Assembly (NCBI RefSeq): GCF_041381155.1
Contig: NC_091134.1
Location: 31,625,540 to 31,689,539 of the forward strand
From: Argopecten irradians
Taxonomy: Eukaryota > Mollusca > Bivalvia > Pectinida > Pectinidae
Length of the DNA stretch: 64,000 nucleotides
Direction of reading: 5' to 3'
Part shown: positions 1 to 64,000 of the stretch, in pieces
How the letters are laid out: each line of letters opens with the position of its first letter
How positions within the stretch are numbered: the first letter of the stretch is position 1
Position numbers and translations under genes: made by a program
Notes under the pieces: generated by a model
Told to the model about the DNA's origin: nothing
The model's database searches: none
Seen by the model: only the letters and a program-made list of their open reading frames with translations

Positions 1-2068
1 CAAGAGAGAATAGAGCTAGAAATTAAGCTGTTAAAATCAGATAATCCCTATCTCTATCCTATACACATTTTACATATACGTTTACCTATAATTAGCCTAC
101 AACTATCTTGTAAAGCTATGTGTAGCTATGTACTAAGAACACATGGATTATGAAGTTAAGCGAATACAAATGTTTATATGCCGACACACGAACTCAGAAT
201 CCTATCTACACTGTTTAGATTGCTTGATCACTAACATATGCTAGCTCTATAGAATATGGCCTGGTCATCAAAAATAACATTATTTAAACAAAATGTTATA
301 TGTAAACGCATGAGCTAACTAGTTTATATTTAATGAGTGTTATCTATTTAGAACGTGCTAACGACATAATCCAGTCATTTTATGATAAAAACGAGTATAA
401 CCTCAATTCAAACTTATATTTTAAAATTAAAATTTGTATCTTATTTCCCCCCCTTTTGGTTGCAAATATCAGAATGTCATTCATTCATGTTATCGTGGCT
501 ATGGGTGAAGTGAATCTGTAAATATCCGATTAGACAAAAAATCGAAATGAGGTACATGGACGAAGTCTTAATATCAAACTTTAATGCTTTTTGTGGTTAA
601 CCTCTATAATTTCATTCTGCTTTTCGCCACCATAAGACGTCGTTAAGGTTAAACGAGATAACTGAAAGAACTACTATATACAAAGATAATGCGAGCGAGT
701 TGGTCCACATTAAAGAAACTAATTAGTGTAATCACAGATGAATTTCCTAGTTGCATGGAAACCACGTAGACATTAACCTGTTAACCCTGACAAGATAGTA
801 AGTACGCGTTGATGATGCGTCTACCTATGTTCATAAAGATGACCTCAATGTTAAGGATGTCAACCAACCCATATCAAAGGAATATTGAGAGTTTCAAATA
901 CAAACATGTATCAAGATGTCATATGCTCTCAAAGATTATGCTACTATAATTGAAGATTATGCTTCTATAATTGCATATTTTATCTTTATACTGGGATTTT
1001 ACTCACTGACCCATTTGGCAGCCATTTTGAAAATATGTGTCTTCGTTTTGAGTATCAAGCGAAAATTTGTTTTACTTCACTTGTTTTTAATTAAATCATC
1101 AATGCGATAGGATGTTTAGCTGTTTTGAGATATGCTGTATATATTTACTAGGTTCATTATTATTAAAGCATGTGGTAACTGATACATTTTCGCACTTTAT
1201 TTTTACGTTTTAGTATAATTTGAGCACTTGAATTATACCCAAAACTATTGAGGCAAAAAATTAAGCATACGGACCCCCTATTTTTTACCTGTTTTAGAAA
1301 GACCAAACTCTTCCCCCTTTATATATGAAAAATGTTTGCTATTTGTTTTTTCCTATAAAGCTATCAAAATCGGTTGCAAATAGTGCATTTTTAACACTTG
1401 TAGAGTAAATGTAAATATACACTTTTTAATTTGATTTTTATCCAAAAGAAATACCAAGTTCTACCTTGCTCCAGACACTTTTATCGCTAAGGCCATGTTT
1501 TAAATGTATCATGTGACTCGTGTCTGAACTTCAACTGAAAAAAATATCATCGAATTTTTGTGTTGTTAAGGACTTAACTGCAAACACATGAGTATGTGTT
1601 TTGGGACGAATTTTAAAAAGACCCTGTAGACAAAATACATTAATCAAATGGAACACTCTTTTGATTGACATTTATTCTCCAGATTTAACGCATAACGTTA
1701 TCTCGACAAGGAAGTAGCAAAATAGAGGGGGAAAAAAAGAAGAAAAAAAACCATTGTCGTTTTGCGATAAAGTTGATATAAATGGTACGCCTTACAAAGT
1801 AATGTAACTATATTGATAGCCTCTTTGATGTTCTTAATTTGAAAGCTATACAGTAAAATTTCATATGTATTCATATTTACATTAAAATACAAATATTTAG
1901 GATTCCTTATAGTAGAAGTCCAATTTGTATAAGTAGATCAAGAACACGTGTTCTTGTTCGTGTTCTTGAAACCCACTACGCTGTTGCTGAATGATGTGTT
2001 CGACATTCTTTCGGAAACGTATATTGTTCGTTGCTTTTGTACATACGTCTTGTTCTTGTTATATTCAG
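1..2068 (+). other. Probable NT5E intron, no recognised content
   Basis: AT-rich sequence upstream of the first visible NT5E exon, presumably an intron because the metallophosphatase N-terminus that should precede that exon was not found here. I see no convincing exon, RNA gene or repeat family. The only structured spot is near 1939-1970, a palindrome built on AAGAACACGTGTTCTT followed by a second GTGTTCTTGA half. Confidence 0.5.
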
Positions 2069-5000
2069 GCTGTTGGTAACCACGAGTTCGATAATGGAGT
2101 TGCTGGATTGGTACCATTCATTGACAACGTGACGTCAGTGTTTCCTGTGCTCAGCTGTAGTCTTGACCTGTCTGGTGAACCCAGACTAAACGGCAAAATA
2201 GGCAATCATACAATACTGAAGGTAAAGGGACAGAAAATAGGAGTCATTGGTTACACGACTGAAGAAACATCGTTCATTTCTAATGCAGGTTTGTTGTAAT
2301 TTAATGATAGCTTTTCAGACTCTTTTTACATCATTGTCAATTTATATAAATCTTTTTGAGGACTGAGAATTTATCAAGCCTCATTATTCTCATAAAATAA
2401 TGCTTTTGCTGGAAATTTGTTTCGTCTTTGACATGTGTTATACTTTTCTACAAGAAGAATAACACTTTAGTCTAATACATGAAGTAAAATAGAACAGAAA
2501 TCAAGAAAATACTTATACTTAGAAAAAATTCACACTGGATGAAACTGATTCTAAACACAAAGGAATTATTTTTTGAAATAAATGTATTTCTTGTGAACTG
2601 CTTCCAGACACATAATGGCAGTGATTCCGAGCAACTTTAAAATGTATCGATATACAGAAAATTACTAGTGCAAGTATTATATTCCCTCTGTCAACAGATA
2701 AAACAGTTAAGTTTAGAAATGTTGTGGAATCTGTGAGGGCAGAGGTACAGAAATTGACCAATCAAGGGATCGACAAGATCATCGGACTTGGTCACTATGG
2801 TTACGGGAATGACATGAAACTTGCAGAGGAAGTAGAAGGCTTAGACGTCATAGTTGGCGGACACACTCATACATTCCTGTATACCGGTTAGTATATTTAA
2901 GCACATCCTGTTTACCGCGACTGTTCCAATGATTTCGTATAATGTTCCTCTATATCCTCAAATTTTTTAATAAATATTTAAATCGTGGACTGCTCAAATT
3001 CATTATAACAAGTTTTTTTCACTTTTGCTTTATTCAATGATTTTATATAATTATGTAATCCTAACGTTATGTGAAAAAAACTAATACTGTAATCCCACTT
3101 TCTTTCGTGTGCGATTTATTTATTTAAATTTGCGAAAGGTTATCTCTGTGAACTGATATCTTCCACAATTCTTGAAAAAATAAATTCAAAAATATTTCTA
3201 TCTAAATTTAAAACTTAAAACTTATAATTAATCTCTGCGAAAATGTTTTGAAAAAGAAATCGCGAAACCATCAATTTTGGGTTTCATAATAGACATATAT
3301 TTCAGTTTTGTCACCCATTACAAAAAATGTTGCCAGACTCAATTCCGAATCATTGTGTCATTCTGTTGTCTGTTGGCTCGACGCCTATAGATATAAAAGA
3401 CGATAAATCGTCAGAATATCTAGGAATGTTGCTGCTTTGAGCATGACTGATTACAAAGTCGATACAAATATTTGGTACCCCTGACGTCCCTGATGAGTCC
3501 TGAAAGGACACATCATTATTATATTCTTAAAAACAATAAAATTGTTTCTTTACATCCTTGACGAATCGTAGAAATGTCAAACAGTTGTATGGTGCCACTA
3601 ATACCACTGACACGCCATATATAGTTCAAACCAGTGGTTCAGTCTTACATGTGCAACTATATTTTACGTGGTTCATCATACATCTACCATACGGATTAAT
3701 ACAGGTACCCCTCCATCAAATGACAAACCGGAGGGACCATACCCGACAGTGATCACGAAGGATAATGGAGAACAGACATTGGTAGTACAGGCCTATTGGT
3801 CCGGCAAGTATCTCGGTTTCATTGACGTGACGTTTGACGACAGCGGTAGGGTCACAGAATGGGAGGGTGCACCTATACTACTGGATAACTCGGTTGCTAA
3901 AGGTAAACTCTAGTGGAAGATTCAGTGAACTCGTCAACTTTCGATATGCCTTTATAAACTGTTGATCGTAGAAGACCTGTCAGGAAAGATAAAATGTCAT
4001 TTGACCTTTCCAATACAAAGTTTCTATGGGAATATAAATATATATCGTGTTATAAGTTTGGTTTATAGAAATTGAAAATAAAATTTAAATTTTAGTTTCA
4101 CTGGGATTTTACTGTCCTTGTTTTATACAGAAAGTAAAAAATGATACACCAGGTACTCATCTGATGTTTTTTCCTGCTTACTGGTCATAACAAGCATCCT
4201 TGACCTATTTAAATCGATAACGTTACATTGATAAAACAAAGAATAAAAAATGTGACAAACTATATAAACTTGAATAGAAAATCCAATGTAAAGTATACTA
4301 ATCAATTTGTGTTCTCGATTTTTGAATATAGAACAGGTCTAACAGTATACAAATGTCGATTACGTTATAAACAAAATTGACGATCATTTTGCTGATCTCA
4401 ATACAGATCCCGCCACGGAGGCTGAGGTTGCCCAGCTATTGGAACCCCTGATCCGTGAGAAAGGTGTCGTGATGGGGAACACGGCAGTGTACCTCGAAGG
4501 AAGCAGTAGTGTATGTCGACTGCGAGAGTGCAACATGGGTATACTATACATCATTTTAATCACTTTTTTATATCACCTCCACCTTCAAACGCAATGTTTC
4601 ATCCTCGTCATAGTTTCGTTGTTCATACATATTGTCTTCGTTTTCGACTAGCCTTGCTCAGACACTCAAATAAGCAACACAATTTTGCAAACAAAATGCA
4701 ATCCCAGTAGAGTAAACAAATCTTGAATGGATCCGAATAGATTTCTTTCAGCTTTTAAATTTGCAAGACAAATAATAAAGGGCATATAGTATGGTTGTAA
4801 AGAATACACGGCAGACGACACGAATTGGGTTGTTTGTTACACGACATACCGTACATAAATCAATTAATCAATGACATCAAAATCAAGCGAAACGATTAAA
4901 AAGGGACGTCGTCTCTACAGTGGCCAAATAGGGACAATGGACAAGTGTGCGAAAGGAACCTATCATGGAGCGGAAATTATTGTAGAAAGATGACATAGGG

Positions 5001-8000
5001 TATTACTTAAAGATGCTCCACCGCCGACAGAGCATAAATGATATTAATCATTTGAACAATAATTGGTGTTTAATCGTGTATATATGTGCATAATTAACAC
5101 AAAAAAATAATATAAGATAATTTGTTTCGCCTTTTGTGCATGCGCAATCAGTACATCATTCCATATAGGATATAGTGTCACGGAATTTTTTCGGTATGCA
5201 ATTAATTATTTTTCATATTTTTAACTTGAAATAAAATTAGAAGCTCAAACTTTTCAATGGTGGTAATGGTGTAAAGTAAGTAACTTTTATAACTGAAGAA
5301 AAATACTAAATCGTCTGCTCCTGTTTTTTATAGTGAAAAAAATACAATTTGTCAGCGGTGGAGCATCTTTAAATATTTCCATTAGTATCATTCGTCGGAA
5401 ACAGCAACTTTTACTAGATTGACCTTTGTTGAAACAGCAAATTGTCTTGATAAATTGTAACACATACATCCTGACTTGGTTTAACAGCGGTAGATGAATG
5501 GAATCCAAGACCAGGCTGCCGTCAAATCATCGTCGTCTGCTGAAAGGCAAACTTTGACGTGCCATCAAAGTTAAGACGATATTTGATTAGATTCAATATT
5601 GCCAAATATTTATTGAACCTGATATTGACATTATTTTGCCCTTAAAGGTAACTTAATAACCGATGGAATGGTGGACTACTTTGTCGGACGACAGACTGAC
5701 AACGTGTCATGGACTGAGACTTCAATAGCCATAACTAATTCAGGCGGAATTAGAGCACCCATCGAGCAAGGTAAGACGGATGCAAACACCATTACCAAGT
5801 CAGGTAAAATCATAGCACCCATTGAATAATGTAAGAAAGCATGTAAAATCAGAGCGCCCATCGAACAAGGTACAAAATCATCGTACTTGATAACAATACA
5901 CACATGAACATATTTCATTTTTAAGGTGTAAAAACCCTCCCAAACTGTTCTTAGAAGGTATTATAAGGTAGATTTATCTGATACAGAAAACAACAATGAT
6001 AATAGTATATGGATTACTTGAAAAGTAATGTTTTTGTTTTTTTTTTTTTTTAATATCGATTCCTGTGGGTTTGGTTCGAAAAGACCAATGTGTAATTTTG
6101 CTCAAATTCAACGGATGTAAGTTTACATAATATTCAGCACGTTAATTTTCTTTCCTATCAGATATCTGTGTATGGCAGAAATTTATAATTTCATACAAAT
6201 TCCTGTCCTAGAAAGACGATCTGTCGATAGTCATACAAGATTTATCTAATTTAAATATTTTCATTTTCCCTCACATCTTACTCTTTGTCACAGGTACTAT
6301 CACCCGTGGAGACCTGTTGACACTGATGCCGTTCGGAAATAGCGTCGACGTGATTGATATAAAGGGCAAATATCTGCGTCAAGCATTAGAGCACTCCGTG
6401 GAAAATTATGATCCTGTCAGCAAACCTGGCGCATTTCTTCAAATGTCAGGTAAACAAACAAACATTAGATATCAGGAACAACAAAAATTTCAGAACTAAA
6501 GATTATGACACGCTTCTTTGTCAACAATTGATTATATGAATTAAATGTAGGTTATTGATTGTTGAATGCACGGTCTATACGAGCATAGCACTTGTAAGAT
6601 CGGATTGCGGTATAGTTTTAGGAAAGGTGAAAATATAAGGAAACCCTAATAAAGAAATGTTAACTTTCGAAAACATCGGAGAGGAGATATTATGTTATGG
6701 TTGGAACACATGAGTATTAAGAAAAGGGGAAGAATGAAATTGTAGAATGCTATAGGAAAGAATTTTAGTTCCGGAAAGAAAGAAATAACCATCGGAAATA
6801 TAGAAAATTTGAAGAAAAAAAATATAGGAAAACATATGGCAAGCTATAAGGAAGTTTAAAGAAGGGAATTGGAAAGGGTGAATAATGCTTTATAACAAGT
6901 AAGTCTGACAGACATCATTCTAGAAAATTTTTAAATAACATGAGCTGTTGGAGAACAGCAAAGCTCGCCTATTCAGTTTAACATTTATGATGACTTAAGC
7001 TTAAACAATTGACGAAACAGAAACTTGCTCAAAAACTTTAACGTGAAATGGGATGCCAACGCTGACGCCGACGCCGGGGTGACAACATTAGCTCTCCCTA
7101 TTCTTCGAATAGGCGAGCTAAAAAGTCCTTATTTATCGACAGGTCTTTTGGTCAAGTATAATCTTGGCAAACCTAAAGGTCAAAGAGTTGTGTCAGTAGA
7201 AGCCAGGTGTAGGAAGTGCAGTATCCCTGATTATAGCCCTTTGGTTGACACTGATGTATACAGAGTGGCTGCACTAGCTTTCACAATCAAGGGAGGAGAT
7301 GGTTACTCTGTGTTCCAGCACCACGAGAACTGGTACCAATACAGTAAGTGTGTCGGTCACGATGTACTCAAATAGTAGCATTCGATAGGTGTTACTAATA
7401 CAGTAAGTGTGTCGGTCACGATGTACTCAAATAGTAGCATTAGATAGGTGTTACCAATACCGTAAGTGTGTCGGTCACGATGTACTCAAATAGTAGCATT
7501 AGATAGGTGTTACTAATACAGTAAGTGTGTCAGTCACGATTACTCAAATAGTAGCATTAGATAGGTGTTACCAATACCGTAAGTGTGTCGGTCACGATGT
7601 ACTCAAATAGTAGCATTAGATAGGTGTTACTAATACAGTAAGTGTGTCGGTCACGATGTACTCAAATAGTAGCATTAGATAGGTGTTCCTAATACATTAA
7701 GCGTGTCGGTCACGATGTGCTCAAATAGTAGCATTACATATGTGTTACCAATACAGTAAGTGTGTCGGTCACGATGTACTCAAATAGTAGCATTAGATAG
7801 GTGTTACTAATACCGTAAGTGTGTCGGTCACGATGTACTCAAATAGTAGCATTAGATAGGTGTTACTAATACCGTAAGTGTGTAGGTCACGATGTACTCA
7901 AATATAAGCATTAGATAGGTGTTACTAATACAGTAAGTGTGTCGGTCACGATGTACTCAAATAGTAGCATTAGATAGGTGTTCCTAATACATTAAGCGTG

Positions 8001-9545
8001 TCGGTCACGATGTGCTCAAATAGTAGCATTACATATGTGTTACCAATACAGTAAGTGTGTCGGTCACGATGTACTCAAATAGTAGCATTAGATAGGTGTT
8101 ACTAATACAGTAAGTGTGTCAGTCACGATGTACTCAAATAGTAGCATTAGATAGGTGTTACCAATACCGTAAGTGTGTCGGTCACGATGTACTCAAATAG
8201 TAGCATTAGATAGGTGTTACTAATACAGTAAGTGTGTCAGTCACGATGTACTCAAATATTAGCATTAGATAGGTGTTACTAATACAGTAAGTGTGTCGGT
8301 CACGATGTACTCAAATAGTAGCATTAGATAGGTGTTCCTAATACATTAAGCGTGTCGGTCACGATGTGCTCAAATAGTAGCATTACATATGTGTTACCAA
8401 TACAGTAAGTGTGTCGGTCACGATGTACTCAAATAGTAGCATTAGATAGGTGTTACTAATACCGTAAGTGTGTCGGTCACGATGTACTCAAATAGTAGCA
8501 TTAGATAGGTGTTACTAATACCGTAAGTGTGTAGGTCACGATGTACTCAAATATAAGCATTAGATAGGTGTTACTAATACAGTAAGTGTGTCGGTCACGA
8601 TGTACTCAAATAGTAGCATTAGATAGGTGTTCCTAATACATTAAGCGTGTCGGTCACGATGTGCTCAAATAGTAGCATTACATATGTGTTACCAATACAG
8701 TAAGTGTGTCGGTCACGATGTACTCAAATAGTAGCATTAGATAGGTGTTACTAATACAGTAAGTGTGTCAGTCACGATGTACTCAAATAGTAGCATTAGA
8801 TAGGTGTTACCAATACCGTAACCGTGTCGGTCACGATGTACTCAAATAGTAGCATTAGATAGGTGTTACTAATACAGTAAGTGTGTCAGTCACGATGTAC
8901 TCAAATAGTAGCATTAGATAGGTGTTACTAATACAGTAAGTGTGTCGGTCACGATGTACTCAAATAGTAGCATTAGATAGGTGTTACTAATACCGTAAGT
9001 GTGTCGGTCACGATGTACTCAAATAGTAGCATGAGATAGGTGTTACTAATACCGTAAGTGTGTAGGTCACGATGTACTCAAATAGTAGCATTAGATAGGT
9101 GTTACTAATACAGTAAGTGTGTCGGTCACGATGTACTCAAATATTAGCATTAGATAGTCGTTACCAATTAATTATTTTGTAATAGAGCAATATGTGCTGG
9201 GTATACATATATCCCATGCGTTGGCATGCTATTCATACTATCAATTTTTCCCCGTTATTTTTAGATTTATTAGATATTGAAGTGCTATCGAACTACCTAA
9301 AGAAATTCAACCCAGTAACGGCTGGCGTAGAAAGGCGAATACAGTTTGTAAATTCAACACATACAACCGATTCACCATCGACATCGACGATATCGACATC
9401 AACAGCAAAACGATCCACATCGAACTCGGTATCTTCGTCAAGATTGCCACACGAAACAGTTCCACCATGTCAAGTTGGAGGAGCTAGTCAGCTAGTCATC
9501 AACCCATTAGTACTGTGTATTCTCATAATACTTGTTGTGCTTTAG
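2069..9545 (+). CDS. NT5E: Ecto-5'-nucleotidase (CD73-like), 3' eight exons
   Basis: Hydrolyses extracellular AMP to adenosine at the cell surface. Exons: 2069-2288, 2698-2886, 3705-3902, 4407-4538, 5648-5770, 6294-6449, 7143-7343, 9265-9545; together 1500 nt (499 residues plus stop), phases continuous. The first exon begins inside the protein (AVGNHEFDNG), so the signal peptide and first metal-binding motifs lie off the left edge. Visible family residues: GNHEFDNG, GLGH and VVGGHTHTF metal ligands; CRLRECNMGNL; NSGGIRAPI; MPFGNSVD and GGDGY of the C-terminal substrate domain. The last exon encodes a Ser/Thr-rich stalk and ends in a hydrophobic tail (LVINPLVLCILIILVVL), as expected of a GPI-anchor signal. 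Two introns hold tandem copies of the preceding exon end. The last exon has two acceptors 9 bp apart (9264 and 9273), both in frame. Convergent with PDCL3. Confidence 0.93.
5007..5372. mobile_element. TTAA-flanked MITE, 23-bp TIRs
   Basis: Terminal inverted repeats of about 23 bp, beginning TTAAAGATGCTCCACCGC on the left and its reverse complement on the right, lie about 366 bp apart and are bounded by TTAA at both ends. No ORF. TTAA target preference is known for piggyBac and Kolobok/T2 transposases; which applies is not decidable here. It sits in an NT5E intron. Confidence 0.8.
5739..5873 (+). repeat. Degenerate tandem copies of NT5E exon 5 end and donor
   Basis: The exon end at 5739-5770, with its donor (AGAGCACCCATCGAGCAAG then GTAAG), is followed by two degraded copies, about 5803-5832 (ATAGCACCCATTGAATAATG then TAAG) and 5849-5873 (AGAGCGCCCATCGAACAAGG then TAC). 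The copies lie in the intron. They keep GTAAG-like or GTAC donor context but are not open in the gene's frame beyond a few codons. Confidence 0.7.
6941..7124. mobile_element. Small Helentron/HINE-like element ending just before NT5E exon 7
   Basis: Subterminal inverted repeats AGCTCGCCTATTC (6962-6974) and GAATAGGCGAGCT (7108-7120) bracket a short non-coding body. The right end is a small hairpin (CTATTCTTCGAATAG) followed by GGCGAGCTAAAA. This is the same layout as the larger elements at 9921 and 27600. The element ends 18 bp before the coding exon that starts at 7143, so its flank supplies the pyrimidine stretch of the acceptor. Confidence 0.55.
7334..9172 (+). repeat. 59-bp minisatellite, about 31 copies, built on the NT5E exon 7 donor
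   Basis: The unit begins in the last bases of coding exon 7 (TACCAATACA) and includes the splice donor GTAAGTGTG plus following intron, then repeats about every 59 bp for about 1.8 kb. Most copies keep CAGTAAGTG or CCGTAAGTG. A variant unit reading CATTAAGCG, which lacks the GT, recurs near 7692, 7987, 8340 and 8636, spaced about 5 and 6 units apart. This shows block duplication of roughly 11 units (about 649 bp). Read-through from the exon meets an in-frame stop at 7373-7375. Confidence 0.95.
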
Positions 9546-9920
9546 TGTGTTTTGGGGAGTAAATCACGTGGGGGAATGGGGGATGCATTGTATTTATTAA
9601 CATTCCTGGAAACTGACTGTTTTTCCACTATTACCTGTAGTTACATCATTTTAAGTTTAGATTTGGTTTCAATACAAAAATAGGGTTGTGTCTAGTCTTA
9701 AAACACTAGGTTTCTAATATTTCAGTTGGCAACTGGCGATTATTTTTTTATATTGACGTTTAGTGAAGCGTCTCGTTCTGTTCTGACCTATCCAACTTGA
9801 ATATGCAAACGAGAACATAAGACTTTCTCTAGTTCGTAAAGAATTATTAATATAGACGCCAACTTTTATGCAATTAGTTTATGATTTTTTTTTACATTTT
9901 TAAATCGACGTCGTTATACT
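9546..9920 (+). other. NT5E 3' flank / probable 3' UTR
   Basis: Non-coding sequence between the NT5E stop and the next repeat. No canonical AATAAA signal is evident here and no other feature is recognised. Confidence 0.4.
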
Positions 9921-12590
9921 AAACAAGAGGCCCATGGGCCTTAACGGTCACCTGAGTTAGAATATATAATTAAACAAATAATGAAACAAATTAAAGACAT
10001 ATAAACACTATATGCTGGGCCTTGAAGTTGGTCAGTGATTTATAAATTTGACTTTTTAGACAATGAAGAGTATTTGCTTCCATCAAACCTGTGAATTTAG
10101 AGGTATTTTTTGAAATTTTAATCATTTTGACCCTGTTTGGTCCTGCCCCTCTGGTCCCCCAGGGGGTCATCGAGGACGGATATGGTTGTTAAAATGCTAT
10201 TACTTAGGCTAATAATTCTAATCAAGTATGACTCATTTCCTACGAAAATTGGGCAAACAATGTTCACAAATATGTTTTTCCTATATAAACTAAAGTAAAC
10301 TTGACCCCTTCCCAGGGGGTAAAGTGAGACCCCAAGGTCATATAATTCACAATTTTTATAAAACATCTTAAGACCTTTCCATCTATAATTATTTGATTCT
10401 ACTATATCCAGAATTTTAGAAGATATTTGAAGTTTTAGCCTACCGTAAAAACTTGTATAATTTGCGCACCAGTGTAATTTGCGCAGGTACTTTTTAGGGC
10501 TGAAAATGCTGAAAAAAATCTACTATCAGTATATTTTGCGCATCAAAAATTTTGGGAAAAAACGATGTCCAGGGAGTCCCAAAATCGATGTATGAAGGTG
10601 ACAATTTCAATGCAAAATATGCCCCTAAAATGCTTGACAACTTGCACAAAGAAGTGTTGTATTAAGAAAAAATAACATATTAAAACCGCATCGTGTTTGT
10701 TTTCTTTTATTGGCCACCTTAACCTGAAACTAAAATATCTTGCAGATGTCTAAAACATCGGCGGTCCGGTCCGCCGTACTCCGTGCACATGTCAATGTTT
10801 TGAGATATTACACATGAATAGTAATCAGGAACATTTAAAAAGATTTGAATCTATTTGTTTAAAATTGTCAATTAGTGTGTTTGAGATCATTAACAATCAA
10901 CAACAATCGGCTAGCGGATACGTATGTTAGCTTGCAACAATCACATTGCGAGTAAACTCACTACCTGTACGGTACCAGATCCAAGCTGATGGCTAATTAT
11001 ATTTATCAATACGGTTGAATATGTCACTAACCTTGTAGCTTGTTAATTCTGCAGTAATAAAATTGCAAACCACTTATTGAAAGTCCTAATTATAGGTCAG
11101 TTTAGGCATCTTATAAATTCCACGTGTGTTTTGACTTTTTGCACACGGCCTACAGCTGGGCCCTACGTAAGGTTTCATGTGCAAAGCTGATGGCTAATTA
11201 TATTTATCAATACGGTTGAATATGTCACTAACCTTGTAGCTTGTTAATTCTGCAGTAATCAAATTGCAAACCACTTATTAAAAGTCCTAAATATAGGTCA
11301 GTTTAGGCATCTTATAAATCCCACGTGTGTTTTGACTTTTTGCACACGGCCTGCAGCTGGGGTATACGTATTTGACCCTTTTTAGCCCCGCCCCTCTGCC
11401 CCCAGGGGGTCGGCCAGGACCAATGTGGATATGATATTTAAATGCTATCTCAGGCTAATAATTCTAACCAAGTTTGACTCGTTTCCAATGAAAATTGAAC
11501 AAAACATACTCATAATTGTGTTTTTCCTATATAAACTATAGTAAACTTGACCCCCTCCCCAAGGGGAAACAGGAAGAAACAGGAGACCCCATGGTCATAT
11601 AACTTACAATTTTTATAAAAAAAACTTTAAGACCTTTTCATCTATAAAGTGTATTTGTTTATACCATTTCCAGAATTTTAAAAGAATATTTTTGAAGTTT
11701 TAGCCTATTTGACCTTTTTTGGCCCCGCCCCACTGCCCCCAGGGGGTGGGCCTGGACCAATATGGATATGATATTAAAATGTTATCTCAGGCTAATAATT
11801 CTAACCAAGTTTGACTCATTTCCAATGAAAATTGAGCAAAACATGCTCATAAATGTGTTTTCCCTATATAAACTATAGTAAACTTGACCCCCTCCCCAGG
11901 GGGAAACGTGAGACCCCAGGGTCATATAATTCACAATTTTTGTAAAGGACCTTAAGACCTTTCTATTTATGAAAAGTATTTGATTCTACCATTTCCAGAA
12001 CTTCAGAAGAAGATTTTTGAAGTTTTAGCCTATTTGACCCCTTTTGACCCCGCCCCTAAGGCCCCTGGGGGTCAGTCATAGAAAATTTGTTAATAGGATT
12101 AAATGGCCATCTCATACTGATAATTCTGACAACATTGGACTCATTTCCTATTACAAATGACCTAATAATGCGCAAAAATGTGTTTTCCCGATATAAACTA
12201 TAGTAAACTTAACCCCCTCCCCAGGCGGAAACTAGAGACCCCAGGGTCATATAATTCACAATTTTTGTAAAGGACCTTAAGACCTTTCTATCTATGAAGA
12301 GTATTTGATTCTACCACATCTGTGAGTAGAGAAGAAGATTTTTGAAATTTTACTCAATTTTACCCCTTTTGGCCCCTCCCACAGCCCCCTGGGGGGTGGG
12401 GACCATATAATTCACAATTTTGATTGGCCTTATGCCTAAGAAGGTTTCTGCAAAATTTCATTGAAATTGCTTCAGCAGTTTTGGAGAAGAAGTCGAAAAT
12501 GTAAATTGTTTACGGACATACGACGGACGACGACAGCCAAAAGGCCATTAGAATAGGTCACTTGAGACTTCGTCTCAGGTGACCTAAAAA
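9921..12590. mobile_element. Helentron/HINE-like non-autonomous element with internal tandem units
   Basis: Left end AACAAGAGGCCCATGGGCC then GGTCACCTGAG; right end a hairpin (TTGAGACTTCGTCTCAG) followed by GGTGACCTAAAA. GGTCACCTGAG and CTCAGGTGACC are subterminal inverted repeats. The interior holds about four diverged units of 310-330 bp, each with a 'GACCCC...CCCCAGGGGG' GC-rich block, a 'ccaatgaaaattgagcaaaac'-like block and a 'gaagttttagcctatttgacc'-like end. No ORF. A 3' hairpin plus CTAA and subterminal inverted repeats are hallmarks of Helitron2/Helentron derivatives; assignment is inferred. A separate 926-bp insert (10443-11368) interrupts it. Confidence 0.65.
10443..11368. mobile_element. 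926-bp insertion with TA duplication inside a repeat unit
   Basis: Neighbouring repeat units read ...GTTTTAGCCTATTTGACC. Here the sequence is split after GCC-TA and resumes with TA-TTTGACC, giving a TA target duplication. The insert starts CCGTAAAAACTTGTATAATT and contains GTAATTTGCGCA-type motifs. Its right part is a tandem duplication of about 201 bp (start points near 10984 and 11185). No terminal inverted repeat or ORF was found, so the family is unknown. Confidence 0.6.
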
Positions 12591-14083
12591 ACAAATTGAG
12601 TAAAAAACGTTTCATTACAAAGAGTCTACGAATGCTACTTTCGGAGAAATAAAAAGTGCCTGTAAAAATCACCCAGTAAATAGAAAGTGATCTTTTTAAC
12701 CAATAGGTTGTCTTTAAGCAGTTAAAATTGTATGAAAGTTGTCCACTTGCGAAAAAATGGTCTTTTTAAACAAGTGGTTATTATACAGATACATTGTATA
12801 TGTGGCTGTTAGGTTTTGTGATTCACTAGTCTATAAAACAGTTTATGTTCTAAAATTTACTAGACCAAAATCTGTTTACTGCCTTTATCTTCATGAGATA
12901 AATAATACTTAGAATCAAGTGAACTTTCAAATAAGGTTGTTTGTATTAGTTGGTTAAATGGATACTTGGAGGATATGATTTTTTTCCAAATGACATGAGT
13001 GTATACTTCTATTAAAATGTGTTCTGAAATAAAATATTGTTTGTTATATTTTTGAGTGCATAAAATATTTTAAATTCCCTCTATCGTATCAACACATAAT
13101 ATCATTATCTAAAACATTGAGGGGTGCAGAAAGTGCAGATGAAGTTCTCCCCAGCCTGGTAACCTGTCGATGGGCTGTTAAAACACAAACAAACCTGTCC
13201 TTCGACAAGCGTTCAAAGTGATCAATTGAATTTTTAATAAGCTGCAGAAATATCATATTGGGCAACTTAATGTTGTGGTCAGTGATTTGATAGTGGAAAC
13301 CAGGGTCATCATATAGCCTACATGTACTGCATATTGTTTAGACCTTGCCATGTATTAGTGAGGATCAGAGACTTGATCTTTGACCTGAAGTATGTGTAGA
13401 TGAAGAAGCAACAATTTCATCAAATGAATGAGCTTGACCTTCATTCAAGGACAAATAAATTGCAACAGGTGTTTGAACTACTTCTCTTATATCATTATTT
13501 CATAGGAGACACACAGAAATATTACCTTTGGCCTGCAGTATATATGCATACAACTTACAAGCTTAAAAAAATTCTAAGTCGTTTTTTCCTGATAAATGAC
13601 TTTGGCTTTTTTTCCAGTTAAAATGGTCAAGTAGGCTCAGACTTTATTTTGTTTCTTCAATTTTTGAAGAGGTGAGAGACCTAGAATTTGATTTAAAGCA
13701 TGATGTCAAGAAAAGCTTCAAAGTTTATTCAAATGAAATATCTTGGCATTCATTCAAGGTCACAAGGGTCCAAATGAACTAAAACCTTACAAACACTTCC
13801 CATAATGCATTGTGTAAAAAGCCTGGTTGTATGTCAGTAGTGACGCTACAGAGAACCCAACCAAGTTGATTCAAATGAATGTTCAAAACATCAACAGCAC
13901 AGGACCAGGAGTCCAATAAACCCATTACATTTACCTGAATTAAAGGCTCTAATGAAAGAGCTCTATTCAAGAAATATTGCAATGGCCGGTGATGCAAACA
14001 TTACATAAGAATGATAAAATCAAGTCTTTGAAAGTTCTGATTAATATAAAATTTATTTATAAAACCTATGCTGCCTGTATGCC
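12591..14083. other. Intergenic, degraded repeats, no gene
   Basis: Convergent intergenic region between NT5E and PDCL3. It includes an AATAAA at about 13030 on +. Around 13420-13790 there are copies of a degraded interspersed sequence with a TTGACCTTCATTCAAGG near-palindrome and caaatgaa/ttcaaatg motifs. On the minus strand an AATAAA (14051-14058 on +) lies about 30 bp beyond the PDCL3 stop and is a plausible polyadenylation signal. No coding sequence recognised. Confidence 0.45.
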
Positions 14084-17000
14084 CTACCAGTCGTTCTCAT
14101 CGTCACTGTCTATTGCACTCTCCCTTACGGCTCGACTCATCACATCATCCACTCCCTGTTTAGGGGGACCCTCAAGATCTGTTTTTAACACTCCGTTTTG
14201 TGATAGTAACCATTCCAATTCTGTTGAGAGAAAGAAAAAACTTTTTTGAGAAACGAGATGCCATCAATCTGCACAAAAAATTTGAAATGAAAAGATACAT
14301 AATACAACATCTCCCCTTCATACATAGAACATACATTCTTGAATTAGAAGACTTCAAATGTGTATTCGGGGGTGAATGTGAGTGAAGTAGCACCTCTTGT
14401 TATTCTGATGCAGTACATGGTGTACCTAATGCTACTGGCCACACAGTTTTTCAGTTGGGATTAAGCTACATCGATATGCACCTTTAGATCTATTGATGCA
14501 TTGAGTGAATAAGAAATACAGATATTTTACATGCTATGTTTCATTCTATGGTGCATCAATGAGTGTAATGGAATTTGTTACTTTTTCAAAGATGAAACAG
14601 TTTATTTAAGGCCACATTCCACTGAAAATCATTGGTCGTTATGTTTAAGATAAACAAATTTTATCATCAGATGACAGCCATTTTTTTTATTAATATAGCC
14701 ACATTAGTCATGGTCATTTAAATGCTTTAGTCAGGGTCATTTAAATGCTTAGAAGAGGCATCTGTTATAAATCCAGATAAATCATGATAACTACAATGTT
14801 GCTATGAAACTATCATCTTAAAGCAGTTTATTTCAACAACTGACATTTAAAGCCAGAATTTCACATTACATTTCAATGTTAATGTTTAATTTGTTACTAA
14901 ACATTGAAAAGGTCATTAATATAGTAACTTAAAAGAAATAATGATGTTAATGCCACAAACTATATCAACATTGATGAGATGGCAACCATTCAAGAAACAA
15001 AATATTCTGGAAATAAAGACTCTTGAGACATTTTTTAATTCAAGGAGAAGCCACAGATTTTAAACCATAAAAAACATTGTTGCTAAAAGAAAATATTGCA
15101 GCAAGAGCTGGAATTTTTTATGTCGTTAAATACAAAATCTATTGATCATACTACTCACCATCTCTTTTAAAATTCATTCCTCCAAAGTTATGTGGCCCCA
15201 CCCATTGTTTCTTCATTTCACCATCAGTGTACACAAAAATAGTTGGTAAGTTTTTGTCAGGATAATTAGGAATGCACACACTCGACACACTTTTCACAAA
15301 TTTCACATCTGGGAATTTTCTAGCTAATTCCATCATATGTTGATTTATTAACGTACATAAAGGAATTCTGAAAGAAAAAGAAACAGAAAATGAATGAAGG
15401 CGATACAAACAATTCAGAGATCACAAACAATGAATAAAAAAGAAGCATAAATAAACCATCAAACACCTTTTTTGTTTCACTTTTGGTAGATTGATTTGTA
15501 TGTACATTTGTACTTTACATGCCATAACTTTTCTGGAACTTATACATGTAGTTGACTTGTACATGTTGATATGATGATTTAAGAACATCTAATTCTACAA
15601 ATACTGAAAGGATATTTAAAATTACATTATCTGTGTATGAAAAGGTGACAGATTATTTGGATTGAATACATTATGGGAAAACTTGAATAGCAATGCAGGA
15701 CCCCAATAAAACACTCTGAGTTTCCAATAGAAACAGGGATGGTAACAAAATAAGTGATGCAGAAGTCTCAAGGAGGGGAGGTAACCTGTTTTAGTTTACA
15801 ACAATGAAGAGAGATGGAGACACTACTAGGCAGAAGGGTGATAAGAAACTAAAGATGTAGACTTCTGACTAAGGGGAGATAATCTTTTTAATTTACAACA
15901 ATGAGAAGACTGAACGGAAGGAGATTTCTAATGAAGTGGAGATAACCTACCCTGTTTTACACCAATGAAGATGGACAGAGACTCCAGTGGGAAGAAGAAT
16001 GGTAACAACCTTCTCTGGTTAGCGTAAAAATTGTACATGCATGATTTTGTACCTAACCAGAGGGGGGTGGGGGAGATACACATGTAACTTACCCTGGTTT
16101 ATAAACATGAAGGACGACCCAGACACCATCTCCTGCTTTGTTGATTTCTCGGACCCAGTCCTCCTTTGTTATTTCTAAAACACTTCCAAACTTGGACTTT
16201 GCTGCTGCTGCCTTCATTTCTGCCATTCTTTGTCTCCTATTAACACAATAATGTTAAATTCAGACATTTTCTTTCGTTATGGTTTCATTGGTTGATTTTA
16301 AAACTGATAAAATAGGAAATAGATTTGATGTGTAAGACAATTATAGAGTTATCTGCCCTTTGGGAACATGTTTATTACAACATCATGATAGCGAATTCAG
16401 AGAAAATTGCACAAGTTTCACTAACAATGTAATGACAACAGAATTTGTACCAACTAGTAAGGGCAAATAACTTGGTAATATGCAAGGACAAAATAACTTT
16501 GATGAGGAGATTCATGTTTGCTTATCTATATGCATGCTATATTTAGTATAACAGGCAACTTAGCACTTGAAAGCAGACTATACAATTAAAACCTAAAACT
16601 GTACCTGGTAGCTCTGGAAAATATTGTATTGATGGGTTATCTTTAGTCAGAATTTGTTCTTTTATAATTTCCACAACCAATTGTAGGGTTGTCATTTCAA
16701 AATTTTAATAATTTTCAAAGTCTAAGATCTTTTATACAACCAAAAGAAATATCAATACAAAGATATGAAAGATGATATTGTCTATAACCTGTTTGAAATT
16801 CACATCTCTTGATTTATTAATTACCTGTATGCTTCAAATATTCGTTCCTCTTCTTCATCAATATCATCTTCTTTATCTTCAAGTTCATCCAGTGACATGT
16901 CGCACAAATCTTTTCCTGTAAATGAAAAATTTAATATAACTTACCAGCTAGGTTTCAAGAAAGTTATAGAGCAGAAATTTAGTATGAAAATTAATAAACA

Positions 17001-18787
17001 CTACTTGAATAAAATGCATTGTTTGGCATGAACAAATTATGGTATCCAATCCACTGTACTTATATAGTTATAATTATCATATAATGTAATGAATTACTAG
17101 TAATCCTTTGAGTCAAGATTAATCAATTTGAAGTTTGTAACACTTTGAAAAATCAAATGAACTTTAAGTTAGCCTGATGTATTATTGAATTTATTATTGA
17201 TATCATATTTTTACTGGTAGGAAAAAATATGAGGTACCGGTGCATAATTTCAATACTATAATTATTTTAATTTCAGCACCCTAAAACTGTTTCAACCAAA
17301 GTAATATAATGTCCTGTATTATCCAGAAAATATATTTTTAAAATTTTCATTCAAGGACGGCCTCCTCTGTATAATGTACAAGTAATTGTGCTTGTTCCTT
17401 GTGTTTGATTTTTTTCAATTCATGTTTTTTTTTTCTCTTTGTATATATTATATGATGATAGTCTGTACATTATAACTCAAATTCATTCCAACCTCTTGCT
17501 TTATCTTGGATGGTCTGTTCCAACATATGAACAACATCATCTTCTGTTACTTCTTGTTCCTTCTCAGGAATAATTCCTTTTGCTCGTAAAATATCATTCC
17601 ATTCTGTATCTGCATTTGGGTCCTGTGCAACAAATATTACTTGAAATATTCACACTAGTAAATAAATATATATATTAGTTATATGTAAGGATCCTGTGTT
17701 ACATGGCACATAATTATAACACTCATATATTATTTCTTTGACCCAATTTAAACGTTATAGGTTTACATTTTAGCTTAAAAAATGATTTTTTATGATATAC
17801 AGTACACACCACAGGGACATGGCACAAATTTCTTACCAACAATATCTATTTATAAGGGCATGAAGTGCGAAGCACTTCTAAGGTAACATGTACATGAAAA
17901 TATAAGAAAAAACGTAATCTTCAAAATTCAATCCTACACAGCTGACAGCTTCAGTTTGCGGCCACCATTATTTTATCCACTTAAAAAATCCCATCAAAGT
18001 GAATGCGAAGCTTGAAATCAGCTCATTATATAATCAAGCGATTCATATGCTTTTAAGGTCCGACGAAAGTAATCTCCATCTGGCAGAAGCAAAGTGTTGG
18101 TCTTTATTTGCAAGGGTTCAAGTGAAAGAGTACCTGACCAAAAACGGCATAATTGTTACAGAAACAAAAAAATCTTTCTTCTCTTATGTGGATTTCCTTC
18201 TCAAATGGGGTTTTTGGGACAAAGATAGAGTGTGAATATATGAATAAAAAATAAACAGAAAATTTGGCTCTGTTATTTCCATAAATTGAACTTTTTTACA
18301 TTGCATAATTAATGCTCACTGAAACATCTGGGGGCTCCCTTTAAGGCATTGCCTTCAGTCATATTATATATTATGGTATCAAGAGCATGAACTCTTCAGT
18401 AGAGAAAACAGACATATTTTTTCAATCCATAATTTCAATACCCCTTTTAAATTTGTGTTTGGTCCTTGTGATATTCACTTTTATTAGTACCGGTACTACA
18501 AAACACTTGTACATGTGTATTGTACGTAACAATATAGGAGAGTAATGGAAATGTGAAATGTTGAACTTAATATTAGAACTACATTAAGTCCTCTTTTATG
18601 TGGTTAACATCTAATTTTATAACATGATTAGACATAATATGTATTAACAATTCACAATCAAAGGCATAAACTAGCACACTGGTGCAGTGATCCCCAGCCT
18701 CAGGCATCAGCTGTCAGTGATCAGGATCCGGATTTTACAATACATGTGTATTGCACGTTTTAAACTATCTGTAAGTATTACCTGCAT
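14084..18787 (-). CDS. PDCL3: Phosducin-like protein 3
   Basis: Cytosolic cofactor that binds the CCT/TRiC chaperonin and assists folding of its clients. Exons in coding order: 18787-18782, 17622-17493, 16915-16825, 16236-16093, 15367-15159, 14220-14084; total 717 nt, 238 residues, close to the human protein's 239. The first exon encodes only Met-Gln, continuing as [17 protein letters not shown] in the next, which matches the family start and fixes the ATG. Order: acidic N-terminal helix ([19 protein letters not shown] region), helical linker, then the thioredoxin-like phosducin fold ([62 protein letters not shown]), ending in an acidic tail DSDDENDW. Head-to-head with PIH1D1. The intron after exon 4 carries degenerate copies of that exon's end. 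Confidence 0.95.
15775..16145 (-). repeat. Degenerate copies of PDCL3 exon 4 end plus donor
   Basis: On the minus strand the exon 4 end (TTTATAAACCAGG then GTAAGTTAC...ATCTCC) recurs three times downstream in the intron, near 15938-15992, 15875-15925 and 15777-15826, with the same order of motifs (GGAGTCTC..., CATCTTCATTG, GTAAAACAGG, GTTATCTCC). At least one copy keeps a plausible donor (ACAGG then GTAGGT). Spacing is 65-135 bp and the copies are well diverged, so these duplications are old. Confidence 0.65.
17855..18365. repeat. Putative interspersed element with 5' hairpin
   Basis: Within PDCL3 intron 1. It begins with a hairpin GAAGTGCGAAGCACTTC (about 17861-17877) and may end near AAGGCATTGCCTTCAGTC (about 18341). 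It contains a 78-codon open frame at 17999-18235 that lacks an ATG and resembles nothing I recognise. The hairpin-led start resembles bivalve interspersed repeats; boundaries are uncertain. Confidence 0.3.
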
Positions 18788-19270
18788 CTTGCTGGATTAT
18801 TCGGTCTTCTGATACCGGTGTTACTTTGGTTCTGCAATAAATACCCTTTTTTGAATCTACCCTGTTCGATTCTGTCACTTCTCAAAATAACGTCTACTCG
18901 CGTTAGTCATTTAATCTGGGAATCGTGTGTAATGTGAACACTTCCTTATATGGGCTGGGCAACAAAGTCAGTGTCAAGCAAAAGCTTTCTCTACGAATAC
19001 TTTAAATCAAACTTTTCAATGAACAAGACTATATTATTTCCGGATGTGGTTCTTTTGTTATACAGACCAACGTGCTTCCGGCTGAAATTGTAAACAGTAG
19101 GACCTAAACAACGTGAACAAACACATTCCTGATTAAATAAACAGGTGATTTAGAGAGAAGATACATGAACTAAAGAGGCATACATTTACCACAGCTATGG
19201 CGCTTTCATAACGTTTTCATTACATCGATAATATTGTGTCCTTTCATTCTTACGGCATTACTTTTAGAAA
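18788..19270. promoter_or_regulatory. Bidirectional promoter region PDCL3 / PIH1D1
   Basis: 483 bp separate the two start codons on opposite strands. Two ETS/GABP-type motifs are visible (TTTCCGGAT about 19038, CTTCCGGC about 19075), a motif class often found in bidirectional housekeeping promoters. Both 5' UTRs must lie here. No TATA box at a convincing distance. Confidence 0.6.
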
Positions 19271-22200
19271 ATGGATAAGCTCAATATGCTTGATCCGGAT
19301 TCAGGGGCAATGGATACAGACATGACAGAAGCTATGTACAACAAACTCTTGCTTGAAGCTGTAAGTTTTCAAGAACTACTTCATATTCAAAATGATAAAT
19401 ATTCTTCAACAAAGTTACAAGTTTTGATTTACAAAAAAAAATGTATTTTGTTTTCTCCTTTAGCCCCCCCCCCCCATCTTCAATAAATCAACTACTGAAA
19501 ATACAGACATTACTAATTATATAAACACATGCAACATTGATTTGCATAAAGACAGAAATATAAAGGCTATAGATGTTTTCAAAAATATCGTCAATGGAAT
19601 GCAAATTAATATAAAATCTACCACCTATATACATTACTCTCTCCATGTGTACATGTACATGTAGCAGTCTACCTAGTCCGCTAAACCTGCCTATATTATT
19701 AGGCTTAAAAATTGCCTAATATATGTAAGGCAATTTTAAAAAAAGCCTGATAATATTGACAGGTTTAATGGACTGCAGTCTACCTTGATTAGAATGTTGC
19801 TGTTAGATTAAGTAACTATTTTTTGTAAATGAATTTATCAGACTTGAGAGTATTAATTAAGAAATAAATAGTTCATTGTGTAAATGGATACACATGAATA
19901 GTTTATGTATTTAAAATGATTTAATTCCAACAACTTTTTAGTGAAAATATAAGGGAGGTCATTTTTTTGCTGTATGAAAAAAATTGTTTGCCTTGTACAT
20001 TGATTATTAATTTATGTCATGCTAAATGTACTTTGACAGGCTTCCCAACAGGGATATCCTGTGCCACCTAATGATGCAGCGAAAGAAAATGTACTTCAGG
20101 TTGTGCCTCAACCAGGTAAGTTTAAGTAACAACTTTAAAAATTGTATATACTAGGTATGTATACTTCATTTAAAAATGCTTTCATAAATTTAAATATGAT
20201 TTTATTCTTCATGTCGTTGAACATGATGACATACATGGTTATGTGCAAGATGTTACAATTAATGTGGATACTGTAATCTTGAAACTATTTTTTTGCAGGA
20301 TTTTGCTTAAAAACTAAGGCTGCTGATGGAAAGAAAGCATTTATCAATGTCTGCCATGCTGAAAATGTATGTTTTTGTGTACTTACTCAATTTATATCAA
20401 TTTCATATTTTATTTGACATATATTCAACAAAGATTATATAACATTAACTTTTCCATCAAGTCTATCTAAAAGTGAGTAATTAGGATACTGATTCTCTTT
20501 ACTAATCACTATGTCTGTCTACTGTTGATTTACAAGTATTTTTCCGAAATTGCACAAAGTAATTGTCTACAATAACATAGATACCAGTATGTATTAGACT
20601 CAAATTATTTATTAATTGAATAGCCAATAGATGTAATAAGAAGTTTGACATTATCTTTCACCTTAAAGTTTTGAAACTTTTATAAGGGTCATATATAAAT
20701 TACCAATTACTGATAATCACATGCACTTTAAAATTGTATCTGAAGCTTCACTTTTAATTTTTTCAATCAGGTTCCAGCTCCTAAAGAAATGACAGATCAG
20801 GAATTGCTCAATTTGTTGGATTCTGAAGACCCTTTTGGATTCCGAATCCCAATGAGTCTTGGAGAGCCTCATGCAGAACTTGATAAAAGTAAGCTTCAAA
20901 ATTAATTATCAGAATTACTTCCTCTTTCTTCTTGACTTACACTTAACAACTCCCAAACCTTCATAAGATTGGAGTTAAATATACTTACTGTATTTAAATT
21001 ATGAAAAAAGACCAATACAAACAAAAGATTTCTCCTGCATACACAAATTTGAGTCAATGACGACAATGAGGTTCACCTGTGTATTAGTTTCTGACTTGTC
21101 ATCTCTTATTTCTCATTCAGTTAACATAGATTCATGTATGTATTATCGATAACATACAAGCCTTCATTTCACAACAGGTGGAAATGGTTGTACAGCTTAT
21201 GATGTAGTGGTAAATCCAGGATTCCTAGAAAAGATGAAGACGAGCGAAGTATTCCGGGCCTTCTTCATTTCTGTCACGATGGAAGGCATTGAGGATAAAT
21301 ATAACCAGACTCTCAGTCGAGGTAGGTAGTAAGGAGTATTGTAAAGGTTTGTTGATTACTTATATGTCCAAGGCTTCGAGCTGTTTGGATCTGATTTAAT
21401 AACAGAGACATTATAGTCTATAAAATGATTGGTGTACTTTTGCTTTATTTTACAGAATGGGTAATTCTGAAAAACAAAAGGTTTATTGGTACTTTACCAG
21501 AACAGAGGATCAGATCCAAGTCAAAACCACTGATCACAGAAATGGACAAGTAAGTCTGTATATAAGTATGATGAGGGTGAAACTAAAGGGATGCTTATTG
21601 TAATTAAAAAGAGGATATTAAATAAAACTATATCACATAACTGACCCATCCAGCCATGACATATGGCTATGTCAAAATATTGTAAGACAAATGTAATAAC
21701 ACTAAGTGTATTGTGATGTCAAATGTAGTTTTGACATCATAATCTATGCATGACATTGCATGATTGCCTCAGTTAACAGAAACGTCACATCCAAGCCAGA
21801 TTTCTACTGTTTTATATATTGACAAAATTAAGAGTTACTTAAATCTCTATTAATAAAACTTATGTGATAAATAGAATCTTACACTTGTGACTATGTAATA
21901 TGTGTATGAAATTTATCAAACTCGTTAAATAATTTGATATGCCACATACCTTTATCAAAATCTTGTTTTAACTCTTTTGATCAATTTCATATCATAATCT
22001 GATGTGATGCATGGCCTATATCTGCTGTACATGTATCAGTAACATATTATTTTACCCAGGTTTATTTGTAGTATTAGTCAATGTCATTTGTTCACTACCT
22101 TGCCCTTAATTTATTTCTGAAATTTATGTCATAGAATTTTCTGCTTAAATATATAATGTATTGTAGTACAAACAAAAGATCTCAATGACAGGTTTTACAA

Positions 22201-25105
22201 ACTTGTTTCTTGTTGATTTTAGCATGCATGGCCACCAGACCCTGATATTTTGATTAGAATTTTCATTGCTGAATGACTGGATTATCTCCCCTTGTTTGAA
22301 ATTATAGAACAGACATTTCAAGTTATCTCACATTATACAACCAGACTTTCTTAATAATTCTTATAATTATTTAGAAATTTGTGGCTAGTATTAACGGCTA
22401 ATTTGGATAAAAATATAATTACACAAGTGCGGATAATTAAAAAAAAATGGTTTATGTTTTAGCATTCTGTAAAACATCAAATAATTGTAGCTTTCACATT
22501 AAACTAGAAAATACAAAATGTTTCTATTTTCATGCTTTCAGTTCAGCACCAGCATTACCAAAAGCCCCAAAATTAGATGCAGCGGATCTCAAAGCCAGGT
22601 ATAGTATCATACAAACACATGCTCTTTGATTGCATTATCAACAGTTGACAGTCATTATAGTTTTTAAAAGATGATACCTTTACTTTTCAAAAATAGATTG
22701 TATAGTATGATTTTTGTGTTGCCTGCAACGCAAGGGCGACACTTATAGTGTAGGTATCACTATGTCGGTGTCGTCTGCGTCCAGGAAATGGTTTCCGTGC
22801 GATAACTTAAGTATTTATTGTCCGATTTCAACCAAATTTGGTATATAGCATTATATGAATGAGATCTCCGATGAGTTCGATAATAGTCAAAATCCGTCAA
22901 TATTTGCAAGGGTTACGGGACTTTGATATTGTCAAAACAGATAAATCCGTGGTTTCCGCTCGATAACTTAAATATTTATCGTTCAATTTCAATCAAACTT
23001 TATAAATTGTTTTATAGCAATGAGATCTGGGATGAGTTCAATAATGGTCAAAATATGTCAATATTAGCAAGAGTTACAGGACTTTAAAATCCTCAAAACA
23101 GAAAAATCCATGGTTTCCACTCGATAACTAAAATATTTATCGTCCAATTTCATTCAAATTTTATGAAATGTTTTATATCAATAAGATCTCGATGGGTTTG
23201 ACAATGGTCAAAATCCATCGATATTTGCAAGAGTTATGGGACTTTAAAATCGTCAAAGCTGATAAATCCATGGTTTCCGCTCGATAGCTTTAGTATTTAT
23301 TGTCTGATTTCGACCAAATTTGGTATGTTGCTTTATATCAATGAGATCTTAGATGGGTTCGATAGTTCTCAAAATCGGTCAATATTTGCAGGAGTTACGG
23401 GACTTTAAAATCGTTGAAACATGGTTCTCGCTTGACAACTTTAGTTTTTATTGTCCGATTTAAACAAAATTTGGTATGTTGCTTTATATCACTGAGATCT
23501 AAGATGGGTTCGATACTTCTCAAAATCCATCAATATTTGCAAGAGTTACGGGACTTGATAACTTCACCTAATTATGAACAATATTTACAATTGTAAATAA
23601 CTATTTTTTGTGATGCTGTGCAGGCGACACATCCACTTCCGTGGAATTCTTTTTAAAATAAACTATGTCACAAATATTACAATGAATTGTACAGTAAAAC
23701 ACAGATAAAATGAACCTCTGAGGACCAACAAATTCATTTTTTATAAGCATAATTAGTTATATGCATATTGCAGATACCTTACTTTTTTATAACCATGAAT
23801 CTGTTGTAAGCATGTTTTACTGTACATAACAAAATCAGAATTCACTTTTATTACCATAAATAATTGTCACATCAATTTTTTTTGTAGGGGTCAGACACCG
23901 GAGTACAGAATAGTTCAGGATCCTGCTGAGGGACATCCAGAATATCTGGTCGCAGAAATCGATCTACCTAAAGTCGTAAGTTTCACATTTTGTAAAGGTT
24001 ACATTTTTAATGCTAGATTGTCAACTGTACAGGATGATCTTTAGGTTGCATGATAATTATTTACTAATTGTACAAGTCATTTCTCTTTAAGCATGTAATC
24101 TGTCTTTTTTGCATGGTACAGTTGAGATAAAGGTATTGATTTTTGACTCATTAGTTAGTGTGAAAAAATTGTTTGGTTATCTCTGAAAAAATATAACATT
24201 GCCCTTACAAAACACATTCAAAATCTAAACTGCAAGAGCTAGCAGATAGTTAAGTTGTGATATGTAGGAAAACTGAACATAAGCGTAGTAGTAGCAGCGT
24301 AAGTGTGAACTAAATGATTTATCTACTTAAAATATGATGCTATAATTTGATGATTACATTGTAAATGCTATTTTGTGATTTCCACAGAAAACGGTGAACA
24401 GTGTGACACTAGACATAGGCGAAGACCGCATTCTTCTGGAGACAAGATCCAACGTGTACTACCTAGATATATATCTGCCATTCTATCTCCTACAGGACGA
24501 GTGTGGAGCTCAGTTCAACAGGAAAACAAGGGTAAGATAGACACAGAATCTGTTGTAGAATTGTGCAATAGATTCTACAGGACAAAAGTGGGGCTAACTT
24601 CAACTGGAAAACTAGGGCAAGATAGACGTAGAATCTTCTGTAGAGTATTGATTCAACAAGAAAACTAAGATAAGCTATACATATGGCTGGTTATTTTTCT
24701 TATGTCCTTTTATCAGCCAAGGTAATTTTAATAAGGATGTACCTAGTTTAATTAGGAGGTTGAGATAAGCTGACACACAGAAAAACCACCAACCTACCCT
24801 TGAGTACAAGAATTGTCACTACTGGGCAACTGGCCCACTTATGATTTAAACTCAAAACCCAGAGGTGGTGGGCTATAATGGTAATTTGTAACACTTTAAC
24901 TACTCGGTCACCGCAGCCCCTACTCTTTTAGAGTATATAATTATGTAAAACAGCATACATTATTAAATTCAATCATTTAGAAAGGTATAAAAAAAAACCA
25001 TGAAGTACATTGTTTCAATATGTACATGATTTATATATATATAGCTAAATATGATAATTTTTTTTCCAGATTCTTACAATTACAATGCCAGTTCAGCCAT
25101 CATGA
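19271..25105 (+). CDS. PIH1D1: PIH1 domain-containing protein 1
   Basis: Subunit of the R2TP complex (RUVBL1/2, RPAP3, PIH1D1), which works with HSP90 in assembling PIKKs, snoRNPs and RNA polymerase II. Exons: 19271-19360, 20040-20115, 20299-20366, 20771-20888, 21178-21321, 21456-21549, 22542-22598, 23888-23975, 24388-24531, 25070-25105; 915 nt, 304 residues (human protein 290). The PIH domain runs from about residue 55 to 185: GFCLKTKAADGKKAFINVCH (lysine-rich strand in the phosphopeptide-binding area), FGFRIPMSLGEPHAELDK, CTAYDVVVNPGFL, EGIEDKYNQTL, EWVILKNKRFIGTLPEQRIR. A linker and a C-terminal CS-like domain follow (EYLVAEIDLPKV, LDIGEDRILLETR, YLDIYLPF), ending TITMPVQPS. Exon 9's end is tandemly copied into the next intron. 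Poly(A) signal candidate AATAAA near 25916. Confidence 0.95.
19672..19784. mobile_element. Short hairpin MITE (copy A)
   Basis: Inverted ends TAGTCCGCTAAACCTGCC and GACAGGTTTAATGGACTG, with internal TATTATTAGGC/GCCTGATAATA pairing, are flanked by CAGTCTACC on both sides, a probable 8-9 bp target duplication of hAT type. A second member of the family is at about 48697-48812. In PIH1D1 intron 1. Confidence 0.65.
22716..23652. mobile_element. Non-autonomous element with internal ~135-bp tandem units
   Basis: Left end GTTGCCTGCAACGCAAGGGCGACAC, right end TGCAGGCGACACATCCACTTCCGTGG, including a CCACTTCCGTGG hairpin. The interior has about five units of roughly 135 bp, each containing a 'GGTTTCCGCTCGATAACT' block, a 'TTCAACCAAATTTGGTAT' block, 'ATGAGATCT', and 'ATATTTGCAAGAGTTACGGG'. 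No ORF. It looks like the same structural class as the elements at 9921 and 27600. In PIH1D1 intron 7. Confidence 0.6.
24490..24680 (+). repeat. Tandem copies of PIH1D1 exon 9 end plus donor
   Basis: The exon end CTACAGGACGAGTGTGGAGC...AACAAGG with donor GTAAGATAGA recurs 85 bp later as CTACAGGACAAAAGTGGGGC...AACTAGG followed by GCAAGATAGA. A third partial copy (TTCAACAAGAAAACTAAGAT) follows about 53 bp further on. The second copy has a GC in place of the donor GT. Confidence 0.8.
24706..24920 (-). mobile_element. tRNA-headed SINE, degraded copy
   Basis: Minus-strand copy of the same SINE as at 63244-63450. It has a degraded tRNA-like head (reverse complement of ACTACTCGGTCACCGCAGCC), the conserved central domain (reverse complement of cacagaaaaaccaccaacct) and a tail ending near ATCAGCCAAGGTAATTTTAA. 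Older than the 63-kb copy. In PIH1D1 intron 9. Confidence 0.7.
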
Positions 25106-27355
25106 CAGCGGACATTATGAAAAGATTTACTGTGATAATTTGTTTCTCAAAACCACTTACTTATCACATCAACAAAACTTATTGGAGATTCAATGTGTTG
25201 TGAATTATTAGGATCTACATTATTGAACAGCGTCACCAAAACAACAGGATATTTCTCATGGCATATGGACGTTTTGCCTATGTCACCATCACTAAAACTA
25301 ATCAACATTTCATGTCATGTGGATTATGGGTTTGTCAGTATCATTGACTGATAGTATCGAGAAAACTGATTCAGATTGAATTCAATATGTTTTGTTAACA
25401 TACATGTCTGTCTTCATTATAAACTATCAACTTAAAGTGAAAATCTGACAATGATGTAAAGTATAACAACCATTTTATTTATTTTTCAACAATTACTAAT
25501 TTAAACAAGTTGTGTTATACATTTGTATGTCTAATTGGTGACTCAAACCCCTGTGGCCAATACATGGACACTTGTACAATATCACTGAGTCCATGTGTTT
25601 TGAAGCCATTAAGAGAATCAGTGTCATATATATATGGAGTCAGCAAAAAGAATGCAACTTAAAGTGTGTACATGTGACAGGTATATATACCAAGTAAATA
25701 ATTAAATTTTCTCTTTTGATAGCATAATTAGCAGATTCTGTATCTACATGTTTCATTTTAATGATCAAAAGTTTACATTTGTAAATATATATAATGCCAT
25801 TATAGGAATATTATCTGATATTCTTAAAATGGAAAGTAAGCTTAACTACATGTACATGTTTACCAAGATAGTCTTGTTAAAAAATTTCCACAAACATTTG
25901 AAGTTTATTTTTCTAAATAAAACAATAAGGAAGCTTTCTGAATGTCTTCAGACTTTTTTTTCTTCTGGCACAAAAAAGAAAATGCTACTGGTGATTACAA
26001 TTGATCAAAATGACCTGCAGCATACATTCAAATAATAAATATACTAGCTGCAATATTGTAGCTCAAAAGACTTTTAGACAGATAATGATGTCGTCTTTAG
26101 AGCTACAATTGGTGCCCATTACTGCTAATGGAGCAAAGTAATGATTATGCAAACCAATATTAAATCGTTTGCATGCATTTTATCTTACTTGTTTTATATC
26201 GCTTACCTACTAGGCATTAAAACTGAACCGTATAAAAAATCAAATTCTCAGCAAACATTATTTTTTTTACATATACATATGAAGGCTGTTTTGAAGAAAA
26301 TTTATACGGCAAGTCTACAAATTATGAATTTGACATCTTGTGGGCGGTACGGTAGATTTTAAGAATGGTAGTTATGTTTGTTTTGGACAAAAATATTAAT
26401 TAAATGCTTGTATACGCATAAAACAATTGGAAACCTACAAAAGAGAAAGGTATAGTAGGCCGGGTACGTATATTCGTTCTATAAATATACTAGTAATTGC
26501 TCCTTTTTAAAAAACGAATTAAGAAAACAACAGATGTATGTACTAGGATTGGAGCAAGTTATGTTGATGTAAATATATTTACATCTTTATATGAAAAGAC
26601 ATTGTGTACATCATATATTATTCAATGCAGACTAGTGATGATACATAGCAAAATCAGTTAATTTTCTACACGTAAAAATATAGTCTATTTTAAAACTGAG
26701 TACTCAAATGAATTTTCTGATGAAAAATAATTCAACATATTACTATCTTTAAATGTTGTAGAATGAATAGATAGGATATTAATCTGCAGACTAGGAGTGA
26801 CCTCGTTAACAAACGGATACCTCATGTTATAAACAAACTTTCTTCAGCAGCCATTTTGAAATTACATCAAGTCCATAGAAGTTAAGTTTCGTGGAACTCA
26901 AAACGTCTAAAAAATTTACCTTTCAATGTAAAATAAGAAATTATCTATTTGTGCGGATAAACTTTTGTAAAATCACCTTGATAGTAAAATTCTAGAATAA
27001 ATTGCACTTGAAAGAAAGTTGGTTTAATGTACATGCATGTCTCCTCATTAAAATCTGACTGATGAATGATATGATGGGTTTACATTTTATATGTAAATAC
27101 TCCTAAGTAGATGTACTTTTTATCTTCACTTTTGTCATAAGACTCTTTACATGTCAATAGTAACAATATAACTTGCATTGTCATTGCATGATGCATCTTA
27201 GAGGATGTTTCAATATGCAATCTTTTACGATTCCATTTCATGTCCCTTAATTACTTCAATGCTTTGTCATAAAAAGCCAATCCTACAGGAATATTTAGAC
27301 AAAAGGCCCCTTCACTCCAGATCTGAGGATCTGGTATTCTTGATGATCTGCTCTG
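25106..27355. other. PIH1D1 3' flank to CMSS1 stop, mostly unassigned
   Basis: Convergent intergenic DNA. It holds the probable PIH1D1 3' UTR with AATAAA near 25916, an interspersed element at about 26047-26485, and a duplicate of the CMSS1 terminal-exon end at 27266-27306. Several short open frames in AT-rich sequence have no recognisable similarity and are not called. Confidence 0.45.
26047..26485. mobile_element. Interspersed element, copy 1, with flanking direct repeat
   Basis: Starts CTAGCTGCAATATTGTAGCT and ends GTACGTATATTCGTTCTA. The sequence ATAAATATACTAG occurs at both edges (about 26036-26048 and 26482-26496), suggesting a target duplication of 9-13 bp. A shorter relative in opposite orientation is at about 59918-60125, sharing both ends and the GCTCAAAAGACTTTTAGAC block. 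No ORF of interest. Confidence 0.55.
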
Positions 27356-27392
27356 TCATAACATGCCAATCTTACATGAATGTTTCGATATA
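27266..27392 (-). repeat. Tandem copy of the CMSS1 stop-codon region
   Basis: The final coding stretch of CMSS1 on the minus strand (TGTAAGATTGGCATGTTATGA at 27356-27376) is repeated about 84 bp downstream in the 3' UTR as TGTAGGATTGGCTTTTTATG. Homology extends over about 40 bp either side. Confidence 0.65.
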
Positions 27393-30300
27393 TGTGGTAT
27401 CATATAGTCCTTCATAAATTCCATAAGATGTCCACGGATCTCCGGGATATCCACCATCCGCTTGGATTTTACGTCACGCCAGTTCCAGTCTAACACAACA
27501 GCGACAACATTATCCAGGTGTAAGGCACCTATAAGGAAAACCAAGAGGAAATAAGACTGGTACTGATCTTGATTGGATTGTTTAATAATATCATTTTTAA
27601 CAAGAGACCCAGAGGGCCTGTATCGCTCACCTGGTTTGTAATGCCAAGTAATGTTCTAAATACAGGTTCATTGTTTCTTTTCTGAAGGAATTCGAAATAT
27701 TTACTTCTAAAGGGGGGGGAGGGGTCAGAGCCAAAATTTATACAAGTTCTGTTCCCCTTCCCCCATGTTTGTGGCCAAATTTGGTTACAATCCATGCAGA
27801 ACTCTAGGATAAGTAGCGGTTTATAGGATTTACCTCTATTTCCCCTATTTGGCCCCACCCCTCCTGCCCCCGGGGGTCAGAGCCAAACTTTATACAAGTT
27901 CTGTTTACCTTCCCCAATGGATGTTTGTGGCCAAATTTGGGTCAGAGCCAAAATTGTTACAAGTTCTGTTCCCCTTCCCCCAAGGATGTTTGTGGCTAAA
28001 TTTGGTTACAATCCATGCAGAACTCTAGGACAAGTACCAATTTATAGGATTTACCTTTATTTCCCCTATTTGGCCCCACCCCTCTTGCCCCCGGGGGTCA
28101 GAGCCAAACTTTATAAATGTTCTGTTCCCCTTCCCCCAAGGATGTTTGTTGGCCACAATCCATGCAGAACTCTAGGACAAGTAGCGATTTGTAGGATTTT
28201 CCTCTATTTCCCCTATTGGGCCCCGCCCATCCTGCCCCCTGGGGGTCAGAGCCAAACTTTATACAAGTTCTGTTCCCCTTCCCACAAGGATGTTTGTGGC
28301 TAAATTTGGTTACAATCCATGCAGAACTCATGGACAAGTAGCGATTTATAGGATTTACCTTTATTTCCCCTATAGGGCCCCGCCCCTTCTGCCCCCGGAG
28401 GGTCAGAGCCAAACTTTATACATGTTCTGTTCCCCTTCCCCCGAGGATGTTTGTGGCCAAATTCGGTTACAATCCATACAGAACTCTAGGACAAGTAGCG
28501 ATTTATAGGATTTACCTCTATTTCCCCTATTGGGCCCCGCTCTCCTGCGCCCCGGGGGGTCAGAATCAAACTTTATACAAGTTCTGTTCCCATTCCCCCA
28601 AGGATGTTTGTGGCCAAATTTGGTTACAATCAATGCAGAACTCTAGGACAAGTAGCGATTTATAGGATTTACCTCTATTTCCTCTATTGGGCCCCGCCCC
28701 TCCTGCCCCCGGGGTGTCAGGCCAAGTTCTATTCCCCTTCCCCCATGGATGTTTTTGGCCAAATTTGGTTACAATCCATGCAGAACTCTATGACTAGTAG
28801 CGATTTAAAGGAAATGTTGACGGACGGACGACGGACGCTGCGCCATGACATAAGCTCACCGGCCTTCAGGCCAGGTGAGCTAAAAATGTTATAGAGAATG
28901 GCTCAATCCAAACAGATTCACTTTACATTATGTCTCCTTGTAGAGTTATCTACCTTTATGTCAGAAACTATTAAAGTTGATAATAATAAAAAAATGTTTT
29001 CCATCAAGACATTGTATGTTAATATCGGTATGTACTCTCAGTTTTGCCAGAAATCCACATACACTGATAGCATTTACCCAAACAGATTTTGACCTTATTT
29101 AACCTATTTAACCAGAGTTATTTACCTGATTTAACAAGAGTATGTAGTCTATTTGGTGTCCCCAGGCCAATGTGACACACCTTTTTTGCCAGAAATTTCT
29201 GCTGCTCCTCGAGCTGTAATGAAAAGATTCATCATTTTCCATTAAGATCACTTTGGCCATAAGCTCCAAACATCTAACCTTATGGACTTGTACTGTAAGT
29301 ACCAGACTTTCTATCATATTAAAGTTCAGTTTAAAATCGGTTAATACAATATGTGAAAATTGAGTTTAAAATGTGTTTCAATATCACTTTTTCTAGAAAA
29401 ACTTCATTAAAATATAGCTGAACACATGATTGTGCATACGCTGAACACGTGATTTATTAAGTGATGACTTAATATTAGCAGAAAGCAACATTTTTTTTGT
29501 TTGTTACCTTAAAGTGCTTCGCAAACAATTTAGCAATCTTGCAATCACTGCTTTTGAAATCCAATATTTCCCTGAAAAATAAAGAAGATAAAAAACATAT
29601 TGGTACAGCTATACTGAGGCATTCCTTTTTTTTTCTGAGAACAAGCTAATAAGCTATGCATGAAAGTCACACATTTCAAATAATTACAACTTTAATACAA
29701 GGCATTAAAGAATTAGAAAAAAAATCCATTACAAGTTTTGAGTTTAGTATTCTTCTTTAAAATTGCATTCACACCAAAGGATCAAGGGTTTATATTTCAT
29801 TAAAGTAAACTAATTGTAAAATTTTAGGTGCACATTATCAATACAGATCCAGATTACCTGTTGAGCTGCACACTGCGGATAGCAGAGGCCGATATCAGTA
29901 ATACTAGTGGAGATCCTGGCTTCAACTCTGTCTTCAACATCTTCTTCCACTTCGGAAGGATGGTACGTAAATATGACACATAGGTATGATCTTTGTCTGA
30001 ACTCACAAAAAAGTTCCTGTCTAATAAAACATAATAATGTCCAATGATATATATTCAGTTCATTAATTTTTCATTTATAATCAAATACATTTGAAAAATA
30101 TATTCTTTTATGGCCTTCTTGTATTTCAATTGGACCAACATCTGACATTGATCAGTAAGCACCACGCTAAGTTCCAGCTTTTTGATACAAATCTTACAAT
30201 AATTTCCCTATTCTGACAAGACTATTCTCATAGTTAACTTTTAATATCATTTTTGACTTCAGATTGAACAAAAAAAACTAAAGATGATAATGGTGGTAAT

Positions 30301-33140
30301 ACCAATCTGTGTATAAATCATAAATACACATATTTATTATAACTTTGATACCAATTTTCAAATAAATAAATAATATCACATTTGTTACAGTTATTGGACG
30401 AAAACGTCCAATGTAATTAAAATTTGATGTTTATTATCTACTGTTTAAACTATGCTCACAATAAATACAAAATTTTAATATTGATTGGGGAATGTCAGAA
30501 TATAACAAAATGTTGTTAGTTGATCAAGGGGACATAACCCTGTCAAATATAAAGTCTAAACTGAGTTTGCTGAGCAATAATGTCAAGGTATCATTGATAA
30601 CCTTATGGCTCAACCAAATTCAATTCCTTATTACCAAGTTTGAATATATAGGTGAATATTTGTTGCGTTCATTGCTTACAGATACAGCATGACAGAAAGG
30701 TAACCTAAATTAATATAATAATACATTTCGGTGAAACCCGCGCTACATATTTTGACATATAAATATGAAGATAACCTATACCTGTATCCAGTTGAATATT
30801 ATCCCATTCTACAGTAGACAGCTTGTCCTTGTAGTGCTTTGTAATAACCTGGACCAAATCCTCAGCTGTCCCTGACTTACATCCCTTGGCCTTTAGCTCT
30901 ACAGTTATAGTCTGAAAAATTCAAGTTAAAAGCAAATATTTATGAAGTAAAATTATTTCATGTCTTGTCTTTTTTGAAATTAGTAAATAGAAAATTCAAC
31001 AAAAATGTCTGGATGAAAAGATTACTTGGTTTAATCTTTTCAAAATAACAAAATAAAGTAGAATTCACACGATCCCAATGATTAGATCTGACTGTTAAGC
31101 AGGGTCTGATTAATTCTAATTGATAACTTTAAAGGTTCATATTTTCAAGGGAATTTACTGCAGAAATCATTTACTTGAATAGTAAAACTTTTTTACAATT
31201 ACTTTACAAAAAAATTAACATTATAAATATACTGCACATGTCATTATTACATACTTACATTTCTTTTACGCTTGGCTTTCTGCTTTTTATCCTTATTTTC
31301 ATGTGATTGACACTCGTCAGTCTCCTTGTTTTCTTCATAATCATCATCATCATCATTATCAATGGCATCAGCCTTTCGCTTTACTGGTTCATTATTTCCT
31401 GTTGAAAGAATTAAAAATGACAATTTATATCTACATATAATTGCCCAAATTACTTAAAATTGTCCTTGTAATTTCACTTTGATGTTCTATGATACACTCT
31501 AATACAGGTATTGGAGTGTATTGATTGTAGAGTAGTGAAGTGTAATTACAAGTCTATAGTTAAATTGTATACTTACATGTAATGTACTTGCCTGTCATCA
31601 AGGACTTTAGATCCTTGTCTGTCATATAGAAACTGGTCTGTATACATCAATATATTGGACCTCTTATCACAAATTACATTTATTGAGTTTGATGAAAAAG
31701 AAACTTGAAATTTTGATATCAAGTTATATGGCTACTGGGATGTCATGCAATGCTATTTATAGTTAAATGAAATTTTAGCTGTGTTTTGTTTGATTTACTA
31801 GGCCTAGTTTGGGACTTTTAAATAAAAGTTATGACTCTTTTTTGATAAAAATATTTGAACAACTTTATAAGTTTTCATTTCATAGAATTCTGCATTTGGG
31901 TAACTAAATGTGTTGGTGACATGATACAACATATAAACTGGCGCTCTCAAGAACACCATGCGACTAACCATGCTTCATAAAATAACACATAATAAAATAA
32001 ACATTAGAAAAGATTTACTCATTCCTCCAGTAAGCAACACAAGACATGCACATCTGTACACATATCAGACTGCCTCATGTAGAACACAAACACGTAAATA
32101 TTCATTTTTTCCTAGAACCATAACAGATTGGAATTCCTTACAACCACAAATTCTCTCAAACCCTTCAACTACAGCATTCAACAGGTTGGGGACACCCCTG
32201 TATATGCAGGATAGTCCTGCATTTCAGTAATAGTCCTGTATTTGAGGGATAATTTGTTTACGCAAATGCAGGATTCTGTGAAATGAAAATGGCTAAAGTT
32301 ATTTTAAAAATTTGTATCAAAAAAGGGTGTCATAAATTTCAGATAGCCGTATAACTGATAGAAGACTTTACGTTTTTGTGCATGAACTATTAAATTCTAT
32401 TATCTCACTTTGTAATAAAGTGACAATATATGTGCTCTCCATAGACTACAGTTTATAACCATCAGGGAAATTTAGTGCAAATGTCATGGTTGATTGACTT
32501 TTACCTGTGTTCTATTTTAGCCCCATAGTAAGCAATAGAGGTGATTTTGTTTGTGACTTTTACAAACATTTATATAATGAAAATTGTTCCAATTTGAGGA
32601 ATAATGTGGAAAATTGTATTAGTGATGATGCCATGTAAAAATTATGACGCCCTTTTTTGATAGCAATGTTTAAAACAACTATTTCAGTTTTCATTTCACA
32701 GAATCCTGCATTTGTGTAACAAAATTATCCCTCAAATACAAGACTGTTACTCAAATGCAGGACTATCCTGCATATACGGGAGTGTCCCCAACCTGTTCAA
32801 ATCAGCAATCCTTTCTGCCTATTAATTTTTTTTAACACTCACTCCAATTGACATAAACTTCAGCTTGATGAAGGTGGTCAGTGCAATATAGATATAGAAA
32901 TGATTACTCAAATGGGTAAATATAAAGTTCTGATACTCAAGACTGAACTTTATATGCGCCTAACTTGATTATGATTAGCAAGTACCAGCACTAATTAACT
33001 AGTTAGACGTATAAGTAGACATGCTTTATCAAGATCGTGCAACGTTAAAACGCGGTACCTGACGCCTCACTCTCAGAATCAGAGGTTTCAACTCCATGTT
33101 CTCCACTATTCCACCATTCGTCATCTAGATCGTCTGCCAT
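27356..33140 (-). CDS. CMSS1: CMS1 ribosomal small subunit homolog
   Basis: Nucleolar protein of the Cms1 family, associated with 90S pre-ribosomes and small-subunit biogenesis. Exons in coding order: 33140-33059, 31398-31259, 30911-30782, 29996-29858, 29571-29518, 29213-29126, 27538-27356; 816 nt, 271 residues (human 279). Start MADDLDDEWWNSGEHG matches the human start. Then an acidic and lysine-rich low-complexity segment (DNDDDDDYEE, KDKKQKAKRKRN), then the conserved core: YLRTILPKWKKML, PLVLLISASAIRSVQLNR, DCKIAKLFAKHFK, KVCHIGLGTPNRLHTLV, VVLDWNWRDVKSKRMVDIPE, ending KHSCKIGML. Human has LHLGVGTPGRI and [20 protein letters not shown] at the same places. The core resembles the second half of a DEAD-helicase RecA fold without catalytic motifs. 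Head-to-head with TRAPPC10. Confidence 0.94.
27600..28885. mobile_element. Helentron/HINE-like element with ~155-bp internal units
   Basis: Left end AACAAGAGACCCAGAGGGCC then GCTCACCTGG; right end GGCCTTCAGGCC hairpin then AGGTGAGCTAAAA. GCTCACCTGG and CCAGGTGAGC are subterminal inverted repeats. The interior has about six tandem units of 155 bp with blocks GGGGGTCAGAGCCAAACTTT, GTTCTGTTCCCCTTCCCCC, TTTGGTTACAATCCATGCAG and ATTTACCTCTATTTCCCCTA. The units stay open in some frames, giving repetitive spurious ORFs on both strands. In the last CMSS1 intron. Confidence 0.68.
31824..31912. mobile_element. Fragment of the 32182-32795 element's terminal region
   Basis: Resembles 32641-32728: shared order of 'ATGAC.CTTTTTTGATA', 'GTTTTCATTTCA.AGAAT.CTGCATTTG' and 'GTAAC'. 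It is a diverged fragment of one end, lying just upstream of the LINE fragment in CMSS1 intron 1. Confidence 0.5.
31919..32825 (+). mobile_element. LINE ORF2 3' end, interrupted by a DNA element
   Basis: The open frame 31958-32181 encodes the C-terminal tail typical of reverse transcriptases of Jockey/CR1-type LINEs: RLTMLHKITHN, then YSFFPRTITDWNSL, then a TTAF end. After the insert at 32182-32795 the frame resumes with KSAILSAY and a stop at 32823-32825. Upstream, MIQHINWRS in another frame (about 31921-31947) indicates a frameshift, so only a dead 5'-truncated piece remains. Sits antisense in CMSS1 intron 1. Confidence 0.75.
32182..32795. mobile_element. 614-bp long-TIR DNA element, TSD TTCAA
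   Basis: Terminal inverted repeats of about 150 bp starting CAGGTTGGGGACAC and ending GTGTCCCCAACCTG. Flanked by TTCAA on both sides (32177-32181, 32796-32800). Because it sits in a recognisable LINE frame, the empty site can be read directly: one TTCAA restores the codons. The interior is non-coding. Transposase superfamily unknown; a 5-bp duplication with CAGG ends does not match a superfamily I can name confidently. Confidence 0.85.
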
Positions 33141-33530
33141 GAGGACAAAAAAATAAGTTAAACTAACGTAGACTGTAGTGGTGCGCACATGGCAGAAATA
33201 AACATCATCAATGTGAATATGATGCTAAGGTGCCTCGTCTTCGTTTATATGAAATATAACGTTGAAATGACCCAGATTCGTTATTTAGTATATTAGTTTC
33301 GCATTCAATGTGTATTGTCATGTAACTAACATTGTTTTAATTAATTTCATAATATTTAATACAAAATAGAAATATGTACAGATTTATATCATTATCATGG
33401 CGATATGTGGTTAATCCAGAAATAATACGAAAACGTGGCTAAAAATGACCCGCTGTTAAAGCAGACGAAAAAATGGAGGAGGGGAACCTGTAATTTTTTT
33501 GGAAGAAATAACTGGGCATCCCGTTCCATC
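33141..33530. promoter_or_regulatory. Bidirectional promoter region CMSS1 / TRAPPC10
   Basis: 390 bp separate the start codons of two divergent genes, so both 5' UTRs and the core promoters must lie here. An ATGGCGATATG near 33398 resembles a YY1-type element. Nothing else is certain. Confidence 0.55.
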
Positions 33531-36500
33531 ATGGAGACGAAACCCATCGTAACAAGTACTTATTTTACACAACACATCATATTTGTCACAAAACACAAGA
33601 AAACTTCTGTGTATGCAGTGTGAGGTGCACGGTTATCAATGCTCAACATAATTTGTAAAACAACAACACTGCATGGGCAACGAAAAATGACCCATGATCA
33701 AACATTTATAAATGCTGTATGCCCATGTCTGCACACAGCCATTGCATACGAGCCCCACAGCTGGCCGTATATTTAGATAAAATGTACACTAAAAATTCAA
33801 TAGTAAGCTTAATCGGGAAATGCAGATCTATATACTGTACATACACCATATGTTTGTGGGAAATATAAAAATATATATATATATATATATACATGTATAT
33901 GCATACTACAGAACAGTGGGAAAATTAATGAAAAGGCACAGCATTTGTTCATAATTAAAGTTATTTGTATAATGTTTCTAAGGTTTGAAAATATATAGGT
34001 CCATTATTTTACAATTAACTCCTAACTGTATTCAAATGCAAAAGATTTATTTCATGTGTAACAGGAGAGGAGAAAATGTAGCGGCCAGACCGGGATTCGA
34101 ACCTGGGACCCTCAGAATACTAGCCGAGTGCTCTACCGACTGAGCTACCTGGTCACTGATGATTGACCCAGTCCAATCCCGCTACACTCCTCCCTCCTTT
34201 CTCGAAGTCTTTGCCCTCGAAGACATACGAGACCCTTCCAAACACCACCACCATGGGTTATTTAGTTGGACGCCAATTCTGTAACAGGAGAGGAGAAAAT
34301 GTAGCGGCCAGACCGGGATTCGAACCCGGGACCCTCAGAATACTAGCCGAGTGCTCTACCGACTGAGCTACCTGGTCACTGATGATTGACCCAGTCCAAT
34401 CCCGCTACACATGTAAGTTGTAGAATATTAGCTACTGTTGTAGCAGAAAAGATATCACCTTCTGACTGACAGTCAGAAGGTGATATCTTTTCCGCTACAA
34501 CAGTGGCTAGTAGAATATATGCAAGTGTACTATGTAGCGGGATTGGACTGGGTTGATCATTGGTGACAAGGTAGCTCAGCAGTAGACCATGCAGCTAGTG
34601 TTTGGATCGAGGTCTGGGGTTTGAATCCCGGTCTGGCCGCTACATTTTCTTCTCTCCTGTTACAAAATTGGTGCCCAACAAATGTATATTGTAAATGTTA
34701 GAAAAAAATAAAAGTGAGTGGCAAAACTATAATAATATACATGCATGTATAATGTATATATATGTATATATGACATATTATATTTTCATTTTATCCATTT
34801 AAAAATACAAAGTGATAAAACTTATATATTTAACATTTGATCTCTTTACAGGTCATGGGAATCAGGTTCTCTTTTCATCATTGCATTCTGCCCTCCTGCA
34901 AGGGTTACCCAGGGACTCTACAGAATGGAGAAGGTAGACCTCATTTGTACTTCCATCTTTTGTATTTCATGTAGGATTCAACTGATATGTCACTCTACTT
35001 TTAAAGTTTAGTAAAAACCACATTCACTTACATGTACAATATTGTAAATAAAAAATTCACAATGCATACTTTCAAATGCTTTCAAAAAAAATTTATCAAG
35101 ATAACAAATAAATTTAAACTACATGTACAATTATGAATGATGATGGTTTGATATTGATGCAATATGCATGCCTTTTAAATTTTTTACCGACATTCATGTA
35201 TATAATTGCATATATCTTTTCCATTAGTATATAAAGGGGTATTGACTTTTATATTGTCAAGTTCTACTGTTTACAGATCATATGGTAGGCCTCCCAAGAC
35301 CCTACAACTTGAAGCCAGCTTTGTGCCTTTTGATGAAGATATCCTCCCTCAAGATAAGGACAAGACACTCGTTAGTCGACCCTACTTTCACATATTTTGG
35401 ACAGATTGTGTAAGTGGTGGAAAATATATTGCTATGTAGTAAAGTTTTAGACTTTTTGTCCAAACTGTAATTTGAACACAACATCTTTTAATGAAAGAGC
35501 ATTTTGAATGATTCAACAATACATGCATTCTCTATGTTCATGGCACTTTGCTTACTGTTTTAATTCCTGCCAAAATTGGTTTAATGCTACAAAAAAAACC
35601 AACAGTAAGGTTTTACATAAATGACAATTTTCAACCCTTCAGGAGTCAACTTTTCACAAATCTAGCTTTCATATCTTAACAATGTATACGTAGCCTGATT
35701 GTTATGGTTTATAAAGGGAAACAACTCTTGGCTTATTATAAACTAATTATTCTTCAATGTAATTTTGCACATACAAATGTATTCATTTGCTATCACATTG
35801 GGTATGGTAATAAAACCAATAGTGGCTAAACTATTAAAACCAAAATTTCATTTTGTGTTTGTTATAAACACATTTGACTGTATAGACAGTGACTGTCAAC
35901 ATTGTTATCCACTGCTATACGTATACCCTTGCTAATGTTGAATTAATGCAATGCAATAAGTAATACTGTTTTGAATTAATCTTAAAACTTCATATTTATT
36001 TGTTTTTGACCCTCTCACTAGGATCTGGACACCTATAAGCAGTCTGTGAAGGAAGAGTTGATGGAATGGCACACAGCACTGAAAAACAAGAGTAACCCGG
36101 ACTGGCTGATCGTGGTTGTCGTCAATGATGAAAGTAAAATTAAGTCCAAACTGTTACCAAGGTCATCTGTTATAGACAAAGTTAAAAATGACTTCTGTAG
36201 CAAACATCCTGACAGGTATGGAAATAGCGACATATGTTGGCAAAGCGTAACAAAATGTAGTTTAAATTTTACAAAATCTGAATGGATATAGATTTCTATT
36301 AGTTTCTGTATGTTATCATTATTTCTACAAATAGTAAATTTGATATGGTATTTCCTTCTGTGATCATTCTGTGCTGGGAGAGTAATTTTTATACCATTTT
36401 GAAATAAATATGACATTTTAGAAATAGTAGTCAGAAGGTAGATATATTCAGTATGTGGTCAAAGTATCTTGACAAAAACCACTGATCTTCAGTCATGACC

Positions 36501-39500
36501 TAACAATTTCAAACTTGCAACCCAGAGATGGAGGACTACCTGGTAGTGGTGATATGGTTGGAAACTTCATTCTCTTGACAAAGTGAACAGAAGTTAATCC
36601 AAAAAAGATTTAGTGATTATTAATAAACATTCATGTTTCATATTTTGTAAGCTCAGATATTTCAGTAAAGATTACATGTAGATGTATTTATTTTTTCAGG
36701 TGTATTGTTTTAAATGAGCCACTCAGGCAAGACTCCAAGAGTATGGAATCATGGAACAGCTTTCTTGGCCGCATGAGAACACTTATGTTACAGGCATTCA
36801 GTCGTCATCTGAGCAAGTATGAAGAAAATATGAGGAGTCTTAGAGAAAAACGAAATGAAGCTGGCTGGGACTTTATCACCTTTTTTCTTGTTCAGGTGAC
36901 AATATAACAATCAATCACAATTTGAAATACAGAAGATTTTCTTTTCACAATCACTCTTTTCTGTTGGGCTTAGCTTGTCACCTAAAGTATATTTCATAAC
37001 ATTCAAACGGGACTTTTACAGTCTTCAAAATTAACATGACCACACAGTTAAAACGGACACCAACAGTACCTTTAATTATTGGATTGAAAGGTAAATATAT
37101 GTTTAGTCTACCATACTGTACTAGTTAGGTTTGTAATGAAAATCAAAGCCTAAAACAATTGATTTTTCCAACAAACTTGTTCCCCATTGATAATTGAAAT
37201 CATTCATCCTGCTGGTCAGTCAAAGGGACATTTGGTTTTGCTGCAAGTTTGATGATTGGTATATATCAGATTTGTTTCTACAGTATAATGATATATACAT
37301 ACGTTGCTTTGTATTATCAGGAGGAGTTAGGGTTTATGTTTGAGATGCTTGGACTGTATGACGATGCCCTAATCCAGTACGACGAGTTGGATGCCCTGTT
37401 CTCTCAGTTTGTCCTGACACAAGCTACCACAGGCAGTAAGTTTGATGTCAAACTGATTTACAATGATATATCATTGGCATATAAACCTGTCTTATAACTG
37501 ATAAACCAAGGTACATTGTATCATTAGTAAGACATCAAGGTTTTGGCTCTTCTCCATTTTATACCAGGCAATTCAGCTGTCATATTTGAACAGTGAAAGA
37601 ATTGTTGTGCACTGTTTGTGACAATCTATAAATACCATTGCAGCAAGGACTTGTAAGTTGTAACTATGCTATTCTAGGAACTCAATAATATTATAGGTTG
37701 TAAAACTATATTATAATTTGTAAACTTAATTGAGGTGATGTTTGCGTTTAATAATACATTTCTTTGAATACTGATACCCTGTATTATAAAGTATATTGTA
37801 TACCATTAAATTCAAGTGCGCGATTGTATGAAGTCATTAGCAGTGACAGCAAAGTGAGAGATAGTCCTTTAATTCATTAGAGTATCATTTATTTTAAATC
37901 ATTTGCAACTGCTTAAAAGTAATGTCAGGTGTAGATAAGATGATTGCCTGATGAAGGAAAGTTTACGTCTCTCAGTACATATATAGCCTCTATAAAAGAC
38001 TAACCTTTGTTTTTATACTAGCAATTTGTTATTAAATAGAAGACCGATTAATTTTTCAAGCATGATAAAATATTTTTTCTATTTCAGAAAAAGCAGCATG
38101 GATGTCAAAATTCATGAAGGACTGTAATTCGTGGGCGGGGCTGTCACTAAGGAAAGCTATTAACCATGACAAGCGAGACAGGGTCAAACATAATGAAGCA
38201 ACTTTACTGGATTTCCGTAACTATCTGTTTTCTCGTCAGTGTGCCCTACTTTTCCTGCTTGGGAGACCATGGGAAGTGGCTCAACGGGCTGTCAACTTCC
38301 TCCATCAAACTATACAGGAGGTCAACACACTCAAGGTAGACAATTACACCCCAAAACCATTGCACTACTATATTGGATAGCTCTCACAGAAAACCAATAC
38401 GAGCAAGCATCTAGACCCAATTTTAAAGTTTGTATACATGATCTTAAATGATAAAAATATGATATAGTTGTTACCAAGATGCCAGAATGCAAAGAAACTA
38501 AGAAAGTTATGTTCTTGTTTTATGATGCTTTTGATTGTGAATTCTGCTGTAACATTTATTTTGGGATTGCTTTATAGATGTGTTATAAATGCTCATTATT
38601 CAGGAAAACACCTCAGTATATGCTGACGTAATAACAAAACTATAAACATAACTGAAAATACAATTTGAAAGTTATTTTTATGGAAAAATATGAAAAGGTA
38701 CAAGGAGATTCTAGCAATCATAAAAATTTATATCTAATGTCCTATTCTTTACAAAGTCCTATGGTTACAGAAGTCTATAATTTGATTACCCGATAAATGG
38801 ATGAAATTACTTGACTGGAAATTTAAATTTCCTCTGATTTCATATGAAGTTAGCAGTTTATCACAATTTAATAGCCATAAATGATATCTGTAGTCCTTGC
38901 TCTGTTCTTAAAGGTATCAATGCCTGAAGCAGCGCTTGACTGTTGGGTGTTCCTCAGCTGTATGGAGATCTTACAAATTTGTGAAAAACACACAGACTCA
39001 TCACAGATGGAAGCCTACTCACTGTATACTGCCAACCTTCGTGATTATACAAGGAGAAAGGTAGAGAGAGATTAGCCTTATTAGAATTGTATGATTATAT
39101 TTAATTTACAACTTGATAAAAATCATATGCATAATTTTCTTTGTAAATGAACCAAACTGAAGAAGAAAAAAGTTTTACAAGTTAGTTTGTTAAGTACACA
39201 TTGTTTTCATAAATTAAAAAAAAAATCAAATTGGTGCTTTACTTAATAAAATGATGCTATTGAGCAAGCGATTGCAAATTAGTCATGGCTATCATCTTTA
39301 ATTAATGTATTAATTTTGTTGTTTTGATGTTAGCTTTACAGTATTGGGGAGATGTGTGGCTTGACACCAGGCAACACACCAACCTCTGAACAGTTAACCA
39401 TGGTACTGGACCTGACATCAGGCATGGGCATAGAGGAAGATTCAGGTAGGGTGGTGTCAGAGAAATAATATTTAAACTCTTTGATCTTTAGTCATACATT

Positions 39501-42500
39501 GTCATACATTAATAAATAATATTGATAAATCATGAGATCTCTTCTTTTTCAACAACTATGTTTTGAGTACATATAGTTTGTATAAGCTTGATTATAAGAA
39601 AATGTGTTGATAAAATTGAATTGCATTTTGTTTACAATAAGTCTTATGCATAAGATATTTTTTAAAGAGGAGAATTATTCCGGACAAGATGGATCCCAGA
39701 GTCCCCGTCCCAGGGACAAACTGAGAGAAGCATTATCGTCCAATGACACATTCCAAAAAATATTCCTGGTATGATATCTTATATGTTACAAAAAGTCATT
39801 TGTATATATATGTAAGTAATTTTTTTTGATTGGATTAGGAAATATTTAAGTCTAAGATTGTCTCAAGTTCCTGGAACTTGGTTGTTTATGAATGACCACA
39901 TCAAAGTATGCAGTTTATTTGTGATCTGTCACTTCACAGGCAATCAATCAAAATTGTGATATCACACCAATTTTAGCAGTTTTACAGAGAAAAATAAATA
40001 TCTACACCTGTTAATTGTGATGTTTTAATAGATTCCATTTAAATTCTATCTGTATGTAAAATTTATGTGATAATCATGAAAAAAAGTTTTTTTTGGATTC
40101 TAGGAACTGTCTGAATTGACGATGGGGACCTTTAAACATATAGGAAGGTTTAGATCAGCACGGCATATCGGCAAGGACTTAGCTGATTTCTATCTGTAAG
40201 TTGGATTTAAAGTAATTTTAAAGAAATGATATAATTCATATAACAAAATTATTAGTATTGTGTACTGCACTATAAAGCCTGTATAGCTTTTAGAAAATTA
40301 AATGACAAATCCTTTACATGTACTGCGTGTGCCTTTAAAACTAATTTACCTATCAGACGCCTCGGAGAAGCCCAGAAAGCAGGTAAATCCTTTACATGTA
40401 CTGCGTGTGCCTTTTATAAAACTATTTACCTATCAGGCGCCTCGGAGAAGCCCAGAAAGCAGGTAAATCCTTTACATGTACTGCGTGTGCCTTTTATAAA
40501 ACTGATTTACCTATCAGGCGCCTCGGAGAAGCCCAGAAAGCAGGTAAATCCTTTACATGTACTGCGTGTGCCTTTTATAAAACTGATTTACCTATCAGGC
40601 GCCTCGGAGAAGCCCAGAAAGCAGGTAAATCCTTTACATGTACTGCGTGTGCCTTTTATAAAACTAATTTACCTATCAGGCGCCTCGGAGAAGCCCAGAA
40701 AGCAGAGAACTTTTTGGTGGATGCTATGAAGAGTTACCAGCGTGAGGGATGGCATGCTCTAGCTGATGGTGCTATGTTAGATCTGGCAAGGTGTCAGAAA
40801 CTACAGGGCATTGATGTCAAGTATTCTTTGATAAATTAATACAAAGTATTATATATATTGATGATTTTATTTTATTTTTTCCAAATGTCAGCATTCTCGT
40901 ATTACTATAGCTAGTAAATAATTTGTTTAACATCCAATTCAATATTCATATTTGAATTGGATGTAAAATAATTTATTATACAGTTATTGAATAAACAAAA
41001 TCTTGATTTGAAAAAAAAGTACCAAAATAAGCCATACTTCACTGCTTAATTAATCTACCACATATCTCTTTCAGTTTTCATTTGAAAACATTACAGTTAT
41101 TATCATTTTACCAATAAAAAGATACTTTTATACTGGACATTTGATATATATGAACTACACCTCACAACTGTAGTCTGCTCCCCAGTTGACATTGGATTGT
41201 GTTTTACTCTGATGTTTGCTAACCTTGACAATAACACCAGATATATTAAAACTTGCTGTAACATAGCCAGCAGTACTCACCTGTCTGAGGATGTCCGACA
41301 GATACACCTACAAGAAGTTGTAGATACAGCAAAGGAAAGTCCAGGTAGATAGTTACTGTCTGTATGGTTATTGAAGTTATATCAATTTGTCAAAGCATTT
41401 GATACCTGATTCAAAGGAGTAAAGATATCATAAATTATATATTACTGCATCTAGATATATTATAGGATCTGGAGAAGAAAAAAAATAGCACTTTTGATAT
41501 AATTATTATTATATTTCTTTTGAATATACAAATAAACTGTTACAACTGTATATAATCGTAATTTGGATGGTTAATCAGAAATTGTATTTTCAGTTTGTAA
41601 AAGCAGAAGGATTTCCTATAAAACCATTGAAATACTGATAAATCTTATTTTCATCCTTGCTATCGCATACTATATACCAGTATATAGGTTTTTTGAGAGC
41701 ACATGAATGTGTTTGGTTGAGTGTGTGGTTGTAGTGAGATCAAAATTTATCTTGAAAAGTTTTAGGTTTATTAATTTTAAACCTGTTTATGTATAATGGT
41801 TGTGAGTATGGTTTCAAATTACAGACACAGCCTTCACCCTGAAGTTATCCTCACTGTTCCACATAGCTGAAGTAACGGTGCTAACCCCAGAAATCATCGT
41901 GGACCAAACTTTAGAGGTTGAGGTGATGCTAGTTAACAACACTCCTAGTGACATTCACTGTGACAGTTTGAAAATTTCACTGAAAAAGACAAATAAATTA
42001 CCAAAACTTCTGTCTCAGAAGACCGCAGTGTTCCGACAGGCCAGTAATAGTAGTGCTAAAGAGGCTGTGCCCAACTTTAACCCTGTCGCTCAACAGATTA
42101 CTAGTATACTGAACGTCCAGGCTCACTACGAGGGAGCTCCTCAGCGACCCAATACTGCTGGTATAGTGTGTATTAATACCCACGAGGTGCTACGTCGAGC
42201 TGACAGCTCAGGGCGAGCAGGGAAAATGGCTGATGCTCTTAAGGATTATGACGATTTCACAAATTATGCAAGTTGTGAAGATCTTGTCATCAAGCCTGGA
42301 GAAAACAAATTTATATTTGTACAAAAAGTGAGTATTCTTTGTCAGATTTCTGTATTTTAAATTATATGGTAAGTTACCTTTCATACATCAGAAGAATTTC
42401 GGAACGAGAATCAGCTGAAGGGGAAGTTCTGATTACTGAATTTAGGCCTGGTTCAAAACCGCTCAATGATGGAAAATAATATAGAATAATGTGATATAAA

Positions 42501-45500
42501 GAATATTTTACTGTACAGAATATACTGAAATTAGTGGTCGATCTTTATAATCCCAGAATATGAGTGCTGGTCACTATAAACTTGGACAGCTTTGGGTGAA
42601 AATGAATGGTGTGGACTTCATCAAATATCTGGAGGCTGACCAATTCTTCCTTGTTCAACATAATGAGCCCAGCTGTGAGATAGCTCCAGTTAGTGGAGGT
42701 AGGTGATTTATAGTATTTAAATTTATTGACATATGGATAATTTTATGCTCTAATTAGGGCCCCGCATCGAGATGCGGGTGCCCTATAGTAATCAGGTTGT
42801 CCGTCCGTCTGTCTGTCCGTCCGTCCGTCTGTCCGTTTTTTTTCTTTTGCACATTAATGATGGAAGGGAGTGGAGTATTTTCCCCATATTTTACATGATG
42901 ATTCCCCATCCATCCTAGATCTGCTTGGTAATTTTTCAGGCTGAAATTAAATTAAAAAATCGGCCATCTTGGATTTTAACATTTAAAAAAATCACAATGT
43001 TGTTGCTCTTAACTGATAAACATTTTGTTATAACATTATGATGCAAAGTTGTTCAGAATTAAACAAGGAGTTGACTGTCCAAAGGTAAGGTCATGGGCCA
43101 AGGTTACTAAGTCAAAGGTCAAGGTCAAATTTAAAAAAATTATTTGTAGATCTTAGTGATGGGTAAGAAATAACATTTACTATGAACTAGTATACAATAT
43201 TCACTTAGAACAGTTTCATCTAATTTGATATTTTTTTTCAGAATTTATCCTGAAGTAAGTTTTTCCAGAGACAAAGAAAAGATATACCATTCCACAGAGT
43301 TTATTTGCAGATACAACTCTTATGGAAAAAAAACTTTTACATGATTAAAATATTTGAGCAAGACCTTTATTCCCTTCCTTTCACATTTGTTATGTGTTTC
43401 TTCAGCAAACTATGAGGTTTACCTTGTTTAAAAGGGGTATTTGAGTTAATTGTATGCTCTTAATGTAATGTTAGCTTGGAATCAGGATTCAAGTTAAATA
43501 CTTGGAAGACTTTTTCCAAAGAATTATAATAATGTACCATCATCGGTTTCCCAATTAATGTTGACATTAATTATTTATTAGCAACATATAGCTAACACGG
43601 AAGAATTCGTTGTCAAAATACTACTTTTCCACTTAAGCACGTCAGACACATAGCGGGGCCCTTTCTGACGTGTCAGTGTTCTAGTTCTCTTTAAGATTGT
43701 TTTCAATAGGAATTTTTATCAGCTTTATACATATTGTACTGTGACTTTAGAAAGAATTGTGTCTATCCATTAATTTTCCATTTTATAATCTTTAGATAAA
43801 TTGTGTAGTTTTATCAATAGAAATTACTGCAATGTAATAAATTTATCATCGATAGTTTTAAATTTTACTAGCAAGAGAATTTTTGCAAGATTTAAAAAAA
43901 ACCCACTTTTATCTTAACAGTCTATCAAGTACCTGTTAATGCTCTTTCATGTTGTTTCTAATAATAACCTGTCATTACTGCTGATATGTTTCTGTTGTCA
44001 CAAGAAAAACTGGTATCTGGGATACAGCAGTGGGTGGAGCTTACTCTGGACCCAGGCAGTTTTGTGTTGAAGGAGGAGGATGAGCTCACATACTTAACCT
44101 CCGACGGACTGACAGTTTGTCAGGAGGAAGAGGAGACAACTCTCCGAGTGTCTAAGATTACAGAACTCGGTCATGCTGTCTTTAGGATTCTGTTGTTACA
44201 TGACATCTATACAGTCGACCACAATGCTGAGGTATACTCTTAGTCAAACATTTCTGACTAATTAGGGCTTTGTATCAAAGTTGCAGGAGCCCTATACTTC
44301 TCACAGTGTCATTAAAAATCATAGTTTTGAAATTGCACTTGGTAATAGCTGATAGTATGTAGATTTAAATGTGTATGAAATAGAGGTTTGAATTTAATTG
44401 AAGATGGCCTCCATTACCCCTTTAATGGGGAGGGTGGTGAAAGTGGACTTTTTGAGTTAATACATAATTGTATTTATATTAATTTATTGATAGTTAAGAT
44501 GATGTCCCATGCCCCATGATATATTATTGAGAGTGTAACAACAGCGTGCCAGGCAATAGCGACAGCATGCTGATGAAGTAATCAACCAAAACCATTCACA
44601 GTATTGTTGCGTCGTAATTAAAATCAAAGAGATGTCATTTTTGTTCAATAATTATTTAGTAAATCAGTACCTGTAATTATTTTGATATTAAGATTATCAA
44701 ATTGAAAAAAAATTCTTTGCTTGAATTTGTAGTAATTAATAGTGCTATTATTTTCTCTCTATATTTGTGGTTTCCAGATTCGCCTTGATAGTGATGTGTT
44801 TTCTGATCCTGTCTGCTGTTCGTTGATGTTTTCCTGTCCATTCCACATCATACACAAACTTCATACAGCCTCAAATAGGTCTGTTTTGTAGCATCGTTTG
44901 TGTGTGCTTTAGATATTGTTTTTGTCTTGACATACAGTTTTAAAGCACAGCATTAGTTACTTTCATAATATTTTGACAATTTCCATTCTTGAAATGGGAG
45001 GGTTTTGATATGATATTATATATTAGAAATGAGTTGCTGATATCTGTCCAATTCCATCTGAACCTGCTCCAGTATGATATTATAGACTCATTTATATCTT
45101 AAATTGACCAACTCATATAAAATTAATTTTGTTCTTATTTCAGTAATAATATCTTGATAATATTTGTTAACATCATATTTAAGACATTGTGTATTATATA
45201 TGATTGAAGCAATACTATATGCGTCAGTTTCTGTTTAATATGTTGTCAAATCTATTGTAAATCTGTTGCACTAATCCTACTATTAAAGGAAGTACCTACA
45301 GATTCTTGTCCATGGTAATACAAAGGAGGACTTTACACTTACTGCACCTAACCTGGCTGTCGACTCGCCTGATATAGAGCTGATGTCCCTCAACAAAGCC
45401 AACCAAGAACTGGTAACGTTTTTGTCACCCGCGTGTATCCCAGTGCTGTAATTACATGAGAGGTCAACTTAAACTATATTGGCCTCAAAGTCTTTGATAA

Positions 45501-48500
45501 TTTGTCTTCTATTGAGTTGGTTAAGGTTAAGATTTGCATGGGTATCGGTAATCAGTAGTTTCCCTGCAGTAGCTGGTGACTAGCTGATTTAACAATGTTA
45601 AATTAGGCCTGTCACATGTCATTTATGAGGGTAGTATCTAACACAAACATTCCAATGTTAGCTCATATCGGTCACAGCTCCCTGAGAATTACAAACTGCT
45701 ATTTGTAGAGAACCATATAATAAACACCCCAGTTCTTCATTGTGTAAAACCTCATGTATCTTTAAATGACAACAGTTTGCTTTACGTAAATACATCTAAA
45801 TTATATCATAGACATAAGTGCATTTCAAAGTCTTGGGCTTAGGTAAATTCGAAATAAACTATAATCCCTACAAATTAAATGAATATGTCACATGCATTAC
45901 AATTTTTAAATTGTTAATTTTTCAAAATCACTTATTAATTTTTTTTTCATAGGTGGTGAATAGTGACATGACTGTATCATACATGTGGCAGCTGAAGTCT
46001 AACACCAGACATGTGGTAAAAACTAATGCCAATTTTACCGTAACATTCCACTCCATCCTGGACCAAGAAAACAAGAGCAGACAACTCTCATATGAATGTA
46101 ATGTGGAAAACTTCTTGGTAGGTGCAAGAACAAATTTCCTGACCAATTAATATTTTGATTTATCTGTTCATGTATTGGTTTGCATCTTTGCTACTGCTAA
46201 ACATCAGAACTTGCTGTGTATATATACTCTATGTTGTAAGGTCATGTTCAGATGACCTCTGAAGTTAGCCAATTGGCATGTTGTCTTTGAATTTTCTCTG
46301 AAGTCTTCTTTTGTTGGTACTTCCAAAAGATACAAATATGCCAAGGTCTGCCGAGGCATGATTGCTACAGTAACAATAGCTGTGACTGGGCTGAGTCAAA
46401 GTCTGTCCTATGTCAATATATTATCAATATAATAAGGTTACTGTTGTTGATGCAATCTGATTGCAGTACCATTAGAATATTAAGACATTATAAACCAGTC
46501 CATAAACAAATAATTTAATCAGATTGTGAATAACTCATTATGTTGAAGTTGTTAGGGGGGGGGGGGGGGGGGGGAAAAAATACTCCTTACCAATATATAA
46601 AGTCAAAAGAAATAGGTTTTGTAAGTTACAGTATTAGAATTACCATCACATGCCAGCCTTGAATAGCTCTGAACAATGAAGCAAGGTACTACCTTAACTA
46701 AATGTCTCATGACGTTCAATAACCAGCTAAGCTTTTATTGGTTAAAGTTATATATGCTGTGACAATGTTTGTTTTATCAGACCCTATACACAGTAAAGAC
46801 CACTGTAACAGCCCAGCCTGAGATGGGGACATGTAAAGTTGGGGCCACTGCTACTTTAAGGATCCACATCCGGTCACATGACAAGGAGGATGATGAGGCG
46901 GATACCTCGCTGTCTTACCAGGTCCTACAGGACAGCAACTTATGGGTCCTGAGTGGCAAAACCGCAGGTAGGTAGAGTCAGATAGAGTAGCAATACTGCA
47001 GTTAGTGAGATTATGAAATTGAAAATAATTCCTATTGTATCAATGTGTATTCCTGTTGTCAGAAATAAGAGTAAAACCCAATAGCCCCATAGAATAATAC
47101 ATTCAAAAAAGAGAGAAACATTAGCCTTACCATAGAATAAATGGACTCACCATGACCTCGGTGGCTGAGTGGTTAAGATGTCCCAACATATTACCACAAG
47201 CCCTCCACTTCTGGATCACAAGTTCGAATCCCATGTGCACTGGGGCTAATCGTTTCTATCAATACAAACCGGGCTACGCTATTTACGCTCGTGGAAACGC
47301 TTCTTTTACATAGAAAACTGTTGTTTGGGGGAGCGTATGTGGTAAATATTTTGCTCGGTGTTCAATTCACGGTCAAGAGCATAATTCACGGTCAAGAATC
47401 CAAACATACATGTTGCCCAAGGAACAGTAGAGTGTTTGGCCAATGCGTAGAAGCATAACTGATGTTTTATTGTATTATACTTTGTCCTGTATTTTGTGCA
47501 CAGTATAGACGAGTATGTCATATCATGGTTGAAAAGTGTACTTTTTTGTTATATATTCAAACAGATATATATCTGAAAGAGAGACAGAGTTAAAACTGGA
47601 TTCAGTTCATTAAATTATAGCAGATTTCAATGATTAGGTGACTTTTTCTTGTGGATAGTTACTGTAATAACTACATTTTCTAAACTACGTATGCGAAAAC
47701 ACTACGGATTGGTATAACTGTACAGATATGGCACTTATAAAATTAATAATACAAGGAAGTGGATATTAGTTCTTGAAATATAATTTCTTCAATCGAAAGT
47801 TATTTCCATGACAGCAGATATGTATATATACAGGTGATAATTTATTTCATTGTTCGAATCTAGTTAATCTTTTCTTATGGAAACAGATCAAGTTCGTTTA
47901 ATTTTTTATAGTCCACAGCATTGAACTAGCAACATATGTCCCAGTTAGAGAAACGTTTCCGTTTTTATGAACGAATATGACGTTCCGGCAAATTGAATAG
48001 GAGGTTCCATTGGAACGAAACCGGTTCATCTGGTACTTCTCGTTTGAGGGTTCAAAGTTCTAAGACGCTCTTCCGTCATTTTAAATAATGCATGCTTAGA
48101 ATGTGATTGGTTAAAAGAGTATAAACGAGGATGTTCCCCAAAATTTTTATTTCGCTGTTCACAGATGAAGCGTTGAACTGTTTTCAGTTGGCTATAAAAT
48201 CAGAATAGGTTTGATTACAATGGGAAAACGTGACTGAGTTTATTCTTTATACACTGTATTTCAATTCAAAACACATGATAATCATGTATAGTATAGAAAA
48301 TCTTTGCTCAGATGATTTTAAGATTATCTTTACCTTATTAGATTATTTACATACATGTATGAAAATGCTTAAAATTTGAAAAAAAATAGTTTCTGCAATA
48401 TAGATCCACAAAAACTATACTTTAGAATCTATGTTTTGTTATCAGTAAAAATATTGCGTTCATATATATTTGTTTAACATAAAAAATGACTTTTTATTTT

Positions 48501-50584
48501 GTTTATTCGGTTGATCTTTAACAGCCAGGGGAATATAAGGATGGCCTCCCATGTGTGCGGTGTGTTGTGCATGGTGCATGTTTTGGAAGGCTGTGGTATA
48601 TTCGTATTGTATCTTTTTGTATAATGAAACTCTCGTCCTTTTTATAGTGATATAAGAATATCACTGAAGACATCAAGCAACACATCCTAGCTACCCTAGC
48701 TGCTAAATCTACCTAGTGTATATTAACACGGTTATTTTTTGTCTCATATATATTAGGGGGAAAGGCCTTATTATATAGGCAGGTTTAGCGGACTAAAGCT
48801 AGGCACATGATACCGACAATGTGCGAACCAGTCATCTCACTCCCTTTCTGCTTTAAGAGCCTTAATCATACCTCGCGTCAGGCGGTGTGTTGTATGTTGT
48901 TCACTATGCTGGTAAGTGTTTCAGCATGTGTAGTTTAGAGAATATAGTTATAACAGTAACATTCAACAAGAAAAAGTCACCTAATAATTGAAATCTGCGA
49001 TAATTTTATGAACTGTATTCGGCTTTAGCTCTTTTTCTCGTTTAGATATATATCTGTATGAATATATAACAAAAATAACACTTTTCAACCATGATGTGAC
49101 ATACCCGCTATACTGTGTGTGAAATACAGGACAAAATATAATACAATAAAACATAAATTTTGCTTCTACGCATTGGCCAAACACTCAACTGTTCCGTGGG
49201 CAACTTGTATATTCGGATTCTTGGCCGTGAGTTGAACACCAAGTACATATTTATTACGTATACTCCCCAAGATGACATTTTTCTATGTAAGAAAAGTGTT
49301 TCCACAAGTGTAAATAGCGTATATACAATTAACTGGTGATGTGGGACAGTTGTTAGGTACTGACCCCTGGTCGGTGTTTTTTGTTAGGGTACTCCAGTTT
49401 TCCTCCACCATCAAATCTGACACATGCTTTATAGTATATGACCCTGTTATTAATAGGATAGAAAACTAAAACAAACTATACCAAAAATCCATGCACAATC
49501 TAACTAGAAGACTAGTCTGTTCTAAAAGTCTGTCATCTTTTTTTTTTTATAATTTTCAAGTTTTGCGTTTATGCTAAAACACAACATGTTCCATGTTTAA
49601 TTCATGTGTACTGTGATGTAGTTACTTGATGTATGTCACTCAGTATAAACTGTATTTTAGGTGTGGTGCTGAAAACAATGTTTCTGTTTCAGGAGTGGTA
49701 CAGTTGTGTGAAGACATGACAGCAGAGATCACACTCAACATTGTTCCTCTTGTATCGGGGCTGGTCCCTCACCCAGCAGTACAGATCCTCAGAAATCAAG
49801 ATGGTGAGTGTTCAAACTTATATTTATCTACATGATAGGATTGTGTCCTAACAATTTAATTTTCTAGTAGATATTGGGGTTCAGTTTTAGTGATGTTTTA
49901 AAATACTGAAGTATTCTCCATTTAATTTCCATATTAAAATAAGCGTTTACTTAAGATTTATTTGTTCAGCTGACACAAAGTCACAGTTGACATTTTAGTG
50001 ATTAGCAGTACTGTGATGCGTCATAAACAATGAACATTTCTCCTTCTTGATGACTATATTAGATCTGCCACTTGCTGGGATGTATACTACCAAATGAAGC
50101 ACTTTCATTTAAGGTCATAGGGTACAGAATTAATATACTTATAATTGTTTAAATGACTATTGCAAGCTGGGATGAAAAAGATACACTGTACCAATTTTGT
50201 CAGAATGAATGACATTGACTTCAAAATTGTTTTCCTGTATTCTCATTGTTGTACATATTACATTTTAGAATTAATTAGAAATAAACATGGCTGACATACA
50301 TCCTCATTTGATCTTGACAACTGACATGTTTGTTACCACTGTATATAAAACTGTCATAAACCTTTGATAGTTGCCAATGTTTCAAATGTTGTTTTGTAGA
50401 TATTTGGTTCAAACAAAATGACCAGACAGCCAAGAACAAGCCTGATGATGATGATATCCCTTTGTCTAATCCTGAAAAAAACCTGGTGACTTCACGGACA
50501 ATACCCTTCAGTCAGGGACAAGTGTATTACGCCAGTATAGCCCAGCAAGTCCATGTGTCCCCAGACGCAGGAGATTCAAACTAG
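33531..50584 (+). CDS. TRAPPC10: Trafficking protein particle complex subunit 10
   Basis: Subunit of the TRAPPII tethering complex, which acts at the Golgi as an exchange-factor complex for Rab GTPases. 22 exons: 33531-33555, 34852-34933, 35277-35409, 36022-36215, 36700-36895, 37321-37435, 38088-38335, 38914-39060, 39334-39445, 39668-39768, 40104-40195, 40680-40820, 41241-41344, 41825-42327, 42557-42698, 44005-44231, 44778-44878, 45289-45412, 45953-46117, 46781-46967, 49693-49803, 50400-50584. Total 3435 nt, 1144 residues; human is 1259. Start METKPIVTS matches the human internal MENKPIVT, and no upstream in-frame ATG was found in the same open frame. Landmarks: WRRSYGRPPKT, HIFWTDC, NDFCSKHPDRC, LREKRNEAGWDF, EELGFMFEMLGLYDDALIQY, YLFSRQCALLFLLGRPWEVA, IGRFRSARHIGKDLADFY, then the beta-sandwich C-terminal half. 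The exon 12 acceptor region is tandemly repeated. Confidence 0.96.
33864..33898. repeat. AT dinucleotide microsatellite
   Basis: Uninterrupted (AT)n tract followed by acatgtatatgcat, in TRAPPC10 intron 1. Confidence 0.8.
34057..34409 (-). mobile_element. TRIM-like miniature LTR element with tRNA-like sequence in its LTRs
   Basis: Fossil-class LTR element without coding capacity; structurally whole. On the minus strand: 130-bp LTR (34409-34280) beginning TGTAGCGGG and ending GTTACA; then a primer-binding-site-like TGGCGTCCAAC two or three bases later; a 93-bp interior; a purine tract (GAAAGGAGGGAGGAG) directly before the second LTR (34186-34057). The LTRs are almost identical, so the insertion is young. 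CATG flanks both sides as a 4-bp target duplication. Each LTR contains a tRNA-like stretch with A box TAGCTCAGTCGGTAGAGC and B box GGTTCGAATCC. Family name unknown; TRIM-type is inferred from architecture. Confidence 0.75.
34429..34510. mobile_element. 82-bp palindromic MITE with 8-bp TSD
   Basis: A near-perfect inverted repeat: arms start TAGCTACTGTTGTAGCAG and end CTACAACAGTGGCTAG, meeting at CTGACTGACAGTCAG. TAGAATAT flanks it on both sides (34421-34428 and 34511-34518), the 8-bp duplication expected of an hAT-type insertion. It would fold into a hairpin of about 40 bp. Confidence 0.8.
34533..34685 (+). mobile_element. Older partial copy of the same TRIM-like element
   Basis: Plus-strand LTR 34533-34664 (TGTAGCGGG to GTTACA), followed by a primer-binding-site-like TGGTGCCCAAC, after which similarity stops. 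Clearly more diverged than the complete copy at 34057-34409 and lying in opposite orientation. Broken: only one LTR and the first interior bases remain. Confidence 0.7.
36440..36575 (-). mobile_element. SINE fragment
   Basis: Contains minus-strand remnants of the tRNA-headed SINE: 'gacaaaaaccactgatcttcagt', 'cttgcaacccagagatggagg' and 'actacctggtagtgg'. Heavily degraded. In TRAPPC10 intron 4. Confidence 0.4.
40303..40705 (+). repeat. 81-bp tandem repeat carrying TRAPPC10 exon 12 acceptor, five copies
   Basis: The unit contains TTTACATGTACTGCGTGTGC, TTTACCTATCAG (acceptor) and CGCCTCGGAGAAGCCCAGAA (start of the coding exon). Exon-start copies begin at 40358, 40438, 40519, 40600 and 40681. In the first four the exon piece is followed by GCAG then GTAAAT, a donor-like junction. 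Only the last continues into the real exon (GCAGAGAACTTT). Each of the first four is thus a 26-nt potential micro-exon with both splice sites. Copies are nearly identical, so the array is recent. Confidence 0.93.
42755..43684. mobile_element. Helitron-like non-autonomous element
   Basis: Left end AGGGCCCCGCATCGAGATGC, with a small hairpin. The right end carries GCGGGGCCCT (inverted copy of AGGGCCCCGC), then hairpin CTGACGTGTCAG and terminal CTAG followed by T. A 3' hairpin a few bases before CTRR is the Helitron 3' signature. A TCCGTCCG-type microsatellite lies near the left end. No ORF. In TRAPPC10 intron 15. A degraded relative of the left end is at 44262-44300. Confidence 0.65.
44262..44300. 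mobile_element. Relic of the 42755 element's left end
   Basis: AGGGCTTTGTATCAAAGTTG then GGAGCCCTATA matches the layout AGGGCCCCGCATCGAGATGCGGG..GCCCTATA of the element at 42755. Short and degraded, with no detectable right end. Confidence 0.4.
46554..46574. repeat. Poly-G tract
   Basis: About 20 uninterrupted G followed by a run of A, in TRAPPC10 intron 19. Potential G-quadruplex or assembly-error spot. Confidence 0.85.
48520..48905 (+). mobile_element. Second SINE-like family, itself interrupted
   Basis: Contains ATGGCCTCCCATGTGTGCGG, TGTTTTGGAAGGCTGTGG, TATTCGTATTGTATCTTTTT, ATCAAGCAACACATCC, and after the interruption GACAATGTGCGAACCAGTC, TCTCACTCCCTTTCTGCT. I recognise this order from repetitive molluscan sequence; I cannot place it in a named family. 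It lies in the spacer of the 47239-49335 element and is split by a MITE at about 48697-48812. Confidence 0.5.
48697..48812. mobile_element. Short hairpin MITE (copy B)
   Basis: The right end GCCTTATTATATAGGCAGGT then TTAGCGGACTA matches the inverted left end of the MITE at 19672 (TAGTCCGCTAAACCTGCCTA). The left end, GCTGCTAAATCTACCTAGTG, is diverged. Innermost of the nested insertions here. Confidence 0.6.
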
Positions 50585-51087
50585 ACATTTCTTAACCAGG
50601 ATTTCAATGTCTTTCATTTAGAATCATCGCATGATTAGAATGGAATTGATCATGTGAAACATTAGTAAAACTATGTTACATCAATTGTGCAATATAAATT
50701 TATATCTAATATTGAAGATGTGGTTTGTAAATAATGGCAAATTCTATTATTCATAGTCAAAACTTTTATTGGTGAAGGACAGGCATGATTACATTGAAGT
50801 ATATATTTGAGTCTTTTTGTCTCCATTCATTGACTGATAAGAACTTAATGTTTCATTAATACAGCAATAAGAATAAGGCACAAGCTATCAAAACTTTAAC
50901 TGTCCCCTCACAAGTTAGTGTTATGACCAATTTCATCATTTTTAACATATTCGTCAAGCGATTATATTTATTATCAAAGGATCCGATAAACTTACTATAT
51001 GAAGCAGTGTGACTGTATACCATTTGATGTAACGTAATATAATGTATGAGGTATATTTTTTAACTTTTTATACATCCCGCAACTAAG
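50585..51087. other. TRAPPC10 3' flank
   Basis: AT-rich 3' UTR or intergenic sequence following the TRAPPC10 stop. No canonical AATAAA is evident before the MITE at 51088; no other feature seen. Confidence 0.4.
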
Positions 51088-51660
51088 TTAAAGGGACAAT
51101 TCACTCAGGCTAATTCTTTTACATAACAAAAAGCAAAATATGGCATAAATGTATTGTTCTACGTTTCTTATGAAACATATAATATAAAATATTGACTAAT
51201 TCCACGTCTTTGTATAATATTTTAATTAATATTGTTGAAATATCAAATCGTTGATCAATACGATTAAGCAGGTACAATATGGACGCTGTACCCATACCCG
51301 AGCCAAAGTTACGCACGTTTAACAAATAAACTACATAACCACTGCGAAGGTGATAAAATGATTTTTAGGCAAGACAATTCACCTAATAAGGTAAACACAC
51401 CACTTTCAGAGCGATTTGAGCAGTTCTAGACAAAAGTTGCATTACTCTACGAGCAAGGGACAGGGTGCGGCATACAAGAAGTTCGACCACAATGTGTAAT
51501 GGCGGACAGCGAGCGAGTTTGAACATCTACACACATGTCACAACCATGGGCTTTTCAGGCATATCACAGTAAAACCGACTTATCTAATTTCCATTAGAAC
51601 TGGGTTTTTCCGATATATGTACACATTTTAATGTTCTCTTAGACTGAATTATCCCTTTAA
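51088..51660. mobile_element. TTAA-flanked MITE, 573 bp
   Basis: Ends TTAAAGGGACAATTCACTCA and GACTGAATTATCCCTTTAA form an imperfect inverted pair bounded by TTAA. No coding frame. The TTAAAGGG start is typical of Kolobok/T2-like MITEs. Confidence 0.7.
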
Positions 51661-51870
51661 GGGGGGTTGGATGGGTTATACTGGAATCGGGCTGTCCGTC
51701 TGTATGTCTGCCTGTAGACACAGCTTTGTTCGGCCAACTCCTTCTGAATTACTTTAAAGATTTTGAAAAAAAATTGTTACCCAGAACCCTGACATAAAGG
51801 GGAGTTGAGTGAACTATATAGGGTTCTGCAATGTCCTTATTAATAGAGTTTTCTTGTAGAGCGGGGGGTA
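51661..51870. repeat. Interspersed repeat fragment
   Basis: GGGGTTGGATGGGTTATACTG, then a GTCCGTCTGTATGTCTGCCTG microsatellite-like stretch and TTCGGCCAACTCCTTCTGAA. This arrangement recalls the left end of other HINE-like elements in this window; boundaries not established. Confidence 0.35.
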
Positions 51871-53082
51871 TTAGTTGGCCACTCTGGCAACAGTTTTAGT
51901 TTATTAAGGAAAACGAAAGAATTTATGATCGTTGTTATCAATTATTTGTTCTTACAATTACCTGATAAAAAAGTGTTAAATTATCAGAATATTTGTTTTA
52001 AGAATGTTCACCTCTGAGAAGTCAAAATTTTCTTGTATTAAACTTTTTTTCTCATATAGATTTTTGGAAAAAGGAGCTTATACCATAAAAGAAAATGGAA
52101 GAAAAAATATATGTCCGTGTGCTCGTTTTTGAGCTTTTGTCACTCAAAGACACCTAGTTGACAAAATATTGGATTTTAAGGGAATTTTGCCGTTTTGACC
52201 GTATAAGATAGAGATTAAGCCATAATTTCCTATTAAAATGAGGTGTTTGATATATATGAATGTTTGTAGAATTCATTTTCTAGTAGTCTTCTTTAAAAAT
52301 ATACCAGTTTTGATCAATTAGACTAATATTTTTTCTCAGAATAACAACATATGCTACCCCTACCTCTTAATTTTGTGCTACCAAATGCACCATTTTCAGC
52401 CATTTTTGCCAAATTTAACCCTTTATAGAAAAAATTCTGGTATTAAACTTTTGTTATTATTTTGCTTATCAATAGGGAAAACGGTTGTTCTTTCTAAATC
52501 AGGAAGAAAAATTGGGGGTCTGTGTGCTTACTTTTTTGCCCCATTTGAATTTTTGTTATTTTTCAGTATTTTAGAGTAAAAAATTTAAGTGCCCAAATTA
52601 CCATTAAATTTAAAAATAAAGTCACAAAAGTGTATCGTTTCACATATTAATGCTCAATATTTTAATTACTACGAACCTAGTAACGATTTGCAGCAAAAAT
52701 TAGCTAAATACAGCTAAAAATGCTGGCGCACTAATGATTTAAGCTGTGGCTCTACTTGAAGCAAAAAAAGACACAATTTCAAATTGGCCGCCAAATGGGC
52801 CATTTCTTAAAATCCCCGTATAAAAAATCTGCTTAAAATAGAAATGTAAATTTTTGACAAAATTTGCATCTGGCACAACTTGCTACAGATACTGATAAAT
52901 TATATTTGAAAATCTCATAACTTCTTTGGTCTATGTTGAAACGAGACTTCAACGGTACTGATACCTCAGAAGAATATTTACATCCTTAACTTGTTCTTTC
53001 CTTCTAAAATCATTGAATGCTTGGCCAAATGCTTTGATTATTAGAGCAGAACAAAAGTATTTTTTAGAACAGGTTCCATTTT
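51871..53082. other. Intergenic, nothing recognised
   Basis: AT-rich sequence without convincing exons, RNA genes or repeat ends. Confidence 0.4.
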
Positions 53083-53830
53083 TAGGTCATCTGACCCAAA
53101 GGGTCAGGATGACCTATGGAGATAACCTCTAAAACATTCACTTTTTCACTTGAATTTTGATATCTTTGTTAAAGTGCTATTTTGTTAATTAAATAATACA
53201 GTAGCCGGGGCTAGTAATTTTGTATATAAAGTGCTTTTTCAGCTAAAATCTTTTTTTACAGTAATCATGCAATGATAGAGAATATATAGGCATAGGCGAA
53301 AAGTTGAAATCCAAATTATTGTGGGACCATTTTTGAAAATAAATGGACCTTGACCACTTTCAAGGTAAGGGGTCGCTAAAATCTTTTGCTTCCAGGGAAT
53401 TTGGCCTTCTAGCTGAAAATAGAATACCCGTTTGTTATCAGTCAAAATTCTTCAAAATCTTGAATTTGTTCTACCAGCTGAAACATGAAATGATCCTATC
53501 AAGTGTTGTTATATTTTATGTCGATAAGTGATAATGGCTGCCACACAGACATGTAGTTGTAGTTCTGTGCAATTTAACTGAAACTTGAAACATAAATCCT
53601 CAAAATATCTTCTGGTTGATCCCAGATTGAAGATGGAACAGATTGCCAAGATAGTCACAATCGTTAATCTTGTTGGATAATCCTAAACATCTTTTTTTCA
53701 CTGAACGTTTTTTATTATGTTAAAGTGCTATTTTGTTAATTAAAATAATCACTGCAGGTTTTGTAATCATGCTATGGCATGGGACCATTTTTGTGAGCCA
53801 TGATAGAATACCTTTGTATAGTTAGTTTAA
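53083..53830. repeat. Hairpin-led repeat with two ~555-bp-spaced units
   Basis: Starts with a hairpin AGGTCATCTGACCC-AAAG-GGGTCAGGATGACCT. GTTAAAGTGCTATTTTGTTAATTAA occurs near 53170 and again near 53724, indicating two diverged internal units. GGGACCATTTTTG also recurs (53323, 53779). Likely a truncated member of the tandem-unit element class. Confidence 0.45.
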
Positions 53831-53887
53831 GATTATAGTTTAAATCCTATATTTATTAGCACGTTGGTTTAGTTTTGATTATAGTTT

Positions 53888-54075
53888 AATATCTTATTAG
53901 CAGCCAGGGTAATTTAAAACATTAACCAGATGTCAAATGAAAGTCGGAGAACCTTGAGAAAAACCACTAACTAGCAGTCAGTCCATGACAACAGCCACAC
54001 ATTGGAATCAAACTCCTGACCCAGAGGCGGCGAGTTTCTGCTAAAACAACACATTAACCACTCGGACACAGCATC
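53888..54075 (-). mobile_element. tRNA-headed SINE, degraded copy
   Basis: Minus strand: head TGCTGTGTCCGAGTGGTTAA (reverse of 54053-54072), central GGTTTTTCTCAAGG-type domain and tail AGCCAGGGTAATTTAAAAC. Diverged from the copy at 63244. Confidence 0.65.
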
Positions 54076-56875
54076 TGTAGTGAAAGTTTATCTGTTTGTA
54101 GTTACTTGATTGCTTACAATTATTGCCAAGCGATTTAAACTTTCACATGCAAATTATCTTTCAAAATCTAAAATTGACCAGAAATTGTCATGAATTTGTT
54201 GTCAAAACTTGACCTGAAATGAGCAGAATGTAGTCAATTTCAGGTTTAAAATCTTTTGTAATTAACCAGAATTTTTAGTGAAAAATTACAAAGGTCAAAT
54301 TCTTAAAAATTTCTGGTCTAGTACATTTTAAGACTCATTGAGGTCAATTTCATGTTATGAAATTCTGTGCTTTTATAAGAGTATTATTACACTGTACTTT
54401 GTGAGAACAAGAGCTGCTGTACGCTGACTGTATCAAACATTGACTTGAATCTATTATGTTGTGTAATTATCCACTGAAATGCTCCATTTTCATGATAACG
54501 TCCTTTGATATCCTCTGCTGACACCATCAACCTTTGACTCATCAACTTTTAATATTTACTGGTAGTGAAGTTAGGTATTAGTGATAGTAATGTACATGTA
54601 TGTTACTGGAGACAATGTATAAAACAACCAGAATATAAAGTACAGTACATATTTCTCTTCTTTATTATAGAATGTCTGTAATATAATTCCATGCATACAA
54701 GTCTGTACAATCATGCATACAATACAATTCAAAGTACGCATACATTTGTATTTACATTATAAATTCAACTTCACACTAAAGAGTCTGATTATCATACAAG
54801 AAAAGTTACATGCCAAAGATACGAGTTAGGCATTATCAAAGACAGGTTGTAACAGACTAATATTAAATGGTTGAAAATTAAATATTTCAGAAATTTCATT
54901 AATAACAAACAATAAAAAAAATATATATTTCTATCTGATAGTGTGATAATATAAGAACATAATGTACTGGAATTGCAGATGAATATAGTCTCAATACATA
55001 ACAGGATAAAAAAAAAGAGTAAAAAAATTTTCATGAACACAGAAATGGGGTTATATCAGTTTTAAACTAAAACTGTTTTGAATCTCATAACAATGATAAT
55101 TCCAGTGGGGAAAAAAACATGTTCAAGAATCTTTTTCTCAAAGATTACATTGCTTGAATGAAAACAATATCTTTTTTTATATATGAAAAGTAACCATATG
55201 TATGCATATAAACACTGGACCCAAAGTGAATCGTAGATATACTGAAGTATTTATCTAGGTACTATATAACACAATATGTTTGTCATGTAGAAACTGTCTT
55301 AGTTTTCATGGTTGCTGTATTAACACAAATATAAAAACAATGAATATTGTTTTATATTATTTTTTACTATATCGGCTAAGTATGAATATTTTTATCCCAC
55401 GAATTGATATCAAAACTCCAAATTACCAAAGAAAGTACACACAAATATTTTATGTTATACAATTTTACTTTTACATCTTGTACCAATGCCACAGTGAAGC
55501 AAAAATCAAAAAAGAAAAATTAAATGAAAATAATGATTAACATAATATAAAATTTAATACCTGTTTATCAAGTTTTAAATGAAAAGAAAAATAATGGGAT
55601 GGTTTTTAAAAAGCTTCCTGACTAGCTACGATTTCGATATCGTATATATTTTATAGGGGATTCAATGTAAACTATGTTTCTGATAACTGAATTCAATGTT
55701 TTCTGGTTATAATAATAGTTATACTTTTGACATGGACAGCAATTAACTCTTAACACTTAATACTCCAGTATCCACCACTGATCCTGTTTCAAATAAACTT
55801 ATATCTACCCAATTATAATTATGAAATACATAGACGATGTTGGAGACCTCTGCCTATAATTTATATTTTCTTTAAATTTGTGATAAGAATAGGTTGCAAT
55901 TCAGCAACTTTAGAGATTCTTTAGTACACAAAGCCTAATAAATAAATAATATGGTATATTTCTCTAGAGCTGATTAATCTTGTGTCTTGGTAATCATAAT
56001 ATTTCATTATTTAGATTTACTGATGTCCTATTAATATGTATTATTTTGATGAATTCATATTTTCACAAAGTGAAATTAAACAGTTTTTAAGTAGTGATCA
56101 TGAACTGGATTAGTTTAACAAATATATAAAGAAGGCAACAAAAAATAATTTTGTTCATACTCAGATTTTTGTTGGCGAAAAAACTTTGAAATACAATCAC
56201 TCAATATAACACAATCACTCAATATAACCATTAAATCAAATAGTCACCAATACTTTTTCATAAAGTATGAAATATTTATTTTTCTCTATTGTATGTTTAA
56301 ATAAATATACATGTGTTATGTCTTTGAACACTAGGAACGAGTATCAAAACTTAATGGTGTCTATTAATACCAGAAAGACATTTAACTGTCAAACACATTA
56401 AATAGTTAACTGATGTTTTTATGTAGTTTGTGATATGTCATAATGGTCCTGCATGATTTTTTTCAGACATCACATTCAGCATAATCAATATATGGTACAA
56501 AATACCAAGATACTAATAAATTATTATTATCAATAGTTAATATATAGTACCTAGCAATTTGATATTGTTTTTGATTATTTTTCATCAAAGGTGTTATTTA
56601 ATCTTTAATATGATAAATCCTAAAGTGAATATTTGATAGTAATTACAAACACATGCACTTGTATAAAAGCTAGGTTCCCTATTTAATAGATAAAGTGTGT
56701 CTACCGTAATTATACCAGAAATAAAAAATATGTTTTCTAATGCTGGTAATCAGTTTAGTTACAAAATCATGCACAACATGTCTCACTCTGATGCATGTAC
56801 TACGTACTGTACAAAAAAAATTGATTTCAAGATATAACGCAAAGCATACAAAAGTATTTTCTAAATACACATAGG
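54076..56875. other. Intergenic, AT-rich, nothing recognised
   Basis: Long AT-rich stretch between TRAPPC10 and PDXK with no supported gene. Short open frames are low-complexity and on both strands. Confidence 0.4.
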
Positions 56876-57001
56876 ATCTTTAAATGAGTGTTCATTTCAT
56901 ATGAGATTTTATGAAGCAAGTCTTAACAAGTTTTTATTTTTTCGAGCCTTGGCAAGAGACAAGTTTCATAAAATCTCCTATGAAATGAACACAAATTTAA
57001 G
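56876..57001. repeat. Inverted repeat, ~38-bp arms
   Basis: GTGTTCATTTCATATGAGAT at 56888 pairs with ATCTCCTATGAAATGAACAC ending at 56992; pairing continues outward to about 56876 and 57001. The loop is about 45 bp. Possible palindromic MITE. Confidence 0.65.
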
Positions 57002-57009
57002 ATACTTTT

Positions 57010-57157
57010 TATCACATAATCTACAACAACCTACATTTCGAAGCATCTCACGTCAAAATGTGTTGTAACAAAATCTCTCCAGGTTATATTACACTAGTGA
57101 CAAATGCAAAAATATTACACAGGCGGAATCACTTGATATCAGGCAGATTATGTGATA
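57010..57157. mobile_element. Candidate 148-bp MITE, 13-bp TIRs
   Basis: TATCACATAATCT and its exact inverse AGATTATGTGATA bound a non-coding 148-bp stretch. No clear target duplication. Confidence 0.45.
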
Positions 57158-58547
57158 AATGTTAAAGGGACATGAACCTTAAATAAGTTATTCTGTATGC
57201 TCAGATATTCTTTTCAGATGTTTATTGAATATTTTATTACAGTGTACAATGATTGGTTATCTAAAACGACAGGAAAACATGAGGAATACCTACCCCAAAA
57301 ATGATAAAAATATATTCTATTTTTGGAACACAAAACGAAATCTGGCCGAAAGCGCGATTATAGGAGATTTCAGAAAAGATGGCGTGACGTCACAGAAAGT
57401 TTACATCCGGGTCCTCAAAGGTACAAACACAGTATGGCGACTGATAAAAACAATAACAGATACGTACATCCCTGCTTCATAATAGATACTTTGACAAAAG
57501 TTTATACTTTCATACTTGCAAATTCTGATTTTGAAATGGTTTCTTATTGTTTCACATGTTACGGATGTTAACATTTTTATATTTTCATTTGTTTATTGCT
57601 AAATATAACAAGTGTAGATTTAGTGTCGAAGCCACCTATCGAAGCGCTGCCGGGCCATCACACGTTCCCGATTTTGTTCATACGTATAAATTGAGGTTGT
57701 GAAAAAGGTGTTTATGAATAAATGATTTATTTCAATGTATCATGTTTCTGTTAAACATGAATAAACAAAACGTGAACCACCTGACCAGACCACGGCCGCT
57801 CGTGTATGGCTTCATCGCTGGTAGATCACCGCAGGCCACAGCATTGTTGGGGAAATAAATCATATGAATGATTACCAACACTTTTATCTAAAAAAGTACT
57901 TGTTTAAGATATATATATATCGTTATTTAATATGTGCATGTTGTTTTAATGGAATGCCCTTGTATCAACTACTGTGTTACACGTACACATGTTTATCCTG
58001 CAACTGTCCCGCATACTGACCGATAACTACTGCCGGATAAACTTGTGCTTTATCCGTCAATACGATATGCTTTATCCGTCAATACGATCACGTGAATTTG
58101 TTCCATATCTGACGGAACTTTTTCTAACTTGACCCAGAACTTGAACCTTCCGGTGAATGAAACGTCATTCAGTCCCGCTAAAACGTGACGTCACATTCAT
58201 CGAAATGACGTCATTTTTACGATATCGAAAATCTCGTATGGCGGTGTCGTCTTTTTCTTGGCTCATGACAAAGGTATGTATTGTTAAGTAATTCTTTAAT
58301 GGGTATTGGTTGTTATTTGAGTATTTTCATTTCCTTTCAGTGATATATCACCCTGAATAGAATTACGGTTACTGTTTGTGAATGCGCTTATTTATTTCCC
58401 ACGGCAGTAAAAAGGAGTACACTCTCATTCGGTTAAGTGAATGAATCTTTACCTCCGCATCAAAGAAGCGTCTCGCTTCGAGCGAAACAAAGTAAGGAAC
58501 TGTCAATTTGCTTTCGTTTTGAAAGCCATAATGGTTGCAGGATAAAC

Positions 58548-58697
58548 AGAATACACGGTTAGTATCTTACAATACAAGTTTTATTTTGGTGCTCGACACG
58601 GAAAGCCGAGATGACTCGGCAAAGCCTCGTCATCTCGGCTTTCCTAAGTCTCGCACCAAAATAAACCTTGTATTGTAAGATACTAACCGTGTATTCT
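58548..58697. repeat. 150-bp near-perfect palindrome
   Basis: AGAATACACGGTTAGTATCT...GTTTTATTTTGGTGC pairs with GCACCAAAATAAACC...AGATACTAACCGTGTATTCT. The centre folds again (GAAAGCCGAGATGACTCGGC / CATCTCGGCTTTC). No flanking duplication seen. Palindromic MITE is the likeliest explanation. Confidence 0.8.
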
Positions 58698-58954
58698 CTA
58701 TCTGTCTGCCGTTCTCGAAAAATAATATACAATGTATGGTGAAATCGTTCAGTTTTCATGCTGCATATTTCATTTTTAATATTTCATTTTCAGCCGCTTT
58801 TATGCCATGGACTGCTGTGTTAAGTCTCCAATTGAAATGGTATTAATTTTATATAATTTGAATACATATTAGGTAGACTTCATTTAAATTGATATAAATT
58901 ACAGATCGTAGTACTGTACGTGATACAAAACCATTTATATTAAATACGGGGTAC

Positions 58955-59065
58955 GGACAAAAGCCCCCCCGGACAAAAGCCCCTTAGGACATAAGCCCCT
59001 AGGACAAAAGCCCCTTGGACAAAAGCCCCTCCATACTAATGGAAAAGAGGACAAAAGCCCCTTCA
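58955..59065. repeat. GGACAAAAGCCCC tandem motif
   Basis: Six copies of GGACAAAAGCCCC or GGACATAAGCCCC spaced 13-30 bp. A simple array of this motif is found repeatedly in molluscan genomes from my memory; its role is unknown. Confidence 0.75.
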
Positions 59066-59401
59066 TTTTTCAAAAAAATTAAATTCAAAAATATAGTAAA
59101 AAAAATATAAAATATTTTCTTATATCAGTTTTTTTTTCTTCAAATATACATGTAGTTCAAAATAAGACACAATGTAATAATTTACTGGATTATTGGGATT
59201 TTACTAAAAATTTGATAAATTGATTTCATGATTTATAGAAAAAAAATGTAAAAATTTTTTTGATGTTAATCTAATTATGACACTATATGATAGAAATACT
59301 CAAAGTTTTGTTTAAAAATATGATATAATGAACCTACAAACTGACTCATTTGTATGTTATAAACTAAATCCCAAAATTGATGACAAAAATATTAACCAGA
59401 A

Positions 59402-61366
59402 CAGGGGCGGATTTAGGTTTTGAGGTTAGAGGGGGCGTGGGACAAAACAAATCAGGCGAGGGGTCTGGGCGGTGGCCCCCAGAAGCTCTCGAATAAATGG
59501 TGCAAAATCCTGCATTCTGAGGATTTCATGAACACATTTTCCAGAAAATAATTGAAGCCATTTAAGGATGTTTATTTATGGTTTTCGTGTCAAGTGTCAT
59601 ATTTTTTATTTGAAGTTTTGATTTAATTTTTTTTTTACTTACAGAATTGCAATATCAAAATCTTAATATTTATATGGACATAAAGCGAAGAAGGGCGGGG
59701 GTCTGGGTGGGGGCCGCCTAGGCCCCCAGAAGCCCTCGAATAAATGTACACTTTTTCCAAAAAATAATTGAAGCCATGTAAAAATGTTCGTTTATTATTT
59801 TTGACGTCTAATGTCATATTTTGAATATAAAGTTACAGAATTGCACTGCCTAAAATCTGAATATCTATTCATAGAGGCACGAAGCAAAGAAAAGGATGGG
59901 GGTCTGGGGGCCGCCTAGAACGAATATACGTACCCGGCCTACTATGCCTTTAGGCCGGGTACGAATTGGTCCCTATGTATCGTAGTGGAGCACTGCCTCC
60001 GAAAATCACTCGGGCACAGTTTTTCATACTTTTTTGAAGGTTTTGAAGTAATAGGGAACAATTGTAGCTCTAAAGAAGACACCATTTTCAGTCTAAAAGT
60101 CTTTTGAGCTACAATATTGCAGCTAGGGGTCGCCTATTGAAGGTTTTTATAGGACTAATGAAAGTGTATGTGAACTTTTTTAACGATATAAGCTTTTACT
60201 TTTATACATTATCTGTCAGATTAGATAATTCATTTTCCCTAACTTACACAATCTTCATAATTCGTGTATTGGACAATGAAAGAAAAGAAGGCTAGTGGTC
60301 TTGTCTATGGCCATACGGTGCCAGGAACCATTGCTATCATCCTGTTTTCTAATAGGGAGCCTTTTGTCATGTGCATTAATTTTTTAACATCGTTTGCCTA
60401 TCTTATAACATTATCGTTAAGATATGTTTTTATTGAAACAAAAAAGGAAGGCATCTGGCCATGGGGTGCACCCAGACCCTAGAAGCTCTCATTTTCTGTC
60501 GCATTCCACTTTTTTCTTTACACACATTTTCTTAGGACAAACAAAAGGCTTCTAGAAGCATTCGGCGTCAGTAGTGATCTTGTAACTGGCGTTTTGAAAG
60601 TACGCACACTTTTGTGAATTGATAGTCGGATTTAATACAGGACTTTAATGCTGATTCAAAAATGTGTAATATATCATTTACAACCTGGAAAACGAAGGGC
60701 ATGACATATAGTCAACCAGCGAAGACTCATGGCCAGCTACAACTCCTTCCGCCCACCCCCTCCCCCTTTTCTTTTATTGCTAAGGATATCGAGATATAAC
60801 CTGTCAATATTGAATATTAATGACAATAAATTATCTAGTATATTGGGATTTTATCGGGGTTTTTTTTTGGAAAAAGTAAATACTTGAAGGGATTTATATA
60901 CATTGTACCTTTTAAGCGATGGAGATAAAACCTTAAATTACACGAAAAAAAAATTATTCCATTGTGCCTGGATACAAGTATGTTCATGCATGTATGTACC
61001 TAATCCAATAATATTAGATCTCGATATTGAGAAAATTCTGATGTGCGACACGACGTAATGATCAAAAGTGTCTCGTCGTGCTATACCTCTAACATTGTTG
61101 GAGTAGTATAAACCACAAAGTCGAATACATTTAGATTTTAAAATGATAACATCAAACGGTAAAGGTAGGAAATGGAGCTTTCTGTCTAATTCTCACTCTT
61201 TATCTAATTCCTTAATTTTTTCCCTTTCTCTTTTTTTTTCTTTCTTCCTTCTTTTCCTTTTTTCCCCTCTTTCTTTTTCCCTTCTTTTTCCTTTTTCTTT
61301 TTTTTTCTCTCTCCTATTTTAGGGGGGGCGTACGCCGGGTCCGCCCCCCCCTTGGATCCGCGCCTG
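59402..61366. mobile_element. hAT-like degraded element, 1.97 kb
   Basis: Left end CAGGGGCGGATTTAG and right end TTGGATCCGCGCCTG are imperfect 15-bp inverted repeats of the CAGGGGCGGATCCAG type known from hAT elements. The interior has repeated GGGGTCTGGG..GGCCCCCAGAAGC blocks near 59460, 59700 and 59900, and a pyrimidine-rich stretch at 61207-61320. No intact transposase frame; no clear 8-bp duplication. Contains the nested copy at 59918-60125. Confidence 0.55.
59918..60125. mobile_element. Interspersed element, copy 2 (short)
   Basis: Opposite-strand relative of 26047-26485: begins TAGAACGAATATACGTACCC and ends GAGCTACAATATTGCAGCTAG, sharing the AGTCTAAAAGTCTTTTGAGC block. About half the length of copy 1, so one has an internal deletion or the other an insertion. 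Confidence 0.55.
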
Positions 61367-62374
61367 CAGAATACGTAATTTTATGACACTGAAAACGGAC
61401 GAAATTCGGGTTCTCGGTTGTACTGTAATGGCTGCCGAGCGCGATTATAATGAACAACAAACTTGCTGACATGACAAGGAATATTAGTTTTCCACATTTG
61501 AAGATTATTTTCTAATTTACGATGGTTGACAAATGAAGTTTAAGCCATATTTGTTATAAAACAATTTGTATTTAGCGTAAGAATGATAAGCCAAAAGTAA
61601 AACGAGACTTTTCATTCGACAGGGGAACCGCAAAGGGAGGTTCTTGACTAATTGCACATATGTACATCACACAAGTATAAAGTGGGGAGTTGCTCACGTC
61701 TCTTGCATTTCAGCGATTCATTTATATATACCTACTTTCCCAATCGCGCACGTTACTGACTCTTGACACAATCTGTTTTCTATCAGAATTCGTTTGTGCT
61801 CGCTTCACCCACGTTTTTGACCCAACATTTTGTTTACATTCATTTAATATGTGCAGTGCATTGTGGGAGGTCACTAAAATTCAACACTACTATTTTTATC
61901 ACACTCAGTTTACAAAATTCTACCAGGCCGGTTCAAAATACAGAAAGATGGAATTTCCATTATACCCCCCTGGTAATTATTTGATTTGACACATTTGCAC
62001 AATAACTGATATAGATTACTTAGTAAGGTATCTGACACATCTTAAGTATGTATTTTACTCAATTATATGTGGTTTATTTAACTTCATGTCCCTTTAATAT
62101 CGCTATATGATATGACTTCATTAAAGTTTATACACCAGTATGATCATGGTTATAGTTACCATATGCCTGGGATACCCTGACAATAACTTTTAGTTAGCAT
62201 GACTTTTCATAAATATTGGTTGACTTACAGTAATTTGGTGGAATGCAGTACAATAAAAACATCCTGAGCAGATTTTCAGTCCACAGTAAAACATTCTCTG
62301 TTGGTAATTAATATAATACCGTCACTACCAAACTTAACCTACACGATAACATAACAGCTAGACTTCTACCGGGG

Positions 62375-63693
62375 TCAAACAGCCACAGCCTCAAACGTAA
62401 TCTCTGGTTGTTCAATGTCTGCTTTACTCTGTATCAGTCGGAGTTCCATCTGTTCTGGTGTGGGTGTATTTCCTTTCCCTGCCAAACCTTTAAACAGCAA
62501 AAAAAAAAAAAAAAAATGTATTTCATCCAGTCATTGCCGTTCTGTATTACAGTTATCTGCCCTTTAGTGCTGCATTGATACTCTTCCACAACAATATGAT
62601 ATGTATTACAATACTTGTCTCACAAAAATAACACTTACCATGATATGTATTAAATGCGTAATTAATCGGTCAAAAAGTAAAAATATTCCACTCTTTCTCT
62701 GTCAATTTTAACCCTTCTTTTTCGATATTACACAATCCAAAATGCTTCCATAAGTATGACTGAAAGTTGAAGGCGACTCTTTTAATATTCTAGTGTCTCC
62801 AGGTAAAACCACTTCCATGTTTGTTTGTAGGGAGATACTAATAACTGCTCAAAAATTCTGAATTTCGACTGATCTGGAAATTGGTGGGATTTGCCATGAT
62901 ATAGAAAAAAAAATACTGTGAGCCGAAGAATTGAAATTGAAAGATATTATTGAAGACATCTTTGTTTTCTTTACAAATACAGTTAAATGGTTTTCACAGC
63001 AAAGTCACCGGGCAAATTGTATTAAAACTGAAAATGTGGGTCCCTGAGGAAGTAGTTGAATTAAGCAGGTGGTTTTTATACAGAGGTGATCACTTAGGTA
63101 GGTTTGACTTACGTAGTGCATGGGAAACTGTTCTCTGTATTACTGCTTGGACTATTGACACTGTCTTCTCTAGTGCTACCTTTAACAAAACAAAAATGTT
63201 AGATAAACAACCTGGAAAATAAAATAGATGAATGTTGGTTTTATTAGTTTATCATCCTATTAACAGCCAGGGTCATTTAAGGATGTGCCAGGTTTGTTGG
63301 TGGGGAAAAGCCAGAGTACCCGGAGAAAAACCACCAACCAACAATCAGTACCTGGCAACTGTCCCACATGAGATTTGAACTCGTGACTCAGAGGTGGAGG
63401 GCTTGTGGTAATATGTTGGGACATCTTAACCACTATGCGACCACGACCCCTTATTTTGTGTGGTGATTTAAATTAGTCACCATATGATATAAAGACTACA
63501 CATCGAAGGAAATAGAGTTAGTTGTAAGATTATAATAGTTTGATATATATAACACAATAGACCTGAGTGTTTACCTTTAGATTTTTGTCTTTATGTATCC
63601 AGGCCAGTAGACAAGCAGCGAACAAATCACCAGTGCCGACAAACACCTGGGGAATGTGAGGCATGTTGATCCGGTAGTGCTCCTTACACCCAT
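62375..63693 (-). CDS. PDXK: Pyridoxal kinase, C-terminal three exons
   Basis: Phosphorylates pyridoxal, pyridoxine and pyridoxamine with ATP in the cytosol, giving the PLP cofactor. Partial: exons 63693-63575, 63179-63113, 62487-62375 in coding order (299 nt, 98 residues plus a stop), phases consistent; upstream exons lie beyond 64000. [20 protein letters not shown] contains the family GTGD motif with the catalytic Asp. [18 protein letters not shown] and [18 protein letters not shown] align with the human C-terminus (VACEKTVSTLHHVLQRTI, MQLELRMVQSKRDIEDPE). Stop TGA at 62375-62377. The gene converges on TRAPPC10. The nearest minus-strand poly(A)-like signals are ATTAAA at 62093-62098 and AATAAA at about 62063-62068, both in the edge of the TTAA element. 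Confidence 0.93.
63244..63450 (-). mobile_element. tRNA-headed SINE, best-preserved copy
   Basis: Minus strand from 63450: GGGGTCGTGGTCGCATAGTG head, TTAAGATGTCCCAACATATT, B-box region GAGTTCAAATC, then GGACAGTTGCCAGGTACTGA, GGTTTTTCTCCGGGTACTC, AACCTGGCACATCCTTAAAT and tail TGGCTGTTAATAGGATGATA. The conserved central part resembles the shared domain of metazoan SINE superfamilies (Meta/Deu-type); this assignment is from memory. In the PDXK intron between exons at 63113 and 63575. Confidence 0.8.
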
Positions 63694-64000
63694 CTGTGTA
63701 AAATATCACAATTGTTGTACTAGGGATTGGAAAATTAATGGCTTAGTAGGGCAAACTCTATTAAAGTGGTAGACCAGTTAACATAGACACTATGTTGTAT
63801 TACTGAGCTGTGTGAACAACATGCAACGATGTACACATCAGAAGCCTAATGGACCTAATTTGATAGCTCATGCTACAGACCAAATATCAAATCCCTGCAA
63901 TCATTGGTTGTAATTACTAAATTAAAGTTACTAATGATATATATACTAGATTACACTTGCAATCTTGAAGGTCGAAATCATTCACTAGTAATTACAAACA
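63694..64000 (-). other. PDXK intron, nothing recognised
   Basis: AT-rich sequence upstream (on the minus strand) of the PDXK exon ending at 63693. No further exon identified before the window edge. Confidence 0.5.

What the first reader, a model, noticed from the sequence alone, without database searches (positions are those of the whole stretch)
5739..40820. Recurrent tandem duplication of exon edges, with their splice sites, in five neighbouring genes
Six separate tandem repeats are each built from the edge of the adjacent coding exon: NT5E exon 5 donor (3 copies), NT5E exon 7 donor (~31), PDCL3 exon 4 donor (4), PIH1D1 exon 9 donor (~3), CMSS1 stop region (2), TRAPPC10 exon 12 acceptor (5). 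Ages range from near identical to heavily diverged, so the process seems ongoing rather than one event. Five include a splice site. This is reminiscent of the tandem-duplication model of intron gain (duplicated AGGT-containing exon segments), or of a local repair bias at exon borders. I have not seen this clustering described.
Basis: partly seen in the sequence, partly recalled or inferred. Interest (0 to 1): 0.82.

Follow-up and report, generated by a model that had tools for sequence, protein, structure and literature searches.

The report
Splice-site minisatellites, genome-wide, not local
Short pieces spanning the edge of an exon have been copied head-to-tail into the neighbouring intron, not only in these genes but elsewhere in this genome too, apparently most often at the splice site where an intron begins; lancelets are the known precedent, and it gives a way to study how splice sites get multiplied.

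Summary
All six repeats are real (each beats 300 of 300 shuffles; PDCL3 narrowly). They are not a local cluster: duplication loci run at 21.9 per 100 kb here, 20.0 and 18.0 in the flanks. The same structure recurs at donors of DDX23, HDAC8, a DTW-domain gene and probably a BIR gene. Placement tests on 354 kb give a modest donor excess (8 seen, 2.5 expected, P 0.003-0.009; without the window 5 against 2.1, P 0.05) and no clear acceptor excess. Whole-genome word counts agree: arrays carrying CAGGTAAGT number 4 in 6.5 Mb, arrays carrying its mirror at least 15 in the whole genome; triples per single word are 9-fold up. It works like, and largely fits, the 'mirages' of lancelets. Best reading: local tandem duplication across an exon edge, the outermost copy kept as working splice site, commonest at 5' splice sites. 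TRAPPC10 adds ready-made 26-nt microexons and 54-55-nt mini-introns, but no gained intron is shown. Gaps: RNA, a sister species, whether remote arrays abut exons, and the cause of the donor excess.

The parts
5748..5872 (+). NT5E exon 5648-5770: 3' edge and donor, about 3 copies; third copy at 5847-5872
   Evidence: SW 37 vs shuffle max 25; self-BLAST locus
7331..9174 (+). NT5E exon 7143-7343: last 13 nt plus donor plus about 46 nt of intron, 59-bp unit, 31 copies
   Evidence: TRF, self-BLAST, 31 donor copies; unit found at this locus only, in a search that skips very common words
15737..16128 (-). PDCL3 exon 16093-16236: donor region, about 4 diverged copies in the intron on the left; edge copy 16085-16128 aligns to 15943-15986
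   Evidence: SW 28 vs shuffle max 26; intronic copies 76% identical, period 99
24490..24681 (+). PIH1D1 exon 24388-24531: last 40 nt or so plus donor, 2 copies and a partial third, 85-bp period; GT lost in copies 2 (GC) and 3 (AT)
   Evidence: SW 71 vs shuffle max 26, third copy 30 vs 26; donor scores 7.9, 2.3, 3.5
27260..27388 (-). CMSS1 stop-codon region, 2 copies of 40 bp, period 89; not a splice site
   Evidence: SW 45 vs 26; self-BLAST 82.5%
40307..40705 (+). TRAPPC10 acceptor: intron end plus first 26 nt of exon 40680-40820, 5 copies; each of the four copy junctions makes a CAG|GTAAAT donor
   Evidence: TRF; acceptors ending at 40356, 40436, 40517, 40598, 40679, junction donors score 10.6, microexons 26 nt, mini-introns 54-55 nt; found at this locus only
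40437..40679 (+). Potential in-frame extension of the TRAPPC10 exon by one to three 27-residue units if copies 4, 3 or 2 serve as acceptor; copy 1 would frameshift

Best explanation
These are mirage-type minisatellites. A short stretch crossing an exon edge (about 10-40 nt of exon plus some intron) was duplicated head-to-tail in place by slippage or unequal repair; the outermost copy stays joined to the intact exon and remains the working splice site, and the inner copies become intron. Selection removes duplications deep in exons, so edge cases survive. Young arrays grow and exchange blocks, old ones diverge. It happens across the genome and seems commonest at 5' splice sites, where extra downstream donors should be tolerated better than extra upstream acceptors. 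Shown: copies next to their source, units found at one locus each (three tested), recurrence at other genes, donor excess in word counts. Inferred: the repair mechanism, use of the outermost site, and the reason for the donor excess.
For: Units of NT5E exon 7, TRAPPC10 and one remote array are each found at one locus only. Same structure at a DDX23 donor (flanking exons align to human DDX23 without a gap), an HDAC8 donor, a DTW-domain gene and probably a BIR gene. Aligned exonic overlap is 12-15 nt in NT5E exon 7, DDX23, DTW, HDAC8 and one unverified exon. Donor edges 7/135 vs intronic pseudo-edges 24/1844, p=0.004; placement 8 vs 2.5. CAGGTAAGT triples 3383 vs mirror 101; singles 19404 vs 5409; array rates 0.62 vs 0.018 per Mb. 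AAGGTAAGT triples 1507 vs mirror 189. In four of five arrays the intron part of the first copy matches later copies better than the exon part (NT5E 0.97 vs 0.83, DDX23 0.96 vs 0.78, DTW 0.90 vs 0.69, BIR 0.81 vs 0.65; copies chosen by intron match). A dead-donor variant recurs at NT5E copies 7, 12, 18, 23, as block exchange would give.
Against: Outside the window the donor excess is small (4/88 vs 18/1339, p=0.04; all edges 5/176, p=0.18). With arrays of 2.6 copies or more, acceptors also reach P 0.036 (4 vs 1.34; three of the four rest on unverified exons), so the donor preference is not clean; no donor-against-acceptor test is below 0.029. A rotation test in the window shows fewer crossed edges than expected (3 vs 12.9). 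Exons outside the window are predictions from a model trained on this window; the HDAC8 exon enters only at the laxer threshold. The donor array rate rests on 4 arrays, one shared with the rotated control word; that control is only 10-fold lower and its p for AAGGTAAGT is 0.055. In HDAC8 the exon part matches as well as the intron part (0.92 vs 0.89). In DDX23 and DTW the BLAST locus reaches 49 and 56 nt into the exon, not 12-15. Exon sequence decays more slowly, so old duplications stay visible longer at edges.
Confidence: 0.75

Rival explanations
1. Plain background: tandem duplication is so common in this genome that edges are hit by chance, and no site preference exists.
For: 72 duplication loci in 354 kb; rotation test shows no excess in the window; outside-window all-edge test p=0.18; slower exon decay could give up to about twofold apparent excess (inference).
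Against: Donor-specific tests p 0.002-0.07 over 30 settings and P 0.0025-0.067 over the placement settings; CAGGTAAGT arrays 10 to 34 times commoner than arrays of three control words, AAGGTAAGT 6 to 20 times; excess also for hits of 88% identity or more (5/135 vs 13/1844).
Confidence: 0.25
2. An intron-gain engine: duplicated boundaries become new introns, as in the tandem-duplication model.
For: TRAPPC10 copies carry acceptor, 26-nt exon piece and a junction-made strong donor (10.6) with 54-55 nt between them; a gained potato intron has a similar build (PMC4974935, passages read).
Against: No new intron position is shown; one 26-nt microexon shifts the frame; the last acceptor alone gives a protein colinear with the human one as recalled; most verified cases sit at donors and make no complete intron.
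Confidence: 0.1
3. Arrays of 5' splice sites are selected for a function, such as holding U1 snRNP at the intron start.
For: 26 of 31 NT5E exon-7 copies keep a donor score of 5.3 or more; the PDCL3 copy keeps a good donor though old (9.2 against 9.6); donor bias.
Against: PIH1D1 copies 2 and 3 lost GT and NT5E exon-5 copy 3 weakened from 9.8 to 4.3; young arrays are near-identical anyway; no expression data.
Confidence: 0.08
4. Assembly artefact: collapsed or invented tandem copies.
For: Long near-identical arrays are hard to assemble; no reads available.
Against: Copies differ by many variants (93% in NT5E, 76-88% in older ones); the contig is 75.5 Mb.
Confidence: 0.04
5. Insertions of a dispersed mobile repeat that carries donor-like motifs.
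For: Three arrays in the sample share a GAGGTAAAT-bearing repeat and look dispersed by eye.
Against: Units of the three arrays searched are found at one locus each, though the search skips very common words; units match the local exon end.
Confidence: 0.03

Closest known systems
[quoted passage not shown] similar repeats in PGBD5)
   Same: Tandem units spanning an exon/intron boundary, at donors or acceptors, minisatellite unit size; regular splicing reported to continue there (PMC3087553, PMC3902484, passages read)
[quoted passage not shown]
   Same: Intron end plus exon start duplicated and a 5' splice signal activated, like the TRAPPC10 array (PMC4974935, passages read)
   Different: Potato has a new intron supported by phylogeny; TRAPPC10 has five copies and no shown new intron
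Rogers AGGT tandem-duplication model (as cited in PMC4974935 and PMC3087553)
   Same: Tandem duplication supplies splice signals
   Different: Model needs an exonic AGGT segment; these arrays start from existing boundaries
Internal tandem repeats altering human paralogues (PMC2812944, outline only)
   Same: Minisatellite expansion changing gene structure, by its section headings
   Different: Segmental-duplication paralogues; detail not read

Membership tests
Mirage (lancelet exon/intron-boundary minisatellite) | Tandem units contain both exon and intron sequence of the adjacent boundary | tested here: met
   Five of the six window repeats (PDCL3 narrowly); CMSS1 is a stop region, not a boundary
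Mirage (lancelet exon/intron-boundary minisatellite) | Present at several genes of one genome | tested here: met
   Window genes plus DDX23, HDAC8, DTW-domain and probably a BIR gene
Mirage (lancelet exon/intron-boundary minisatellite) | Units homogenised by concerted evolution, cluster boundary excluded | tested here: inconclusive
   Pattern fits in four of five arrays, not in HDAC8; block recurrence in NT5E; one haplotype only
Mirage (lancelet exon/intron-boundary minisatellite) | Normal splicing persists despite duplicate sites | not testable with these tools
   No RNA data
Mirage (lancelet exon/intron-boundary minisatellite) | Copy number varies between haplotypes | not testable with these tools
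   One assembly only
Intron gain by tandem duplication | A new spliced intron absent from outgroups | not testable with these tools
   No RNA, no related species held
Intron gain by tandem duplication | Duplicated unit supplies both a donor and an acceptor | tested here: met
   TRAPPC10 only, by sequence scores: donors 10.6, acceptors 7.4-8.9; usage unknown
Rogers AGGT model | Source is an exonic segment containing AGGT | tested here: not met
   The five splice-site repeats of the window and the verified outside cases include existing intron sequence

The most novel reading that the evidence does not exclude
5' splice sites are themselves birth places of minisatellites: something tied to transcription or splicing makes tandem duplications start there roughly ten times more often than at other sites, so hundreds of introns of this animal begin with an array of ready-made donors.
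Probability: 0.35. Interest if true: 0.8.

Novelty: new member of a known kind. Interest (0 to 1): 0.58.

Why it matters
In the papers seen here, mirages are a curiosity of a few lancelet genes. Finding them at several unrelated genes of what is probably another kind of animal, with a measurable preference for the intron start, turns them into a countable class. That makes two open questions testable: whether splice sites are mutational hot spots for tandem duplication, and how often duplicated boundaries feed new introns or alternative splicing.

Tried and rejected
A rotation test in the window gave no excess; it stays in the report but is a poor null, because a few long arrays away from exons dominate it. 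DNA folding of the two units gave nothing unusual (z -0.16 and -0.03), so a hairpin cause was dropped. Dispersed-element origin was set aside for three tested units. An acceptor word gave few arrays (67 matches, 6 arrays by my count, mirror 10); its single-word abundance was not measured, so no acceptor-donor ratio is claimed from it; the same holds for AAGGTAAGT and the rotated words. The in-frame 81-nt TRAPPC10 unit is suggestive but could well be chance (my estimate). An early remark that NT5E exon-5 copy 3 had lost its donor came from a misplaced position; one search shows it keeps GT. Papers: searches (listings); no paper on such arrays in molluscs was seen in these listings. The earthworm metallothionein paper (PMC12783039, passages) has intronic minisatellites but no splice-site ones in the passages seen.
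Full report
What is in the window. All six repeats exist. Local alignment of each exon edge (or stop region) to the neighbouring DNA beat every one of 300 dinucleotide shuffles, PDCL3 only by 28 to 26. Of the six, TRF sees only the NT5E exon-7 array (59 bp, 31 copies) and the TRAPPC10 array (81 bp, 5 copies). I placed 52 exons (104 edges) of the five genes by reading frames and splice sites. Four proteins pass Pfam cut-offs for the expected families; the TRAPPC10 fragment passes narrowly for Foie-gras_1 only, so its name rests on the human protein as recalled. The host species was not tested.

Is it a cluster? No. Self-BLAST (score 34 or more; in a similar scan two shuffled windows gave one and no hits of that score) finds 14 duplication loci in the 64-kb window, 20 and 18 in the left and right 100 kb, and 20 in nine further 10-kb stretches, 72 in 354 kb in all. 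Four of the nine stretches were arbitrary places; five were chosen around DEAD-box exons without knowledge of repeats.

Does it recur at exon edges elsewhere? Yes. In one of the five DEAD-box stretches (L028) an array with an 80-bp BLAST period starts at the end of a DDX23 exon: 15 nt of exon by alignment, 49 by the BLAST locus; the two exons flanking that intron align without a gap to human DDX23. In the right flank an array starts 14 nt inside the end of an exon matching HDAC8. On C4 (L026) one starts at the end of an exon with a DTW match (12 nt by alignment, 56 by locus; E 7e-7, below the Pfam cut-off). In the left flank one starts at a predicted exon about 1 kb downstream of a BIR exon, probably the same gene. 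A fifth case (right flank, 52689) rests on a weak predicted exon. The three acceptor cases outside the window, seen at the lax threshold, rest on unverified predicted exons. Nothing of the kind was flagged in the other stretches (L024, L025, L027, L029, L032).

Is there an excess? Counting duplication loci that end 3-60 nt inside an exon and cross its edge, all edges gave 10 of 280 against 25 of 1918 pseudo-edges inside introns (p 0.009); without the window 5 of 176 against 18 of 1339 (p 0.18). That count includes the CMSS1 stop. Dropping the window's start and stop edges, donors gave 7 of 135 and acceptors 2 of 137 against 24 of 1844 controls (donor p 0.004; without the window 4 of 88 against 18 of 1339, p 0.04). 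I ran 30 settings there; donor p ranged 0.002-0.07, and donor against acceptor 0.029-1. Before these counts, predicted exons lying wholly inside duplication loci were dropped (five at threshold 22, listed). Random placement of the same loci, avoiding exon interiors, expected 2.5 donor cases against 8 seen (P 0.003 and 0.009 in two runs), or 2.1 against 5 without the window (P 0.05); acceptors 2.6 against 4 (P 0.26). For loci of 2.6 copies or more donors gave 5 against 1.3 (P 0.0095) but acceptors also 4 against 1.3 (P 0.036). Against an excess, a simple rotation test in the window found fewer crossed edges than expected, 3 against 12.9.

A whole-genome check without annotation. The word CAGGTAAGT, a strong donor, occurs 19404 times against 5409 for the same word read backwards. 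Three copies at 29-59 bp spacing occur 3383 times against 101, 9-fold more per single word. Of the first 100 single hits, 40 lie in four arrays (my count). Because long arrays inflate such counts, I counted arrays in the listings: 4 in the first 6.47 Mb for CAGGTAAGT, 2 in 5.52 Mb for AAGGTAAGT (1507 matches against 189 for its mirror), but 15 in the whole genome for the mirror word (100 of 101 matches listed), 3 in 69.8 Mb for GACTGAATG (960 matches) and 11 in 182 Mb for the rotated GTAAGTCAG (1909 matches), which itself contains the donor core and shares one array with CAGGTAAGT. Rate ratios for CAGGTAAGT are 34, 14 and 10 (p 1e-5 to 0.0015); for AAGGTAAGT 20, 8 and 6 (p 0.0055 to 0.055). 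Only the CAGGTAAGT/mirror pair was corrected for single-word abundance. The one remote array whose unit I searched is found at its locus only.

Anatomy and likely history. In NT5E exon 7, DDX23, DTW and BIR the intron part of the first copy matches later copies better than its exon part, in every matched copy, as expected if copies are homogenised but the exon is held by selection; in HDAC8 the exon part matches at least as well in 40 of 44 copies. Copies were chosen by intron match, which favours the first pattern. A variant with a dead donor recurs at NT5E copies 7, 12, 18 and 23, pointing to exchange of multi-copy blocks. Old extra donors decay unevenly: PIH1D1 copies 2 and 3 lost GT, NT5E exon-5 copy 3 keeps GT but weakens (9.8 to 4.3), the PDCL3 copy keeps a good site (9.2). 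So the simplest mechanism is in-place tandem duplication, expansion and divergence, with the outermost site kept. Its use in RNA is inferred.

TRAPPC10 is the most provocative. Each of the four upstream units carries an acceptor (scores 7.4-8.9), 26 nt of exon and a junction-made donor (10.6), with 54-55 nt to the next acceptor: four potential microexons and mini-introns. Acceptors 4, 3 and 2 would add 81, 162 or 243 nt in frame without a stop; acceptor 1 would frameshift. The build resembles the potato RdRp gained intron (PMC4974935, passages).

Known kind. Lancelet genes carry minisatellite-like duplications of exon/intron boundaries named mirages (PMC3087553, passages; PMC3902484, passages). 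Structure and unit size match; homogenisation is only partly shown; splicing and length variation are untested. The original Adh paper was not held. What appears to be new, as far as the listed searches show, is the scale in one genome and the preference for donors. Its cause is open: mutation, tolerance of extra donors, slower decay of the exon copy, or function. I rate a true birth bias at donors at about one in three.

Noticed in passing
window 3705-4538: The frames of NT5E exons 3705-3902 and 4346-4538 do not join by the obvious splice sites; a weak alternative donor or an assembly indel may explain it.
   Followed up: no
window 27721-28812; left flank 44471-45271; L030 8994-9784: Arrays of 156-172-bp period sharing a GAGGTAAAT motif, apparently one dispersed repeat type (likeness judged by eye).
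   Followed up: partly
window 34057-34410: Two 131-bp copies 99% identical containing a tRNA-like box sequence, probably a SINE-type pair.
   Followed up: no
L029 4217-4377 and 5705-5865: Two predicted exons coding the same peptide 1.5 kb apart in a DEAD-box helicase gene: duplicated exon or assembly duplicate.
   Followed up: no
G000 C1:487315-493480: A roughly 6-kb array, spacing mostly 48 bp, with the AAGGTAAGT donor word.
   Followed up: no
right flank 91080-91306; L030 337-569: Tandem repeats lying inside open frames (a DTSLETEINNVDT-type repeat and an RS-rich stretch).
   Followed up: no
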